The notes under the pieces: model-generated
What the model was told of the DNA's origin: nothing
The model's input: only the letters and a program-made list of their open reading frames with translations
The model's database searches: none
NCBI RefSeq assembly: GCF_001647275.1
Contig: NZ_LRMM01000035.1
Location: 1-49,528, forward strand
Direction of reading: 5' to 3'
Length of the DNA: 49,528 bases
From: Rufibacter ruber
GTDB taxonomy: Bacteria > Bacteroidota > Bacteroidia > Cytophagales > Hymenobacteraceae
Program-made: the position numbers and the translations under genes
Shown here: positions 1-49,528 of the stretch, piece after piece
Layout of the letters: each line of letters begins with the position of its first letter
Position numbering within the stretch: the stretch's first letter is position 1

Positions 1-36
1 TTTGGCCTGTTTTTCAGAAAACAGCAAAAACAGAAG
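1..36. repeat. Dispersed palindrome, copy at window edge
   Basis: The left arm reads TTTGGCCTGTTTTT and the right arm AAAACAGCAAAAACAG, with a short TCAG-like loop. The 5' end is cut by the window boundary. It belongs to the GGCCTGTTTT/AAAACAGGCC family described in the findings. Confidence 0.75.
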
Positions 37-222
37 AGGGGGTTTATTTTAGATAAAGCCGTGCTTTTGCTGCTAATGACCATAGGAGCGATACAAACAA
101 AATCACGCCCGCAGGAATTATCAGCATTATGAAAGCTTGTTATGGCAAAATTCAGGAAGCTGTTTACTGTTAATTTCTAATTCCCTGGCGGATGTGTGCA
201 TCTGGTTCCTTTTGTGGAACTT

Positions 223-262
223 GCGTTTCCGGGCTGTTTTTAGAAAAGCAGACCGGAAACGT
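223..262. repeat. Dispersed palindrome
   Basis: Arms GCGTTTCCGGGCTGTTTTT and AAAAGCAGACCGGAAACGT surround a tiny loop. One arm carries an extra base (GCAGACC against GCAGCCC), so it is an imperfect copy. Confidence 0.85.
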
Positions 263-366
263 TAGCGCAAGCGAACGCTTGCGTTGCGACAGGAATAAGT
301 CCAAAAGAGAAGGTTTATTCAAATAATCTCATGGAGAAAAAATTACTGACTATGTGATGCGAGTTT

Positions 367-406
367 CCGTTTCCGGGCTGTTTTTCAGAAAACAGCCCGG
401 AAACGG
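367..406. repeat. Dispersed palindrome, perfect 18-bp stem
   Basis: This is the best-preserved copy: CCGTTTCCGGGCTGTTTT, a four-base loop TCAG, then the exact reverse complement. It sits 30 bp past the trmB stop. There is no T-run beyond either arm, so it is not a classical intrinsic terminator, but it could still act on the transcript's 3' end. Confidence 0.92.
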
Positions 407-435
407 AACAGTAAGGCTAGCTCCAAAACAACCCG

Positions 436-1092
436 TTACCCCACAGAGTACTGCAGGTATTTAATAGGAACACCCTTCTCCAGATACGTTTTCTCAAAGG
501 TGGTGTAGATGCCCATGGTGTGCTCCTGCAGATCAGACTGGTAGAGGTCTTTGGTAAAGATCAACCCTTGTGCCTTACTTTCTTCCAGAACCTCCAGGGT
601 ATAGTCGAACAACAGTTCGCTGTCGGTTTTGAGGTGGATTTTTCCGCCTGGCTTAAGAAGGCGGTGGTACATCTCCAGGAAGCGGGGCGAGGTGAGGCGG
701 CGTTTGATGTCGCGCTTACGGGGCTGGGGGTCAGGAAACGTAATCCAGATCTCAGACACCTCCTGCTCACCAAAATGCTGGTCAATATTTTCAATGAAAG
801 TGCGCAGGAAACCCACATTGGTCAGTTCCCCCTCCAGGGCCAGGGTACTGCCCTTCCAGATGCGGTTGCCTTTGATGTCAATGCCCAGAAAGTTCTTCTC
901 CGGGAATTTTGAGGCCATGCCCACGGTGTATTCGCCTTTGCCGCAACCTACCTCCAGCACCAGCGGCTGGTCCTGAGGGAAGAAATCCTGGTTCCAGCGG
1001 CCCCTCAGCTGTTCGTAATTTTCTTTGCCTGGTTCTACTATGTTCGCCCGGGTGGCGTTGACTGCAAATTTCTCTTGTTTACCTCTGCCCAT
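436..1092 (-). CDS. trmB: tRNA (guanine-N7-)-methyltransferase
   Basis: Methylates G46 in the variable loop of tRNAs using S-adenosylmethionine. The 218-residue protein has the SAM-binding motif LEVGCGKGEY at about residues 46-55. It also has the family signature FPDPQPRKRDIKRR at about 119-132 (FPDPWPKKRHxKRR in relatives). Length is normal for TrmB. The ATG is four bases from the folC stop, so the gene is the last member of the run that starts with the TPR gene at 10455. The gene after it is outside the window, and the next sequence downstream is palindromic repeats. Confidence 0.95.
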   Translation of the reverse strand: MGRGKQEKFAVNATRANIVEPGKENYEQLRGRWNQDFFPQDQPLVLEVGCGKGEYTVGMASKFPEKNFLGIDIKGNRIWKGSTLALEGELTNVGFLRTFIENIDQHFGEQEVSEIWITFPDPQPRKRDIKRRLTSPRFLEMYHRLLKPGGKIHLKTDSELLFDYTLEVLEESKAQGLIFTKDLYQSDLQEHTMGIYTTFEKTYLEKGVPIKYLQYSVG

Positions 1093-1095
1093 GTA

Positions 1096-2388
1096 TTATA
1101 GTTCGGGAATTTCCGCGACCACAAAGGTACTACCGCCAATGAAAATTACCTCATCTTCCTGGGCAAAGGCTTTGGCGGCCAGAATAGCGTCTTCCACGGT
1201 GGGGTACGCGTGGCCTTTGAGACCGGCAAACTGCGCCTCCTCCCACAACTCCTGCACCGGCAGGGCCCTGGGGATCTGGGCCTGGCAGAAGTAGTAGCGG
1301 TAAGCCACCGGCAACAGCCTGAGCACACTCCTAATGTCCTTGTCATTGACGGCCCCAAACACAAAATGCACCTGCCGCCGCTTCAAGGCCAACAACTGTT
1401 TCACCACCTGGGTAAGACCGTCTATGTTATGGCCGGTGTCACAGATGGTCAGCGGCTTCTCAGCCAGCACCTGCCAACGACCCTGTAACCCTGTAAGCGC
1501 TTGAATGTTGCGCAATCCCTCCCTGATCTGCTCATCTGAAATGGCATAGCCCTGGTGTCTTAATTCAACCACCGTGGCCAGCACCCCTGCCAGGTTTTGT
1601 TGCTGATAATTGCCTAAGAGAGACACCTCTAATCCCTCCAGCCACAACTGTTCCTTTAGGTAGACATCAAACAGGGAGTACATACCTGCGGTTCCCTTTG
1701 GCACTACTCCATAGATTTGATCAGCAAACAAAAGCGGGCTTTGCGTTTCCTGGCTCTTTTTCGCAAAAACCGCTGAAACTGACGGTTGGGTGGAGCTCAC
1801 AACGGCCGGTACACCGGGTTTGATGATGCCCGCTTTCTCGCCGGCTATCTCCTCTAACGTATTCCCCAGCAGTGCCTGGTGGTCCAGGCCAATGTTGGTG
1901 ATCAGGGACACCAGCGGTGTGATGATGTTGGTAGAGTCTAGCCTTCCGCCCAGTCCTACTTCAATAATGGCAATGTCCACTTCCTCGGCTGCGAAATGAT
2001 CAAAGGCCAATGCCACCGTCATCTCAAAGAAAGAAGGTTTTACCTGCTCAAACAGCTGCTGGTGCCGCTCTGTGAAGCGCGTCACGTTCTCTTTGCTGAT
2101 CATCTCCCCGTTCACCCGTACGCGTTCCGTAAACTCTTTCAGGTGGGGCGAGGTGTAGAGGCCGGTTTTATAACCAGCCGCCTGTAAAATGGCGGCCAGC
2201 ATGGAAGAGGAGCTGCCTTTGCCGTTGGTGCCCGCCACGTGCACCGTCTTAAAGTGCTGCTGAGGATTATCCAGTGCTTTCGTAAGGGCAATGATGTTGT
2301 CCAGGCTCTTCTTAAAAGCAGCGTTGCCGATGCGGTGAAACATCGGCAACTGCTGGTAGAGGTATTCTAAGGCTTGTTCGTAGGTCAC
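1096..2388 (-). CDS. folC: Bifunctional dihydrofolate/folylpolyglutamate synthase
   Basis: Adds glutamate to dihydropteroate and folates in the cytoplasm using ATP. The 430-residue protein shows the Mur-ligase-type P-loop VAGTNGKGSSS (about 51-61), the following YTSPHL segment and the IIEVGLGGRLDSTN motif. Length is typical. It starts 11 bases after the TonB-like gene stops and ends four bases before trmB begins, so it is probably co-transcribed with both. Around residue 205 the coding sequence resembles the dispersed palindrome (1742-1785). As I recall the family, other FolC proteins have a segment of equal length there, so an insertion is not demonstrated. Confidence 0.95.
   Translation of the reverse strand: MTYEQALEYLYQQLPMFHRIGNAAFKKSLDNIIALTKALDNPQQHFKTVHVAGTNGKGSSSSMLAAILQAAGYKTGLYTSPHLKEFTERVRVNGEMISKENVTRFTERHQQLFEQVKPSFFEMTVALAFDHFAAEEVDIAIIEVGLGGRLDSTNIITPLVSLITNIGLDHQALLGNTLEEIAGEKAGIIKPGVPAVVSSTQPSVSAVFAKKSQETQSPLLFADQIYGVVPKGTAGMYSLFDVYLKEQLWLEGLEVSLLGNYQQQNLAGVLATVVELRHQGYAISDEQIREGLRNIQALTGLQGRWQVLAEKPLTICDTGHNIDGLTQVVKQLLALKRRQVHFVFGAVNDKDIRSVLRLLPVAYRYYFCQAQIPRALPVQELWEEAQFAGLKGHAYPTVEDAILAAKAFAQEDEVIFIGGSTFVVAEIPEL
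1742..1785. repeat. Palindrome-like segment inside folC (doubtful member)
   Basis: GCGTTTCCTGGCTCTTTTTC followed by GCAAAAACCGCTGAAACTG resembles the dispersed family in order and spacing, but the arms pair poorly. On the folC strand it encodes VFAKKSQETQ. The surrounding FolC length looks normal, so this may be chance resemblance. Confidence 0.35.
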
Positions 2389-2399
2389 GAGGCCAGCGG

Positions 2400-3251
2400 T
2401 TAGTTGGATCTGATGATAAAGGTGATGGTTCCGGTGGCGCCTGAGCTGGGGTTGTCGCCTTTGATTCTGCTGAAGGTGGTTTTCTGAATCTGGCCTTTGT
2501 ACCAGTTCACAACTTGTGGGCTCACATTGCTTTCCACCACATCAATATTGACCAACTCCCCTTCGGCATTAATCTTAATGCTGAAAACCACCCGTCCGCT
2601 TTCGTTCTCATACGGGTCAGTCTTGGGCGTGATATCATAGCGCCAGCCGGGCATGTTCAGGGAGCCGCCCCCGCTACCGCCGTTGCCGGTTTTCTTTCCC
2701 GGGTAAAGGCCTTCAGGTTTGCCTTTGTCGCCAACCACGCCTTCATCGCCGTTGTTGTTGCCGGTGGGCTTGTTGCTGGTTCCGGCGGTTCCGTTACCGG
2801 CACCGGCCTTCGATTTGCCGGGGAATAAAGCGCGGGAATCAACTTTCTTCACTTCCTCTTTGGGAGGCTCGGGCGTTGGTTTCTCCACCTCCTTCACACT
2901 TACCGGCGACTCTACCGGGGAAGTCACTACTTTGGCAGGTTCTGCGGCAATGGTGGGTTGGGGTTTGGCTTCTGCCACCGGGGTTGGCACGGTTTCAGGG
3001 GCTTCTGCCGCGGGTTTGCTGTCTTCTGGGTTGGGAGAGTCATTAGGCGTGGCTTTGCTGTTGACATCACCGCTACCGGCATCTGTGGTTCCGTAGGAGA
3101 TTTCAATTCCTCCTTCGGGCAACACCGGCGGGTCATTGGCTTTCCAGGCCAGCATATAAAACAGGAACAGCAGCAAAAGCACGTGCACGGCCACGCTCAC
3201 CGCCATCGCGATTCGCTGGTCCTTTTTCTCTTGTGCGGTTACGGCTAACAT
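2400..3251 (-). CDS. TonB/TolA-like energy transducer
   Basis: 283 residues. A short cytoplasmic start is followed by one membrane helix (about 16-36), a long Pro/Glu/Lys-rich and then Gly/Asn-rich periplasmic spacer (about 50-200), and a C-terminal globular part with SIKINAEGELVNIDVVES, as in TonB C-terminal domains. It should couple the ExbB/ExbD proton channel, encoded immediately upstream, to an outer-membrane partner. The barrel protein of the same run is the obvious candidate, which is an inference. It starts eight bases past the ExbD stop. The C-terminus is divergent, so TonB and TolA cannot be separated by eye. Confidence 0.85.
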   Translation of the reverse strand: MLAVTAQEKKDQRIAMAVSVAVHVLLLLFLFYMLAWKANDPPVLPEGGIEISYGTTDAGSGDVNSKATPNDSPNPEDSKPAAEAPETVPTPVAEAKPQPTIAAEPAKVVTSPVESPVSVKEVEKPTPEPPKEEVKKVDSRALFPGKSKAGAGNGTAGTSNKPTGNNNGDEGVVGDKGKPEGLYPGKKTGNGGSGGGSLNMPGWRYDITPKTDPYENESGRVVFSIKINAEGELVNIDVVESNVSPQVVNWYKGQIQKTTFSRIKGDNPSSGATGTITFIIRSN

Positions 3252-3259
3252 AGTTTTGT

Positions 3260-3661
3260 TTATTCAGCTTGTTCAGCGGCAATACTGATTTTGGCATTCA
3301 GCTTGGCTGCCATGCCGGCCACCTTTACAAAATATTCTACGGGAACAGATTTGTCTACGTTCAGAACAACAACCCCCTGCCCCTGTTCAGTTCCAGACAG
3401 AGCCTGCTCCAGGGCGGCCGGCAAGGCTTCTAACGACGTGGGCTGGTCGTTCAGGAAGTACTGCAGGTCTTTGGTGATGGTCACATTGGTTTTCTCCATC
3501 ACAATGCTGGTAGAGGCGCTGGAAGGCAGACTCACCGGCATGCCCGTAGGCGTCACAAAGCTGGAGGTCAACATGAAGAAGATCAACAACAGAAAGATAA
3601 TGTCTGTCATTGATGACATGTTGAAGTCTGGGTTGACCTTATTTTTGGAGCGTAAATTCAT
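3260..3661 (-). CDS. ExbD/TolR family biopolymer transport protein
   Basis: 133 residues. One N-terminal membrane helix (about 21-38) is preceded by the conserved acidic residue (MSSMTD, D20) that lines the proton path in ExbD/TolR, followed by a small periplasmic domain. The start ATG overlaps the ExbB-type gene's TGA by one base, indicating translational coupling. Partner of the ExbB-like protein at 3661-4365. ExbD and TolR are not distinguishable from sequence alone. Confidence 0.93.
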   Translation of the reverse strand: MNLRSKNKVNPDFNMSSMTDIIFLLLIFFMLTSSFVTPTGMPVSLPSSASTSIVMEKTNVTITKDLQYFLNDQPTSLEALPAALEQALSGTEQGQGVVVLNVDKSVPVEYFVKVAGMAAKLNAKISIAAEQAE

Positions 3662-4365
3662 CAGGCTTGCGGTTCTTGTAACAGATCAATGAACTCAATA
3701 GAGCTGTACTCCATGTCATGCACAATGCTGTCAATCTTTGACACCAGAAAGTTGTAGCCCACATAGGCAGGCAGACCAATGATCAAACCAGTGGCCGTGG
3801 TCACCATGGCCTCATAGATACCGCCAGACAACAGCTGCGGGCTCACAGACCCTTCTGCCTGGGCAATGGCGATAAAGGCGGAAATCATACCCGTTACCGT
3901 ACCCAGGAAGCCCAGCATGGGGGCGGCACCGGCCACGGTAGCCAAACCAGACAGGTTCTTCTCCAGGCGGGCAATCTCAATCTTTCCTACGTTCTCAATA
4001 GAGGCTTCAATGCTTTTCAGCGGCTGGCCAATGCGCGAAATCCCTTTCTCCAGCATGCGGGAAATGGGGGAATTGGTCTGGGCACATAGCATTCGGGCGC
4101 CCTGCACGTCTCCAGCCAGCACCAGTCCTTTCAGTCTGCCTACAAAATCATTGGGGTTTTTAGCCGCTTTCTGAATAGTAAGGTACCGCTCCACAAAAAT
4201 GTAAATGGCTACCAGCGAAAGAATCACCAACGGAATCATTGCCCACCCGCCGTTCAGGGCGAGATCCAGCAACGAAACTGATTCTTGGGTGGCTTCTGCG
4301 CCAACAGCGGCGGCAGTGGTGTCAACGGCAGTAGGAGCAGTAATCTGAAGTAGGAACGCGTTCAT
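3661..4365 (-). CDS. MotA/TolQ/ExbB proton channel family protein
   Basis: 234 residues. Three membrane segments are visible (about 41-60, 140-165 and 187-208), with the family hallmarks LATVAGAAPMLGFLGTVTGM before helix 2 and VTTATGLIIGLPAYVGYN in helix 3. An Ala/Thr-rich N-terminal stretch precedes helix 1, as in many Bacteroidota members. It forms the inner-membrane proton channel with the ExbD-like protein. The gene starts one base after the HU-CCDC81/SPOR gene stops. Confidence 0.94.
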   Translation of the reverse strand: MNAFLLQITAPTAVDTTAAAVGAEATQESVSLLDLALNGGWAMIPLVILSLVAIYIFVERYLTIQKAAKNPNDFVGRLKGLVLAGDVQGARMLCAQTNSPISRMLEKGISRIGQPLKSIEASIENVGKIEIARLEKNLSGLATVAGAAPMLGFLGTVTGMISAFIAIAQAEGSVSPQLLSGGIYEAMVTTATGLIIGLPAYVGYNFLVSKIDSIVHDMEYSSIEFIDLLQEPQA

Positions 4366-4366
4366 G

Positions 4367-5584
4367 TTAATAGTTTAATACCCAAAGTTCTTGGCTTATT
4401 TTACTGCGCAACGCTGGCAGGGCAGCTTGCGCCTCTTCGGCGGTGCTATAGTCAGCAACTGAGACGCGCTGACGCTTTCTGTCATGGGCGGTCACCACAA
4501 TCTTGGCCTCGTAGCCTTTTTTCTGCAGACGCTTCTGGTTCATTTCAGCGTATCCGTCCTGCGCAAAAACGCCCATGATGACGTAGAAACGTCCCGTCCG
4601 GGTTTTAATTGTAGAACCGGTAGCGGCATTTTCTTTCACCTCGGCGGGCGCCGAAACTTTTTTCTCCACCTTGGCCACCGGGGCAACCACGGCCGGCGCG
4701 GCCTTTTCTGCTTTCACTGGGGCGGCAGCTACTTCAACCTTTGCTTGAGGTGCAGCTGCCCAGTCATCTTTTGGGGTTTCTGTTTCCGGGCTACTTTTCG
4801 GAAAATCAGCCAAAAGTACATCTTCAGCGGCCAGCTCTTCCTCTAGGGTGGGTTCTGCCAGCTGTGAGGTATATTGTTCCGTTAACTGCTGCGCATCAAA
4901 GGCGTCTAAATCAGATATTTGTGCGCTAGAATCAACCGCAGGAACAGCCGGGGCGCTCGCAGAGAGCAGCGTAAACGGGTTTAATGAGCTTAACGCCACA
5001 TCTGCCTGTAACGTGTACAGGTAAACGGCAGACAGAGACAACCCGCCTATCACCAGGCTCGCCCCAACGCGGTACAGGCGGCGCAACCGCGAAACCGGTT
5101 TCTTGCCCTCGGCTGTGCCGCCAGCGGTTTGGTCTGCGTATTTACCCCGCAGCACCAGCGTCTCTTTCCCAAGAATGGGCCTAGACACCAGTTCTGGCAG
5201 CCCAAAGCTGTGCTCCAGGAAATTCTCCTCCTCCAGGCTTTCAAACACCAGTTTGCGCTCAGCGTTGTACCTGAACACCCCCACGTCTTGCAGCTCAAAG
5301 CGGTGCTGGGTCTGGAGCTGTTGTTTCAGGTCACGCACAAACTCAGATACCGCCTGCTGGGCCTGCGCCAGAGGCCACTGCTGCCGGTGGGCAAGCGTGG
5401 TAATCAGGAGACCGTCATTGACCTGGAGCTGCTCATTGAACGCAATACGCTTTGACGGCGGCGTGAAGGTGTGTTTTACCGGATGGATTTTGGCGTGCGC
5501 ATAATGCGTGATCAATCCCCCAAAGTCTGGAATGATCACGCAGTCATACGCGTAAAGCAAAGATTTAATGTGCCCTTGAACCAT
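4367..5584 (-). CDS. HU-CCDC81 and SPOR domain protein
   Basis: 405 residues. The N-terminus (MVQGHIKSLLYAYDCVIIPD, then GGLITHY) matches the Bacteroidota HU-CCDC81 tandem domains (about 1-132), which resemble HU DNA-binding folds but may serve another role. A membrane helix follows at about 173-192, then an Ala/Glu/Lys/Pro-rich linker, then a C-terminal SPOR domain (about 325-405, GRFYVIMGVFAQDGYAEMN), which binds septal peptidoglycan lacking stem peptides. This places the N-terminus in the cytoplasm and SPOR in the periplasm. The linker contains a copy of the dispersed palindrome (4778-4819) read in frame. The gene is followed immediately by exbB/exbD/tonB-like genes, and a 156-bp gap separates it from the barrel gene upstream. 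Confidence 0.88.
   Translation of the reverse strand: MVQGHIKSLLYAYDCVIIPDFGGLITHYAHAKIHPVKHTFTPPSKRIAFNEQLQVNDGLLITTLAHRQQWPLAQAQQAVSEFVRDLKQQLQTQHRFELQDVGVFRYNAERKLVFESLEEENFLEHSFGLPELVSRPILGKETLVLRGKYADQTAGGTAEGKKPVSRLRRLYRVGASLVIGGLSLSAVYLYTLQADVALSSLNPFTLLSASAPAVPAVDSSAQISDLDAFDAQQLTEQYTSQLAEPTLEEELAAEDVLLADFPKSSPETETPKDDWAAAPQAKVEVAAAPVKAEKAAPAVVAPVAKVEKKVSAPAEVKENAATGSTIKTRTGRFYVIMGVFAQDGYAEMNQKRLQKKGYEAKIVVTAHDRKRQRVSVADYSTAEEAQAALPALRSKISQELWVLNY
4778..4819. repeat. Dispersed palindrome inside a coding linker
   Basis: GTTTCTGTTTCCGGGCTAC, TTTTCGGAAAA, then TCAGCCAAAAGTAC closely follows the family pattern. It lies wholly inside the disordered linker of the SPOR protein, where it is translated as ADFPKSSPETET. 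The reading frame is kept. Confidence 0.72.
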
Positions 5585-5673
5585 ATGTTTTTCAATGACT
5601 GTCAGCAGATAAAAGTTTATTTAAACCCTCTCTGCCCTCAGCCGTACTTGTTTGTCTCTTCGGCTTACTTTTC

Positions 5674-5715
5674 CTGTTTTAGGCTGTTTTGCAAAAACAG
5701 GCCTAAAACAGCGGC
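5674..5715. repeat. Dispersed palindrome
   Basis: Arms CTGTTTTAGGCTGTTTT and AAAACAGGCCTAAAACAG with a short GCA loop. It lies in the 156-bp gap between the barrel gene and the HU-CCDC81/SPOR gene, where it could separate the two halves of the transcript. Confidence 0.88.
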
Positions 5716-5740
5716 TTATGCCGTAAAGAAAAGTCTCTAC

Positions 5741-7417
5741 TTAAAATGAATAAGTAGCTCCGCCCAGCACAGATATTCCCTGGGTTGGGTAATTTACCAG
5801 ACGCTGGTATTTGTTGCTCAGCAGGTTGTTACCCATCAGGAACACAGAGAAACGCGGCGAGAAACGGTAGTCGGCCTTCAGATTGAGGTCAATCACCGAG
5901 TCGGTTTCGCGCAGCGCAGAAGTCCCATCTTCCCGGAAGATCCGCCCAAACGAACTGCTAATATAGTAAAGTTCGGTGTTCAAGAGAATCTTATTGTAAA
6001 GATTATACGACCCGAAAGCGGTCACCACCATTTCTGGGCGGTGATAAGGCTCTTCTAGCGAGGCGGTTGAATAGCTGTTGCTTTCAGCTTTGATTCCAAT
6101 GCGTAAATCTTCTGACTGGTTAAAGGTCAGCTGCCCAAAAATGTTGAGCACCTTGGTCACGCCGTCATCATACACCAGGTCAAATTTGGCTGAATCTCTT
6201 CCAAACGCGTTGTTGTAGAAGTACAGGTTGCGGTAGCTCTGGTGCGCCACTCTACCGGTAAAGGAGACAAAGCGGCCAATGCTCCCGTTCACCCCGCCGT
6301 AGAACTCCAAGCCCTTGTTCACGTCAGCTATGTACTGGTTGTGGTTCAGGAACGGGTTCTCCTGGCTGAGGCTGTACAGAGTGGTGCGCTGCAAATCCCC
6401 GCCGGCACCGGCAAACAGGACCAGTTTGTTCTCAATAGCCTGGAAAGTAGCCTCCAGCGCCGGGTATACATTGAATTTGCGGGCGTCATTGATGGTATCT
6501 CCGGTGTAGGCAATGGTAGCCCCCAGTACCAGTCCCAGTTTATCTAACTGGCGGGTGTAGGCGGGCCGTACCTTAAAGAAGCCGCGGCCATGCTTCTCCA
6601 GCCCCTCCAGGTTGGTGTACGCCAGGTCAATGTCTACCAGGATATTTGATTCTTTGCTCAGGTTGTAGCTGGTCTTGGCACCGGCAAAGAGGTGCGTCTC
6701 TTTGGCGTTATAGTTATCTCCGGTGTAGTGGAGCCCCACTTTCCCCTCATACTTCAAGCCCGACTTCACATCTATGAGGTTGTTGAAGTGCCCCTCTACC
6801 GCAAAACGGTTGTAGATCTGCTTGAGGGTGTCAGGCGTAATCTCCTGTGACTGGTCATAGCCGTAAAAGTGGCGCATGTCCCGCTCATAGCGCAGGCGGC
6901 CGCCAAAAGTCAGGTTGCCCTGGTACATGTCGCCGTGGGCCTGCAAGAAGCTGCTGGCCGCGCCGGAGTTCTCTACCGGCCCGTTGGCCGAAGACAGGTG
7001 CCCCACCTCTGCCCCAAAAGAGGCTTTGTCACTGCGCTTGTTATGGAAATAGCCGCGGGCATAGACGGTCCCGTAATTCCCAAAGCCGCCTTTCACGTAG
7101 TTGCCGTACAGTTTAGAAAGCTCCTCCTGGCGTATGGTCAGCACGCGCATGGGCAGGTTAATGAAATGCTCGGGTAAGCGGTACTCATTGAAACGGTAGG
7201 TCACATTGCGGTCCTGCAGCTGCGGCGGGTCAATCCTGAACTTCTCAAAGTTCCGGTTGGCCTCCGGCAGTTCAATCACACGGTTCTTCTCTACCACAAT
7301 CTCAGTGCTCTCCAGTTTGTTGCCTTCGCCCCAACCGGTTTGCTGCGCCTGGGCGGCCGGAAGCAAGCCCACTAAGAAAAGCGCAGAGATGCCTGCTAGT
7401 CTAGCTGTATTTCTCAT
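5741..7417 (-). CDS. Outer-membrane beta-barrel protein (TonB-dependent-receptor-like, no plug)
   Basis: 558 residues. A signal peptide (about 1-25, ending AQAQ) is followed by a short N-terminal stretch and a long run of alternating amphipathic strands ending GISVLGGATYSF, a typical barrel C-terminus with a final aromatic residue. No plug domain is recognisable and the length is well short of a full TonB-dependent receptor. The start overlaps the TPR gene's stop by four bases (ATGA), so the two proteins are probably made together. With the ExbB/ExbD/TonB genes downstream it is the likely outer-membrane member of one envelope machine. Substrate unknown. Confidence 0.82.
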   Translation of the reverse strand: MRNTARLAGISALFLVGLLPAAQAQQTGWGEGNKLESTEIVVEKNRVIELPEANRNFEKFRIDPPQLQDRNVTYRFNEYRLPEHFINLPMRVLTIRQEELSKLYGNYVKGGFGNYGTVYARGYFHNKRSDKASFGAEVGHLSSANGPVENSGAASSFLQAHGDMYQGNLTFGGRLRYERDMRHFYGYDQSQEITPDTLKQIYNRFAVEGHFNNLIDVKSGLKYEGKVGLHYTGDNYNAKETHLFAGAKTSYNLSKESNILVDIDLAYTNLEGLEKHGRGFFKVRPAYTRQLDKLGLVLGATIAYTGDTINDARKFNVYPALEATFQAIENKLVLFAGAGGDLQRTTLYSLSQENPFLNHNQYIADVNKGLEFYGGVNGSIGRFVSFTGRVAHQSYRNLYFYNNAFGRDSAKFDLVYDDGVTKVLNIFGQLTFNQSEDLRIGIKAESNSYSTASLEEPYHRPEMVVTAFGSYNLYNKILLNTELYYISSSFGRIFREDGTSALRETDSVIDLNLKADYRFSPRFSVFLMGNNLLSNKYQRLVNYPTQGISVLGGATYSF

Positions 7418-10400
7418 TTTTTTGAATCGTTTGGAGTGGAAGATGGAGCGGTAACGGTATTTTTTTCCAGTTCGGCCAGCTTGGTTTTGGCCTCTTCCAC
7501 AATCTCCTGGTTGGTGGCTCCCTCTATAATTGACTGCAAAGTAGATTTCGCCTGAAAGGCCTCATTCTGCACCACATAGATGTCAGAGATGAGCAGGAAG
7601 GTTTTACCCAGCCAGAAATCATAATCGGCAAAGGCGTTGCTGAAGGCGAAGGCGTTGTCTAGCGCTTCTTTGTATTTCTTCTGCCTGAAGTACACCTCAG
7701 ACAACAGGAAATGCGCCTCAGCCCCGTTTACATCAGTGGCCGAGGTGGCCGCAGTGCTGAACTCCTTGGCCGCCTGATCAAGGCGGTTCAGCGCGTAATT
7801 GGCTTTGCCTCTGTACAGCAATGCCGAGTTATAGGCATTCAGCGTGGAGTTACCGCGGGCAATGAGCTCATCTGCAATTAAAATGGTGTTGTTGAAGTCA
7901 TTGGTGAAGTAGAAGCTCTTCATCAAGCCCATCAGCGCGTTGGCCTGCTCCTTCTTGTTAGCGGCCACATCACGCAGGCGGGAATAGAATGCGGCGGCTT
8001 CGCCGAAGTTGCCGTTCTCAAACTCCATATCGGCCACGCGTTGCAGAGCCCGGCTCAGGTACTCAGACTTTCCTTCAATGGCCACCTCTTTCAGGCTGCG
8101 CAGGGCGTTGGCCTTGTCACCAGCCCGCCAGTAAGAGTCTCCCAGGAAATAACGGGCGTTGGCCACAGAGGCACTTGCCGGGTATGTCTTCAGGAAAGCT
8201 TCAAACTTAGGAATGGCCTGCTTGTACTTCTCATTAAAGTAAAGGGATTTAGCCGCTTCAAACTCAACGCTTTCCAGGGCGTCGCTTTCTGGGTTAGCCG
8301 CTTTGAATTTGGTCAGATAGGTATCCAGTTGCTCGGTCTGGTTGTTAGACCCCAGCGCCTCCTGCAGCGAGTAAATTGCATTGTTGGCGATGGGGTGCGT
8401 TGGGTACTGGTCAATTACCCGTTTGAAATCTGCGATGGCCTCTGTTGGCTTGCGCAGGTTCATATACGCCACCCCGCGTTTCTGCAGGGCTTGCGGCACC
8501 AGCGTGCTGCCAGAGCGGTTGTCAATCAAATCACTGAAACTGGCAATGGCCGGGGCGTAGTTGGAGTTTTCAAAATCAATGATCCCTTTCTGGTACACCG
8601 CGTCATCTGCGTAGCGGGATCTTGGGTATGATTTCAGCAGCGTCTGCAAACTCTGGATGGCCTGATCCCGGCGGTTGGTCAGGTTATACACCACCCCGCG
8701 CTGGAACAGCACATAGTCAGAGTCAATGGACTTGGCGGCCAGTGCCTGGTCATACCAGTTCAGGGCCTGGCTGTAATCTTTGGTCACATAATAACAGTCT
8801 GCCAACCGGATCATGGCATCTGCATAGTTGGGGTTGCCGGCCTTGATGGTATTGTCGTTCAGGTACGCCTTGAAATGCACCAGCGCCTTCTCATACTGCT
8901 TGTCATTGTAGTACGCATACCCTATACCGTAGCGCGACTTCACATAATACTCTGTGCGCCCGGAATTGGGGGTCTGGAACACGGCCCCGTAGCTGACAAT
9001 GGCCTGGGGCCAGCGCTGCCCAATAGAATAGGCCTCCCCTTTCAGGAAGTTGCTGGCGGCCTGTATCTCCTTGTCATACGGGAAGCCCAGTGACTTGTCC
9101 AGCATCTGCACCGCCTGCTGGAACAGCTGGTCATTGTACAGTTTTACCGCCTGGTAGTACGTTACCCGCTGGTACGTCTCATTGATGCGGTGGCTGCGGC
9201 GCGGCAGTTTCTCTATGTGCGCTATGGCTTCCAGGTAATTGTTGGAGTTGAGGTAGGCCTCACTCAGGATATCATCTGCCTCATCTGCAAATTTGGAGTT
9301 GGGAAAATCTTTGCTGAACGAAGACAGGGAACTGATCACCTCAGAGAAATTACCCAGCTCATAGTTCAGCTGCGCATATTTGACGGTGGCGCCCTCTTTT
9401 ACATTCTTGTCAATGTTCAGTTTGCGGGCCTGGTCAAATGCGCCCAGGGCAAACTGCTTGTTGTTGTCTTTGAGGTAGCTCAACCCCAGGTGGTAAGACG
9501 CATTCTGACCCAGCGAATCTGAATGGAACGCAACAGCCTTTAGATTATTGATGGCGCCCTTGATGTCGTTGTTCTTGTAATCGGCGAAGCCCATCTTGTA
9601 CTGCACTGTCTTGTCCAGCGTCTTCTTGCCCTCTGCGTAGTTCCTGAAATACTGCGAGGCGGTTTTGAAGTCATTGCGCTGGAAGTAAGCATCCCCTACC
9701 AGCAGCTCTATCTCGTCTGGGTTCTGCACTTTGGGTGTCATCTGCAAAGACTTTTCGCCGTAGCTGATCACTTCAGCAAAGTTGCCTTCTTTGTAGAGAA
9801 CCTCCGTGAGCATGTAGGGCACAATGGTGCGGTAATTATCATCCCGCTCAGCCACTTTCAGGTCCAGCTTGGCCCCAATGTAGTCGCCTTCGCGGTACGC
9901 GAGGTAACCGGCGTAATAGCTGGAGGCATAGGAGTAGCGGTGGTTGCCTTTCTTGTTGCGGTCAAACAGCAGCTTGGCTTTGGTGAAGTTTTTCTTGGAG
10001 AAATACGAGTAACCCAGCTTGAACTCAGACTCTTTCAGCTGGGCCTCATCTAAGCGGTCTGCCGGCGCCTGCTCCAGGTACTGAATGGCTTTGTCATAGT
10101 TCTTCTTGTCAAAGAACGACGTACCCAGCTCAAAGAAGGCTACGGCTGCCTTGGGGTGCGCCGGGTACCGGGCGGCAAACTGCAGCACCAGCTGCTCTGC
10201 GTCTGGGTGAAACAGGTGTAAACCGCTTACCGCGTAGTAGTATTGGGCATCTGCGGTTTTGGTGGGGTCATTGATAAGGCGGATGTACTGGGCGAAGGCT
10301 TGTTGGGCGGCACCGTATTTCTCGCGGTCAAACAACTCCAGCCCTTCCTGAAAGAACCGCTCCTCAGACGTAAACGTGAGAGGCTGCTGCGCCTGCGCAG

Positions 10401-10455
10401 CGTGGGCTCCACCCAGCAAGGCCGTGGCCAAGGCAAACTTGTGAGGTAGTTTCAT
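7414..10455 (-). CDS. Large periplasmic TPR protein
   Basis: 1013 residues. A signal peptide (about 1-22, ending AHAAQAQ) is followed by TPR-type helical repeats over almost the whole length, with many segments of the form YxxAxxxFxxxLxxxPxS and several tandem YYVGxxYLxxxNYxxA-like units. Such solenoids usually act as protein-binding scaffolds. It is first in the run with the barrel, HU-CCDC81/SPOR, ExbB/ExbD and TonB-like genes, and overlaps the barrel gene by four bases. This suggests a scaffold for that envelope complex, but no precise function can be given. Confidence 0.88.
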   Translation of the reverse strand: MKLPHKFALATALLGGAHAAQAQQPLTFTSEERFFQEGLELFDREKYGAAQQAFAQYIRLINDPTKTADAQYYYAVSGLHLFHPDAEQLVLQFAARYPAHPKAAVAFFELGTSFFDKKNYDKAIQYLEQAPADRLDEAQLKESEFKLGYSYFSKKNFTKAKLLFDRNKKGNHRYSYASSYYAGYLAYREGDYIGAKLDLKVAERDDNYRTIVPYMLTEVLYKEGNFAEVISYGEKSLQMTPKVQNPDEIELLVGDAYFQRNDFKTASQYFRNYAEGKKTLDKTVQYKMGFADYKNNDIKGAINNLKAVAFHSDSLGQNASYHLGLSYLKDNNKQFALGAFDQARKLNIDKNVKEGATVKYAQLNYELGNFSEVISSLSSFSKDFPNSKFADEADDILSEAYLNSNNYLEAIAHIEKLPRRSHRINETYQRVTYYQAVKLYNDQLFQQAVQMLDKSLGFPYDKEIQAASNFLKGEAYSIGQRWPQAIVSYGAVFQTPNSGRTEYYVKSRYGIGYAYYNDKQYEKALVHFKAYLNDNTIKAGNPNYADAMIRLADCYYVTKDYSQALNWYDQALAAKSIDSDYVLFQRGVVYNLTNRRDQAIQSLQTLLKSYPRSRYADDAVYQKGIIDFENSNYAPAIASFSDLIDNRSGSTLVPQALQKRGVAYMNLRKPTEAIADFKRVIDQYPTHPIANNAIYSLQEALGSNNQTEQLDTYLTKFKAANPESDALESVEFEAAKSLYFNEKYKQAIPKFEAFLKTYPASASVANARYFLGDSYWRAGDKANALRSLKEVAIEGKSEYLSRALQRVADMEFENGNFGEAAAFYSRLRDVAANKKEQANALMGLMKSFYFTNDFNNTILIADELIARGNSTLNAYNSALLYRGKANYALNRLDQAAKEFSTAATSATDVNGAEAHFLLSEVYFRQKKYKEALDNAFAFSNAFADYDFWLGKTFLLISDIYVVQNEAFQAKSTLQSIIEGATNQEIVEEAKTKLAELEKNTVTAPSSTPNDSKK

Positions 10456-10523
10456 AGTGTATTGGATTTAGGCATTTGCCGTGAAAGAAGCCTGGGTTGG
10501 CGCCTTTCTGGTTGCCCGTCCTT

Positions 10524-10531
10524 CAAAAATA
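10524..10531 (-). promoter_or_regulatory. Candidate -7 element for the TPR operon
   Basis: Minus-strand TATTTTTG matches the Bacteroidota -7 consensus TAnnTTTG, about 70 bp before the TPR start codon. No convincing -33 TTTG was found at the right distance. Confidence 0.45.
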
Positions 10532-10628
10532 GAAAAAATGTGGGTAAGCGGCAGCTAAAATTCATTTCTATCCGTGCTAGCACAACGTTGCAACCCGCTG
10601 CTTTAGCATCTGCCGCTTCTACTATTTG

Positions 10629-10674
10629 TTTCTGTTTTCGGGCTGTTTTCCTGAAAACAGCCTGAAAACAGAAA
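10629..10674. repeat. Dispersed palindrome
   Basis: Arms TTTCTGTTTTCGGGCTGTTTT and AAAACAGCCTGAAAACAGAAA around a CCTG loop. It lies between the TPR operon promoter and the end of the DUF4844-like gene. Confidence 0.92.
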
Positions 10675-10735
10675 CGGCAAAGATGGTTTCTCTAGGGTTT
10701 TCTGCTGATCATCAGGCCCAAGTGCTGCCCCTGTG

Positions 10736-11101
10736 TCAGGGAGCAGGGTCAAAACCGTACATCCAGTTGTTCAGGATGCCCCCTGAGCTCTCCAGCCCCA
10801 CCATGTCCATGAGTTCTTCATAGTAGGCGCAGACCCTTTCCCTGTCTTCAGTATCCAGTTGAAGCGGGGTAAACCTTGACAGGCCAATGCTGATTTTCTC
10901 CTGAAACTGCTTCTCAGTGGGCTGATCACTCACTGCCACTTCTTTAAAATCATCAACTGACTGGTTAATGAGGTCTGTCAGCAATGGTTTAACCTCAGGA
11001 TCTGCAAGTCCGGGATAAAAAGTCCGCACCGTGTCCTGATCAAACTTTGAAGCAGATTTAAAAAGATCCAGGTCGCTGATAGCCTTTTCTGGAATGGTCA
11101 T
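10736..11101 (-). CDS. DUF4844-like small protein
   Basis: 121 residues, no signal peptide or membrane segment, acidic and helical throughout. The C-terminus (RVCAYYEELMDMVGLESSGG, then ILNNWMYGFDP) matches what I recall of DUF4844 proteins, which have no known function. It stands alone, with about 280 bp before the TPR operon and about 95 bp after holA. Family name from memory; function unknown. Confidence 0.65.
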   Translation of the reverse strand: MTIPEKAISDLDLFKSASKFDQDTVRTFYPGLADPEVKPLLTDLINQSVDDFKEVAVSDQPTEKQFQEKISIGLSRFTPLQLDTEDRERVCAYYEELMDMVGLESSGGILNNWMYGFDPAP

Positions 11102-11194
11102 GTTGTTCTCAATTAAAAGTACACAGGAAAAAAGGCGGGAAAATACCAGTTTGTCACAAAGGAGGGCACATTAGGTTATTTTGTGGCGTTGCCC

Positions 11195-12247
11195 TTACCT
11201 GCTCCCCGGTATAGGATGCAGCACCTTGAACACCAACTCCTTTAGAATAGCGGCATCTGCCATGCTCCCTCCGGTAATCCCTTTGCTCTGCAAATCTGCC
11301 TGGTGAATAAACCCTATGATCTGAAGCACCCGCCCATAGGGGTAATTTCTGAGCGCCTGCATATATTCCTTGGCCAGGAAACCACGGTTCCCCAGGCTCT
11401 TGGCCACCGTCTGCTCGTTTACCTGCGGTAGCAAGTGCAGGGTCAGCAGCTTAGAGAAGAAGGAAAACAGCAGCACCAGATTCGGGATGAGAGGGTTATC
11501 CTTGGGGTTGGACTCAAAGTAATTCAAAATCCGGTTGGCTTTGAGCACGTCCTGCCTCGTTATGGCATTCTGCAGCTCAAAGATGTTGTATTCTTTGCTA
11601 ATGCCAATATTCTCCTGCACCAACCCTTCATCAATGGTCTGCCCCGGCTTCAGGTTGATGGCCAGTTTCTCAATCTCATTGGCCAGCCGTGATAAATCAG
11701 CGCCAATATACTCCCCCAGCATCATGACCGCCTGCGGCGTGGCCAGCAGGTTTTTACTCTTGATGAACTGGCTGATCCAGGCAGGGACCTGGTTCTCGTA
11801 CAGTTTTTTGGTAGTGAGGAGCACCGCATTTTTGGTGAGCAGCTTGGCCAGCCGCTTGCGCCCGTCCAGCACTTTGTGCTTGTGGCAGAACACCAGAATG
11901 GTAGACGGCAGCGGATTGTTCAAATACGCATCCAGCTGCCGGGCGGCCGGGTCTTTCTCAGGGTCGGCCTCCAGGTTGGCCAGGTTCTGCGCCTCTTTCA
12001 CAATCACCACCTGGCGGTCACTCATCATGGGGAACCGCTTGGCCTGCAGCAGCACCGTGGGCACATCAACGTCTTTGCCGTACATGACCACCTGGTTGAA
12101 GCCCTTCTCCATGTCATTGAGCGCGTGCTGCTCTATATAGTCAGAGATGAGGTCTATGTAATACGGTTCTTCGCCCTGCAGAAAATACACCGGGGCGAAT
12201 TCACGGTTCTTGAGTTGCTTTAAGATGTCTTCTGCGGTCAGGGCCAT
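11195..12247 (-). CDS. holA: DNA polymerase III subunit delta
   Basis: Loads the sliding clamp as part of the clamp-loader complex. The 350-residue protein begins MALTAEDILKQLKN, followed by FAPVYFLQGEEPYYIDLISD, typical of the delta N-terminus, and ends with the helical collar region. An in-frame GTG at 12286 would add 13 residues, but it lies right next to a TAACTTTG -7 element (12288-12295), hence at about the transcription start. The ATG at 12247 is therefore preferred. Divergent from the MutS-like gene. Confidence 0.9.
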   Translation of the reverse strand: MALTAEDILKQLKNREFAPVYFLQGEEPYYIDLISDYIEQHALNDMEKGFNQVVMYGKDVDVPTVLLQAKRFPMMSDRQVVIVKEAQNLANLEADPEKDPAARQLDAYLNNPLPSTILVFCHKHKVLDGRKRLAKLLTKNAVLLTTKKLYENQVPAWISQFIKSKNLLATPQAVMMLGEYIGADLSRLANEIEKLAINLKPGQTIDEGLVQENIGISKEYNIFELQNAITRQDVLKANRILNYFESNPKDNPLIPNLVLLFSFFSKLLTLHLLPQVNEQTVAKSLGNRGFLAKEYMQALRNYPYGRVLQIIGFIHQADLQSKGITGGSMADAAILKELVFKVLHPIPGSR

Positions 12248-12287
12248 GGGGTGTGCAAAGAGATAAGGTAATGCGGGTTTGGGCACC

Positions 12288-12295
12288 CAAAGTTA
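12288..12295 (-). promoter_or_regulatory. Candidate -7 element for holA
   Basis: Minus-strand TAACTTTG fits TAnnTTTG and lies 40 bp before the chosen ATG. No clear -33 TTTG is seen. Its position argues against the upstream GTG as the start. Confidence 0.5.
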
Positions 12296-12342
12296 CCATT
12301 GATTAGAAAGGAAACCAGCAGATGGCGGCAGAAATTAAAGAA

Positions 12343-12387
12343 ATGCGTTTTGGGTCTGTTCTTCAGAAAACAGGCCATAAACAGAAA
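12343..12387. repeat. Dispersed palindrome
   Basis: Arms TGCGTTTTGGGTCTGTTCTT and AAAACAGGCCATAAACAGAA. Degenerate but recognisable copy in the divergent gap between holA and the MutS-like gene. Confidence 0.8.
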
Positions 12388-12473
12388 ATCACCGCCCAGC
12401 ATACTAAGTCAGAGTCACCTACAGTTATTTATTTACTTCTACTTGTATTCCCCCTCATCCCTCTGGTTTGGCT

Positions 12474-13763
12474 ATGCAGCTTGTTCAGGATTTAGATGGT
12501 GCCCAAAGTATTCTGCCCTTCTTTGACTACACCAACACAGACCTGAGCCGGAAACGGTTGCAGAAGCTCTTTTCTGATGTCCCGGCCACCCTGGCAGGCG
12601 TGCTGGAGCGGCAGGAAACCATAAAAGCATTTCTCGCCAACTGGCCACATCTGGAGCATTACAACTACCAGAACATTGACTTCAGGGAAGCCCACGCCTA
12701 CAGCACCCAACTGCTCCAGCAGGACCCTCATGAACCCCAACGTCTGCTAGGCAAGCAGTTCACGTTACTTTTCCAAGAAAAGGAAGTCCGGCAGAAGAAG
12801 TCAAAAGTGGTTCAATTGATACTGCTGTTTGACCATCTTTATTCCCGCTTTTTCAGCCGGTTAAGCAAAGACAGCTTTCCCAGCTCCTTTCAGCCAGCCC
12901 TCCACTCTTTTAATACCTTTATTAAGCAGGCCGAAGTGCAGAGGTTCAGCAACTTCATTAAACAGAATACATTTTCCAATGCCCAGGCCCTTGAGTATGA
13001 AGTAAAGCTACAGCACCTCGCCCCGGGCCTGCTGACCGCCGCCTGGGAGTTTCTCTTTCTGTTTGAGGCGTATTTCTCCGTTGCCAAAGGGATTCAGAAG
13101 CAGGGATTTGTTTTTCCTCAGTTTCAGGAAGGTGTTTTTAATCTGAAAGACTTTTACCACCCGCTTCTAAAAGCTCCGGTCAAAAATTCCATTTCCCTGA
13201 CCAAATCTGAGAACGTGGTCCTGCTCACCGGGCCCAATATGAGCGGTAAATCTACTTTGCTCAAATCCATCAGTATCTGCGTCTACCTGGCCCGGCTGGG
13301 TATGGCGGTTCCGGCTGCCGCGTGCACCCTTCCCTTTTATGCCGCCTTGTCTATCAATATCAACAGCAAAGACAACCTGGAAAGCGGCTATAGCCATTTC
13401 ATGAATGAACTCCTGTCCCTGAAAACAGCCGTGAAGATAGCCCAAGCCGGTAAGGCTTGCTTTGTGGTCTTTGATGAAATCTTCAAAGGCACTAACGCAG
13501 ATGACGCCCAAGCCCTTCTCCTGGAAACCGTACAAGGTCTAGGTTCCCTTAAGGGCAGCCTTTTCTTTATCTCCACCCATTTTCTGAACCTGAAAGAGCA
13601 CCAGCAGATACAGACGCCGCATGTCAAGAAATACCACATCCCCTGCGCTCTCCTTGACGGAAAACCTGTTTTCACCTATCAGTTAGCAGAGGGCTGGACT
13701 GATGTGAAAATAGGCAAAGTGCTCTTTGAGCAGGTGGGGCTGTCTGCGTTACTGAAGAAATAA
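12474..13763 (+). CDS. MutS-family ATPase lacking mismatch-recognition domain
   Basis: 429 residues, far shorter than MutS1. The C-terminal half carries the MutS domain V ATPase: Walker A TGPNMSGKST, the segment SGYSHFMNELLSLK, Walker B VVFDEIFKGTN and STHF with the switch histidine. The N-terminal half is a helical core/lever region; no N-terminal mismatch-binding or connector domain is present. Bacteroidota carry several short MutS homologues of this kind with unproven roles, so participation in mismatch repair should not be assumed. An in-frame TTG six bases upstream is less likely than this ATG. Confidence 0.85.
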   Translation: MQLVQDLDGAQSILPFFDYTNTDLSRKRLQKLFSDVPATLAGVLERQETIKAFLANWPHLEHYNYQNIDFREAHAYSTQLLQQDPHEPQRLLGKQFTLLFQEKEVRQKKSKVVQLILLFDHLYSRFFSRLSKDSFPSSFQPALHSFNTFIKQAEVQRFSNFIKQNTFSNAQALEYEVKLQHLAPGLLTAAWEFLFLFEAYFSVAKGIQKQGFVFPQFQEGVFNLKDFYHPLLKAPVKNSISLTKSENVVLLTGPNMSGKSTLLKSISICVYLARLGMAVPAAACTLPFYAALSININSKDNLESGYSHFMNELLSLKTAVKIAQAGKACFVVFDEIFKGTNADDAQALLLETVQGLGSLKGSLFFISTHFLNLKEHQQIQTPHVKKYHIPCALLDGKPVFTYQLAEGWTDVKIGKVLFEQVGLSALLKK

Positions 13764-13861
13764 TTGACTGGATTACCCATCTTCACATTAATCCGCACCG
13801 CGCTTTCCCAGTAAGCGGCACAGAATCTTCTTAAATTCCTAAAGTCCTGCCATGTGCAACT

Positions 13862-13904
13862 TTGCGTTTTGGGCCTCTTTTCTGGAAAACAGCCCCAAAA
13901 CGCA
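13862..13904. repeat. Dispersed palindrome
   Basis: Arms TGCGTTTTGGGCCTCTTTT and AAAACAGCCCCAAAACGCA with a CTGG loop. Lies between the MutS-like gene and the tyrS promoter. Confidence 0.9.
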
Positions 13905-13958
13905 CATGGGTTCTCTTGAAACTAAGAACGAACAACTACCAACTAAAAACTAATTTGA

Positions 13959-13966
13959 TACCTTTG
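13959..13966 (+). promoter_or_regulatory. Candidate -7 element for tyrS
   Basis: TACCTTTG matches TAnnTTTG, 22 bp before the tyrS ATG. No good -33 TTTG is visible. Confidence 0.5.
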
Positions 13967-13988
13967 CCGCAGTAAAACAGATGATTTC

Positions 13989-15293
13989 ATGAATTTGATT
14001 GAAGAACTACGTTGGCGCGGAATGCTCCACGATTTTATGCCGGGCACTGAGGAACAATTGGCTTCCGGTATGACCACCGGCTATATCGGTTTTGACCCTA
14101 CCGCGTCTTCCCTGCACATAGGCAACCTGGCCACCATTATGTTATTAGTGCACCTGCAGCGCGCCGGCCACAAGCCCGTAGCGCTGGTGGGCGGGGCCAC
14201 GGGTATGATTGGGGACCCTTCGGGGAAATCCGCAGAGCGGAACCTGTTGTCTGAAGAGGTGCTGCGCGCGAACCAGGAAGGCATCAGAAAGCAGCTGGAG
14301 AAGTTCCTGCACTTTGACGGGGCCCAGAACTCAGCTGAGATTGTGAACAACTATGACTGGTTCAAGGAGTTCAGCTTCCTGGGTTTTCTGCGCGATGTGG
14401 GCAAGCACCTCACGGTGAACTACATGATGAAGAAAGACTCGGTGAAGAACCGAATCAATGCCCAGGAGGGCGACAACGCCGCCGAGGGGCTTTCTTTCAC
14501 CGAGTTCTCATACCAACTGCTGCAAGGTTACGACTTCTACCACCTGTACAAGCACAAGAACGTGCGGCTGCAGATGGGAGCCTCTGACCAGTGGGGCAAC
14601 ATCACCACCGGCACCGAACTGATTAGACGGATGGACGGCGGCAAGGCGTTTGCCCTGGTGGGCAAGCTGGTGACCAAGGCAGACGGAACCAAATTTGGCA
14701 AATCTGAGGGCGGCAACATCTGGCTGGACCCAGAGATGACCTCGCCGTACAAGTTCTACCAGTTCTGGCTGAATCTGGCCGATGAAGAAGCCGCCAAATT
14801 GATTAAGGTGTACACCCTGCTTCCGCAGGATGAGATTGCCAGAATCACTGAAGAACACCAGCAGGCGCCGCACCTGCGCGTACTGCAGAAAGCCCTGGCC
14901 AAAGAAGTCACCACCACCGTGCACTCTGCTGAGGAGTATGAAAGCGCGGTAGAGGCTTCTGAGATCCTGTTTGGGAAAGGCGATTTGGAAACCCTTCGTA
15001 ACTTGAAGGAAGATACTTTGCTGGCCGTGTTTGAGGGCGTGCCCCAGATCACCGTTTCTAAAGATGCCCTGGCCACTACCGCCAATGCCGTAGACTTCCT
15101 GTCTGAACTGACCAACGCTGAGATCTTCGCCTCTAAAGGTGAGGCCAAGAAAATGATCCAGAACGGCGGGGTGAGCATCAACCGCCAGAAGGTGGCGCGG
15201 CCAGAGGAAGCGGTGACCACTGATCTGCTGCAGGGCAAGTACCTGGTCGTGCAGAAAGGCAAGAAAAACTACTACCTGGTGAAAGCCGAATAG
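13989..15293 (+). CDS. tyrS: Tyrosyl-tRNA synthetase
   Basis: Charges tRNA-Tyr. The 434-residue class I synthetase has the HIGH-type motif in SSLHIGNLA, the substrate-binding segment [11 protein letters not shown], the KMSKS-type loop KFGKSEGGN and a C-terminal S4-like RNA-binding domain ([16 protein letters not shown]). Length is normal. It is a single gene followed by a strong intrinsic terminator. Confidence 0.97.
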
Positions 15294-15311
15294 AGTCAGA
15301 CACCGTTAAAG

Positions 15312-15362
15312 AATCCCCCGTGGTTTCTAAAGCCAATGGCTGAGAAACCACGGGGGATTTCT
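15312..15362 (+). terminator. Intrinsic terminator after tyrS
   Basis: A perfect 17-bp stem (AATCCCCCGTGGTTTCT at 15312-15328, partner at 15343-15359) with a 14-base loop, followed by a short T-rich stretch that runs into the adjoining dispersed palindrome. Confidence 0.85.
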
Positions 15363-15404
15363 GTTTTTGGGCTGTTTTCTGAAAAACAGCCCAAAAACAG
15401 AAAA
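15358..15404. repeat. Dispersed palindrome abutting a terminator
   Basis: Arms TTTCTGTTTTTGGGCTGTTTT and AAAACAGCCCAAAAACAGAAA, about 20 bp of near-perfect stem. It directly abuts the tyrS terminator, so its T-rich left arm provides the terminator's T-tail. Confidence 0.92.
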
Positions 15405-15440
15405 GGAGTAAACTTGGAGCAATGCTATTTCAGGGGCAAT

Positions 15441-15471
15441 AAAAAAGGCGGGCCTCAACAGCCCACCTTTT
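15441..15471 (-). terminator. Intrinsic terminator after the histone-H1-like gene
   Basis: On the minus strand AAAGGTGGGC, a seven-base loop and GCCCGCCTTT form a ten-pair stem with one G-U pair, followed by a T-run. Confidence 0.8.
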
Positions 15472-15495
15472 CAGTATCATCTTTATACAAGCAAC

Positions 15496-15687
15496 TTATT
15501 TTTTGTCAGCGTCCTGGCTGTTTTTCATGTCCTGAACCTCCTTACGGATGTCCTGAGCCATGTTTTTCAGATCTTGCATGCCTTTTCTCACACGAGTTCC
15601 GGCTGCTGAGTTCCCTTTGTCATAGAATTTCTCAAAGTCACCTTCCAGAGAGAGAACCAGATCCTTAATCTTAGAAAAATTGTTCAT
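15496..15687 (-). CDS. Histone-H1-like protein (Bacteroidota Hc1-like)
   Basis: 63 residues, Lys/Arg- and Asp/Glu-rich, containing DLVLSLEGDFEKFYDKGNSA, then AGTRVRKGMQ, the core of the small protein commonly annotated histone H1 in Bacteroidota. Probably nucleoid-associated, although the Bacteroidota proteins lack the long Lys-rich tail of chlamydial Hc1 and DNA binding here is assumed. It has its own promoter (15728-15758) and terminator, so it is monocistronic. Confidence 0.85.
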   Translation of the reverse strand: MNNFSKIKDLVLSLEGDFEKFYDKGNSAAGTRVRKGMQDLKNMAQDIRKEVQDMKNSQDADKK

Positions 15688-15727
15688 TAGAGCTTGTTTT
15701 AAAGGTTTAACATTTCGTTTAATGGCT

Positions 15728-15758
15728 CTAATATAGGAATTATAAAATAAGGTGCAAA
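15728..15758 (-). promoter_or_regulatory. Promoter of the histone-H1-like gene
   Basis: On the minus strand a TTTG (15758-15755), a 19-base spacer and TATATTAG (15735-15728), a close fit to TTTG-N19-TAnnTTTG with two mismatches in the last bases of the -7 box. Confidence 0.55.
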
Positions 15759-15798
15759 AAAAAGTGCGTTTGTATTATTTTATTAGTAAATGCCGTTT

Positions 15799-17037
15799 CT
15801 AGACTTCTACCGTAGTTTTAGTATAAAGTCCTTTATCCAATTTGGCGGCCACGGCCTCAAAGGCGGCAATGGTCTCAGCCACATCTTCCAGGGTATGAGA
15901 TGCAGTTGGGATCAAACGCAACATAATCACATCTTTGGGTACCACCGGATACACCACAATTGAACAGAAGATGCTGTAGTTCTCACGCAGGTCCAGCGTA
16001 AGGGAGGTGGCATCTGGAATCTGGCCGTTGAGCAACACCGGAGTCACAGGAGACTCCGTGGTGCCAATGTTGAAGCCTTTCTCCCGCAGCCCAGACTGCA
16101 GGGCGCGCACCACCTTCCAGAGGTTTTCTTTCAACTCTGGCTGGTTACGCAGCAGTTCCAGACGCTTGAGGGCACCCATCACCAGCGGCATAGGCAGGGA
16201 TTTGGCAAAGATCTGCGAGCGCATGTTGTAGCGCAGGTAGTCAATCACGTACTGCTCACCGGCCACAAATGCCCCAATGCTGGCCATTGACTTGGCAAAC
16301 GTAGAGAAATACACGTCAATCCCGTCCTGGATCCCGAGGTGCTCGCCGGTACCGGCACCCGTTTCGCCCATAGTCCCGAAACCGTGGGCGTCATCTACCA
16401 ACAGCCTGAACTGGAATTTCTCTTTCAGGGCCACCACTTCTTTCAGCTTGCCCAGGTTACCGCTCATGCCAAACACGCCCTCTGTGATCACCAGAATTCC
16501 ACCGCCGGTTTCCTGGGTCATTTTAGTGGCGCGCTGCAGTTGCTTCTCCAGGCTTTCCATGTTGTTGTGCGTGTACACAAACCGCTTCCCCTGGTGCAAG
16601 CGCACCCCGTCAATGATGCAGGCGTGAGACTCAGCGTCATACACAATCACATCATGGCGGCTTACGAGTGAATCAATGATAGACACTACCCCTTGGTACC
16701 CAAAGTTCAGCAACAGGGCAGAAGGCTTCTGCACAAACGCTGCCAGCTCATTCTCCAACTGCTCATGGTAGTTGGTGTTCCCAGACATGATGCGTGCCCC
16801 CATGGGCGTAGCCATGCCCCATTGGGCGGCTGCTTCAGCGTCAACTCTTCTAACTTCGGGGTGGTTGGCCAGGCCCAGGTAGTTGTTCAAACTCCACGTT
16901 AAAACTTCTTTTCCCCTGAAAACCATACGCGGCGCAATCTCCCCCTCCAGTTTTGGGAAGGTGAAGTAACCATGGGCATAATGAGAATGGCTGCCAAGCG
17001 GTCCGCGGTTGGCCAAAAACTTTTCAAATAAATCCAC
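15799..17037 (-). CDS. Probable serine palmitoyltransferase (alpha-oxoamine synthase)
   Basis: PLP enzyme of 412 residues, expected to condense serine with palmitoyl-CoA to 3-ketosphinganine, the first step of the sphingolipids typical of many Bacteroidota. Visible features are SLNNYLGLANHPEV, NTNYHEQLE, the cofactor-stacking FGYQG segment, VDDAHGFGTMGETGAGTGEH (about 214-233) and the Schiff-base lysine K249 in STFAKSMASIGAF. The family also includes 2-amino-3-ketobutyrate-CoA ligase and 8-amino-7-oxononanoate synthase. The GAGTGEHLG signature and absence of biotin genes favour the palmitoyltransferase. Divergent from accC. Confidence 0.78.
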   Translation of the reverse strand: MDLFEKFLANRGPLGSHSHYAHGYFTFPKLEGEIAPRMVFRGKEVLTWSLNNYLGLANHPEVRRVDAEAAAQWGMATPMGARIMSGNTNYHEQLENELAAFVQKPSALLLNFGYQGVVSIIDSLVSRHDVIVYDAESHACIIDGVRLHQGKRFVYTHNNMESLEKQLQRATKMTQETGGGILVITEGVFGMSGNLGKLKEVVALKEKFQFRLLVDDAHGFGTMGETGAGTGEHLGIQDGIDVYFSTFAKSMASIGAFVAGEQYVIDYLRYNMRSQIFAKSLPMPLVMGALKRLELLRNQPELKENLWKVVRALQSGLREKGFNIGTTESPVTPVLLNGQIPDATSLTLDLRENYSIFCSIVVYPVVPKDVIMLRLIPTASHTLEDVAETIAAFEAVAAKLDKGLYTKTTVEV

Positions 17038-17193
17038 TTTAGTAAGGTTAAGGCGGTAATAATAAGATGGTCAGAACTTTAAAAGTCTACAAAAATTTCT
17101 TAAAAAGAAACCAGGCAGACGCGCAAATTTACATTGATCTCCTGCAAATACAAAGCCAATCCTTTAGAAGCTAGCTTATTTTAAACCAGTTTT

Positions 17194-17201
17194 TATGTTT
17201 G
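17194..17201 (+). promoter_or_regulatory. Candidate -7 element for accC
   Basis: TATGTTTG matches TAnnTTTG, 47 bp before the preferred accC ATG. An alternative ATG (17195) lies inside this box, which argues against it as a start. No clear -33 element. Confidence 0.45.
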
Positions 17202-17248
17202 CCCTGAATACTGTTTCTTTGGAGTACCAATTGATGAACCTCCGCCAC

Positions 17249-18754
17249 ATGAAAAAAATAAATAAGATTCTGGTTGCCAACAGAGGCGAGATTGCCCTCA
17301 GGGTGATGCGCAGCGCCCGTGAAATGGGGATTAAAACGGTAGCCATTTACTCTGAGGCTGACCGCCAGGCCCTGCATGTACGCTTTGCAGATGAGGCCGT
17401 GTGCGTGGGTCCGCCGGCCTCCAGCGCGTCTTATCTACGGGCTGAGGTAATTCTGGAGACCTGCAAAAGACTGGGCGTAGACGCTGTACACCCCGGTTAC
17501 GGCTTCCTGTCTGAGAATGCGGGCTTTGCCCAGATGGTAGAAGACGCAGGCATCACCTTTATTGGCCCCTCCCCCTACGCTATTGAGCTCATGGGCAGCA
17601 AATTGGCCGCTAAAGCCGCTGTGGCCCAGTATAACATACCCATGGTGCCCGGCACAGAAGGCGCCATCAGTGATGTGGAGGAGGCCAAAAACATAGCCAG
17701 CCAGATTGGGTTCCCAATCCTGATCAAAGCCAGCGCCGGGGGCGGCGGAAAAGGCATGCGCGTGGTAGAGAACGTGGCAGAGTTTGAAGAACAGATGAAA
17801 CTGGCGGTAAGCGAGGCCACCTCCGCCTTCGGCGATGGCTCTGTTTTTATAGAGAAATACATTGGCTCGCCCCGCCATATTGAAATTCAGGTACTTGGCG
17901 ACACCCACGGCAACATAGTGCACTTGTTTGAGCGGGAGTGTTCTATCCAGCGCCGCCACCAGAAAGTGGTGGAGGAAGCCCCTTCAGCTGTTCTCACCCC
18001 GGAGTTGCGCGCTGAGATGGGCCGTTGCGCGGTAGACGTAGCCAAGGCCTGCCAGTACAAAGGGGCCGGTACCGTAGAGTTTCTGCTAGATGAAAACCTG
18101 AACTTCTACTTTCTGGAGATGAATACCCGCCTGCAGGTGGAGCACCCGGTAACGGAGCAGATCACCGGGCTTGACCTGGTGAAGGAGCAAATCAAGATTG
18201 CCCAGGGCGAGCCTCTCTCCTTCTCGCAAGAAGACCTGGCCATTTACGGCCACGCCCTGGAGCTAAGGGTGTACGCTGAAGACCCTGCCAACAACTTCCT
18301 CCCTGACATTGGAACCCTCACCACCTATAAGCGCCCGCAGGGGTTGGGGGTGCGCGTAGATGACGGGTTTGAGGAAGGCATGGAGATCCCCATCTATTAT
18401 GACCCCATGATTGCCAAGCTGGTGACTTTTGGCAAAGACCGGCAGGAGGCCATAGAGAAAATGATCAGAGCCATTGACGAGTACCAGATCACCGGCATTG
18501 AGACAACGCTGCCCTTCGGGAAGTTTGTCATGGAGCATGAGGCCTTCCGGAGCGGGAACTTTGACACCAAATTCATTGAGCGCTATTTCAAAGACCCTTC
18601 AGTCCTGAAAGCAACGCCCTCGCAGGAGGAAGAGGAACTGGCCGCCGTTCTCGCGGCTATCTTTGCCGGCCAGGCCAAAGCAACCACTGGCACAACCCCA
18701 AATGCAGCCCCCGCCTCGGGCGTTTCTGAATGGAGACGGAATAGGTTGAAATAA
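17249..18754 (+). CDS. accC: Biotin carboxylase subunit of acetyl/acyl-CoA carboxylase
   Basis: Carboxylates the biotin of the carrier protein using ATP and bicarbonate, for malonyl-CoA or methylmalonyl-CoA synthesis. The 501-residue protein starts KKINKILVANRGEIALRVMR, then shows HPGYGFLSENA, the ATP-grasp glycine loop KASAGGGGKGMRVV and the catalytic NTRLQVEHPVTE. A C-terminal tail (about 50 residues, Glu/Ala-rich, ending SEWRRNRLK) goes beyond the E. coli enzyme but is common in Bacteroidota paralogues. An upstream in-frame ATG at 17195 is rejected because it falls in a promoter-like box. No carrier or carboxyltransferase gene is adjacent. Confidence 0.92.
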   Translation: MKKINKILVANRGEIALRVMRSAREMGIKTVAIYSEADRQALHVRFADEAVCVGPPASSASYLRAEVILETCKRLGVDAVHPGYGFLSENAGFAQMVEDAGITFIGPSPYAIELMGSKLAAKAAVAQYNIPMVPGTEGAISDVEEAKNIASQIGFPILIKASAGGGGKGMRVVENVAEFEEQMKLAVSEATSAFGDGSVFIEKYIGSPRHIEIQVLGDTHGNIVHLFERECSIQRRHQKVVEEAPSAVLTPELRAEMGRCAVDVAKACQYKGAGTVEFLLDENLNFYFLEMNTRLQVEHPVTEQITGLDLVKEQIKIAQGEPLSFSQEDLAIYGHALELRVYAEDPANNFLPDIGTLTTYKRPQGLGVRVDDGFEEGMEIPIYYDPMIAKLVTFGKDRQEAIEKMIRAIDEYQITGIETTLPFGKFVMEHEAFRSGNFDTKFIERYFKDPSVLKATPSQEEEELAAVLAAIFAGQAKATTGTTPNAAPASGVSEWRRNRLK

Positions 18755-18760
18755 ACACCT

Positions 18761-18805
18761 TTTCTGTTTTTAGCATCATTTTCTGAAAACAGCCCAAAAA
18801 CAGAT
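18761..18805. repeat. Dispersed palindrome
   Basis: Arms TTCTGTTTTTAGCATCATTTT and GAAAACAGCCCAAAAACAGA. The left arm has diverged (AGCATCA instead of GGGCTG). Lies just past the accC stop. Confidence 0.8.
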
Positions 18806-18812
18806 GAGCGTT

Positions 18813-18852
18813 AGCCTTCACAGGTTTTGAAAACCTGTGAGGGCTTTTTATT
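18813..18852 (+). terminator. Intrinsic terminator after accC
   Basis: A 16-bp stem (AGCCTTCACAGGTTTT, partner 18830-18845) with a single-base loop between arms, followed by TTTTT. One T-G pair in the stem. Confidence 0.85.
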
Positions 18853-19283
18853 AGAAGCAGGACTATCTGGAGCACCTGTATTTTCAGAACAGGGTAACTG
18901 ATACAAGTATCCTCTGCCGCGGCTCACCAGACTAGCGCCAAGGAGTGGTTGGAGTCTCCATACTCCCTAATTTCTTCAGGTGGTTCACGGGGTGTCTGGC
19001 CACCCGCCGCACAGTTGGCCATGAGGCATTCGTCTCACGGCTGCATCTCAAAATCATCAACAATCTGCACAGGATCCCGCCGTGTCTTTAGACCTGCGGG
19101 TGTCTGAACCAGTAACTGTAGCCACTGCCAATTGAATCGCGGCTCCCTCACCCTGCCGTCCCTACAGGTGACGGGTATGCCGCAGTTGCGTTTTTGGCTT
19201 GTTTTGGCCAAAACAGGCCAAAAACAGAACTCCCCCGCACCAGGTAAGATGCGAAGGAGATCTTGGGATGAAGGCAGTGAGCA
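18853..19283. other. Intergenic region without recognised genes
   Basis: About 430 bp between accC and the bshB1 end. Apart from a dispersed palindrome at 19187-19228, it contains GC-rich self-complementary patches such as GGAGTGGTTGGAGTCTCC near 18941. No coding sequence or RNA gene was recognised. Confidence 0.5.
19187..19228. repeat. Dispersed palindrome
   Basis: Arms GCGTTTTTGGCTTGTTTTGG and CCAAAACAGGCCAAAAACAG, nearly perfect, with no unpaired loop bases beyond GGCC at the centre. Confidence 0.9.
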
Positions 19284-20017
19284 TTAGATCAGGTCAAACA
19301 AATTCCTCACCCCCAGGTTCCGTTCTTTAGTGAAGCCTTCACCGTAGGTTACGCCTATGGAATGCCCAAACTCCATGGCTCTGGCTTCAATGAACCTAAT
19401 GAAGTCAGGCGAGGAGATATAGGTGGCCGGCTCATCTGAATTCTTGGTGTCTGGGGTATGGAACTGGCTGTTGAACGCGTAGATCGCCTGTACCTTCTTC
19501 TCCCAGTGCGCAGTGATGTCTACCACCAGATCTGGGGCAATGAGCCTGTCCTGAATGTAATGGTACACGGCTTTGGGTCGCCAGGCCTCCTGCTCCCGCC
19601 CGTTCTCATCCTGGGTTTTAATTTGCCTTAGGCCGCCAGGAAGCAGGACTCTGAGACCAGCTGGCTTCCGCGGCCGTGGTCTGGGTGACGGTCATAAATG
19701 GCGTTCATGAGCACAATCTCCGGGCGGTATTTCCGCAGGGCGGCAATTACCTTGCGCTGGTGGGCTTCGTCGTTCCGGAAAAATCCATCAGCTAAGCCCA
19801 GATTCTCCCGCGCATCCAGCCCCAAAATCTGGGTAGACGCCTCAGATTCCCGAGCGCGGGTCTCGGGGGTGCCCCGGGTGCCCAGCTCGCCGCGCGTTAA
19901 ATCTACAATGCCAACCTTCTTGCCTTGGGCTTTGTGCGCCAGCAGGGTTCCTACACAACCTAATTCTGCGTCATCTGGGTGCGAGGCAAATGCTAAAATG
20001 TCAAGTTTCATGGACAA
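19284..20017 (-). pseudogene. bshB1: Bacillithiol biosynthesis deacetylase, frameshifted
   Basis: A PIG-L family zinc deacetylase that removes acetyl from GlcNAc-malate in bacillithiol synthesis. The first part (20017-19628, 129 residues) has the zinc motif AFASHPDDAELGC and DRHPDHGRGSQLVSESCFLA, then hits TAA. The second part continues in another frame as LRQIKTQDENGREQEAWRPK, then AVYHYIQDRLIAPDLVVDI, and on to the usual end VRNLFDLI (19284). One missing base near 19629-19634 explains it. No slippery heptamer is evident. It is either a real lesion or an assembly error; both halves are otherwise intact. It follows the M23 gene by two bases. Confidence 0.88.
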
Positions 20018-20019
20018 GG

Positions 20020-21066
20020 TTATTTGATGCGCAGCCTTCGGCCTAATTTTAAGGTAGTTCTGGTGGTGATGCGGTTCAGGCGGGTGATCTGGGAAACTGA
20101 CACGCCATACTTGCGGGCAATGCTGCCCAGCACGTCTCCGCTTCTCACCGTATGGTACACGGTCCTTCTTGCCCGGCTGGCTGATGAGGAACCTTTTTTC
20201 TTTGCCCGGTTGTAATAATTGAACAGCGCCGATGTCACCTGGAAGCTCTCCCCTTTCAGAAGATAGTCTGGGAAGTCGTACAGTTCCTCCGGGTCAATGG
20301 GGTTGCCTTCATAGCGCACCTCATAATGCAGGTGCGGACCCGAGCTGCGTCCGGTGCTTCCGCCCCAGCCAATCAGCTCCCCCGCTTTCACATACTGGCC
20401 AACTTTGGCTACCGGTTTGCTCAGGTGGCCGTACAGCGTCTCCAGGCCGTTTACGTGGCGCACCACCAAGTAATTGCCGTAGCCGCCGCCGTCCCATTTG
20501 GAGATTCTGATAACACCGTCAAACGCGGCTTTCACTGAGTCGCCGGTATCCAGGTCCAGGTCAGTGCCGTAATGCCAGCGGTAGCCCCTGAACCCGAAAT
20601 CTGAGGTAATGGGGGTTTTCACCAGTGGCATCTTGTACGGGTGGTTTTCATCAAAGAGCTTGAGGTCAATGGTGTCTTTGATCTGGCGCCCGTCTTTGCG
20701 GTACGGGTTAATGTTGTGCGTGTCCCAGATGGCGTAGTAGCCGGCAATCTTCACCCATACACTGTCATCCATCTGTATCTCCTCAGACATCTCCACAATG
20801 CTTTGCTCCCCCAGGTCAAGGGAGCTGGTGTCTTCGCTTACAATAGAGAGCTTTTTAATTGGGCTGAAGGCGCCACGGCTCTTTGGGTCCCCGTCCTGAA
20901 TCTCCTCGTGCTTGATCAGCACGGTGGTGTCAGGCTTCACGTATTTGATTTTGGGGGCTTTTACTTTGAACAGGTCTTTTTTCGCCTTCTTCTGCGCCTG
21001 TGCCGTAAACCCCAACAGGGTACAGATGCAAAGCAGAAGAAAGAAAGTTATTTTTTTCAGCAGCAT
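20020..21066 (-). CDS. M23 peptidase with C-terminal LysM domain
   Basis: 348 residues. Signal peptide (about 1-24, ending GFTAQAQ), a Lys-rich N-terminal region, the LytM/M23 domain (zinc ligands in RGYRWHYGTDLDLD and SGPHLHYEV; glycine-rich GDSVKAAFDGVIRISKWDGG) and a LysM domain at about 300-348 (YHTVRSGDVLGSIARKYGVS). It probably cuts peptidoglycan cross-links or activates amidases in the periplasm. All expected HxxxD and HxH residues are present, so it should be catalytic. The bshB1 start follows the stop by two bases, suggesting one transcript. Confidence 0.92.
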   Translation of the reverse strand: MLLKKITFFLLLCICTLLGFTAQAQKKAKKDLFKVKAPKIKYVKPDTTVLIKHEEIQDGDPKSRGAFSPIKKLSIVSEDTSSLDLGEQSIVEMSEEIQMDDSVWVKIAGYYAIWDTHNINPYRKDGRQIKDTIDLKLFDENHPYKMPLVKTPITSDFGFRGYRWHYGTDLDLDTGDSVKAAFDGVIRISKWDGGGYGNYLVVRHVNGLETLYGHLSKPVAKVGQYVKAGELIGWGGSTGRSSGPHLHYEVRYEGNPIDPEELYDFPDYLLKGESFQVTSALFNYYNRAKKKGSSSASRARRTVYHTVRSGDVLGSIARKYGVSVSQITRLNRITTRTTLKLGRRLRIK

Positions 21067-21119
21067 TTAATCTGATTAATCACCAACGCCTGGTGCGGTC
21101 CAGACTCGGTTTTAAAACT

Positions 21120-21168
21120 GAACAAGCCGTCATTTTATTGCCTTGGGCAGTTGAATGGCGGCTTGTTC
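21120..21168 (-). terminator. Hairpin after trxB, probable terminator
   Basis: AACAAGCCGTCATT (21121-21134) pairs with AATGGCGGCTTGTT (21155-21168) with one mismatch on the plus strand (G-U on the minus transcript) and a 20-base loop. On the minus strand it is followed by CAGTTTTAAAA, so the T-tail is weak. Confidence 0.6.
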
Positions 21169-21179
21169 TTCTACATTTC

Positions 21180-22124
21180 TTAATGCACCTCCATTGAGGC
21201 CAGGTACCGTTCAGCGTCCAGGGCGGCCATACAGCCGGTGCCGGCGGCGGTCACGGCCTGCCGGTACACGTTGTCCTGCACATCGCCGCAGGCGAACACG
21301 CCATCAACATTGGTTTTAGAGGTACCCGGTATGGTTTTCAGGTAACCGCTGGCGTCATGCTCCAGGTAAGGCTGGAAGATCTTTGAGTTTGGCTCATGGC
21401 CTATGGCCACAAAGAACCCTTTCACGGCAATCTCCCTGGTTTCACCGGTGTTGGTGTCTTTCAGGCGAACCCCTTCCACGCCATGCTCGCCCAGAATCTC
21501 ATCTGTGATGCTGTTCCAGAGGATTTCAATGTTGGGCGTATTTTTAACACGGTTCTGCATGATGGTAGAGGCGCGCATCTCATCACGGCGTACAATCATG
21601 TACACTTTGGAGCACAGGTTAGAAAGGTAATGGGCTTCTTCGCAGGCGGTGTCACCGGCGCCTACAATGGCCACTTCCTGGCCGCGGTAGAAGAACCCGT
21701 CACATACGGCGCACGCCGAAACCCCGCTCCCGTTCAGGCGCGCCTCTGACTCCAGCCCCAGCCATTTGGCAGACGCCCCGGTGGCAATGATCACGGTGTC
21801 GGCTTCAATGGTTTTCTGCTCATCTATGGTTACTTTGTGCGGCTTGCCTGAGAAATCTACGCTGGTGGCAATGCCGTAGCGTATATCTGCCCCGAAGCGC
21901 TCAGCCTGCTGCTTGAAATCTTCCATCATTTGCGGGCCATTCACGCCCTGCGGATATCCTGGGTAGTTCTCTACATCATTGGTAATGGTCAGCTGACCAC
22001 CGGGTTGCAGGCCTTGGTACATCACCGGCTTCAGTCCGGCACGGGAGGCATAAATGGCGGCCGTGTATCCGGCGGGGCCGGAACCTATAATTAAACACTT
22101 CACGCGCTCATTCTGATTTTCCAT
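21180..22124 (-). CDS. trxB: Thioredoxin-disulfide reductase
   Basis: NADPH-dependent flavoenzyme reducing thioredoxin. 314 residues with FAD-binding IIGSGPAGYTAAIYASRAGL (about 12-31), redox centre C138-A-V-C141 (SACAVCDGFF), NADP-binding VAIVGAGDTACEEAHYLSNL and the final FAD motif GVFACGDVQD. Standard length. Monocistronic by appearance, with hairpins on the downstream side. Confidence 0.96.
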   Translation of the reverse strand: MENQNERVKCLIIGSGPAGYTAAIYASRAGLKPVMYQGLQPGGQLTITNDVENYPGYPQGVNGPQMMEDFKQQAERFGADIRYGIATSVDFSGKPHKVTIDEQKTIEADTVIIATGASAKWLGLESEARLNGSGVSACAVCDGFFYRGQEVAIVGAGDTACEEAHYLSNLCSKVYMIVRRDEMRASTIMQNRVKNTPNIEILWNSITDEILGEHGVEGVRLKDTNTGETREIAVKGFFVAIGHEPNSKIFQPYLEHDASGYLKTIPGTSKTNVDGVFACGDVQDNVYRQAVTAAGTGCMAALDAERYLASMEVH

Positions 22125-22340
22125 ATATCAAGTAAGATTTTGGGAGTGCAATATTACAAATAAATTCATTGACCTGGGCGGATGAGGGCTGACCGGTGCA
22201 GGTGCTTTCCCGCAGGCAACCACTGCCACGGCGTTTGCCACAGGATTTGAGTCTGTTTCTGTTTGAAGTAAAAAGATTCTGGCGCTTTGATAAATATGTC
22301 TGTACAACCAGAAAAACTGGCCAGCTGCTAGTTTTATATT

Positions 22341-22382
22341 ATCTGTTTTCGCCTGTTTTGGCCAAAACAGGCCGAAAACAAA
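22341..22382. repeat. Dispersed palindrome
   Basis: Arms TCTGTTTTCGCCTGTTTTGG and CCAAAACAGGCCGAAAACA. It abuts the rpoD terminator, mirroring the arrangement seen after tyrS. Confidence 0.92.
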
Positions 22383-22411
22383 AAAGCCCTGGTGGTTCAC
22401 CAAGGCTTTTT
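22381..22411 (-). terminator. Intrinsic terminator after rpoD
   Basis: AAAAAGCCCTGGTG and CACCAAGGCTTTTT pair with one wobble around a three-base loop. On the minus strand the stem ends in TTTTT running into the adjoining palindrome. Confidence 0.85.
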
Positions 22412-22426
22412 AAAGGTAAGTATAGA

Positions 22427-23290
22427 CTAACCCAAATACGGTTTCAATGCTTTGCTGCGGGACGTATGACGTAACCGGCGAATAGCTTTTTCTTTGATCT
22501 GGCGCACGCGCTCACGGGTCAGGTTGAATTTCTCACCAATTTCTTCCAAGGTCAGGGAATGCTCTCCGTTCAACCCGAAGTAAAGGGTAATCACATCTGC
22601 TTCCCGCTTAGTCAAGGTAGAAAGGGCACGCTGCACTTCTTTGCGCAGGGAGTCGTTCATCAGGCCTGTATCCGGTGATTCTTCGTCTTCGTTTTCCAGC
22701 ACGTCCAGCAGGCGGTTTTCTTCGCCTTGCACGAAAGGCGCATCTACTGACACGTGGCGGCCGGAGATTTTCAGGGTGTCTACCACTTCAGCGGTGGTCA
22801 ACTCCAATACTTCGGCAATCTCTTCTGGTGACGGCTCGCGCTCAAACTTCTGCTCCAGCTCAGAGAAAGACTTGGAGATTTTGTTCAAAGAACCTACGCG
22901 GTTCAACGGCAGACGCACAATTCTTGACTGCTCGGCCAAGGCCTGCAGAATAGACTGACGAATCCACCAAACGGCGTAAGAGATAAATTTAAAACCACGG
23001 GTTTCGTCAAAACGCTTAGCAGCTTTGATCAAGCCCAGGTTGCCTTCATTGATCAAGTCACCTAAGGAAAGCCCCTGGTTCTGGTACTGCTTGGCCACCG
23101 ACACCACGAAGCGCAGGTTGGCCTTGGTTAATTTTTCGAGGGCGAACTGGTCGCCTTCACGTATGCGCTGGGCAAGCGTTACCTCCTCGTCTGGGGTGAG
23201 CAGGTCTACCTTACCAATCTCCTGTAAATACTTGTCAAGGGACTGGCTTTCACGGTTGGTAATCTGCTTGCTTATTTTCAGCTGTCTCAT
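22427..23290 (-). CDS. rpoD: Primary RNA polymerase sigma factor (RpoD/SigA)
   Basis: 287 residues, the short Bacteroidota form with no region 1.1. Region 1.2 ([20 protein letters not shown]), region 2 with the melting segment [17 protein letters not shown], region 3, and region 4 with the helix-turn-helix [19 protein letters not shown] are all visible. It directs transcription from TTTG/TAnnTTTG promoters such as those noted here for rpsO and the tRNA gene. Standalone gene with its own terminator. Confidence 0.96.
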
Positions 23291-23394
23291 TGGAGTGTAT
23301 GTCTAACTATGTGTATCTGTGTAAGTAGGTCTGGTGGGATAACACCTTCCCCGGCTCCAAAAGTTCTCATTTAATGAAAACGCGCGCCAACTCC

Positions 23395-23434
23395 TTCTGT
23401 TTCTGGCCTTATTTTTCAAAAATAGCCTCAAAAC
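23395..23434. repeat. Dispersed palindrome, degenerate
   Basis: TTCTGTTTCTGGCCTTATTTTT and AAAAATAGCCTCAAAACC, recognisable but eroded. It overlaps the left arm of the pnp terminator-like hairpin. Confidence 0.7.
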
Positions 23435-23475
23435 CCAGCCAGTCCTTTTCTCATGAAACGGGTTTGGCTGGGTTT
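23431..23475 (-). terminator. Terminator-like hairpin after pnp
   Basis: AAACCCAGCCA (23431-23441) and TGGCTGGGTTT (23465-23475) form an 11-bp stem with a 23-base loop. On the minus strand it is followed by TGAGG, so the T-tail is only the TTTT in the arm itself. Confidence 0.6.
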
Positions 23476-23489
23476 AGATGTATAAAAGG

Positions 23490-25640
23490 CTATTCGTTGC
23501 CAGTTGCCGCCTCTTTGCGCTCAGGCTTAGGCAACAAGGCTTTGCGGGAAAGCTTGAACTTACCGGTCTTAGGGTCAATGTCAACCAGTTTCACCTGGAT
23601 TTCCTCACCCAGTTCCAACACGCCTTCCATGCTTTCAAGACGCTCCCACTTCACTTCAGAGATGTGCAGCAAACCGTCTTTACCGGCCATGAACTCCACA
23701 AACGCGCCATACGGCTGAATTGATTTCACTTTACCAGTGTACACCTCGCCCACTTCTGGCACGGCCACAATGGCTTTGATTTTAGAAACCGCCTGCTGCA
23801 TTGACTCCTGGCTGGTGGCGAACACGTTCACATAGCCTTTGTCATTCTTCTCCTCAATCTGGATAGTGGCACCAGAGTCACGCTGAATCTGCTGGATCAC
23901 TTTACCGCCTGGCCCAATCACCGCACCAATGAATTCTTTGTCAATGATGATGTTCTGAGAACGCGGTGTATGTGGCTTAAAGTCTGCGTTAGGCTGCGCG
24001 ATGGTTTTGTTCATCTCACCCAAGATGTGCAGACGTCCGTTTTTAGCCTGTGCCAGTGCCTGACCCAGGATTTCAAACGAAAGGCCTTTCACCTTGATGT
24101 CCATCTGGCAAGCGGTGATTCCTTTTGAGGTACCGGTTACTTTAAAGTCCATGTCACCCAGGTGGTCTTCATCACCCAAGATGTCAGAAAGAACCGCAAA
24201 GTTGCCAGTCTCCTCGTCCATGATCAAGCCCATGGCAATACCAGAAACCGGTGCTTTGATTTGGATACCGGCATCCATCAACGCCAAGGTTCCGGCACAT
24301 ACGGTAGCCATAGAAGAAGAACCGTTTGACTCCAGAATATCAGAAACAATCCGGATGGTGTAGGGGTTTTCATCTTCCGGGGGCAATACTTTCTTCAAAG
24401 AACGCATGGCCAGGTTCCCGTGCCCAACCTCCCTGCGGCCAGTGCCGCGCATAGGCTTCGCCTCACCGGTAGAGAACGGAGGGAAGTTGTAGTGCAGCAT
24501 GAATTTGTTGTAGCCAGAGAACATGGCCCCGTCAATCATCTGCTCATCTAATTTGGTTCCCAGCGTAACGGTGGTCAAAGACTGAGTTTCACCGCGGGTG
24601 AAGATGGCTGAACCGTGCGCAGAAGGCAGGTAATTCACTTCTGACCAGATAGGTCTGATCTCATCCAGGGCCCGGCCATCCAGACGGCGGCGCTCTTTCA
24701 GCACCACATCACGAACGGCCTCTTTCTCAGCATCATGGAAATACTTTCCAATTAAGGCTGAATCATAGGTATGATCTTCCGGAAGGGAAGCCACAAATTC
24801 TTCTTTGATGGCTTTGAAGGCGTCTTTGCGCTGAGCTTTTACATTGTTACCAGAGGCAGCAACGGCATACGCTTTCTCATACACTGCTTTGAAGATACGC
24901 TCTTTCAGCTCCAGGTCATTTGTCTCATGGCTGTAGGTACGCTTGGTGGTATTACCCACTTCCTGGGCCAGCTCCACCTGCGCCTGCACCTGGCCTTTGA
25001 TGGCCTCATGCGCTACGCGAATGGCCTCCAGCATGTCTTCTTCAGATACTTCGCTCATTTCGCCTTCTACCATGGCTACGCTGTCAGCAGAACCACCCAC
25101 TATCAGGTCAATATCAGCACGGCCCAGGTCAGACAACAAGGGGTTGATCTGGAACTGGCCGTCAATGCGGGCCACGCGCACTTCAGAGATAGGGCCGTTA
25201 AACGGAATATCAGAAACCGAGATGGCGGCAGAAGCAGCCAGGGCGGCTAACGCATCTGGCAGGATTTCAGAGTCGGCCGAGATCAGGTTGATGATCACCT
25301 GCGTCTCAGCATGGTAGTCATCTGGGAACATAGGCCGCAGAATACGGTCAACCAGGCGGCTGATCAATACTTCATAGTCAGAAAGGCGGGCTTCTCTTTT
25401 CAGGAAACCGCCCGGTATTTTACCGGAAGAGGCAAATTTTTCCTGATAGTCAACTGAAAGAGGAAGGAAGTCAACCCCTTCGCGGGCTTCTTTGTTAGAA
25501 ACCACAGTGGCCAACAGCATGGCGTTTCCGCATTTCACTACCACAGAACCGTCAGCCTGTTTGGCAAGCTTGCCGGTTTCAATGGTAATATCACGGCCAT
25601 TGGCCATGCGGATGGTTTTATTTATAGCGTTGTATGACAT
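23490..25640 (-). CDS. pnp: Polyribonucleotide nucleotidyltransferase (PNPase)
   Basis: Phosphorolytic 3'-5' exoribonuclease. 716 residues from the ATG at 25640; a TTG at 25661 would add seven residues and is less likely. Two RNase PH domains are seen (N-terminal [20 protein letters not shown]; second with [15 protein letters not shown] and the catalytic-site-like [16 protein letters not shown]), then a KH domain ([15 protein letters not shown]) and an S1 domain ([20 protein letters not shown]). Complete. Downstream of rpsO on the same strand, but rpsO has its own terminator. Confidence 0.96.
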
Positions 25641-25730
25641 CGGTCTTGATATAAGATGCAATCAAAGTAAAAGGCACCCAGAGGCAGAGAGCCAAGGGCG
25701 CTTAAAAGAAGGGAAAGCAAAGGCAATAAA

Positions 25731-25771
25731 AAAGATTAGGGAATCCCGTTAATGAATTCCCTAATCCTTTA
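25731..25771 (-). terminator. Intrinsic terminator after rpsO
   Basis: GATTAGGGAAT (25734-25744) and ATTCCCTAATC (25756-25766) pair perfectly. On the minus strand the stem is followed by TTTTTTATT. Confidence 0.88.
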
Positions 25772-25777
25772 TAGATG

Positions 25778-26053
25778 TTATTTACGAATGCCTAATTCAG
25801 CGATAATAGCACGGTAGCGCTCAATGTCGGTTTTGGTCAGGTAGTTCAGCAATCTTCTTCTCTTACCAACCAGTTTCAACAGACCCAAACGGGTAGAAAA
25901 ATCTTTCTTGTGGGTCTTCAGGTGGTCTGTCAGGTGATTGATACGAGCCGTAAACAGAGCGATTTGAGACTCAGCAGAACCGGTGTCAGTAGCTGATTTT
26001 GCAAAACCGTTGTTTTGGAAGATCTCTTTTTTTGCTTCAGTAGTTAATTTCAT
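25778..26053 (-). CDS. rpsO: 30S ribosomal protein S15
   Basis: 91 residues with the S15 signatures [20 protein letters not shown] and [19 protein letters not shown]-like sequence (here [19 protein letters not shown]). Binds 16S rRNA early in 30S assembly. It has the best Bacteroidota promoter in the window and its own terminator, and lies upstream of pnp as in many bacteria. Confidence 0.97.
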
Positions 26054-26102
26054 TGCGTGTAACTGTACTTGTCTTTTTTATCGCAGTTCAGAATATAAGG
26101 CG

Positions 26103-26133
26103 CAAAGATAGACAACAATGCCGAATATTCAAA
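26103..26133 (-). promoter_or_regulatory. rpsO promoter, exact TTTG-N19-TATCTTTG
   Basis: On the minus strand TTTG (26133-26130), a spacer of exactly 19 bases and TATCTTTG (26110-26103), a perfect match to the Bacteroidota consensus, 50 bp before the ATG. Confidence 0.85.
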
Positions 26134-26166
26134 CCTTTCAATTTATTTTAATCTATTCTTTCTCTT

Positions 26167-27582
26167 TCACTGGGCGGTGGCGGGCCTTCTGAAACGGGCA
26201 GTGATTTTCCGCCAGAAGTCAAACTCCAACAGGTTGGAATCATTGCGCGCCTGGTACAGGAAGAACAACCCCACGGGCAGCAGGATCATATTGGCTGCCC
26301 ACATGCCCAGCCACACCGGCGCCACCCCTTCCCGGCCCCACTTCTCGCCCAGGATACTCATCACGTAGTAGATGATGAAGAACGCAATAGAAATGATGAC
26401 TGGCATGCCCAGGCCGCCTTTCCGGATAATGGCCCCCAGCGGCGCCCCAATCAGGAACATGATAAAGCAGGCCAAAGACTGGGTAAACTTGCGGTAAATC
26501 TCTATCTCATAGTTGTTCTTGTCGCGCTGTATGCTAGCCAGGCGCGAGGCGTACGAACTGGTAAAGCTCTTCACATTACGCGCAGCGTTGGTGGCAGACT
26601 GCACCTCCTGCAAACTGGCAGCTGCCAGTTTTTTGCCCAGCTTAAAGCCTTTGACATTTGCCGTGTCTTTGGCCATGCTGGCGGCAAAGTAGGTATAGTA
26701 TGGCCTGATGTTAGGCTCCAGCAGTTTGGTCTCCTGCCCTACCTGCTTCTCTAACGAGTCAGTGATCTGCACCAGCTGATTGATGTTCTTCATCATCTTA
26801 TTGTCAGCGAAGTACTGGGCGTCACTGCGGGTCATCTGGAAGCTGGACAGGTTCACCATGATTTTATTCTGGGAAAAAGCCTGCCTGAAATAACCGCTGC
26901 CCTGTGAATAATTGTTGTTGCCAGAACGGTCCTCGGCAAAGGTCTTCCCGTTGAACAGCTCCAAGACCAGATACTGGTCATTGAACTTAGTGTACATCTT
27001 GCCAGAGTCTGCCAGCACCACCACCGCGTTGCCCTGCCCGTTGCTATGGTCATAGATCATGATGTCTTTCATGGTCTGGCCATCTTCAAACTTCTTCCCC
27101 ACCTTGATGCTGCGGTTGGGCAGCCCGTTGTAAAATGACCCTGCCTTGATATCCAGAGCCGGTTTTTTCTGTCTTATGTCCCACATGAGGCTGTACGCGC
27201 GTAGGTTGGCTTTGGGAACAATGGTATTATGGAAGTTGAAGGCGGCAATGGTTAAGAGTACCGCAAAGAAAAACACCGGGCGCAAGGCGCGCACCAAAGA
27301 AATTCCTGAGGTTTTGATGGCCGTGAGCTCATGGTGCTCCCCCAGATTCCCAAACGTCATGAGTGACGAAAGAAGAATGGCCAGCGGGAAGGCCATTGGG
27401 GCCAGGTTCAGACTGAAATAGAACAGCAGCTCGGCAATGACATCAGCGCCCAGGTTTTTCCCCACCAGGTCATCCAGGTACTTCAAAATGACCTGCAGCA
27501 GCAGAATGAATTCAACAACAGCAAACGTGAGGAAAAAAGGCCCTAAGAAGGACTTGAGTATAAGTTTATCTAATTTTTTCAT
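26167..27582 (-). CDS. LptF/LptG family permease
   Basis: 471 residues from ATG 27582 (an upstream GTG at 27597 is less likely). Membrane helices sit near the N-terminus (about 13-35 and 52-75 with PMAFPLAILLSSLMTFGNLG, and 95-115) and a C-terminal set (about 375-455), with a periplasmic domain between, as in LptF/LptG. This is the membrane part of the exporter that moves lipopolysaccharide to the outer membrane. The central domain is longer than in E. coli, as is usual in Bacteroidota. LptF and LptG cannot be told apart here. Confidence 0.9.
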   Translation of the reverse strand: MKKLDKLILKSFLGPFFLTFAVVEFILLLQVILKYLDDLVGKNLGADVIAELLFYFSLNLAPMAFPLAILLSSLMTFGNLGEHHELTAIKTSGISLVRALRPVFFFAVLLTIAAFNFHNTIVPKANLRAYSLMWDIRQKKPALDIKAGSFYNGLPNRSIKVGKKFEDGQTMKDIMIYDHSNGQGNAVVVLADSGKMYTKFNDQYLVLELFNGKTFAEDRSGNNNYSQGSGYFRQAFSQNKIMVNLSSFQMTRSDAQYFADNKMMKNINQLVQITDSLEKQVGQETKLLEPNIRPYYTYFAASMAKDTANVKGFKLGKKLAAASLQEVQSATNAARNVKSFTSSYASRLASIQRDKNNYEIEIYRKFTQSLACFIMFLIGAPLGAIIRKGGLGMPVIISIAFFIIYYVMSILGEKWGREGVAPVWLGMWAANMILLPVGLFFLYQARNDSNLLEFDFWRKITARFRRPATAQ

Positions 27583-27680
27583 GTACCAGTGCGCCACTGT
27601 TTCCCGCGCCGGTCTTGCATTGAAGCCGGAAAAATCCTGGGGAGGTGGCCAAATTTACGAAAAGCGGCGGATATGGCTGC

Positions 27681-28076
27681 CTAACCGCCTATTAACTCCC
27701 GCAAATTCTGAACCAGGTTGTCCCAGAGTTCGGTTAACTGTTCAACGTCGCCTACGTCTGTATAGTCTATGATGCGTAGAAATTGCTCCTGCGTCAGCTC
27801 ACTGGTCTCTATTGAAAAATCTATGTAGCTGTTGTCATGCGGTATGCCCTTGTTGGTGTTCTGAAAGGTAAACCGCACAGATTTATTTGTCCGTTGGCTC
27901 GTCATTTCAGCCAGGTGGTCCTGGTTATCCCACCGCAGGTTGAACACGCGGTCATTCATTTGAATGGCCTGGTCACACAGCCACTGCCCCAGCCCCGACG
28001 CAGTGCTCAGGTACGGGTACATCATTTTGGCTGAGGCGTTTAAAGGGTATTCACGTACAAACTTTATTTTACTCAT
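27681..28076 (-). CDS. START-like domain protein
   Basis: 131 residues, no signal or membrane segment. MSKIKFVREYPLNASAKMMY, then PYLSTASGLGQWLCD, resembles START/AHSA1-type hydrophobic-cavity proteins common as single small genes in Bacteroidota. Ligand and function unknown. It stops about 98 bp before the LptF/G start on the same strand and may be transcribed with it. Confidence 0.75.
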   Translation of the reverse strand: MSKIKFVREYPLNASAKMMYPYLSTASGLGQWLCDQAIQMNDRVFNLRWDNQDHLAEMTSQRTNKSVRFTFQNTNKGIPHDNSYIDFSIETSELTQEQFLRIIDYTDVGDVEQLTELWDNLVQNLRELIGG

Positions 28077-28163
28077 GCGTTTCGAGAGCTAAAGTTAAGG
28101 GTATAGGTAAGGGTTGGGTTCATTCACTTTCTCAAATAAAGGAAAATATTTTATAGAAAAAAG

Positions 28164-28196
28164 TTTGTGCATTTTTAAATCTTTCTCCTACATTTG
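28164..28196 (+). promoter_or_regulatory. tRNA-Met promoter
   Basis: TTTG (28164-28167), a 21-base spacer and TACATTTG (28189-28196), 11 bp before the tRNA 5' end. Good fit to the Bacteroidota consensus. Confidence 0.78.
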
Positions 28197-28207
28197 CACC
28201 ACAATTC

Positions 28208-28281
28208 GGCGGGGTAGCTCAGATGGTTAGAGCGCAGGATTCATAACCCTGAGGTCGGCAGTTCGATTCTGCTCCCCGCTA
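28208..28281 (+). tRNA. tRNA-Met (anticodon CAU)
   Basis: A 74-base cloverleaf: acceptor GGCGGGG with CCCCGCT (first pair G-T), D stem GCTC/GAGC, anticodon loop TTCATAA, T arm GGCAG TTCGATT CTGCT with one G-T pair. The 3' CCA is not encoded. The last anticodon-stem pair is A opposite C. The CAU anticodon reads Met, or Ile if the C is lysidine-modified. The elongator Met form is favoured because T-loop and D-loop match ordinary elongators and no initiator-type mismatch at the first pair is obvious. Confidence 0.93.
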
Positions 28282-28282
28282 C

Positions 28283-28318
28283 AAACCCGCTTCATGCACA
28301 TGAAGCGGGTTTTCTTTT
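28283..28318 (+). terminator. Intrinsic terminator after tRNA-Met
   Basis: AAACCCGCTTCA and TGAAGCGGGTTT form a perfect 12-bp stem with the loop TGCACA, followed by TCTTTTT. Confidence 0.88.
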
Positions 28319-28539
28319 TCTCCCCAAATGCCAAAAAGTTCTGGTGCGCAGCTGCTTTGCTTTTCACCCCGCTGGTCTTAAATTCAAAATTATTCCCGTC
28401 CAATCAATCCTTTATTGGGTTTGCTGCTCATGGCCTGTCCCCTCATACTTTATTTCTGCAGGTACTTTAAAATCCATACCCGAAATACCTACCTCACGTG
28501 CCTGCACGAAAACTGGATCAATGCCGCCTGAAGATCCAT

Positions 28540-28578
28540 TGCGCTTTGGGCCTCTTTTCCGAAAAACACCTTTAAACT
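28540..28578. repeat. Dispersed palindrome, degenerate
   Basis: GCGCTTTGGGCCTCTTTTCC and GAAAAACACCTTTAAAC. It ends six bases before the start codon of the thioredoxin-like gene, so it would lie in or form the 5' leader and may cover the ribosome-binding region. Confidence 0.65.
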
Positions 28579-28584
28579 ACGAAT

Positions 28585-29237
28585 ATGAACAGACATAAAT
28601 TTTCCTTCAGAACTATCCCGGGATGGGTCTATACGTTGGCAATTATCGGGGTGCTGTACGCCACCGGCCTGCATACGGAAGTAATTGGTCAGGTGCAGCG
28701 CCTTCTTTTGGCCACCGGCCTCAAAAACGCTGAGGTGCCTTCCGTAGAGAATACAGTTCCAGCTCGGCATCTTCTACATCTACCTTGGCTTCGAAGGCGG
28801 GAGCCGGTTTCGAGATGAAAGATGTAGAGGGCAGAGTTGTTTCTTTTGAGTCGCTCCGCGGAAAAGTCATCTTCCTTAACATCTGGGCGACCTGGTGCCC
28901 ACCTTGCATTGCCGAGATGCCTAACATTCAGAGCCTCTACGAAAAAGTCGGCTCTGAGGAGATAGCCTTCGTGATGCTGTCTGTAGACCGAAAAGGCCTG
29001 GATAAGGTGAAGAAATTCATCGCCAGGAAAGGCTTCACGTTTCCTGTTTACCTGCCCATCAGCCAGATACCCGAAGAATTCAACAGCCCGTCTATTCCCT
29101 CCACTTACATTATTTCTCCCGAAGGCAAGATAGTGGCCCAACAAAGCGGAATGGCCGAATATGACACACCTGAAATGCGCAATTTTCTCCTGAAGCTGGC
29201 CAAGAAAACTACAAACCCTCTTACACCAGCAAAGTAA
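28585..29237 (+). pseudogene. TlpA/ResA-like thioredoxin-fold protein, frameshifted
   Basis: The first frame (from ATG 28585) gives a short basic N-terminus, a membrane segment (GWVYTLAIIGVLYATGL) and a periplasmic start up to VENTVPA. The second frame continues as a Ser/Thr-rich linker (SSASSTSTLASKAGAG) into a complete TlpA-type domain with WATWCPPCIAEM and the cis-proline segment SIPSTYI, ending at 29237. One missing base around 28757-28768 accounts for the break. No slippery site is evident. A membrane-anchored periplasmic thiol reductant is the expected product if intact. Its stop overlaps the convergent kinase gene by 17 bp. Confidence 0.85.
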
Positions 29238-31041
29238 ACCCAAACGTACTCCCCTGCCCCACGGCACTCTCCACCCAGATGCGGCCGCCCTGCGTCTGGA
29301 TGAACTCGCGGGAGATGGAAAGGCCTAAACCTGAACCACCTTTATAGGCTTCTTTTCCCGGAACTTGCACAAAACGCTGGAAGATACGTTCATGGTTCTG
29401 CGGTTCTATGCCGGGCCCGTTATCTTTCACCCGCACCACCACCGCTCCTTTGCCTTCGCTGGCCGATAAAACAATGGTTTCGTTTTGGGCCGAGTAGCGG
29501 ATGGCGTTGCTCAGGAGGTTCAGTAGCACCCAGGAGGTTTTCTCCACATCGGCTTTCACTGGTGGCAAGTGCGGCGGCAGGGAAATCTCCAGGTGGATGT
29601 TCTTCTCACGGAGCTGGAGCTGGATGGTGTTGGCGGCAAACTGCACAATATCGGCTACGTTGGCGGTGGCAATGTTGAGCTGGATGTTGCCGTTCTCCAG
29701 GCGGGCCACGTCCAGCAGCTCGGTGACCATCTTCTGGAGGCGCTGGTTCTCGGTTTTGATGGTGGCGACCAGGTGCTGCTGCTCGTCATTCATTTCGCCA
29801 ATGCGCTGGTTCTGCAACAGCTTGAGGGAATAGTTGATGGAGGCCAGCGGGGTTTTAAGTTCATGTGAGACGGTAGCCAGAAAGTTAGACTTGACCTGGT
29901 CCAGTTTCTTGAAATCGCTCACGTTGCGCAGCGAGAGAATGTAACCCGCAAATTCCTGCTTGCCCAAGACCTCATTGTAGGCCAGCACCTGAAACACTGA
30001 TTTGCGGTAGTACGCCTCTTCGCCCATATCGGTGATGGAAAGTACCGCCTCCGGCGAGGCACTGCTTCCGTCCTCTATTCCTTTTAGCAGCTCCTTAAAT
30101 AAATCATTCTGCGCGGCCACCTCCTGGGTTTTCGCGCCGATAAGTTTTTCGGGGGGCAGGCCCAGCAACCGACAGGCCACGGGGTTGGCGAGAATGATTT
30201 TCCCTTCGGCATCTAGTAAAATGATGGCTTCGTCCAGGTTGGTGATGATGGACTGGATGCGGTTCTTCTCGGTGATGAGTTCAGACAGGGTCGATTTTTC
30301 GTATTCGCGCAGGCGCACCAGCATCTGGTTAAAGACCTTGGACACTGCCCCGAACTCGTCATTGCCTTTGATGGGCAAGGTCTGGGAGAAGTTCCGCTGG
30401 GCCACGTATTCCAGCGAGGTGATGAGCTGCTGGATGGGCTGGGTCAGAGCCTCGGGCACACTGAAACAGAACACCAGCGCAAACAAAACGCTACAGGCCA
30501 ACAAGGCCAAAGTGTACTGCCACACCCGTTGCGAGGTTTCCTGCGCCTGCTGGTTTTTGAGTTGGAGGGCATCGGTGTTCAGACTCACCATCTGGTGGAT
30601 TTTGTCCTGCAGCAACTGGTACTTGGGCATCACGGTCACAAAATAGGCCTCAGACGGCACTCCGGCCGAGGTGTGCAGCAAGCGCTTCAGCTCAGCGAAG
30701 GTCTGCCGCATAGACATCACGGTTTCCCGTTCGCCTGGCTCCGTGATGTTTTCGCTCTCTCTTTGCAAACTGGCCTCAAAACGCTGGAGGTCGGCGCGGG
30801 TGCTTTCGGCAATCTCAACGGAGTCGGCTTTCAGGAAAACGGCCTGTTGCTGCGTGACCAGCAGATGGCTCAGGGCGTTGTTCATCTCCTGCCCCAGCTG
30901 CACCGAATACAGGTTGTCCTTGAGGATATTCTGCGCGGCGCGGTCCAGGCGGCTGAGGTTGTAGAGGTTGTAACTGCCCAGGCCCAGCAGCAGGGCCAGC
31001 ACCACCAGATACCCCAGCAGGATTTTGGTTTTAAGTTTCAT
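29221..31041 (-). CDS. Sensor histidine kinase (HAMP-PAS-HisKA), Kdp locus
   Basis: 606 residues. Membrane helix about 5-25; a helical periplasmic sensor region about 30-170; second helix about 174-195; HAMP about 196-250; PAS about 265-380 (NLDEAIILLDAEGKIILANP); HisKA with H393 in VSHELKTPLA; then the ATPase domain with LLNLLSNAIRY, VKDNGPGIEP and GSGLGLSI. All kinase motifs are intact. It follows the kinase-less KdpD gene on the same strand after a 551-bp hairpin-bearing gap, and probably supplies the catalytic half that KdpD lacks. The NtrC-type regulator at 40449-41816 is its likely partner (inference). Confidence 0.9.
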   Translation of the reverse strand: MKLKTKILLGYLVVLALLLGLGSYNLYNLSRLDRAAQNILKDNLYSVQLGQEMNNALSHLLVTQQQAVFLKADSVEIAESTRADLQRFEASLQRESENITEPGERETVMSMRQTFAELKRLLHTSAGVPSEAYFVTVMPKYQLLQDKIHQMVSLNTDALQLKNQQAQETSQRVWQYTLALLACSVLFALVFCFSVPEALTQPIQQLITSLEYVAQRNFSQTLPIKGNDEFGAVSKVFNQMLVRLREYEKSTLSELITEKNRIQSIITNLDEAIILLDAEGKIILANPVACRLLGLPPEKLIGAKTQEVAAQNDLFKELLKGIEDGSSASPEAVLSITDMGEEAYYRKSVFQVLAYNEVLGKQEFAGYILSLRNVSDFKKLDQVKSNFLATVSHELKTPLASINYSLKLLQNQRIGEMNDEQQHLVATIKTENQRLQKMVTELLDVARLENGNIQLNIATANVADIVQFAANTIQLQLREKNIHLEISLPPHLPPVKADVEKTSWVLLNLLSNAIRYSAQNETIVLSASEGKGAVVVRVKDNGPGIEPQNHERIFQRFVQVPGKEAYKGGSGLGLSISREFIQTQGGRIWVESAVGQGSTFGFTLLV

Positions 31042-31146
31042 GTAGAATGTATGAGGGCAACGTTATGTATCATGGAAGCTGTTCGGCGTTTTCTATTTTG
31101 CTAGTTCCGGGTGCACGTGCGCCGTTTATGCATCAAGAGTTCAGAT

Positions 31147-31188
31147 TTCCGTTTTTGCCTGTTTTCTGAAAAACAGGCCAAAAACGCA
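31147..31188. repeat. Dispersed palindrome
   Basis: Arms TTTCCGTTTTTGCCTGTTTT and AAAACAGGCCAAAAACG, with a CTGA loop. Confidence 0.9.
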
Positions 31189-31251
31189 AGCCAGCCAGAA
31201 TCACATTAAGTAGTAGGACAAATTAAGACATACCTTTTGTCATCTTGGAAA

Positions 31252-31328
31252 GATCTTAGGGAACAGTGGGCGAACTAGTAAAGCTTTATTCAGACGTTAT
31301 TACCGTTCGCCCACTGTTCCCTAAGATC
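31252..31328. repeat. Perfect 24-bp inverted repeat (hairpin)
   Basis: Left arm 31252-31275 begins GATCTTAGGGAACAGTGGGC; the right arm 31305-31328 is its exact reverse complement, with a 29-base loop. It is flanked by CTTTT on the plus strand. It is not part of the GGCCTGTTTT family. Confidence 0.9.
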
Positions 31329-31416
31329 CTTTTAGGATAACAACGAGAAGAGAAGGTGTACTTACTTCTGTCCATTTACTTTAATATGAAAACTCTAAAC
31401 AGCTTCCTCTTGAAAT

Positions 31417-31477
31417 GACCTATTGGGCAAGCTTAGCAAGCGGTGATTGCTCGCCATTACCGCTTGTCCCCAAAGAC
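31417..31477. repeat. Imperfect hairpin related to the one at 31252
   Basis: The inner stem CAAGCGGT (31437-31444) pairs with ACCGCTTG (31459-31466), and outer parts GACCTATTGGG and CCCCAAAGACC pair partly. Like the upstream hairpin it starts GA(T/C)C and ends in AGA(T/C)C followed by CTTTT or TTTT, so the two may be diverged copies. Confidence 0.6.
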
Positions 31478-31513
31478 CTTTTCCAGAGAACAAGATGTAT
31501 CAACCAAGCACCG

Positions 31514-31561
31514 ATTTCCGTTTAGCGGCTCTTTTTCTGAAAACAGGCCAAAAACGGAAAG
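31514..31561. repeat. Dispersed palindrome
   Basis: Arms TTTCCGTTTAGCGGCTCTTTTT and GAAAACAGGCCAAAAACGGAAA. The left arm has diverged by a few bases. It lies 31 bp past the KdpD sensor-half stop. Confidence 0.85.
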
Positions 31562-31592
31562 GTAGCCTTTTTCCGCTTGCCGTAGATTCCCT

Positions 31593-32729
31593 TTAATAAT
31601 TCACCAAGTAAATATCCGTCTCGGTGTTGGCCGCGGTAATGCGGGAAATTATTTCGCCGGTGATGCTTTTGCGCCACCAGCGGTGCCAGAAAGAACCTGT
31701 GGTAATGCCTAGCGTCACCAGCGTGATTTGCCGTTCGTTCACCTCGCGCAGCACCTCCTCGGCCACGTCTTCGGCTTTCACTTTGAGCACCTGCGCCCCC
31801 AGTTCGGTGGCCAACTGTAAATTGTTGAGGAGGTGCCGCTGGGTGGCCAGGTTGATGTTGAGGCTCGTCTCGCGGGAGGTCTGCACGTAGAGCAAATACC
31901 ACTCGGCGTGGTACCTATCGGCCAGGCGGGCCGATTTTCTTATGATTTCCCGTGCGCCCTTGGCGTTGGTGCCTATGCAGGTGAGCAGTTTCTCCGTGTG
32001 CCGTCGGTCTGGGGTGATGTGGGCGGTGTCAATCTGGCGTTCCAGCTGGTTGGCTACCTCGCGCAGCGCCAGTTCCCGCAATTGCAGCAGGTGGTCTTTC
32101 TGGAAGAAGTTTCTCAGCGCCGCCTCCACCTTGGCCGGCTCGTAGATTTTGCCCGATTGCAACCGCTCCAGCAACTCCGGAATGGTCAGGTCAATGTTCA
32201 CCACTTCATCGGCGAGGCGCAGTACGCTGTCGGGTACGCGCTCGGTCACTTCCACGCCCGTGATTTTCTCTACCTGCTGGTTCAGGCTTTCCAGGTGCTG
32301 AATGTTCACGGCGCTAATCACGTGAATACCCGCCTCCAGCAGTTGCACCACGTCCTGCCAGCGTTTCTCGTGCGCCGAGCCCGGCACGTTGGTATGGGCC
32401 AGCTCATCTACCACCACCATCTCGGGGCGGCGTTGCAGAATGGCGGGCACGTCCATCTCCTCCAGCGAGCGGCCCTTGTAGAAAACGGCTTTGCGCGGAA
32501 TAACCGGCAGCCCTTCCAACTGTTGCACCGTCTCTTTGCGGTTGTGCGTTTCCACGTACCCCACCACCACGTCCACGCCCTGCGCCAGCAGCGCGTGCGC
32601 CTCCTGCAACATGCGGTACGTCTTGCCCACGCCCGCCGCCAGCCCGATGTAGATTTTGAACTTCCCCCGCCGCGCGTGCCGGATCAACTCCAGAAACTTC
32701 CCGTCCGCCGCGTTTCCGCCTGAAACCAT
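31593..32729 (-). CDS. KdpD sensor half (KdpD domain plus Usp domain, no kinase)
   Basis: 378 residues. The KdpD N-terminal domain (about 18-228) has Walker A GLAAGVGKT, PEMVVVDELAHTNVPGSAHE (Walker B) and HVISAVNIQHLESLNQQVEK. It is followed by a Usp-like domain (about 248-378). Classical KdpD continues with four membrane helices and a histidine kinase; both are absent and the gene ends cleanly after the Usp domain (TDIYLVNY). It therefore cannot signal by itself and probably acts with the separate kinase at 29221-31041. Such short KdpD proteins are common in Bacteroidota and cyanobacteria. Confidence 0.92.
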   Translation of the reverse strand: MVSGGNAADGKFLELIRHARRGKFKIYIGLAAGVGKTYRMLQEAHALLAQGVDVVVGYVETHNRKETVQQLEGLPVIPRKAVFYKGRSLEEMDVPAILQRRPEMVVVDELAHTNVPGSAHEKRWQDVVQLLEAGIHVISAVNIQHLESLNQQVEKITGVEVTERVPDSVLRLADEVVNIDLTIPELLERLQSGKIYEPAKVEAALRNFFQKDHLLQLRELALREVANQLERQIDTAHITPDRRHTEKLLTCIGTNAKGAREIIRKSARLADRYHAEWYLLYVQTSRETSLNINLATQRHLLNNLQLATELGAQVLKVKAEDVAEEVLREVNERQITLVTLGITTGSFWHRWWRKSITGEIISRITAANTETDIYLVNY

Positions 32730-32760
32730 GAATATGAAAACTTAAGTTGAAATGTGGTGA

Positions 32761-32860
32761 AACCCACCCCTACCCCTCCGAGGAGGGGAATTCTTTCCAA
32801 GAGTAAGAATAACCGAAGCTAGGAGAAAATTCCTTTCTTGGGAGAGGCAGGGGTGGGTCC
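32761..32860. repeat. 100-bp element with inverted CCCACCCCTACCCCTCC ends
   Basis: The left end ACCCACCCCTACCCCTCC (from 32763) and the right end GGGAGAGGCAGGGGTGGGT (to 32858) are imperfect inverted copies, each extended by an AATTC-type segment towards the inside. Similar ends occur at 39785-39812 and 40283-40310. It fills most of the gap between the porin and KdpD genes. Confidence 0.75.
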
Positions 32861-32889
32861 ACACGGTTGCAATTCCCCTCGCCCCACCG

Positions 32890-34017
32890 CTAGAAAGCGA
32901 AAGACAAAGACGTAGTCAACGCCGTATTCTTATCTGTAGGGTTGCCGCTTTGTTTGGTAAAAATGTCATCCTTGGAATCCAGCACGCGCGCCTCCACCCG
33001 CCAGAGCACCTGCGTAGTGGGTGCGAAATCCAGGTTCAATGAATAGCCTGCCGTCTGGAAACCGTTGGCAGTTTCAGTTCCGATGATTACGCCGTGCTTG
33101 TCATGGTAGTACTCGCTGCGGGCCGCGATGCCTAGCTGGGGCAACACCTGGTATTTTACGGCCAAAGTAGGGTTCCACCAGCGGTTGTAGCCGTCTTCAT
33201 CGCCCGCTTTTTCCTCCAACCCAAAGTCGAAGGCAGCAATCAGGCCCCACTTATCGGCGGGCGAGACCGAGGCATAGAAGTTATGGAAATACCGCCGCTG
33301 TTTGGCCTTGTCCGGCTTCTCATTCCCGAAGAACGTGCTGGAGTTCAGCACCACTTTGCTGGACGGTTTAAACGTAATCTGCGTGCCCAGCGCCTTGTTC
33401 TGGTTTCCATCCGCCTCGCGGATGTTCTGCCAGCCGTTGAGCACCAGCCCGGTCAGCGTCCACTTCTCCGATACCTCAAACGTGATTTTCGCGCCCGCTT
33501 CATAGTACGGCGTGTTCTCGGCACTCAGGGAGCGGGTGAGCGTCAGGTTATCGCGGGAGATAGCCGACTCAGCCCCAATGTGCGAAGGGAAAATACCCGC
33601 ATCCAGCCAAACCTTGGGCAGTAGTTGTACGCCCACGTTGGCCTCGTACACGTGCCGCAGCAACTCCTGCTCGGCGGCTAGGTTGTATTGGGCGTAGGTA
33701 CCCGCCATCAGCCCCAGGTTCCCGCGCACCTTGTCCTGCGCGTAGTTTACCCGCAGCAAAGCCAGGTTCACATTAAATTCATTGTGCCGGTTGTGGTTGT
33801 ACAGAAAGCCCGGCCGCAGATGGTTCTCCGGTTGATTGAAGTCATAGGCATAATACACATCCACAAAACCGCTCAGTTGCCAGGGTTTGGCCGACCCGTC
33901 CTCTGAAGTGGTCGAAGTTGAGGCAGCCACAGAGGTTGAATCTGAAACGGTTTGCGCCTGCGTAAGCACCGTCAGGCATAAATAAAGGGCAATGGAAAGG
34001 GAGAACTTGGTTCTCAT
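32890..34017 (-). CDS. BBP2/OmpL-like outer-membrane porin of the Kdp locus
   Basis: 375 residues from ATG 34017, which gives a clean signal peptide (MRTKFSLSIALYLCLTVLTQ, then AQ). ATGs at 34038 and further upstream would put extra residues before it. The mature protein shows GFVDVYYAYDFNQPENHLRP, then GFLYNHNRHNEFNVNLALLR, the pattern I associate with putative beta-barrel porin 2, then amphipathic strands ending TTSLSFAF. It lies between kdpC and the KdpD gene. Such a porin is often found with kdp genes in Bacteroidota, suggesting a potassium-related outer-membrane route, but this is untested. Confidence 0.82.
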   Translation of the reverse strand: MRTKFSLSIALYLCLTVLTQAQTVSDSTSVAASTSTTSEDGSAKPWQLSGFVDVYYAYDFNQPENHLRPGFLYNHNRHNEFNVNLALLRVNYAQDKVRGNLGLMAGTYAQYNLAAEQELLRHVYEANVGVQLLPKVWLDAGIFPSHIGAESAISRDNLTLTRSLSAENTPYYEAGAKITFEVSEKWTLTGLVLNGWQNIREADGNQNKALGTQITFKPSSKVVLNSSTFFGNEKPDKAKQRRYFHNFYASVSPADKWGLIAAFDFGLEEKAGDEDGYNRWWNPTLAVKYQVLPQLGIAARSEYYHDKHGVIIGTETANGFQTAGYSLNLDFAPTTQVLWRVEARVLDSKDDIFTKQSGNPTDKNTALTTSLSFAF

Positions 34018-34088
34018 GGTGGTAGTTTTAAATTTCATGATGATGGATAAGAGGCATCGTTGTGCCTCAATGAATATGTGTTTAGATT

Positions 34089-34388
34089 GTCCCCCTTTGA
34101 AGGGGGTAGGGGGATGAAAAAGGCGCATCAAATTAGAGCTGCTTTCCTTTTACTGCCTCTGCTGTTCCATATTTACAATCAGCCTCGTTTCTGATGCCTT
34201 GCGTAGGTACTCGGGGATTACAAATCCCCTTTCTCCTTACTTCCGAATTGCAAATCCGGAAGAGCGGCTTGGCTTTAGAAGCAGTATCACTTAGTCACGG
34301 AAGTAACTTCCGCGCCATAGATAGTGAAAAGCCAGAAATCTTATTCTCAGCAAAAGTCATCATCCCCCTACCCCCTTCAAAGGGGGAC
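34089..34388. repeat. 300-bp element bounded by perfect 28-bp inverted repeats
   Basis: Left arm 34089-34116 begins GTCCCCCTTTGAAGGGGGTA; the right arm 34361-34388 is its exact reverse complement. Each arm is itself built around CCCCTTTGAAGGGG. The interior holds GGGGATTACAAATCCCC (about 34213-34229) and TCCGAATTGCAAATCCGGA (about 34242-34260). No transposase or coding sequence inside. The same terminal sequence bounds the element at 39877-40045. Confidence 0.85.
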
Positions 34389-34406
34389 GGAAAGAATGAA
34401 GCCATC

Positions 34407-34455
34407 CTTTCCGTTTCTGGCCTGTTTTCTGAAAAATAAGCCAAAAACAGAAAGC
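34407..34455. repeat. Dispersed palindrome
   Basis: Arms CTTTCCGTTTCTGGCCTGTTTT and GAAAAATAAGCCAAAAACAGAAAG. It sits ten bases past the kdpC stop. Confidence 0.88.
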
Positions 34456-34464
34456 GGCCTTCAA

Positions 34465-35028
34465 TTACTTCAAAGCGTCCAGGGCCAGGTTGAGTTGCAG
34501 GACGTTCACTTTCTCAGGGCCTAAGATGCCTAAGAGCGGCGCTTCTACGTGTTGCTGCACCAGCGCCCGCACTTTCTGCTCGGGAAGGTTTCTGGCTTGG
34601 GCAACGCGGGCAACTTGCAAGTAAGCGGCTTCGGGGGAAAGGTGCGGGTCTAGGCCGGAGCCGGAGGCGGTCACCAGTTCGGCGGGAATCTGGGCGCGGG
34701 TCACGCCGGGGTTGTGGGCCAGAAACGTGTCGATGCGCGCTTGCACGGTGGTCAGGTAATCGGGGTTAGAGGGGCCTTTGTTGGAGCCTCCCGAGCCGGC
34801 CGCGTTGTAGTCCACCGCGGAGGGTCTTCCCTGGAAATACCCGTCCTGGGTGAACACCTGCCCTACGTTGGCGAAGCCAATTACTTGGCCGTTGCGCGAA
34901 ACGGTTTCCCCACCTCCGCCGCCCGACGAAAGTTTGCCGATGCCCGCCACCAGCACGGGGTACACGCCCGCCAGCAACACCAGCAGCACCAAGGTCAATT
35001 TAATAGAGGCGATTAAATACGTTTTCAT
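34465..35028 (-). CDS. kdpC: Potassium-transporting ATPase subunit KdpC
   Basis: 187 residues. One membrane helix (about 9-31), then the periplasmic-side domain with FTQDGYFQGRPSAVDYNAAG, SGSGLDPHLSPEAAYLQVAR and LGILGPEKVNVLQLNLALD, all KdpC hallmarks. It stabilises the KdpFABC complex. It starts 23 bp past the kdpB stop, and a dispersed palindrome fills that gap. Confidence 0.96.
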   Translation of the reverse strand: MKTYLIASIKLTLVLLVLLAGVYPVLVAGIGKLSSGGGGGETVSRNGQVIGFANVGQVFTQDGYFQGRPSAVDYNAAGSGGSNKGPSNPDYLTTVQARIDTFLAHNPGVTRAQIPAELVTASGSGLDPHLSPEAAYLQVARVAQARNLPEQKVRALVQQHVEAPLLGILGPEKVNVLQLNLALDALK

Positions 35029-35033
35029 GTGAT

Positions 35034-35074
35034 TACGTTTTTGAGCTGTTTTTAGAAAAAGAGGCCTAAAACGG
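35034..35074. repeat. Dispersed palindrome overlapping the 3' end of kdpB
   Basis: Arms ACGTTTTTGAGCTGTTTTT and AAAAAGAGGCCTAAAACGGCG. The stop codon and the last seven or so codons of kdpB (AVLGLFF) lie inside it. Confidence 0.82.
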
Positions 35075-37109
35075 CGTCTATGAGTTTAATACCAATGAAC
35101 GGGGCCACCACGCCGCCCACACCGTAGAGCAGCAGGTTCCGGCGAAGCAGCGCACTTGCCCCGATGGGTTTGTAGGCCACGCCGCGCAAGGCCAGCGGAA
35201 TGAGCAGCGGAATGATGATGGCGTTGAAAATGACCGCACTCAGAATGGCGCTCTCGGGGCTGTTGAGGCCCATGATGTTCAGGCCTTGCAGGGCGGGAAT
35301 GGCCACAATGAAGAGCGCGGGCACAATGGCGAAGTACTTGGCCACGTCATTGGCGATGGAGAACGTGGTGAGCGTGCCGCGGGTGATGAGCAACTGTTTG
35401 CCAATTTCCACAATCTCAATGAGCTTGGTGGGGTCGTTGTCCAGGTCCACCATGTTGCCCGCCTCTTTGGCCGCCTGCGTGCCCGAGTTCATGGCCACCC
35501 CCACATCGGCCTGGGCCAGGGCCGGCGCGTCATTGGTGCCGTCGCCCATCATGGCCACCAGTTTGCCCGCGGCCTGCTCTTTCTTGATGTAGTTGAGCTT
35601 GTCTTCGGGCGTGGCCTCGGCAATGAAATCATCTACGCCCGCTTTCTCGGCAATGAATTTGGCGGTGAGCGGGTTGTCGCCGGTCACCATCACGGTTTTC
35701 ACGCCCATCTTCCGAAGGCGCTCAAAACGTTCCTGAATGCCGGGTTTGATGATGTCCTCCAGCTGAATCACGCCCTGCACTTTCTCGTTCTCGGTGACCA
35801 CCAGCGGCGTGCCCCCGTTGGCGGCAATCTCGTTCACTTTCTCGGCCACGGCCTTGGGGTAGGTGTTGCCCGCGTTCTCGGTGAGGCGGCGCATGGAGTC
35901 AGAAGCACCTTTCCTGATGCGTAAACCGTTGGGCAAATCAAGGCCGCTGGACCGGGTTTCGGCGGAGAACTTGATGAACTGCACCTGGCTTAAATCGGGC
36001 ATGGGCACTTCCACGCGCTGCTGCTGGGCCAACTCCAGAATGGATTTCCCCTCGGGCGTATCATCAGAAATAGAACTGAGCACGGCTTTGGACACGAACT
36101 CCCGCTCCTCCACACCCGGCGCGGGCCAGAACCTGGTGGCTTTCCGGTTCCCGATGGTGATGGTGCCCGTTTTGTCCAGCAGCAGCGTGTCAATGTCGCC
36201 GGCAGTTTCCACGGCCTTGCCCGATTTGGTAATCACGTTCGCCCGCAGCGCCCGGTCCATGCCCGCAATCCCGATGGCCGAGAGCAAGCCCCCGATGGTG
36301 GTGGGAATGAGGCATACAAACAGGGCTATGAGCGAGGCGATGGTAATGGGCGTGTTGGCGTACTCCGCGAAGGGCTGCAGGGTCACGCACACAATGATGA
36401 ACACCAGCGTAAAGCCCGCCAGCAGAATGGTAAGCGCAATCTCATTGGGGGTTTTCTGGCGGCTCGCGCCTTCCACCAGCGCAATCATCTTGTCCAGGAA
36501 CGACTCACCGGGGGCGGTAGTCACGCGCACCACAATGCGGTCTGAGAGCACCTTGGTCCCACCCGTCACCGACGATTTATCGCCGCCCGCCTCGCGTATC
36601 ACCGGTGCAGATTCGCCCGTGATGGCCGACTCGTCAATAGAAGCCAAACCTTCAATGATTTCGCCGTCCGTGGGAATAATATCGCCGGGTTCGGCCAGGA
36701 AAATATCGCCTTTCTGGAGCGCGGCAGAGCTGACGGTTTCAATGACTTCAGACTGGTTTCCGCCTCTTTTGGTGAGTTTTTTGGCGGGCGTGTCCTGGCG
36801 CGTTTTCCGCAGCGATTCGGCCTGGGCCTTGCCCCGCGCCTCGGCAATGGCCTCGGCGAAGTTGGCGAACAGAAGCGTGAGCAGCAGAATGAGAAACACC
36901 AGAAAGTTGTAGCCCAAGGTGCCCTGGTTCTGGCTGCCCATGGCCACGCCCACCGTCACCAGCAGCATGATGACGGTGCCAATCTCCACGGTGAACATCA
37001 CCGGGTTCTTGATGAGGTAGCGGGGATTCAGTTTTATCACCGACTGCTTGAGCGCCTCGCGTACCAGCGGACCTTCCAGCAGCCCCATTTGTCTTTTTTG
37101 CACAGACAT
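35052..37109 (-). CDS. kdpB: Potassium-transporting ATPase ATP-binding subunit KdpB
   Basis: 685-residue P-type ATPase. Actuator motif TGES ([11 protein letters not shown]), phosphorylation site DKTGTIT, nucleotide-domain KGAS (IRKGASDSM) and hinge [20 protein letters not shown], with membrane helices at the N-terminus, centre and C-terminus. All catalytic residues are present. The C-terminus ([15 protein letters not shown]) is encoded partly by a dispersed palindrome and is slightly shorter than the usual LID...LGLV ending. Confidence 0.97.
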
Positions 37110-37149
37110 GTTTTCTAGGATTGAATAAGTGAAGAGGATGCCCGCCCGG

Positions 37150-37198
37150 GAGTTTGCGTTTTTGGCCTGTTTTGGGAAAAAGAGCCGCTAAACGCAAA
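37150..37198. repeat. Dispersed palindrome
   Basis: Arms AGTTTGCGTTTTTGGCCTGTTTT and AAAAAGAGCCGCTAAACGCAAAC. It lies in the 112-bp gap between kdpA and kdpB, inside the operon. Confidence 0.87.
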
Positions 37199-37221
37199 CC
37201 TCCGCCGGGGCACCGAAGGGT

Positions 37222-38937
37222 TTAGTAAATAGTGAAGTATTCGGCCAGCGGCCCCAGCACCAGCGCGGGGAAGAACGCCAGCGCGGCGATGATGAGAATG
37301 ACGGCAAGCGTCATGAACCCGAAGGTGGCGGTATCTGTGCGCAGCGTACCCGCCGACTCCGGTACGTAGCGTTTGCGCGCCAGCAGACCCGCAATGGCCA
37401 CCGGCCCGATGATGGGCAGAAAGCGCCCCAGCAGCAGCACAAAGCCCGTGCTCACGTTCCAGAACACGTTGTTGTCGCCCAGCCCCTCAAAGCCGGAACC
37501 GTTGTTGGCCGCCGAGGACGTGAACTCATACAGCATCTCGGAGAAGCCGTGGAAACCCGGGTTGTTGAGCCAGGCCGAGGGTTTCACCGCCCAATCGGCG
37601 TTGGGGTAAGTGGTGTGCGTGAAGCAGGCCAGCGCGGTGCCCGCCAGAATGAGCAGCGGATGCAACAGCGCAATAATGGTCGCGATTTTCATCTCGCGGG
37701 CCTCCACCTTCTTGCCCAGAAACTCGGGCGTACGCCCCACCATCAGGCCCGAGATGAACACCGCAATGATGAGGAAGATGAAGTAGTTGAGAATGCCCAC
37801 TCCGCAGCCGCCGTAGAAGCAGTTGATGAACATGCCCAGCAGTTGCATGGCCCCGCTCAGCGGCATGGTGCTGTCATGCATGGAATTCACCGAGCCCGTG
37901 GAGATGATAGTAGTTACCGTGCTCCAGTATGCCGAGATGGCCGGTCCGAAGCGTACTTCCTTGCCTTCCATGGCACCCGTGGGTTGCAGCAGGTGCAGCT
38001 GGGCCAGAGTAGGACTGCCGCCCGTTTCGCTCAACAGCATGGGCACCAACAACAGCAGCATGCCCACCGTCATAACCCCGAAGATGGTCCAGGCCAGTTT
38101 CTTGCGCCGGATGTACACGCCAAAGGTGATGACCATGGCGATGGGGATGAGCACCTGCGCCACCAATTCGGTCATGTTGGTGAGGTAATTGGGGTTCTCC
38201 AGCGGGTGCGCCGAATTCACCCCGAACCAGCCGCCGCCGTTCGTGCCCAAATGTTTAATGGCAATCATGCCCGCCGCCGGACCTCTGGACACCTGCACCG
38301 AGTCGCCTTGCAGCGTCACGATCTCGGCTTTGCCGTCAAAACTGGTGGGCGTGCCGTTGAAGGCCAGAATAGCGGCAATGACCAAACAGATTGGCAGCAG
38401 AATGCGGGTGCAGCTCAAGACCAGGTAACGGAAGAAGTTGCCCAGTTTCTCGGAGCTTTTCTCCTTAAAGGCGTTAAACACCACCACCACAGCCGCCATG
38501 CCCGTCGCCGCCGACACAAACTGCAGGAACGTAATCACGGTCAGTTGGGAAAAGTACGTGAGGCCCGTCTCGCCGGAATAGTGTTGTAGGTTACAGTTCA
38601 CCAGAAAGGAAATGGCGGTGTTGAAAGCCAGATCCGGGGGCATGGAAGGGTTGCCGTCGGGGTTGAGCGGCAGGCTGCCCTGGGTAAGCAGAATCACAAA
38701 CGCCAGTACAAACCACACCAGGTTAATGGTGAGCAGGGCCAGCAGATGCTGTTTCCAGTTCATTTCGCGGTTGGGGTCAATGCCCGAGACACGGTAGAGC
38801 AAACGCTCCAGCGGCACCATAAAATCCAGCAGGGTCTTCTGGCCCTGGTACACGCGGGCAATGTATTTCCCCAGCGGAATGGCCAGCGCCAGGGTGAGCA
38901 GGTACGTCACCAGGACGCCTAGTAGTTCAGTTGACAT
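37222..38937 (-). CDS. kdpA: Potassium-transporting ATPase potassium-binding subunit KdpA
   Basis: 571 residues, about ten membrane helices. Selectivity-filter-type segments such as TGLTYFSQL, HLGTNGGGWFGVNSAHPLEN and EFTSSAANNGSGFEGLGDN are visible. It forms the potassium channel-like part of KdpFABC. It starts 48 bp after the kdpF stop. Length is typical. Confidence 0.97.
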   Translation of the reverse strand: MSTELLGVLVTYLLTLALAIPLGKYIARVYQGQKTLLDFMVPLERLLYRVSGIDPNREMNWKQHLLALLTINLVWFVLAFVILLTQGSLPLNPDGNPSMPPDLAFNTAISFLVNCNLQHYSGETGLTYFSQLTVITFLQFVSAATGMAAVVVVFNAFKEKSSEKLGNFFRYLVLSCTRILLPICLVIAAILAFNGTPTSFDGKAEIVTLQGDSVQVSRGPAAGMIAIKHLGTNGGGWFGVNSAHPLENPNYLTNMTELVAQVLIPIAMVITFGVYIRRKKLAWTIFGVMTVGMLLLLVPMLLSETGGSPTLAQLHLLQPTGAMEGKEVRFGPAISAYWSTVTTIISTGSVNSMHDSTMPLSGAMQLLGMFINCFYGGCGVGILNYFIFLIIAVFISGLMVGRTPEFLGKKVEAREMKIATIIALLHPLLILAGTALACFTHTTYPNADWAVKPSAWLNNPGFHGFSEMLYEFTSSAANNGSGFEGLGDNNVFWNVSTGFVLLLGRFLPIIGPVAIAGLLARKRYVPESAGTLRTDTATFGFMTLAVILIIAALAFFPALVLGPLAEYFTIY

Positions 38938-38985
38938 GAATTGAGTTGTCTTTTTTACAGTAGATAAAAGGGAAGAGCGGGCGGC

Positions 38986-39066
38986 TTAGAATTTTTCAGG
39001 CCGCAGGAGCACGTAGCACAGATAGCCGAAGGTGGCTAGGCTCAAAAGGAAAAGAAGGAGCATCAT
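38986..39066 (-). CDS. kdpF: KdpF small subunit
   Basis: 26 residues, MMLLLFLLSLATFGYLCYVL followed by LRPEKF: a single membrane helix ending in the YxLLxPExF signature of KdpF, which packs against KdpA and stabilises the complex. Position immediately before kdpA supports it. The second Met (39063) could equally be the start. Confidence 0.9.
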   Translation of the reverse strand: MMLLLFLLSLATFGYLCYVLLRPEKF

Positions 39067-39093
39067 AGCGTTGAATTAGATAAGTAGAAATGG

Positions 39094-39447
39094 TTAAGGC
39101 AGCTGGGCATAGGTGAGCTGCTGGGCACAACGCGTTAAGGCCGGCCCCAGCAGAATCCTGAGCTGCATGGAAAGTTGGGAGTTCTGGTACAGGTGAAGCG
39201 CGTAGAGGTAGCTGTTCTGCAGGGCCGCCTGCACGCGCTGGTCGCCGTGTTGCCACAGGTGGTTAGCGTGCTGGAAACACCGCCGCACCTGCGCCAGGTC
39301 CTGTTGGTCAATGAACCGGTTGGTGAACCGCGCGAAGCACGACAGCTGCCGGTACATGTTGCGTTTGCACTCGGTGTCTTCCAGCTCCGGCGTGAGCTCG
39401 GGGAACTCCCGCTCCAGCTCGGCCAGTACTTGGTAATGCTCAATCAT
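39094..39447 (-). CDS. Unknown small soluble protein of the Kdp operon
   Basis: 117 residues, no signal peptide; helical, with several Cys and His residues (CKRNMYRQLSCFARF). The ATG at 39447 is chosen because it follows the stop of the 31-residue peptide (39458) by ten bases, whereas the earlier ATG at 39480 would overlap it. Sandwiched between two short membrane peptides at the head of the kdp operon, so a role in assembling or regulating the pump is plausible but unproven. I recall similar proteins beside kdp genes in Hymenobacter relatives, without a function. Confidence 0.7.
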   Translation of the reverse strand: MIEHYQVLAELEREFPELTPELEDTECKRNMYRQLSCFARFTNRFIDQQDLAQVRRCFQHANHLWQHGDQRVQAALQNSYLYALHLYQNSQLSMQLRILLGPALTRCAQQLTYAQLP

Positions 39448-39457
39448 GGCTGCCGCG

Positions 39458-39553
39458 TTACACGTGGTCAAAAAAGTCAACCGCCCTGAAAAAGAGCCAG
39501 AAGCACAGCAGCCCGGAGGCCAGCAAAAGAGAGATAAGCAGTAAAGGGTCCAT
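39458..39553 (-). CDS. 31-residue single-helix membrane peptide, first gene of the kdp operon
   Basis: MDPLLLISLLLASGLLCFWL followed by FFRAVDFFDHV: one membrane helix, then an aromatic/acidic tail. It resembles KdpF in size and topology but lacks the RPExF ending. Similar very short proteins ending in a FFxxxDFFE-like tail occur next to kdp genes in Bacteroidota, by recollection. It starts about 20 bp past the predicted transcription start of a sigma-54-like promoter and is followed by the 117-residue gene, then kdpF. Confidence 0.72.
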   Translation of the reverse strand: MDPLLLISLLLASGLLCFWLFFRAVDFFDHV

Positions 39554-39582
39554 AGAAATTTTTAAATGGTTCTGCTCCCCTA

Positions 39583-39600
39583 TTGCCAAGCCGTGTGCCA
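39583..39600 (-). promoter_or_regulatory. Sigma-54-like (-24/-12) promoter of the kdp operon
   Basis: Minus strand TGGCAC-ACGGC-TTGGCA. The -24 half TGGCAC is exact. The -12 half is TTGG instead of the consensus TTGC, with the correct five-base gap between TGGCAC and TTG. The predicted start is about 39573, some 20 bp before the first ORF. The neighbouring upstream gene encodes a sigma-54 activator. Confidence 0.6.
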
Positions 39601-39650
39601 AAACTAGCTGTTGCTTAGGTGTTCCCTGTAAGTCCTTGATTTACAATCCT

Positions 39651-39688
39651 ATTTTTAGCCTGATGTCCAAAAAGGAGCCGCAAAACGG
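39651..39688. repeat. Dispersed palindrome, degenerate
   Basis: ATTTTTAGCCTGATGTCC and AAAAAGGAGCCGCAAAACGG. Eroded copy directly next to the 17-bp palindrome at 39688. Confidence 0.6.
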
Positions 39689-39724
39689 CAAGGGCACCCT
39701 ACCAAAATGGTAGGGTGCCCTTGC
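39688..39724. promoter_or_regulatory. Perfect 17-bp palindrome upstream of the kdp promoter
   Basis: GCAAGGGCACCCTACCA, a three-base loop AAA and the exact reverse complement. Its centre lies about 130 bp upstream of the predicted kdp transcription start, a usual distance for the activator sites of sigma-54 regulators. It could alternatively be a terminator for the regulator gene, but no T-run follows on the minus strand. Confidence 0.5.
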
Positions 39725-39876
39725 GTTTTGAAAAGAAGACAGGCGGTTTGAGTTATATTTCAGGTTGTAATGGGAAGCAGTGGAACCCACCCCTACCCCT
39801 CCCAGGAGGGGAATTATCAGCTAGAGAAGGGAGAACGTTGAGCATCCTTTTAAAGGAGCCTCTACACCTTTTTGCA

Positions 39877-40045
39877 CGCATTCCGTCCCCCTTTGAAGGG
39901 GGTTGGGGGAGACCAAAGCTGGTGAAGAACCGTCTGTTCCAGCTATGTAAAAGGAAAAGCCGATTCTCGGGAATGCGTAATCCTGTATGAGTAGAACTGC
40001 ACGAGTAATCATCCCCCTGCCCCCTTCAAAGGGGGACGGAATGCG
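39877..40045. repeat. Inner 169-bp element with 34-bp inverted ends
   Basis: Left arm 39877-39910 begins CGCATTCCGTCCCCCTTTGA; the right arm 40012-40045 matches its reverse complement at 32 of 34 positions. The interior has no ORF. Its ends share CCCCTTTGAAGGGGG with the element at 34089-34388. Confidence 0.85.
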
Positions 40046-40071
40046 TGAATAAAGCTAGACTCCCTCGGCTG

Positions 40072-40167
40072 TTCGGGATTTGTAATCCCCGATGCAGTTC
40101 AAACAGTACCGAATCGGGGATTACAAATCCCCGACTCATTTGCTCCCGGATTGCAAATCCGGATGAG
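40072..40167. repeat. Cluster of ATTACAAAT and ATTGCAAAT palindromes
   Basis: TCGGGATTTGTAATCCCCGA (from about 40072) and ATCGGGGATTACAAATCCCC (from about 40112) are inverted copies of one palindrome. A third unit, CTCCCGGATTGCAAATCCGG, follows near 40142. The same two motifs occur together in the element at 34089-34388. Confidence 0.75.
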
Positions 40168-40364
40168 CTTGCTTTTTGGTAAACTTACCAGACATGTCTT
40201 CAAAGGGAACAAACTCCGTGAATAAAGCTAGACATAGCTTCCTTCTGCCAACTTTTCTTTTTCTGCTACTGTTGCCGGAAACTCCCCTCCTGGGAGGGGT
40301 AGGGGTGGGTAAAGCGGCATTAGACTTGTACCGCAAGCGTGGATGAAATCAAAGACGAATCATT

Positions 40365-40410
40365 TTTCTGTTTTTGCCCTGAATTCAGAAAAACAGCCGC
40401 TAAACGGAAA
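40365..40410. repeat. Dispersed palindrome
   Basis: Arms TTTTTCTGTTTTTGCCCTG and AAAACAGCCGCTAAACGGAAA, with AATTCAG in the loop. About 40 bp past the regulator gene stop. Confidence 0.82.
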
Positions 40411-40448
40411 CTACAACAGATGCTAGCGCCAAATACACCAAGCGAGGT

Positions 40449-41816
40449 TTAGTGAACGTCTCCCAAACCGTATTCCTGAATCTTCCGGTACAGCGTGGTC
40501 AAGCCGATGTGGAGCAGGCGGGCGGTTTCGGTTTTGTTGCCGCTGGTCTGCGCCAGAATCTTGCGGATGTGGTTTTTCTCCACCGTACTCAGGGCGGTGT
40601 CGCTTTCCACGGCTCCTGCGGCAGTGTTCAGCGGCCAGAACTCTGCGGGCAGGAAATCGGGGGTGAGGGTATCGCCCTCGGCGAGGATAACGGCGCGCTC
40701 CAGCACATTTTTCAGCTCCCGGATGTTGCCTTTCCAGGGATAGGCCTGCAGCTTCTGCATGAATTCGGGGCTGAGGTGCTGCAGCCGGGGGTTGAGCTTG
40801 GCGGCGAAAACTTGCAGGAAATATTTGGCCAGCGTGGGAATGTCTTCTTTGCGTTCGCGCAAGGTGGGCACCCGCACCTTGAACACTGAGAGGCGGTAGT
40901 ACAAATCTGGACGGAAGTGACCGGCCTCGGCCTCGGCGGCCATGTCGCGGTTGGTGGCGGCTACCAGCCGGAGGTTCACCTGAATGGGTTTGGTATCGCC
41001 GAGCTTGGTGAAGGTCTGCGTTTCCAGCACGCGCAGGAATTTGGCCTGCAGCTCGGCGGGCATCTCCCCTACCTCGTCCAGAAACAGCGTGCCGGTGTGG
41101 GCTTCCTCCAGCAGGCCTTTTTTGTCAGTCATGGCTCCCGTGAAAGCCCCTTTTTTGTACCCGAACAGCTCCGACTCCAGTAAATCTTTGGGGAAGGCAC
41201 TGCAGTTGAGGGCAAGAAACGGTTTCCCGCGCCGCGTGCTGGCCTGGTGAATGGCCTGTGCGAAGAGTTCCTTGCCCGTGCCCGTCTCCCCTTCCAGCAA
41301 TACCGTGGAATCTGTAGGTGCTACTTTTGCCGTCAAGTCCTTGGCCTGCCGCAACGCGGGCGAGGTACCCAAAATACTATCCAGGCTGTACTTCACGCCC
41401 ACCTGTTTCTCCAGCTCCCGGATGCGCCGCTGCAAGCTGGCTTTCTCCATGGCCCGTTCCACCACCACCAGCAGTTGGTCGTCTGAGTCGCCTTTGGTGA
41501 GGTAGTCAAACGCGCCCATCTTCATGGCCGTCACCCCGTCCTGGATGGTGCCGTAGGCGGTCATGAGAATCACCTCGGCTTGCGGGTACTTCTGCTTTAC
41601 TTTCTGGAGTACGTTGAGGCCGTGATCATCGGGGAGCTTCACATCAGAGAGCACCACCCATACATCTTGGGCGTGCTGTTGCAGCATTTCCAGCGCTGCG
41701 TGGGCCGTGGCCGCTTGCCGCACGTGGTAGCCTTCCAGTTCCAGCACCCGCCCCAACACGTGGCGCAGGCGCTCTTCATCGTCAATCAGCAATAGTTCTC
41801 CCGGGTATTTTGCCAT
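40449..41816 (-). CDS. NtrC-family sigma-54 response regulator
   Basis: 455 residues from ATG 41816 (an in-frame ATG two codons earlier is equally possible). Receiver domain about 8-122 with LLIDDEE and the phosphoacceptor Asp in LSDVKLPD (residue 58 from this start); AAA+ domain about 140-375 with LLEGETGTGKE, the sigma-54-contacting GAFTGA in GYKKGAFTGAMTD, and GTLFLDEVGEMP; Fis-type helix-turn-helix at the end (KTETARLLHIGLTTLYRKIQ). It activates sigma-54 promoters when phosphorylated. Adjacent to the kdp operon and its TGGCAC-N5-TTGG promoter, it probably replaces KdpE as the kdp activator. Confidence 0.93.
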   Translation of the reverse strand: MAKYPGELLLIDDEERLRHVLGRVLELEGYHVRQAATAHAALEMLQQHAQDVWVVLSDVKLPDDHGLNVLQKVKQKYPQAEVILMTAYGTIQDGVTAMKMGAFDYLTKGDSDDQLLVVVERAMEKASLQRRIRELEKQVGVKYSLDSILGTSPALRQAKDLTAKVAPTDSTVLLEGETGTGKELFAQAIHQASTRRGKPFLALNCSAFPKDLLESELFGYKKGAFTGAMTDKKGLLEEAHTGTLFLDEVGEMPAELQAKFLRVLETQTFTKLGDTKPIQVNLRLVAATNRDMAAEAEAGHFRPDLYYRLSVFKVRVPTLRERKEDIPTLAKYFLQVFAAKLNPRLQHLSPEFMQKLQAYPWKGNIRELKNVLERAVILAEGDTLTPDFLPAEFWPLNTAAGAVESDTALSTVEKNHIRKILAQTSGNKTETARLLHIGLTTLYRKIQEYGLGDVH

Positions 41817-41906
41817 GAGCATGGGTTTGTGGTTGCGAAGCTAAGGAGTTGGAGGGAGAAAAGGAGAAGTTGAAGAATACTATTTACCCCAACATCAATA
41901 GGAGCA

Positions 41907-41936
41907 CAAAAATAGGCCCCAAGATTCCTGTTCAAT
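41907..41936 (-). promoter_or_regulatory. Candidate promoter of the sigma-54 regulator gene
   Basis: Minus-strand ATTG (41936-41933), an 18-base spacer and TATTTTTG (41914-41907). The -7 box is exact; the -33 box has one mismatch. Confidence 0.5.
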
Positions 41937-42073
41937 TTCAGATCTATTTATAGTTTTCAATTAGCTTTGAAATTCAAAAGTTTATTTGATGCGTCTCGGC
42001 AAAATGGCAGTAAAATTCTATATATTAATTTCTTAACTTGCCCTTTATATAGTATTGATTAATCCGCTGTCTT

Positions 42074-42877
42074 ATGAAATTAAAACTCTACCTGTTCAGA
42101 TTACTTCCATTTATGCTGTTCAGTTGCGATAAGGAAGAGGAGGTAGCCCCTTCCCCAATTATTGACAGCTATGAAAGAAGTTTTATGGTATCTTCTAATG
42201 GAGATGGTCAGGACCAAATTTATCATTCTTACACTCTCCAACATGATAATAGCGGTAGGGTAACCCGGCGCGGCTGGAAGATCAGATGCCAATTAAGTGT
42301 ATGCGACCCCTATGAGTCTGGCATTTATGATACGATAGTATACCATGGCAACACCGTTAGACTGACAAGCTTAAGCCGCCACCCTGAACTTACTGTAAGA
42401 GAAACTGAAACTCTAATAAAACTTAACAAGGCAAACCAACCAGATTATAAAGTACTGTGGGTACAAGACATAGACCGTATAGATTCTGTGAGGTATTTCT
42501 ACAGTGGTAAAGGTCAATTAGACAGCTTAACCCAATATGTGGTCTTTTCTTCAGGCAATTACCGCAAAGAAAATACTAAGAAGTTCACCTTTGACGCCCA
42601 GGGGAACCTTTCTGAGATAGAAACCAGAAATTACCGCAGCAACGGCAAAATTGCCTCCATTTACACAAATATATTCGGGGACTATGACACGGCACCCAAC
42701 CCGCTTCGGCAGTTATATATGTTTGATGACACCTTTTACCGCTCCCTTTCTAAAAATAATTTCCGCAGTCATCAAACCAAACTATTAGATGTAGATGATA
42801 ATACCACCTATCTCTCTCACAAGAACACGTGGCATCTTAAATATGATGAGAGAGGGATACCACTGTTTAAACGCTAA
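42074..42877 (+). CDS. Unknown lipoprotein
   Basis: 267 residues. A lipoprotein signal peptide ends at LFSC (Cys18), followed by an acidic stretch. The rest has many short beta segments of the type YSGKGQLDSLTQYVVF and FDAQGNLSEIETRNYRS, similar in style to RHS/YD-like or hypothetical DUF lipoproteins of Bacteroidota, but no family is recognised. It is clearly more AT-rich than flanking genes, suggesting a separate origin. Flanked by AT-rich non-coding DNA with no palindromes of the main family. Confidence 0.7.
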   Translation: MKLKLYLFRLLPFMLFSCDKEEEVAPSPIIDSYERSFMVSSNGDGQDQIYHSYTLQHDNSGRVTRRGWKIRCQLSVCDPYESGIYDTIVYHGNTVRLTSLSRHPELTVRETETLIKLNKANQPDYKVLWVQDIDRIDSVRYFYSGKGQLDSLTQYVVFSSGNYRKENTKKFTFDAQGNLSEIETRNYRSNGKIASIYTNIFGDYDTAPNPLRQLYMFDDTFYRSLSKNNFRSHQTKLLDVDDNTTYLSHKNTWHLKYDERGIPLFKR

Positions 42878-43001
42878 TTTCCTTAATTTCAAAACTTAAA
42901 TTAGACGCTTTTATTCTGGTCACCTCTTTGATATATATATATAAATACAGTTTAAAGAAAGACAATCTAAATCTCCTTAAAATTCCTATCCTCCTTTTAA
43001 A

Positions 43002-44063
43002 CTACCCCACTTTCCGCACCAGATACAACCCATTATTCTCACTGGCTTGTTCATTTGAGGGGAAGCTGTATTTCAGGAAGCTGACGTGCGTGCGCGGCAG
43101 AAATTCCCGGGGCACCGAGTACCAGCAGAGAAACGTGTCTACGTCATTGAACAGGCCCAACTTCTTGATTCCCCCGCACCTGAATTTGAGTTCCTCTCCA
43201 CCAATTGTAAGACTGTTTCCCACCTCGCAAGTCCAGGCAATGGGAATGGGCGTATAAGCTAACTCTGAATAAACGCGCTGCTTCTCATAAGACAATATCT
43301 TGATGTTCCGGTTAGTGAGATACGCTACCTGTTTCTCCTTCAGAGTAATATCTTGGTATGTCTGCAGGTAGCGGTCGCTGGTGCCCTCAAAATCTGAATA
43401 CGCTTGCGTTTGGGTGTCTTTGAGCAGGGAGAGGTGGTTGTGCTTGGCGGGGTAGCCCTCAAACCGGATTCCAGCGCGGTATTCTATCTCCTGCAGGCGC
43501 GTTTCCTGCGGGGTGGTTATCAAAAGAACCCATTCCCCGTTTATCCGCAGAAAGATAGGGTCATCTTCATGGTAGAGATCAGTGTAGCCGCCAAAGAGAA
43601 CCACATCGGCATGTTGGTACAGGTCATCAAAGGTTTTCTGCCACTCCTCCTTGTCCAGGCTCTGATCCAGGTTCAGGACTCGGTTAAAAAGCTGCTTCTC
43701 TATTTTCTGCGATGAGAAATCGTAGACCCCGGTGCTGTCAAACACGTATGAGGTGAACCGCGGCAGGTACATCTGGGAGTTTTCCAGCTGGAAGACATCG
43801 TTACCGGCCGCGTCTAGTTTCCTGATGGTAAAATTATCTATGATGAGAAAATAGTTGCCCACGGGATCATAGGTGATGTTGGCGTAGGCTTCTTTGCTTA
43901 TGCGTTTGATTTCATAGTTTTTTGAACGGACACCATCCTTTAAATTGGGTAAATCTTTCAGTCCAGATTCTTTAAATGTAGAAAGAACATTCATGCTGGT
44001 ACATTTATCTAAGAACAGAATGAAAAACAGTACAGTCAAACCCAAGATGACAAGACGTTTCAT
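43002..44063 (-). CDS. Unknown membrane-anchored or exported protein
   Basis: 353 residues from ATG 44063, giving MKRLVILGLTVLFFILFLDK as a membrane segment; no convincing lipobox. An in-frame upstream extension overlapping the divergent gene is rejected because its composition mirrors that gene's antisense strand. The body is beta-rich with aromatic residues and contains no motif I recognise. Divergent, 40 bp from the lipoprotein at 44104. Confidence 0.65.
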   Translation of the reverse strand: MKRLVILGLTVLFFILFLDKCTSMNVLSTFKESGLKDLPNLKDGVRSKNYEIKRISKEAYANITYDPVGNYFLIIDNFTIRKLDAAGNDVFQLENSQMYLPRFTSYVFDSTGVYDFSSQKIEKQLFNRVLNLDQSLDKEEWQKTFDDLYQHADVVLFGGYTDLYHEDDPIFLRINGEWVLLITTPQETRLQEIEYRAGIRFEGYPAKHNHLSLLKDTQTQAYSDFEGTSDRYLQTYQDITLKEKQVAYLTNRNIKILSYEKQRVYSELAYTPIPIAWTCEVGNSLTIGGEELKFRCGGIKKLGLFNDVDTFLCWYSVPREFLPRTHVSFLKYSFPSNEQASENNGLYLVRKVG

Positions 44064-44103
44064 AGGCGGTAGCAATGGTTTCAGAAACAGGCAGTTCCCC
44101 CTG

Positions 44104-44877
44104 ATGAACTCTATATACTCCAAACCGGCGGTAAAGATATTCCTGGTGGCGGCTGGCCTCACGTTCACCGCTGCCTGCACCAGCCAGGAAAGCCAGGAGA
44201 CGGCAAGCCAGGCCCCCCAGGAAGCAGCCAGCACCCAAGACCAACCAGCCGCTACCTCTCCTCCTACCACCTCAAAACCCATGACCAGCTGCGCCGCCAC
44301 AGAGCCGCTTCTGTACCAAACCGACACCTTCAGTTCGTTCACCGAGGATAAAATGCGCGGCGCAGGCGTGGTTTCCATTCAGCTGGACCTCAACGACCGC
44401 CTGGACATTTATTATCTGGATGACGCCCCCTATACCAACTTGGTCTATAACGAAGACAACACCTTCTACACCACAGATCTGCCCCGGAAGGTGGTGGCCC
44501 GCGGCCTGGTGCCCGAGGCAGATGTCGCCCAGTTTGACTTTGACGCCGAAGCCCCCAGCACTGACCCGGAGTACCTGATCATCTACCTAAACAAAGAGAA
44601 ACGGAAAGTGGCCAAGGCCGACGTTAAGTACACCTTCTCCACCTGGGAAAAATATCTCAAAAATCAGAACATCCGGCTCAAAGACTGCAACCTGCTGCCC
44701 CACGCCCCCCAGAGCAAAAACCAGGTGTTTGAGGTAACCGCCATCAAAAACGACAGCATCCAAATCAAGTCCTCCAAAGACTGCCAGGGCGACCTAGCTG
44801 ATTATGAACCCCTAGAAGGTTGGGTGCAATGGAAAAAGGCCGATGTGCTGACCGTGGAGTTTGCGCCATGTAGCTAG
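44104..44877 (+). CDS. Unknown lipoprotein
   Basis: 257 residues from ATG 44104, beginning MNSIYSKPAVKIFLVAAGLT, then FTAAC, a lipoprotein signal with Cys26, followed by a Gln/Ser/Thr/Pro-rich linker. Earlier in-frame ATGs overlap the divergent gene and would destroy the signal peptide, so they are rejected. The mature part is acidic, has paired Cys residues (KDCNLL, KDCQGD, FAPCS) and ends at the Cys-Ser. No family recognised. Confidence 0.7.
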   Translation: MNSIYSKPAVKIFLVAAGLTFTAACTSQESQETASQAPQEAASTQDQPAATSPPTTSKPMTSCAATEPLLYQTDTFSSFTEDKMRGAGVVSIQLDLNDRLDIYYLDDAPYTNLVYNEDNTFYTTDLPRKVVARGLVPEADVAQFDFDAEAPSTDPEYLIIYLNKEKRKVAKADVKYTFSTWEKYLKNQNIRLKDCNLLPHAPQSKNQVFEVTAIKNDSIQIKSSKDCQGDLADYEPLEGWVQWKKADVLTVEFAPCS

Positions 44878-44968
44878 AACAAGCTTGTACCGAAAGACAG
44901 CATAAGTGTTGGGTTGAATATTGATTTTTGCAGGAGATCACGCGTCTGTTTATATCTTCAGGATAAGA

Positions 44969-45006
44969 AAACGTAGGTTTTTGGGAAAGTAGCCCCAAAA
45001 GACGTT
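44969..45006. repeat. Dispersed palindrome, degenerate
   Basis: AACGTAGGTTTTTGGGAAAG and TAGCCCCAAAAGACGTT: right arm recognisable, left arm badly eroded. Confidence 0.45.
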
Positions 45007-45233
45007 GGCACCATGACAAGGCCAGACACAGTCCAGCACGTTTGAGGAAGGGAAAACGCTAAACCGCTTCATGCTCTAAGCACGCCCTCATGATAGCTTC
45101 TCCCTCTAATGAACTGCGTATTTCCCAACACCTTCTCTTTCTTCATCCCTGGAAAACACTAGCGGGAAAGAAGGCCTTTGATTAGCTGTTGTGCCGGCAG
45201 TCTGCGATTGATGGTTTGGTATATTCTCAGCAG

Positions 45234-45274
45234 ATTCCCTTTCGCTGTTTCCGGAAATAGGCCGAAAACGGGAA
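45234..45274. repeat. Dispersed palindrome, degenerate
   Basis: TTCCCTTTCGCTGTTTCCGG and AAATAGGCCGAAAACGGGAA. Outer bases pair (TTCCC/GGGAA); the centre is shortened. Confidence 0.6.
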
Positions 45275-45373
45275 TTTCTCTGCAGGCTATCCCCACCGCC
45301 CCATGGCTTTGAAGGGGGACGTGCGGCAACGAATTAACGTATTGCGTTCACCTGCCAAAGCCCTCACGTTTAG

Positions 45374-45389
45374 TATGTGATTTTTCACA
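45374..45389. promoter_or_regulatory. TATGTGATTTTTCACA operator-like palindrome, site 1
   Basis: TGTGA, four T residues, TCACA. The same 16 bases occur at 48378-48393. Located 28 bp before a TATCTTCA -7-like box. Confidence 0.5.
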
Positions 45390-45578
45390 AATCATGTAAA
45401 AAAATAATTCGGCTTCCTATCTTCACACAACCCTAAGGAAGGTGGTTGTCAACTTCATTCGGCGCAAAGCTGTTCACTGTATTTCTTTATTCTATTTTCC
45501 TTAAAAAAACGCCACCTGAAAGAATACTATAGATTCTTTTCTTCTGTAAAGCATACTAATCCCAATCTATCTAAACCC

Positions 45579-45995
45579 ATGCCCAAATTATTAACGGCCA
45601 GCGCCACAGAGACACAGTCCCCACTTTGCCAGTTCACGCAGCCTACCCATAATGAGTCAGAGGGACAGCAGGTCCCGGTAGCGGAACTCAAGGCCAGATG
45701 TGACCGCTATTATGATTACTTGGCCGCCTTACAGCCGCCTCAGGAGAACACCATGCTGCGGGCAGCCAATTTCACGGTAGCCTCTATTCTGGAAATGCTT
45801 CAGGAGAGCCCGCAAAGCAACTTTATCAGGGTGTACTACGGGATTAAAGAAAACGGGGAGCATGAGCTCTTTATGGCACCCATCACGGCAGACGGTATCC
45901 CAGACACCTCAGAAGAGGCCGTGTACGCAGATGACTGCTGCGCCTGCCCTCCTATGTCAAACTGCTCCAATGACGAGTTCCTGTCTACTCTTTAA
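45579..45995 (+). CDS. Unknown small Cys-rich protein
   Basis: 138 residues, soluble, no signal peptide. The C-terminal end has YADDCCACPPMSNCSND: four cysteines in 10 residues, resembling a small metal- or cluster-binding motif, followed by EFLSTL. The middle segment (LRAANFTVASILEMLQESPQ, FIRVYYGIKENGEHELFMAP) reads like a conserved domain of unknown function that I associate with Hymenobacteraceae genomes. It is followed 53 bp later by the membrane protein/kinase/regulator module on the same strand. No function claimed. Confidence 0.7.
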   Translation: MPKLLTASATETQSPLCQFTQPTHNESEGQQVPVAELKARCDRYYDYLAALQPPQENTMLRAANFTVASILEMLQESPQSNFIRVYYGIKENGEHELFMAPITADGIPDTSEEAVYADDCCACPPMSNCSNDEFLSTL

Positions 45996-46048
45996 CCCCT
46001 TCTCCTCTGGCGGCACGGGTCTGTTGACCGTGCGCCAGACAGTTTTTT

Positions 46049-46720
46049 ATGTGGTCTGTTTATATCTATTTTGCTTTCTTAGCCCTGAGCGTTGTGGTAT
46101 GGAGCCTCCGGTTCAAGCACCTGGACACCCCGCAGAAGATCTTGGGTCTCTGCCTGGCCATCACGCTGTTGGTAGAGGCCTATGCCGCGCACCTGATGTT
46201 TCAAAAAATCAACAATTCCTTTCTCTATCATCTGCTCATCCCGCTGCAGTACCTGTTTCTTTCCGGGGTTTTCTACGTGGCCCTAAGCGGGAAAAGAATC
46301 CGCAGGGCTATTCTTCTCACGTTGCCCGTGTATGTGGTGGCGGTGTTGATCTTCTTCCTAACGGTGCAGACAATTCTGGAATACAACTCTTACGCCCGTG
46401 TCCTGAAGAATGTGCTGGTGGTGGCCTGGGTACTCTTCTACTACAGAGAAGTCTTTATTGGGGTAAAAGTCTCTAGGCTGGAACGGGAACCCATGTTCTG
46501 GATCAGTACGGGTCTGCTGTTCTATTCCCTGGGCAACGTGTTTGTAGACGGGCTCATGTATTACCTCATCCATCAGTCCTATAGTTGGGCACGTCCTATT
46601 TATTTGATCAATGTCTTCCTCGGGATTTTATTGAATCTCACTTTCTTGATATCTTTCCTGGTGAAGAGAGAGCCCCCTAAGGTGGCCACCCCGCTAAAAC
46701 CGTACCCCATACCTTTGTAA
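46049..46720 (+). CDS. Multi-pass membrane protein of a two-component module
   Basis: 223 residues with about seven predicted membrane helices (near 2-17, 28-50, 60-78, 84-108, 115-135, 150-172, 182-205) and short loops. Its reading frame stops four bases before the ATG of the histidine kinase. It may be the sensor input for that kinase, whose own N-terminus has only one helix. No family identified. Confidence 0.75.
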   Translation: MWSVYIYFAFLALSVVVWSLRFKHLDTPQKILGLCLAITLLVEAYAAHLMFQKINNSFLYHLLIPLQYLFLSGVFYVALSGKRIRRAILLTLPVYVVAVLIFFLTVQTILEYNSYARVLKNVLVVAWVLFYYREVFIGVKVSRLEREPMFWISTGLLFYSLGNVFVDGLMYYLIHQSYSWARPIYLINVFLGILLNLTFLISFLVKREPPKVATPLKPYPIPL

Positions 46721-46724
46721 CGGC

Positions 46725-47510
46725 ATGCCCGATGTAGTTTTAATTGTAGCCGTAGGCACCGCCCTGTTTGTGCTGCTGGCTTTGTTTATTGCGTTCATGG
46801 TCTTCTATTACCAGAAGAGAAGGCTGGAATACCAGGACGAGGTAAAGGGTTTAGCGGAAACCTACCAGAAAGAGATTCTGAAGGCGCAGCTGGAGATGCA
46901 GGAGCAGACCTTCCATTCTATTGCGCAGGAAATCCATGACAACGTGGGGCAGATCCTCTCCCTGGCCCGGCTCAACATGAATTCGCTGGAGAACGCCCTG
47001 CAGGACCACCACCGGCAGAAAATCACCACCAGCAAAGAACTGGTAGACCAGGCTCTCAGTGATTTACGGGACCTCTCCAAGCGCCTCAACAGCAAATATG
47101 CGTCGCAGCAGCCGTTGGCCACCCTTCTTAAAACCCAGCTAGATCTAATCAAAAAGACGGGGGCCGTTGAGACTTCGTTTGACGTAATTGGCCAGGAGGC
47201 CGGGCTGCTCCCCGAGAAGAAGCTCATCCTTTTCAGGATTGCCCAGGAAGCCCTGAACAACAGCCTCAAACACGCAGACGCCTCTTGCATCTCGGCCCAG
47301 CTGGAATTCACCCCCCGGCAAATGACCTTGCGCGTGCTGGATGATGGAAGAGGTCTGGCAAAAAACACGGAGGGTTCTCCTGAGCCGCCTCTCAACGGCA
47401 CCGGGCTTCAGAACATGAATTTCAGGGCGGGCCTGATTGGCGCTTCCTTTTCCATTACGGGCCAAACAGGCTCCGGCACGCTGGTACAAATAGACTTACC
47501 TTTAGAATAG
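46725..47510 (+). CDS. NarX/DesK-type histidine kinase
   Basis: 261 residues. One membrane helix (about 4-27), a coiled coil (about 32-60), HisKA_3 dimerisation domain with H71 in AQEIHDNVGQ, and a HATPase domain (about 160-261) with FRIAQEALNNSLKHADAS, VLDDGRGL and GTGLQNM. Complete. It starts four bases after the membrane protein gene and ends five bases before the regulator gene, so the three form one operon. Phosphorylates the regulator at 47516-48166 (inference from position). Confidence 0.92.
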   Translation: MPDVVLIVAVGTALFVLLALFIAFMVFYYQKRRLEYQDEVKGLAETYQKEILKAQLEMQEQTFHSIAQEIHDNVGQILSLARLNMNSLENALQDHHRQKITTSKELVDQALSDLRDLSKRLNSKYASQQPLATLLKTQLDLIKKTGAVETSFDVIGQEAGLLPEKKLILFRIAQEALNNSLKHADASCISAQLEFTPRQMTLRVLDDGRGLAKNTEGSPEPPLNGTGLQNMNFRAGLIGASFSITGQTGSGTLVQIDLPLE

Positions 47511-47515
47511 AACGC

Positions 47516-48166
47516 ATGCACGCTCCCCAAACCACCAAAGTGGCCCTGGTAGATGACCACCAACTCTTCCGGAAAGGAATGGCCGAAATCATCAACGGAT
47601 TCAGTGGCTATTCCATAACGCTGGAGGCCGAAAACGGCAAAGACTTCATTCAGAAGCTCTCCCCAGACAACCTGCCGTCTATTGCAGTGCTGGATATCAG
47701 CATGCCCGTGATGGATGGTTTTGAAACCGCCCGCTGGCTCCAGGAGCACTACCCGGACATGAAAATTCTGGCGCTCTCCATGAGCAACGAGGAGGAGACC
47801 GTACTCAGGATGCTCAAGTGCGGCGTAGATGGGTACGTCCTGAAGAATGCAGATACGTCAGAGCTGCGCATGGCCCTGGAGGCGCTGGAGGGCAACGGGA
47901 GCTACTACTCCAACAGCGTCACTGAGATCCTGAAACAGGGGCTTACCTCAAATACCCCGTCTGAACCGGAGCTCTCTGAACGGGAAATAGGATTTCTGAA
48001 ACTGGCGTGCACTGAACTCCCGTACAAATCCTTTGCACCGCTCCTGAACGTAACCCCCAGAGCGGTAGAGGCTTTACGGGAAACGCTGTTCAAAAAGCTG
48101 GAGGTTGCCTCAAGGGTGGGGCTGGCCATGTACGCCATCAAGAAAGGCTATTTCAAGGTAGTTTAA
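47516..48166 (+). CDS. NarL/FixJ-type response regulator
   Basis: 216 residues. Receiver domain about 7-125 with ALVDDHQLFRKG and the phosphoacceptor D60 in AVLDISMPVMDG; C-terminal LuxR-type DNA-binding domain about 150-216 (LSEREIGFLKLACTELPYKS, RAVEALRETLFKKLEVASRV), the Bacteroidota variant. Last gene of the kinase operon. Possible targets are the two TATGTGATTTTTCACA sites flanking the operon (inference). Confidence 0.93.
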   Translation: MHAPQTTKVALVDDHQLFRKGMAEIINGFSGYSITLEAENGKDFIQKLSPDNLPSIAVLDISMPVMDGFETARWLQEHYPDMKILALSMSNEEETVLRMLKCGVDGYVLKNADTSELRMALEALEGNGSYYSNSVTEILKQGLTSNTPSEPELSEREIGFLKLACTELPYKSFAPLLNVTPRAVEALRETLFKKLEVASRVGLAMYAIKKGYFKVV

Positions 48167-48259
48167 CTTTTTGCTTCAACGTCTAACTTAGCAAAGAGTA
48201 CGTTCATCTAACGGTGGTGGAAACGAGTGCGCAAGTGCCCTAAGCTATAACCCCTTTTC

Positions 48260-48306
48260 TCTCTGTTTTCGGCCTGATTTTCAAAAAACAGCCCGGAAAC
48301 AGAAAC
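48260..48306. repeat. Dispersed palindrome
   Basis: Arms CTCTGTTTTCGGCCTGATTTT and AAAACAGCCCGGAAACAGAAA, with CA in the loop. About 94 bp past the response-regulator stop. Confidence 0.88.
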
Positions 48307-48377
48307 CTCTTCTCCTCTCCCAATCACAGCTTGTCAAAGCGTACGTTTCCCCCTCTCTGGAAAATTCACACACACCT

Positions 48378-48393
48378 TATGTGATTTTTCACA
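48378..48393. promoter_or_regulatory. TATGTGATTTTTCACA operator-like palindrome, site 2
   Basis: Identical to the site at 45374-45389 over 16 bases, followed 34 bp later by a TACCTTTA -7-like box (48428-48435). Confidence 0.5.
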
Positions 48394-48979
48394 CCCTCAG
48401 TTAATAGCTCGTTGCCACTGCTTGCGGTACCTTTACCACATCAAACAGACACAGCAACTTCTCTCTCTGAAAGTTCCTGTGAAGAATGACCCTCTTTCTT
48501 TTAGCCGAAAGCTGAAAGTGCACCAGCGTTGAAATTATACTAAAACCCATTAAAATATTTCTGCCTGAATGGCCCCAAGAAAATAAACTCCCTTCCCGTC
48601 AATATCTGGCACTAGGTACGCTGCCATATTGAACAAGTCCTGGCATTTGCTCCTGAACAGCAAATCCGGTCCTTACAGGCCCCTGGTTGTATCTACTATC
48701 TCTCAAACAAATCACAGATTCTATCTTCAAATTACATTTAACACTACACCTCCCGTTGGCCAGGAGACTTCTCGCAATAGGCGGGTCTTCTAAACCAACC
48801 CAAGATACCACCAGGGGCCTTTTACCTAAGCTTTATTACTGGAAATGAATATGACACCGACTCTCATATATTGCAAAATCTAACAAGTACTGCCACAGCC
48901 CCAGGCGTCTTCTTTTAACCCGCCCCGGAGAGAGAAAAACCTACAGACAAGAACAGCACTTGGCACGTGTGGGCTTGGC

Positions 48980-49026
48980 AGTTCTGTTTTCGGCTTACTT
49001 TCTTAAAAACAGCCCGAAAACAGAAT
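48980..49026. repeat. Dispersed palindrome
   Basis: Arms GTTCTGTTTTCGGCTTACTTT and AAAACAGCCCGAAAACAGAA, about 48 bp before the start of the next ORF, so it may lie in its leader. Confidence 0.85.
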
Positions 49027-49073
49027 TCCCCTTCAGTGAGAACCCGTGACTTACCGTTTAACAGCTCTACCCC

Positions 49074-49445
49074 ATGAAATTGAACCTGATCAGAATACAC
49101 GAAGGAGATGGTCAACACCCCAACAGTGAATACATTTTTCTGCAGGCGCTCACAGCCGGGAACCTGAAAAATTTGGCATTTCACGTTTCCTCTGCGCACA
49201 GCGCTTACTTTCCTTTCCCTTCGTTACCAGAGGTTGAAGTGGAAAAAGGAGACTATCTGGTGCTGTACACGGGCTCAGGCAAATATGTGCGGGCTTTTAT
49301 CAACACGGGGGAACCCCTGCACAAGGTATTTCTGGGAAAGACGGATTGCCTCTGGACCAACCGCGGTATTTCACCGCAGCAGCTGTGCCTCCTGCCCTTA
49401 GAAGGGGTTATGGCCTCATCCAGATCGCATAATCAATTGGGTTGA
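49074..49445 (+). CDS. Unknown protein, possible lamin-tail-like fold
   Basis: 123 residues, no signal peptide. The order of features (NSEYIFLQALTAGNLKNLAF, AYFPFP, VEKGDYLVLYTGSGKY, LGKTDCLWTNRGI, then QLCLLPL) recalls the single-domain lamin-tail (LTD) fold, with its Y/FP, G-D-x-x-x-L-Y-T-G-S-G and W-x-N-x-G landmarks. This is a visual resemblance only. Standalone gene. Confidence 0.6.
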   Translation: MKLNLIRIHEGDGQHPNSEYIFLQALTAGNLKNLAFHVSSAHSAYFPFPSLPEVEVEKGDYLVLYTGSGKYVRAFINTGEPLHKVFLGKTDCLWTNRGISPQQLCLLPLEGVMASSRSHNQLG

Positions 49446-49490
49446 AAGAAAGGGCAGGAACCAAACAGCGAACCAATTGTTGCTCCTTAC

Positions 49491-49528
49491 ATGCGTTTTC
49501 GGCCTGGTTTTCCCAAAACAGGCCGAAA
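49491..49528. repeat. Dispersed palindrome at window end
   Basis: Arms TGCGTTTTCGGCCTGGTTTT and AAAACAGGCCGAAA, with CCC as loop. The right arm is cut by the window end. Confidence 0.85.

Follow-up and report, generated by a model that had tools for sequence, protein, structure and literature searches.

Introduction

BIME-gyrase sites are palindromes bound by a protein at the 3' ends of transcription units, and inverted pairs of DNA uptake sequences (DUS) are frequent at gene ends. The usual explanations of REP-like repeats are spread driven by RAYTs (REP-associated transposases) and effects of RNA hairpins. In the parts of the literature considered here, REP palindromy is maintained by complementary changes and RAYT genes are always flanked by two inverted REPs (PMC2817692), one end of the REP carries a GTAG or CGTC tag (PMC3733652), and REPINs, inverted pairs with a short, highly diverse spacer, occur also in RAYT-less E. 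coli genomes, though in smaller numbers (PMC8049555). One row of the RepRanger table gives 1,903-4,118 for three Bacteroidota (Flavobacterium, Thermoflavifilum), values that we take as REP counts from the part of that source considered (PMC12306157). Here we describe a family of dyads found in a window of 49.5 kb (the whole stretch of DNA analyzed) of Rufibacter ruber and in the other genomes of the genus.

Results

A dyad family throughout the genus

A sequence-only reading of the window had claimed about 26 copies of one palindrome. Our profile gave 23 matches that, with two copies truncated at the window ends, make about 25 dyad copies, in good agreement with that number. They are listed in a 54-column frame (unless truncated) and without strand, together with the terminator-like hairpins found next to some of them.

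1..33, copy truncated at the left end of the window, core TGTTTTTCAGAAAACAG read
216..269, copy, profile score 43.7
360..413, copy, score 60.3
1736..1789, doubtful copy inside the gene 1096-2388, score 18.4
4773..4826, copy-like dyad inside the gene 4367-5584, score 34.2; relatives have similar matches at corresponding places
5666..5719, copy with a 3-nt centre, score 23.7
10625..10678, copy, score 64.5; the gap holds one element in 16/16 genomes of the genus
12338..12391, copy in a divergent gap, score 46.9
13857..13910, copy upstream of tyrS, score 56.9
15312..15359, + strand, terminator-like hairpin (folded) with 17-bp arms, running into the T-rich start of copy 15354..15407
15354..15407, copy 3' of tyrS, score 69.4, the highest in the window
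18757..18810, copy 3' of an accC-like gene, score 48.2
18813..18845, + strand, canonical U-tailed terminator-like hairpin of 15 pairs (terminator scan), directly past copy 18757..18810
19181..19234, copy, score 54.2
22335..22388, copy, score 41.3
22381..22411, - strand, canonical U-tailed terminator-like hairpin of 14 pairs (terminator scan), abutting copy 22335..22388
23390..23443, copy immediately after a terminator-like hairpin, score 37.4; gap occupied in 11/13 comparable genomes
28534..28587, copy, score 32.1
31141..31194, copy, score 50.6
31511..31564, copy, score 54.6
34404..34457, copy, score 57.9
35028..35081, copy, score 49.5
37149..37202, copy, score 49.8
39642..39695, diverged copy, score 32.1
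40361..40414, copy, score 45.2
48256..48309, copy, score 59.4
48977..49030, copy, score 55.7
49486..49528, copy truncated at the right end of the window, sequence read

The family is real, and the genome carries far more than the handful of copies that the same reading had named as a refutation. Scanning 387,938 bases of R. ruber (L001-L020 plus the window, 7% of the genome) gave 197 dyad copies, while the Markov-shuffled control of this sample had zero scores of 8 or more. The exact core CTGTTTTNNNRAAAACAG appears 929 times in the 5.5 Mb genome, well above the 100 intergenic palindromic copies per genome by which REPs are recognized, and the reversed pattern is found 0 times. Extrapolation gives some 2,460-2,780 dyad copies for R. 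ruber, and there are probably thousands per genome in the genus. A whole-genome profile search, in which 150 candidates were scored per genome so that it gives presence and not counts, was positive in 16/16 genomes of the genus. Outside it, only one of 23 genomes tested with the profile had matches, two in number, and among 43 genomes 7 contained the exact core, each 1-3 times. Scanning six Pontibacter and Hymenobacter loci with the R. ruber profile gave zero matches. Among the tyrS matches listed, the nearest with a name came from Pontibacter, at 82-84%. Perfect short dyads were also sought de novo in four Pontibacter and four Hymenobacter loci and no dominant arm appeared, in a low-power search that missed the family as well in 3 of 4 check loci of the genus. 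Rfam at the gathering threshold matched a tRNA alone across the window, and a literature search of titles and abstract starts found no published description of a gene-end dyad family of this genus.

Location relative to genes

The dyad copies lie at the 3' ends of genes, convergent gaps being the most often occupied. Among R. ruber gaps of 60-2000 bp, a copy was found in 31 of 35 convergent, 80 of 127 tandem and 20 of 43 divergent ones, in line with the earlier statement that most gaps are occupied. Called genes contain only 4 of 196 copies, the genes being those called by a simple custom script with poor coverage of some short contigs. In tandem gaps shorter than 600 bp the median distance from the upstream stop to the copy was 65 bp. 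Successive copies less than 100 bp apart were rare (3/186).

Geometry and near-independence of the halves

The spacer between the two halves is constant in length and variable in sequence (R. ruber column table). Of the 121 strong half-site pairs of R. ruber, 117 had a 4-nt spacer, as had 82/83, 74/77 and 68/70 of those in the related genomes G012, G013 and G004, which confirms the conserved loop noticed from the sequence alone. Both ends of the dyad read YGTTTT...AAAACR in the column table, and the GTAG or CGTC tag is absent there. Lone halves were near chance: at the middle cut we counted 17 in R. ruber, 6 in G012, 6 in G013 and 5 in G004, against 10, 4, 11 and 4 after second-order shuffling, while 246 of 262 halves of R. 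ruber dyads passed the same cut. At the strict cut there were 11 lone halves in R. ruber versus 4 shuffled, two of the 11 being one missed dyad.

The two arms vary almost independently. At the GGCC/GGGC mid-stem pair, the combinations C-G, G-C, C-C and G-G were found in 53, 48, 46 and 41 of 195 copies, i.e., independently, with C-C or G-G in 87 of them. Excess information was 0.0027 across halves versus 0.0101 for columns of the same half more than 3 bp apart. Linkage averaged 0.0184 in the mirror column pairs, above the remaining cross-half pairs, a difference due to column pair 15/40 and to the spacer pairs 27/28 and 26/29. Watson-Crick pairing in 131 R. ruber copies was 0.700 versus 0.683+-0.007 for permuted arms (z=2.6). 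The whole stem paired slightly above permuted arms in five of five genomes (z 2.0-3.9), an excess contributed by the outer columns (z 2.4-6.3) together with the middle columns in R. ruber and G013 (z 2.3 and 2.6); the inner arm columns 19-25 stayed at the permuted level in the five (z -2.0 to 0.6). In 61 hand-picked copies 82.0% of the stem was paired versus 79.7% after shuffling, a value reached by 0 of 500 shuffles, and 28 of the 61 were unpaired at the GGCC/GGGC column. The base-pair covariation claimed from the sequence alone is not confirmed in that form: for the inner stem we reject it as proof of a hairpin, and elsewhere a weak residue is left.

Twenty pairs of copies were at least 90% identical, versus 0-1 in column-shuffled sets, which indicates that some copying of whole elements occurs. 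For G012 we found a correlation of 0.62 between the half scores of a copy.

Conservation of positions and species dialects

In the stretches compared, the sites appear mostly to stay in place while their spelling differs between species. Gap occupancy was concordant for most gaps between G013 and G006 (27 occupied in both, 32 in neither, 2 discordant) and between G003 and G014 (35, 27 and 5). The positions in common were 27 and 39, versus 8.0 and 10.2 expected from random placement in the same gaps. The anchor gap 5741|7414 measured only 3-15 bp where measured, so its emptiness is uninformative. Around shared sites the flanks had an ungapped identity of 0.39-0.61 and the motif columns of 0.88-0.92, the latter partly circular because the sites were chosen by motif score. 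A sharp dialect of its own was found in four of the five genomes examined closely, the exception being G003 with a loose motif (28.6 bits). On sites outside the training stretches the home profile was the best in 8/10 cases for R. ruber, 10/10 for G012, 5/6 for G013, 6/7 for G004 and 6/8 for G003.

Terminator-like stems and hairpins near the copies

Terminator-like stems abut the sites more often than expected. Stems of at least 11 pairs ending at a site T-tract were found on 17 of 260 sides in the R. ruber sample versus 2 with shuffled flanks, and on 4 of 46 versus 1 in the window. In the relatives the same comparison gave 9 versus 0 (of 92 sides, G013), 10 versus 0 (of 98, G006), 10 versus 4 (of 174, G012), 5 versus 1 (of 170, G004) and 8 versus 1 (of 158, G003). 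Only this 11-pair test was used since stems of at least 9 pairs numbered 29 versus 21 shuffled. Likewise, only the longest hairpins of the terminator scan are cited because its set was not clearly above chance (32 sites in 20 kb versus 25.4+-5.1 shuffled). A second, loose custom scan for terminators had 84 matches inside genes in the R. ruber sample. Together with the gene-end position, the abutting stems support the link to transcript ends that had been proposed for the palindromes.

The copies themselves are seldom terminators of the intrinsic kind, with a G+C-rich stem followed by a U-run. U-tailed hairpins whose stem encloses a core numbered 5 for 130 copies in the main R. ruber sample, 3 for 46 in G013, 9 for 49 in G006, 12 for 87 in G012, 15 for 85 in G004 and 4 for 79 in G003. 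Outer stems extended by at least 12 pairs were seen in 3 of 153 R. ruber copies, none of the three with a T or A run outside, and in 5/85 of G004. The earlier statement that no long T-tail follows agrees with these extended stems, but not with the five U-tailed hairpins of R. ruber. Several relatives have convergent-gap copies that make long hairpins, near-perfect and with A/T tails, and 3' of accC the outer stems differ between G013 and G006 yet still pair.

RAYT genes

The genome of R. ruber has three RAYT genes above the NCBI NF047646 cut-off, none of them on the contig of the window; the sequence-only reading had likewise seen none in the window. RAYT-type matches were found in 15 of 16 genomes of the genus. 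The search for RAYTs with the repeat in their own flanks, which that reading proposed, gave a modest enrichment: a copy lies within 400 bp upstream of 17 of 28 RAYT loci versus 195 of 572 genes, and within 400 bp on both sides of 9/28 versus 93/572, several of the 28 being probably orthologues. In several cases a copy lies immediately 5' of the match, centred at -59 in L106-L109, some with a 3' copy too, and at L134 a single RAYT has six copies no more than about 660 bp away. The dyad family is kept in G006, where no RAYT exceeds the cut-off. A complete lack of Y1-type proteins in this genome was rejected, as it has one distant Y1-like ORF of 237 aa, with no dyad copy within about 1.2 kb.

Discussion

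A constant 4-nt centre, nearly independent arms, stable occupancy and dialects are the pattern expected of a DNA site that a symmetric protein recognizes. We favour, at somewhat less than an even chance, that the copies are duplex sites of this kind marking the ends of transcription units in the genus. Each copy spans about 36-46 bp and is a dyad, with 4 bp between its halves and, in either half, two T-tract boxes spaced by one helical turn (11 bp). It would be recognized as double-stranded DNA by a putative dimeric or tetrameric protein. Its likeliest role would be that of a barrier, the bound complex backing up termination and stopping read-through from one gene into the next, especially where genes converge; it might also, or instead, anchor the topological ends of transcription units. 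Selection on the motif would keep each site in place, and a shift of recognition in one lineage would let the entire set drift to a new dialect by cis-trans coevolution. That this extends to at least about 2,000 stable gene-end sites per genome throughout the genus, changing dialect with a coevolving DNA-binding partner and forming a chromosomal mark, neither a mobile repeat nor an RNA element, we put forward only tentatively.

Some observations run against a duplex site. The whole stem pairs slightly more than permuted arms and mirror columns have a linkage of 0.0184; the half scores of G012 are correlated (0.62) and lone halves at the strict cut are 11 versus 4 in R. ruber; there are 20 near-identical pairs of copies, 20/43 divergent gaps are occupied, U-tailed hairpins enclosing the core do exist, and the G003 motif is loose. 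A dyad with constant spacing and largely independent half-sites, as in an operator, is what was found, in a looser form in G003 and with correlated half scores in G012.

The main rival is descent from REPs or REPINs, palindromic ends of RAYT transposons copied by RAYT transposases, with copying or gene conversion keeping the motif uniform within each species. It is rather unlikely in our judgement, although the RAYT genes of R. ruber and of nearly all the genus, the enrichment of copies near them (including those just 5' of several RAYTs and the six at L134) and the near-identical copies speak for it. Against it are the occupied gaps conserved between species, the low linkage across halves, which does not suggest the shared history of a duplicated unit, the rarity of copies in close succession and the absence of a tag. 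Two-copy flanking of RAYTs is not general, and inner-stem arms are not kept complementary, unlike in the REPs of the part of PMC2817692 considered, with a weak signal only in the outer columns and in the middle columns of two genomes. G006 adds to this, but it is not decisive, since RAYT-less E. coli genomes still carry REPINs (PMC8049555, in the part considered). What stands of the REP-type element proposed from the sequence alone is a dispersed, gene-end, REP-like family in a genome with three RAYTs, whereas present spreading by RAYT agrees poorly with the conserved positions, the nearly nil half linkage, the modest flank enrichment and G006. Stable places with differing spelling would fit a protein-read site somewhat better than a jumping repeat, and descent of the former from RAYT-transposon ends is possible.

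That the copies act as RNA, in the form of terminators or of hairpins at mRNA 3' ends, is less probable. Such a role would account for the gene-end location, the roughly 82% paired stem cells of the picked subset, the outer columns pairing above permuted arms, the near-perfect hairpins of convergent gaps and accC, and the U-tailed stems around a core, up to 15 for 85 copies in G004 and 9 for 49 in G006. However, the inner stem is without covariation, the enclosing U-tailed stems are a minority, extended outer stems are rare, separate terminator-like hairpins adjoin some copies, and a terminator needs neither a strict 4-nt loop nor dialects. It is very unlikely that the copies are functionless relics of an old amplification; the degenerate motif of G003 would agree with this, but the motifs are sharp in four genomes, and occupancy and position agree between species, with flanks far less identical than the (partly circular) motif columns. 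Hardly credible at all is an uptake sequence kept by transformation bias with species dialects like DUS/USS. Thousands of copies and dialects resemble those of Neisseriaceae as given in part of PMC3630211. Inverted DUS pairs at gene ends would also agree with it; single motif copies, which should be far above chance, are near chance outside the dyads, and genes hardly contain any, so we find it unsupported.

Returning to the duplex site, its marks (stable occupancy, constant spacing, nearly independent halves and dialects) are readable from sequence and would point to a protein-read mark of gene ends. If true, the question, a testable one, is how the specificity of thousands of binding sites can shift in concert, and the genus offers natural variants for it, with several dialects and a genome that lacks a typical RAYT.

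Comparison with known systems

The BIME-gyrase sites resemble the dyad family as palindromes at the ends of transcription units, the partner protein being putative in our case. Intrinsic bidirectional terminators share with it the gene ends, the palindrome and, for a minority of copies, the U-tailed hairpin, but the dyads have conserved sequence and spacing, little covariation and separate terminator-like hairpins beside some copies. The following likenesses refer to the parts of the sources considered. Enterobacterial REP/PU, BIME and RAYT-REPs (PMC2817692, PMC3686654) are also short high-copy intergenic palindromes with host-specific forms in genomes with RAYT genes, and the copy number found here is above part of Table 1 in PMC2817692. 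The dyad family differs from REPs in its inner arms, which are not complementary, in having no GTAG/CGTC tag, RAYTs not regularly flanked and few tandem clusters, and in a gap occupancy largely stable between species. The Bacteroidota elements of RepRanger (PMC12306157) coincide in phylum and order of magnitude and belong to other genera. REPIN-RAYT populations (PMC8049555) are similarly long-lived inverted pairs within a genome, but the halves of the dyads are hardly linked, their lone halves are near chance and their spacer is constant in length and variable in sequence. Finally, DUS/USS (PMC3630211) share genome-wide species dialects with this family, whose unit is instead the full dyad, rarely found in genes.

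An abundant palindrome family at gene ends

The sequence-only reading had proposed that a dense family of palindromes fills the gaps between genes in the window, and the wider search bore this out: the family is real and very abundant. We built a 54-column profile starting from the window copies and found 197 copies in 387,938 bases of the Rufibacter ruber genome, with none in Markov-shuffled sequence. In the 5.5 Mb genome there are 929 exact matches to the inner core and none to the reversed pattern; two extrapolations put the total at 2,460 and 2,780 copies. The consensus reads TTCtGTTTTnGGcCTGTTTTt-nn-aAAAACAGcCCnAAAACaGAA, each half consisting of two T-tract boxes 11 bp apart, with a central spacer of fixed length between the halves.

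Just 4 of 196 copies fell within called genes. Among gaps of 60–2000 bp, copies occupied 31 of the 35 between convergent genes, 80 of the 127 tandem gaps and 20 of the 43 divergent gaps; in tandem gaps shorter than 600 bp the copy centre lay at a median of 65 bp past the upstream stop. These counts are approximate because the simple purpose-written gene caller, which covers 0.81 of the window, misses much of some short contigs. Clustering was rare (successive copies less than 100 bp apart in 3 of 186 pairs). A dyad scoring as a copy was found at 4773–4826 of the window, within a coding gene (4367–5584, weak FtsN match); many relatives have matches at the corresponding place, a recurrence that the common coding sequence may explain.

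Other inverted repeats were also seen. The window carries a long one between two copies at 31237–31343 (39-nt arms, 87% complementary, 29 nt apart), a shorter and partly similar one at 25727–25773 (TTAGGGAA/TTCCCTAA), and one unlike the main family at 40075–40131 (GGGATTTGTAATCCC..., 24-nt arms, 92%). Two further stretches, L003:10091–10144 and L007:8094–8147, are reverse-complementary with 45 of 46 positions identical and a different inner palindrome (GAGGCGTTTCCGGGCTC...); they are perhaps a second small repeat family.

Dialects across the genus

When only the R. ruber core pattern was used, this genome seemed an outlier, with its 929 exact cores against 2–262 in the relatives. Profiles fitted to each genome, which found nothing in shuffled sequence, gave 0.55 copies per kb in R. 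ruber and 0.55, 0.43, 0.42 and 0.41 in the relatives G003, G012, G004 and G013, respectively. The excess is thus one of dialect, density being alike across the profiled genomes. The motif reads CGTTTTcGGgCTCATTTC in G012, CGTTTTTGGCCTgTTTTC in G013 and CGTTTAGGGGCTgTTTTT in G004, and is loose in G003 (28.6 bits). Tested on sites from beyond the training stretches, a genome's own profile was the best in 8 of 10 cases in R. ruber, 10 of 10 in G012, 5 of 6 in G013, 6 of 7 in G004 and 6 of 8 in G003. Six of seven sites in the genome G006 matched the G013 profile, and those of the remaining genomes, for which the test included no home profile, fell mostly to the G003, R. ruber and G004 profiles. 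A model working from sequence only recovered the family in all 16 genomes of the genus and in one of 23 others, with two matches there. Stretches of G003 and G014 showed a similar density and a looser motif, the spacer being variable in G003 and the consensus similar in G014; it is as if constraint had been relaxed in this clade.

Conserved occupancy of the gaps

We compared the gaps between anchor genes around tyrS in up to 16 genomes. Gap 7414|11195 held one site in 16 of 16 genomes, while at least one was present in 11195|13989 (16 of 16) and in 17195|20020 (13 of 13). No site lay in the divergent gap 15799|17195 in any of 14 genomes, nor in 20020|21180 in any of 13. Occupancy was not uniform in 13989|15799 (12 of 14), 21180|22427 (12 of 13) and 22427|23490 (11 of 13), and 5741|7414 is too short for a site. 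Two pairs of closer species were compared over 140 kb: for G013/G006, 27 of 61 gaps were occupied in both, 32 in neither and 2 were discordant; for G003/G014 the figures were 35, 27 and 5 of 67. Shared positions numbered 27 and 39, where random placement would give 8.0 and 10.2.

At shared sites, identity in the two pairs was 0.88 and 0.92 at high-information columns and 0.49 and 0.62 at low-information ones, with flanks 0.39–0.61 identical (ungapped), a contrast that is partly circular because the sites were chosen by motif score. The occupancy counts weigh more. In G013/G006 an orthologous site resembled its partner only slightly more than it did other sites (0.745 versus 0.678); in G003/G014 the difference was clear (0.713 versus 0.497).

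Pairing and linkage of the two halves

That base pairs co-vary between copies, as had been claimed from the window, was not borne out in that form. Inner columns paired at the level of permuted arms in all five genomes tested (z from -2.0 to 0.6), whereas outer columns exceeded it in all five (z 2.4–6.3) and middle columns did so slightly in R. ruber and G013 (z 2.3 and 2.6). Overall Watson-Crick pairing was 0.700 in 131 copies, against 0.683±0.007 with permuted arms (z=2.6). In 61 hand-picked copies the whole structure showed a slight but clear excess (82.0% versus 79.7% shuffled, reached by 0 of 500 shuffles), and one mid-stem column was unpaired in 28 of them. At a polymorphic mid-stem pair, 195 copies divided into C-G 53, G-C 48, C-C 46 and G-G 41, as expected for independent arms.

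The halves showed little linkage to each other: 0.0027, compared with 0.0101 for columns more than 3 bp apart in one half. The spacer pairs and 15/40 are exceptions. Nevertheless, the halves must occur together, because the 4-nt spacer is fixed (117 of 121 R. ruber pairs) and half-sites on their own are about as frequent as chance predicts, apart from a small excess in R. ruber (17 versus 10; 11 versus 4 at a strict cut). Both halves shift jointly between species; among the copies of one species, variation in one half is largely separate from that in the other. Such a combination would be expected of duplex DNA sites read by a symmetric protein.

Terminator-like hairpins

The terminator scan of the window, which as a set was not clearly above its shuffles, included two features:

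18813–18845, long terminator-like hairpin beside a copy
22381–22411, long terminator-like hairpin beside a copy

Stems of at least 11 pairs ending at the site's own T-tract exceeded those in shuffled flanks in every set tested; with 9-pair stems the R. ruber excess was slight (29 versus 21). From the longer stems, some sites seem to lend their T-tract to an adjoining terminator.

Stems of at least 11 pairs at the T-tract (observed/shuffled, of sides); U-tailed hairpins enclosing a core (of copies)
R. ruber: 17/2 of 260; 5 of 130
Window: 4/1 of 46
G013: 9/0 of 92; 3 of 46
G006: 10/0 of 98; 9 of 49
G012: 10/4 of 174; 12 of 87
G004: 5/1 of 170; 15 of 85
G003: 8/1 of 158; 4 of 79

In some relatives, copies in convergent gaps are found at the tips of long hairpins with U-tails, one of which has compensating outer stems.

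RAYT transposases

The R. ruber genome encodes three RAYTs above the NCBI cut-off, one of them within a cluster of copies, and one IS200-type transposase. The suggested search for RAYTs flanked by the repeat showed copies to be enriched near RAYTs, but not regularly (28 loci, some probably orthologues and hence non-independent). In stretch L134 (G000:C100, about 16332–16871), a single RAYT gene is surrounded by eight copies in 3.5 kb, a density much higher than the genome-wide average. In G006, a one-contig genome, neither a Y1_Tnp match nor a RAYT above the cut-off was found. The sole Y1-like match seen there was a distant Y1-type transposase-like ORF of 237 aa (L218:1652–2365), with no copy within about 1.2 kb.

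Possible readings and known systems

A gene-end site read by a putative protein is, tentatively, the reading we place first. Descent as REP/REPIN elements with RAYT activity comes second and is somewhat less likely. RAYT ends may have been the ancestral source of the sites; the present pattern is explicable without ongoing RAYT activity, although such activity may still occur. An RNA terminator function, third, is more doubtful still, with the inner stem pairing as permuted arms do; U-tailed hairpins enclosing a core do occur (up to 15 of 85 copies in G004), and we therefore shifted a little weight to it from the protein-read site. Given the convergent-gap copies at hairpin tips, a transcript-end role is common to these two readings.

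Among known elements, REPs are homogenised by gene conversion, PU forms are species-specific and gyrase is bound by BIMEs. No description of this gene-end palindrome family was found in the literature searched.

For comparison we used papers on REPs, REPINs and RAYTs (PMC3733652, PMC2817692, PMC8049555, PMC3686654) and on uptake-sequence (DUS) dialects (PMC3630211). The main text of a broad REP survey (PMC12306157) is without Rufibacter, Hymenobacter, Pontibacter, Nibribacter or Cytophag-. For three other Bacteroidota its table gives figures in thousands, here read as REP counts, so that high numbers of REP-like elements are probably not new in this phylum.
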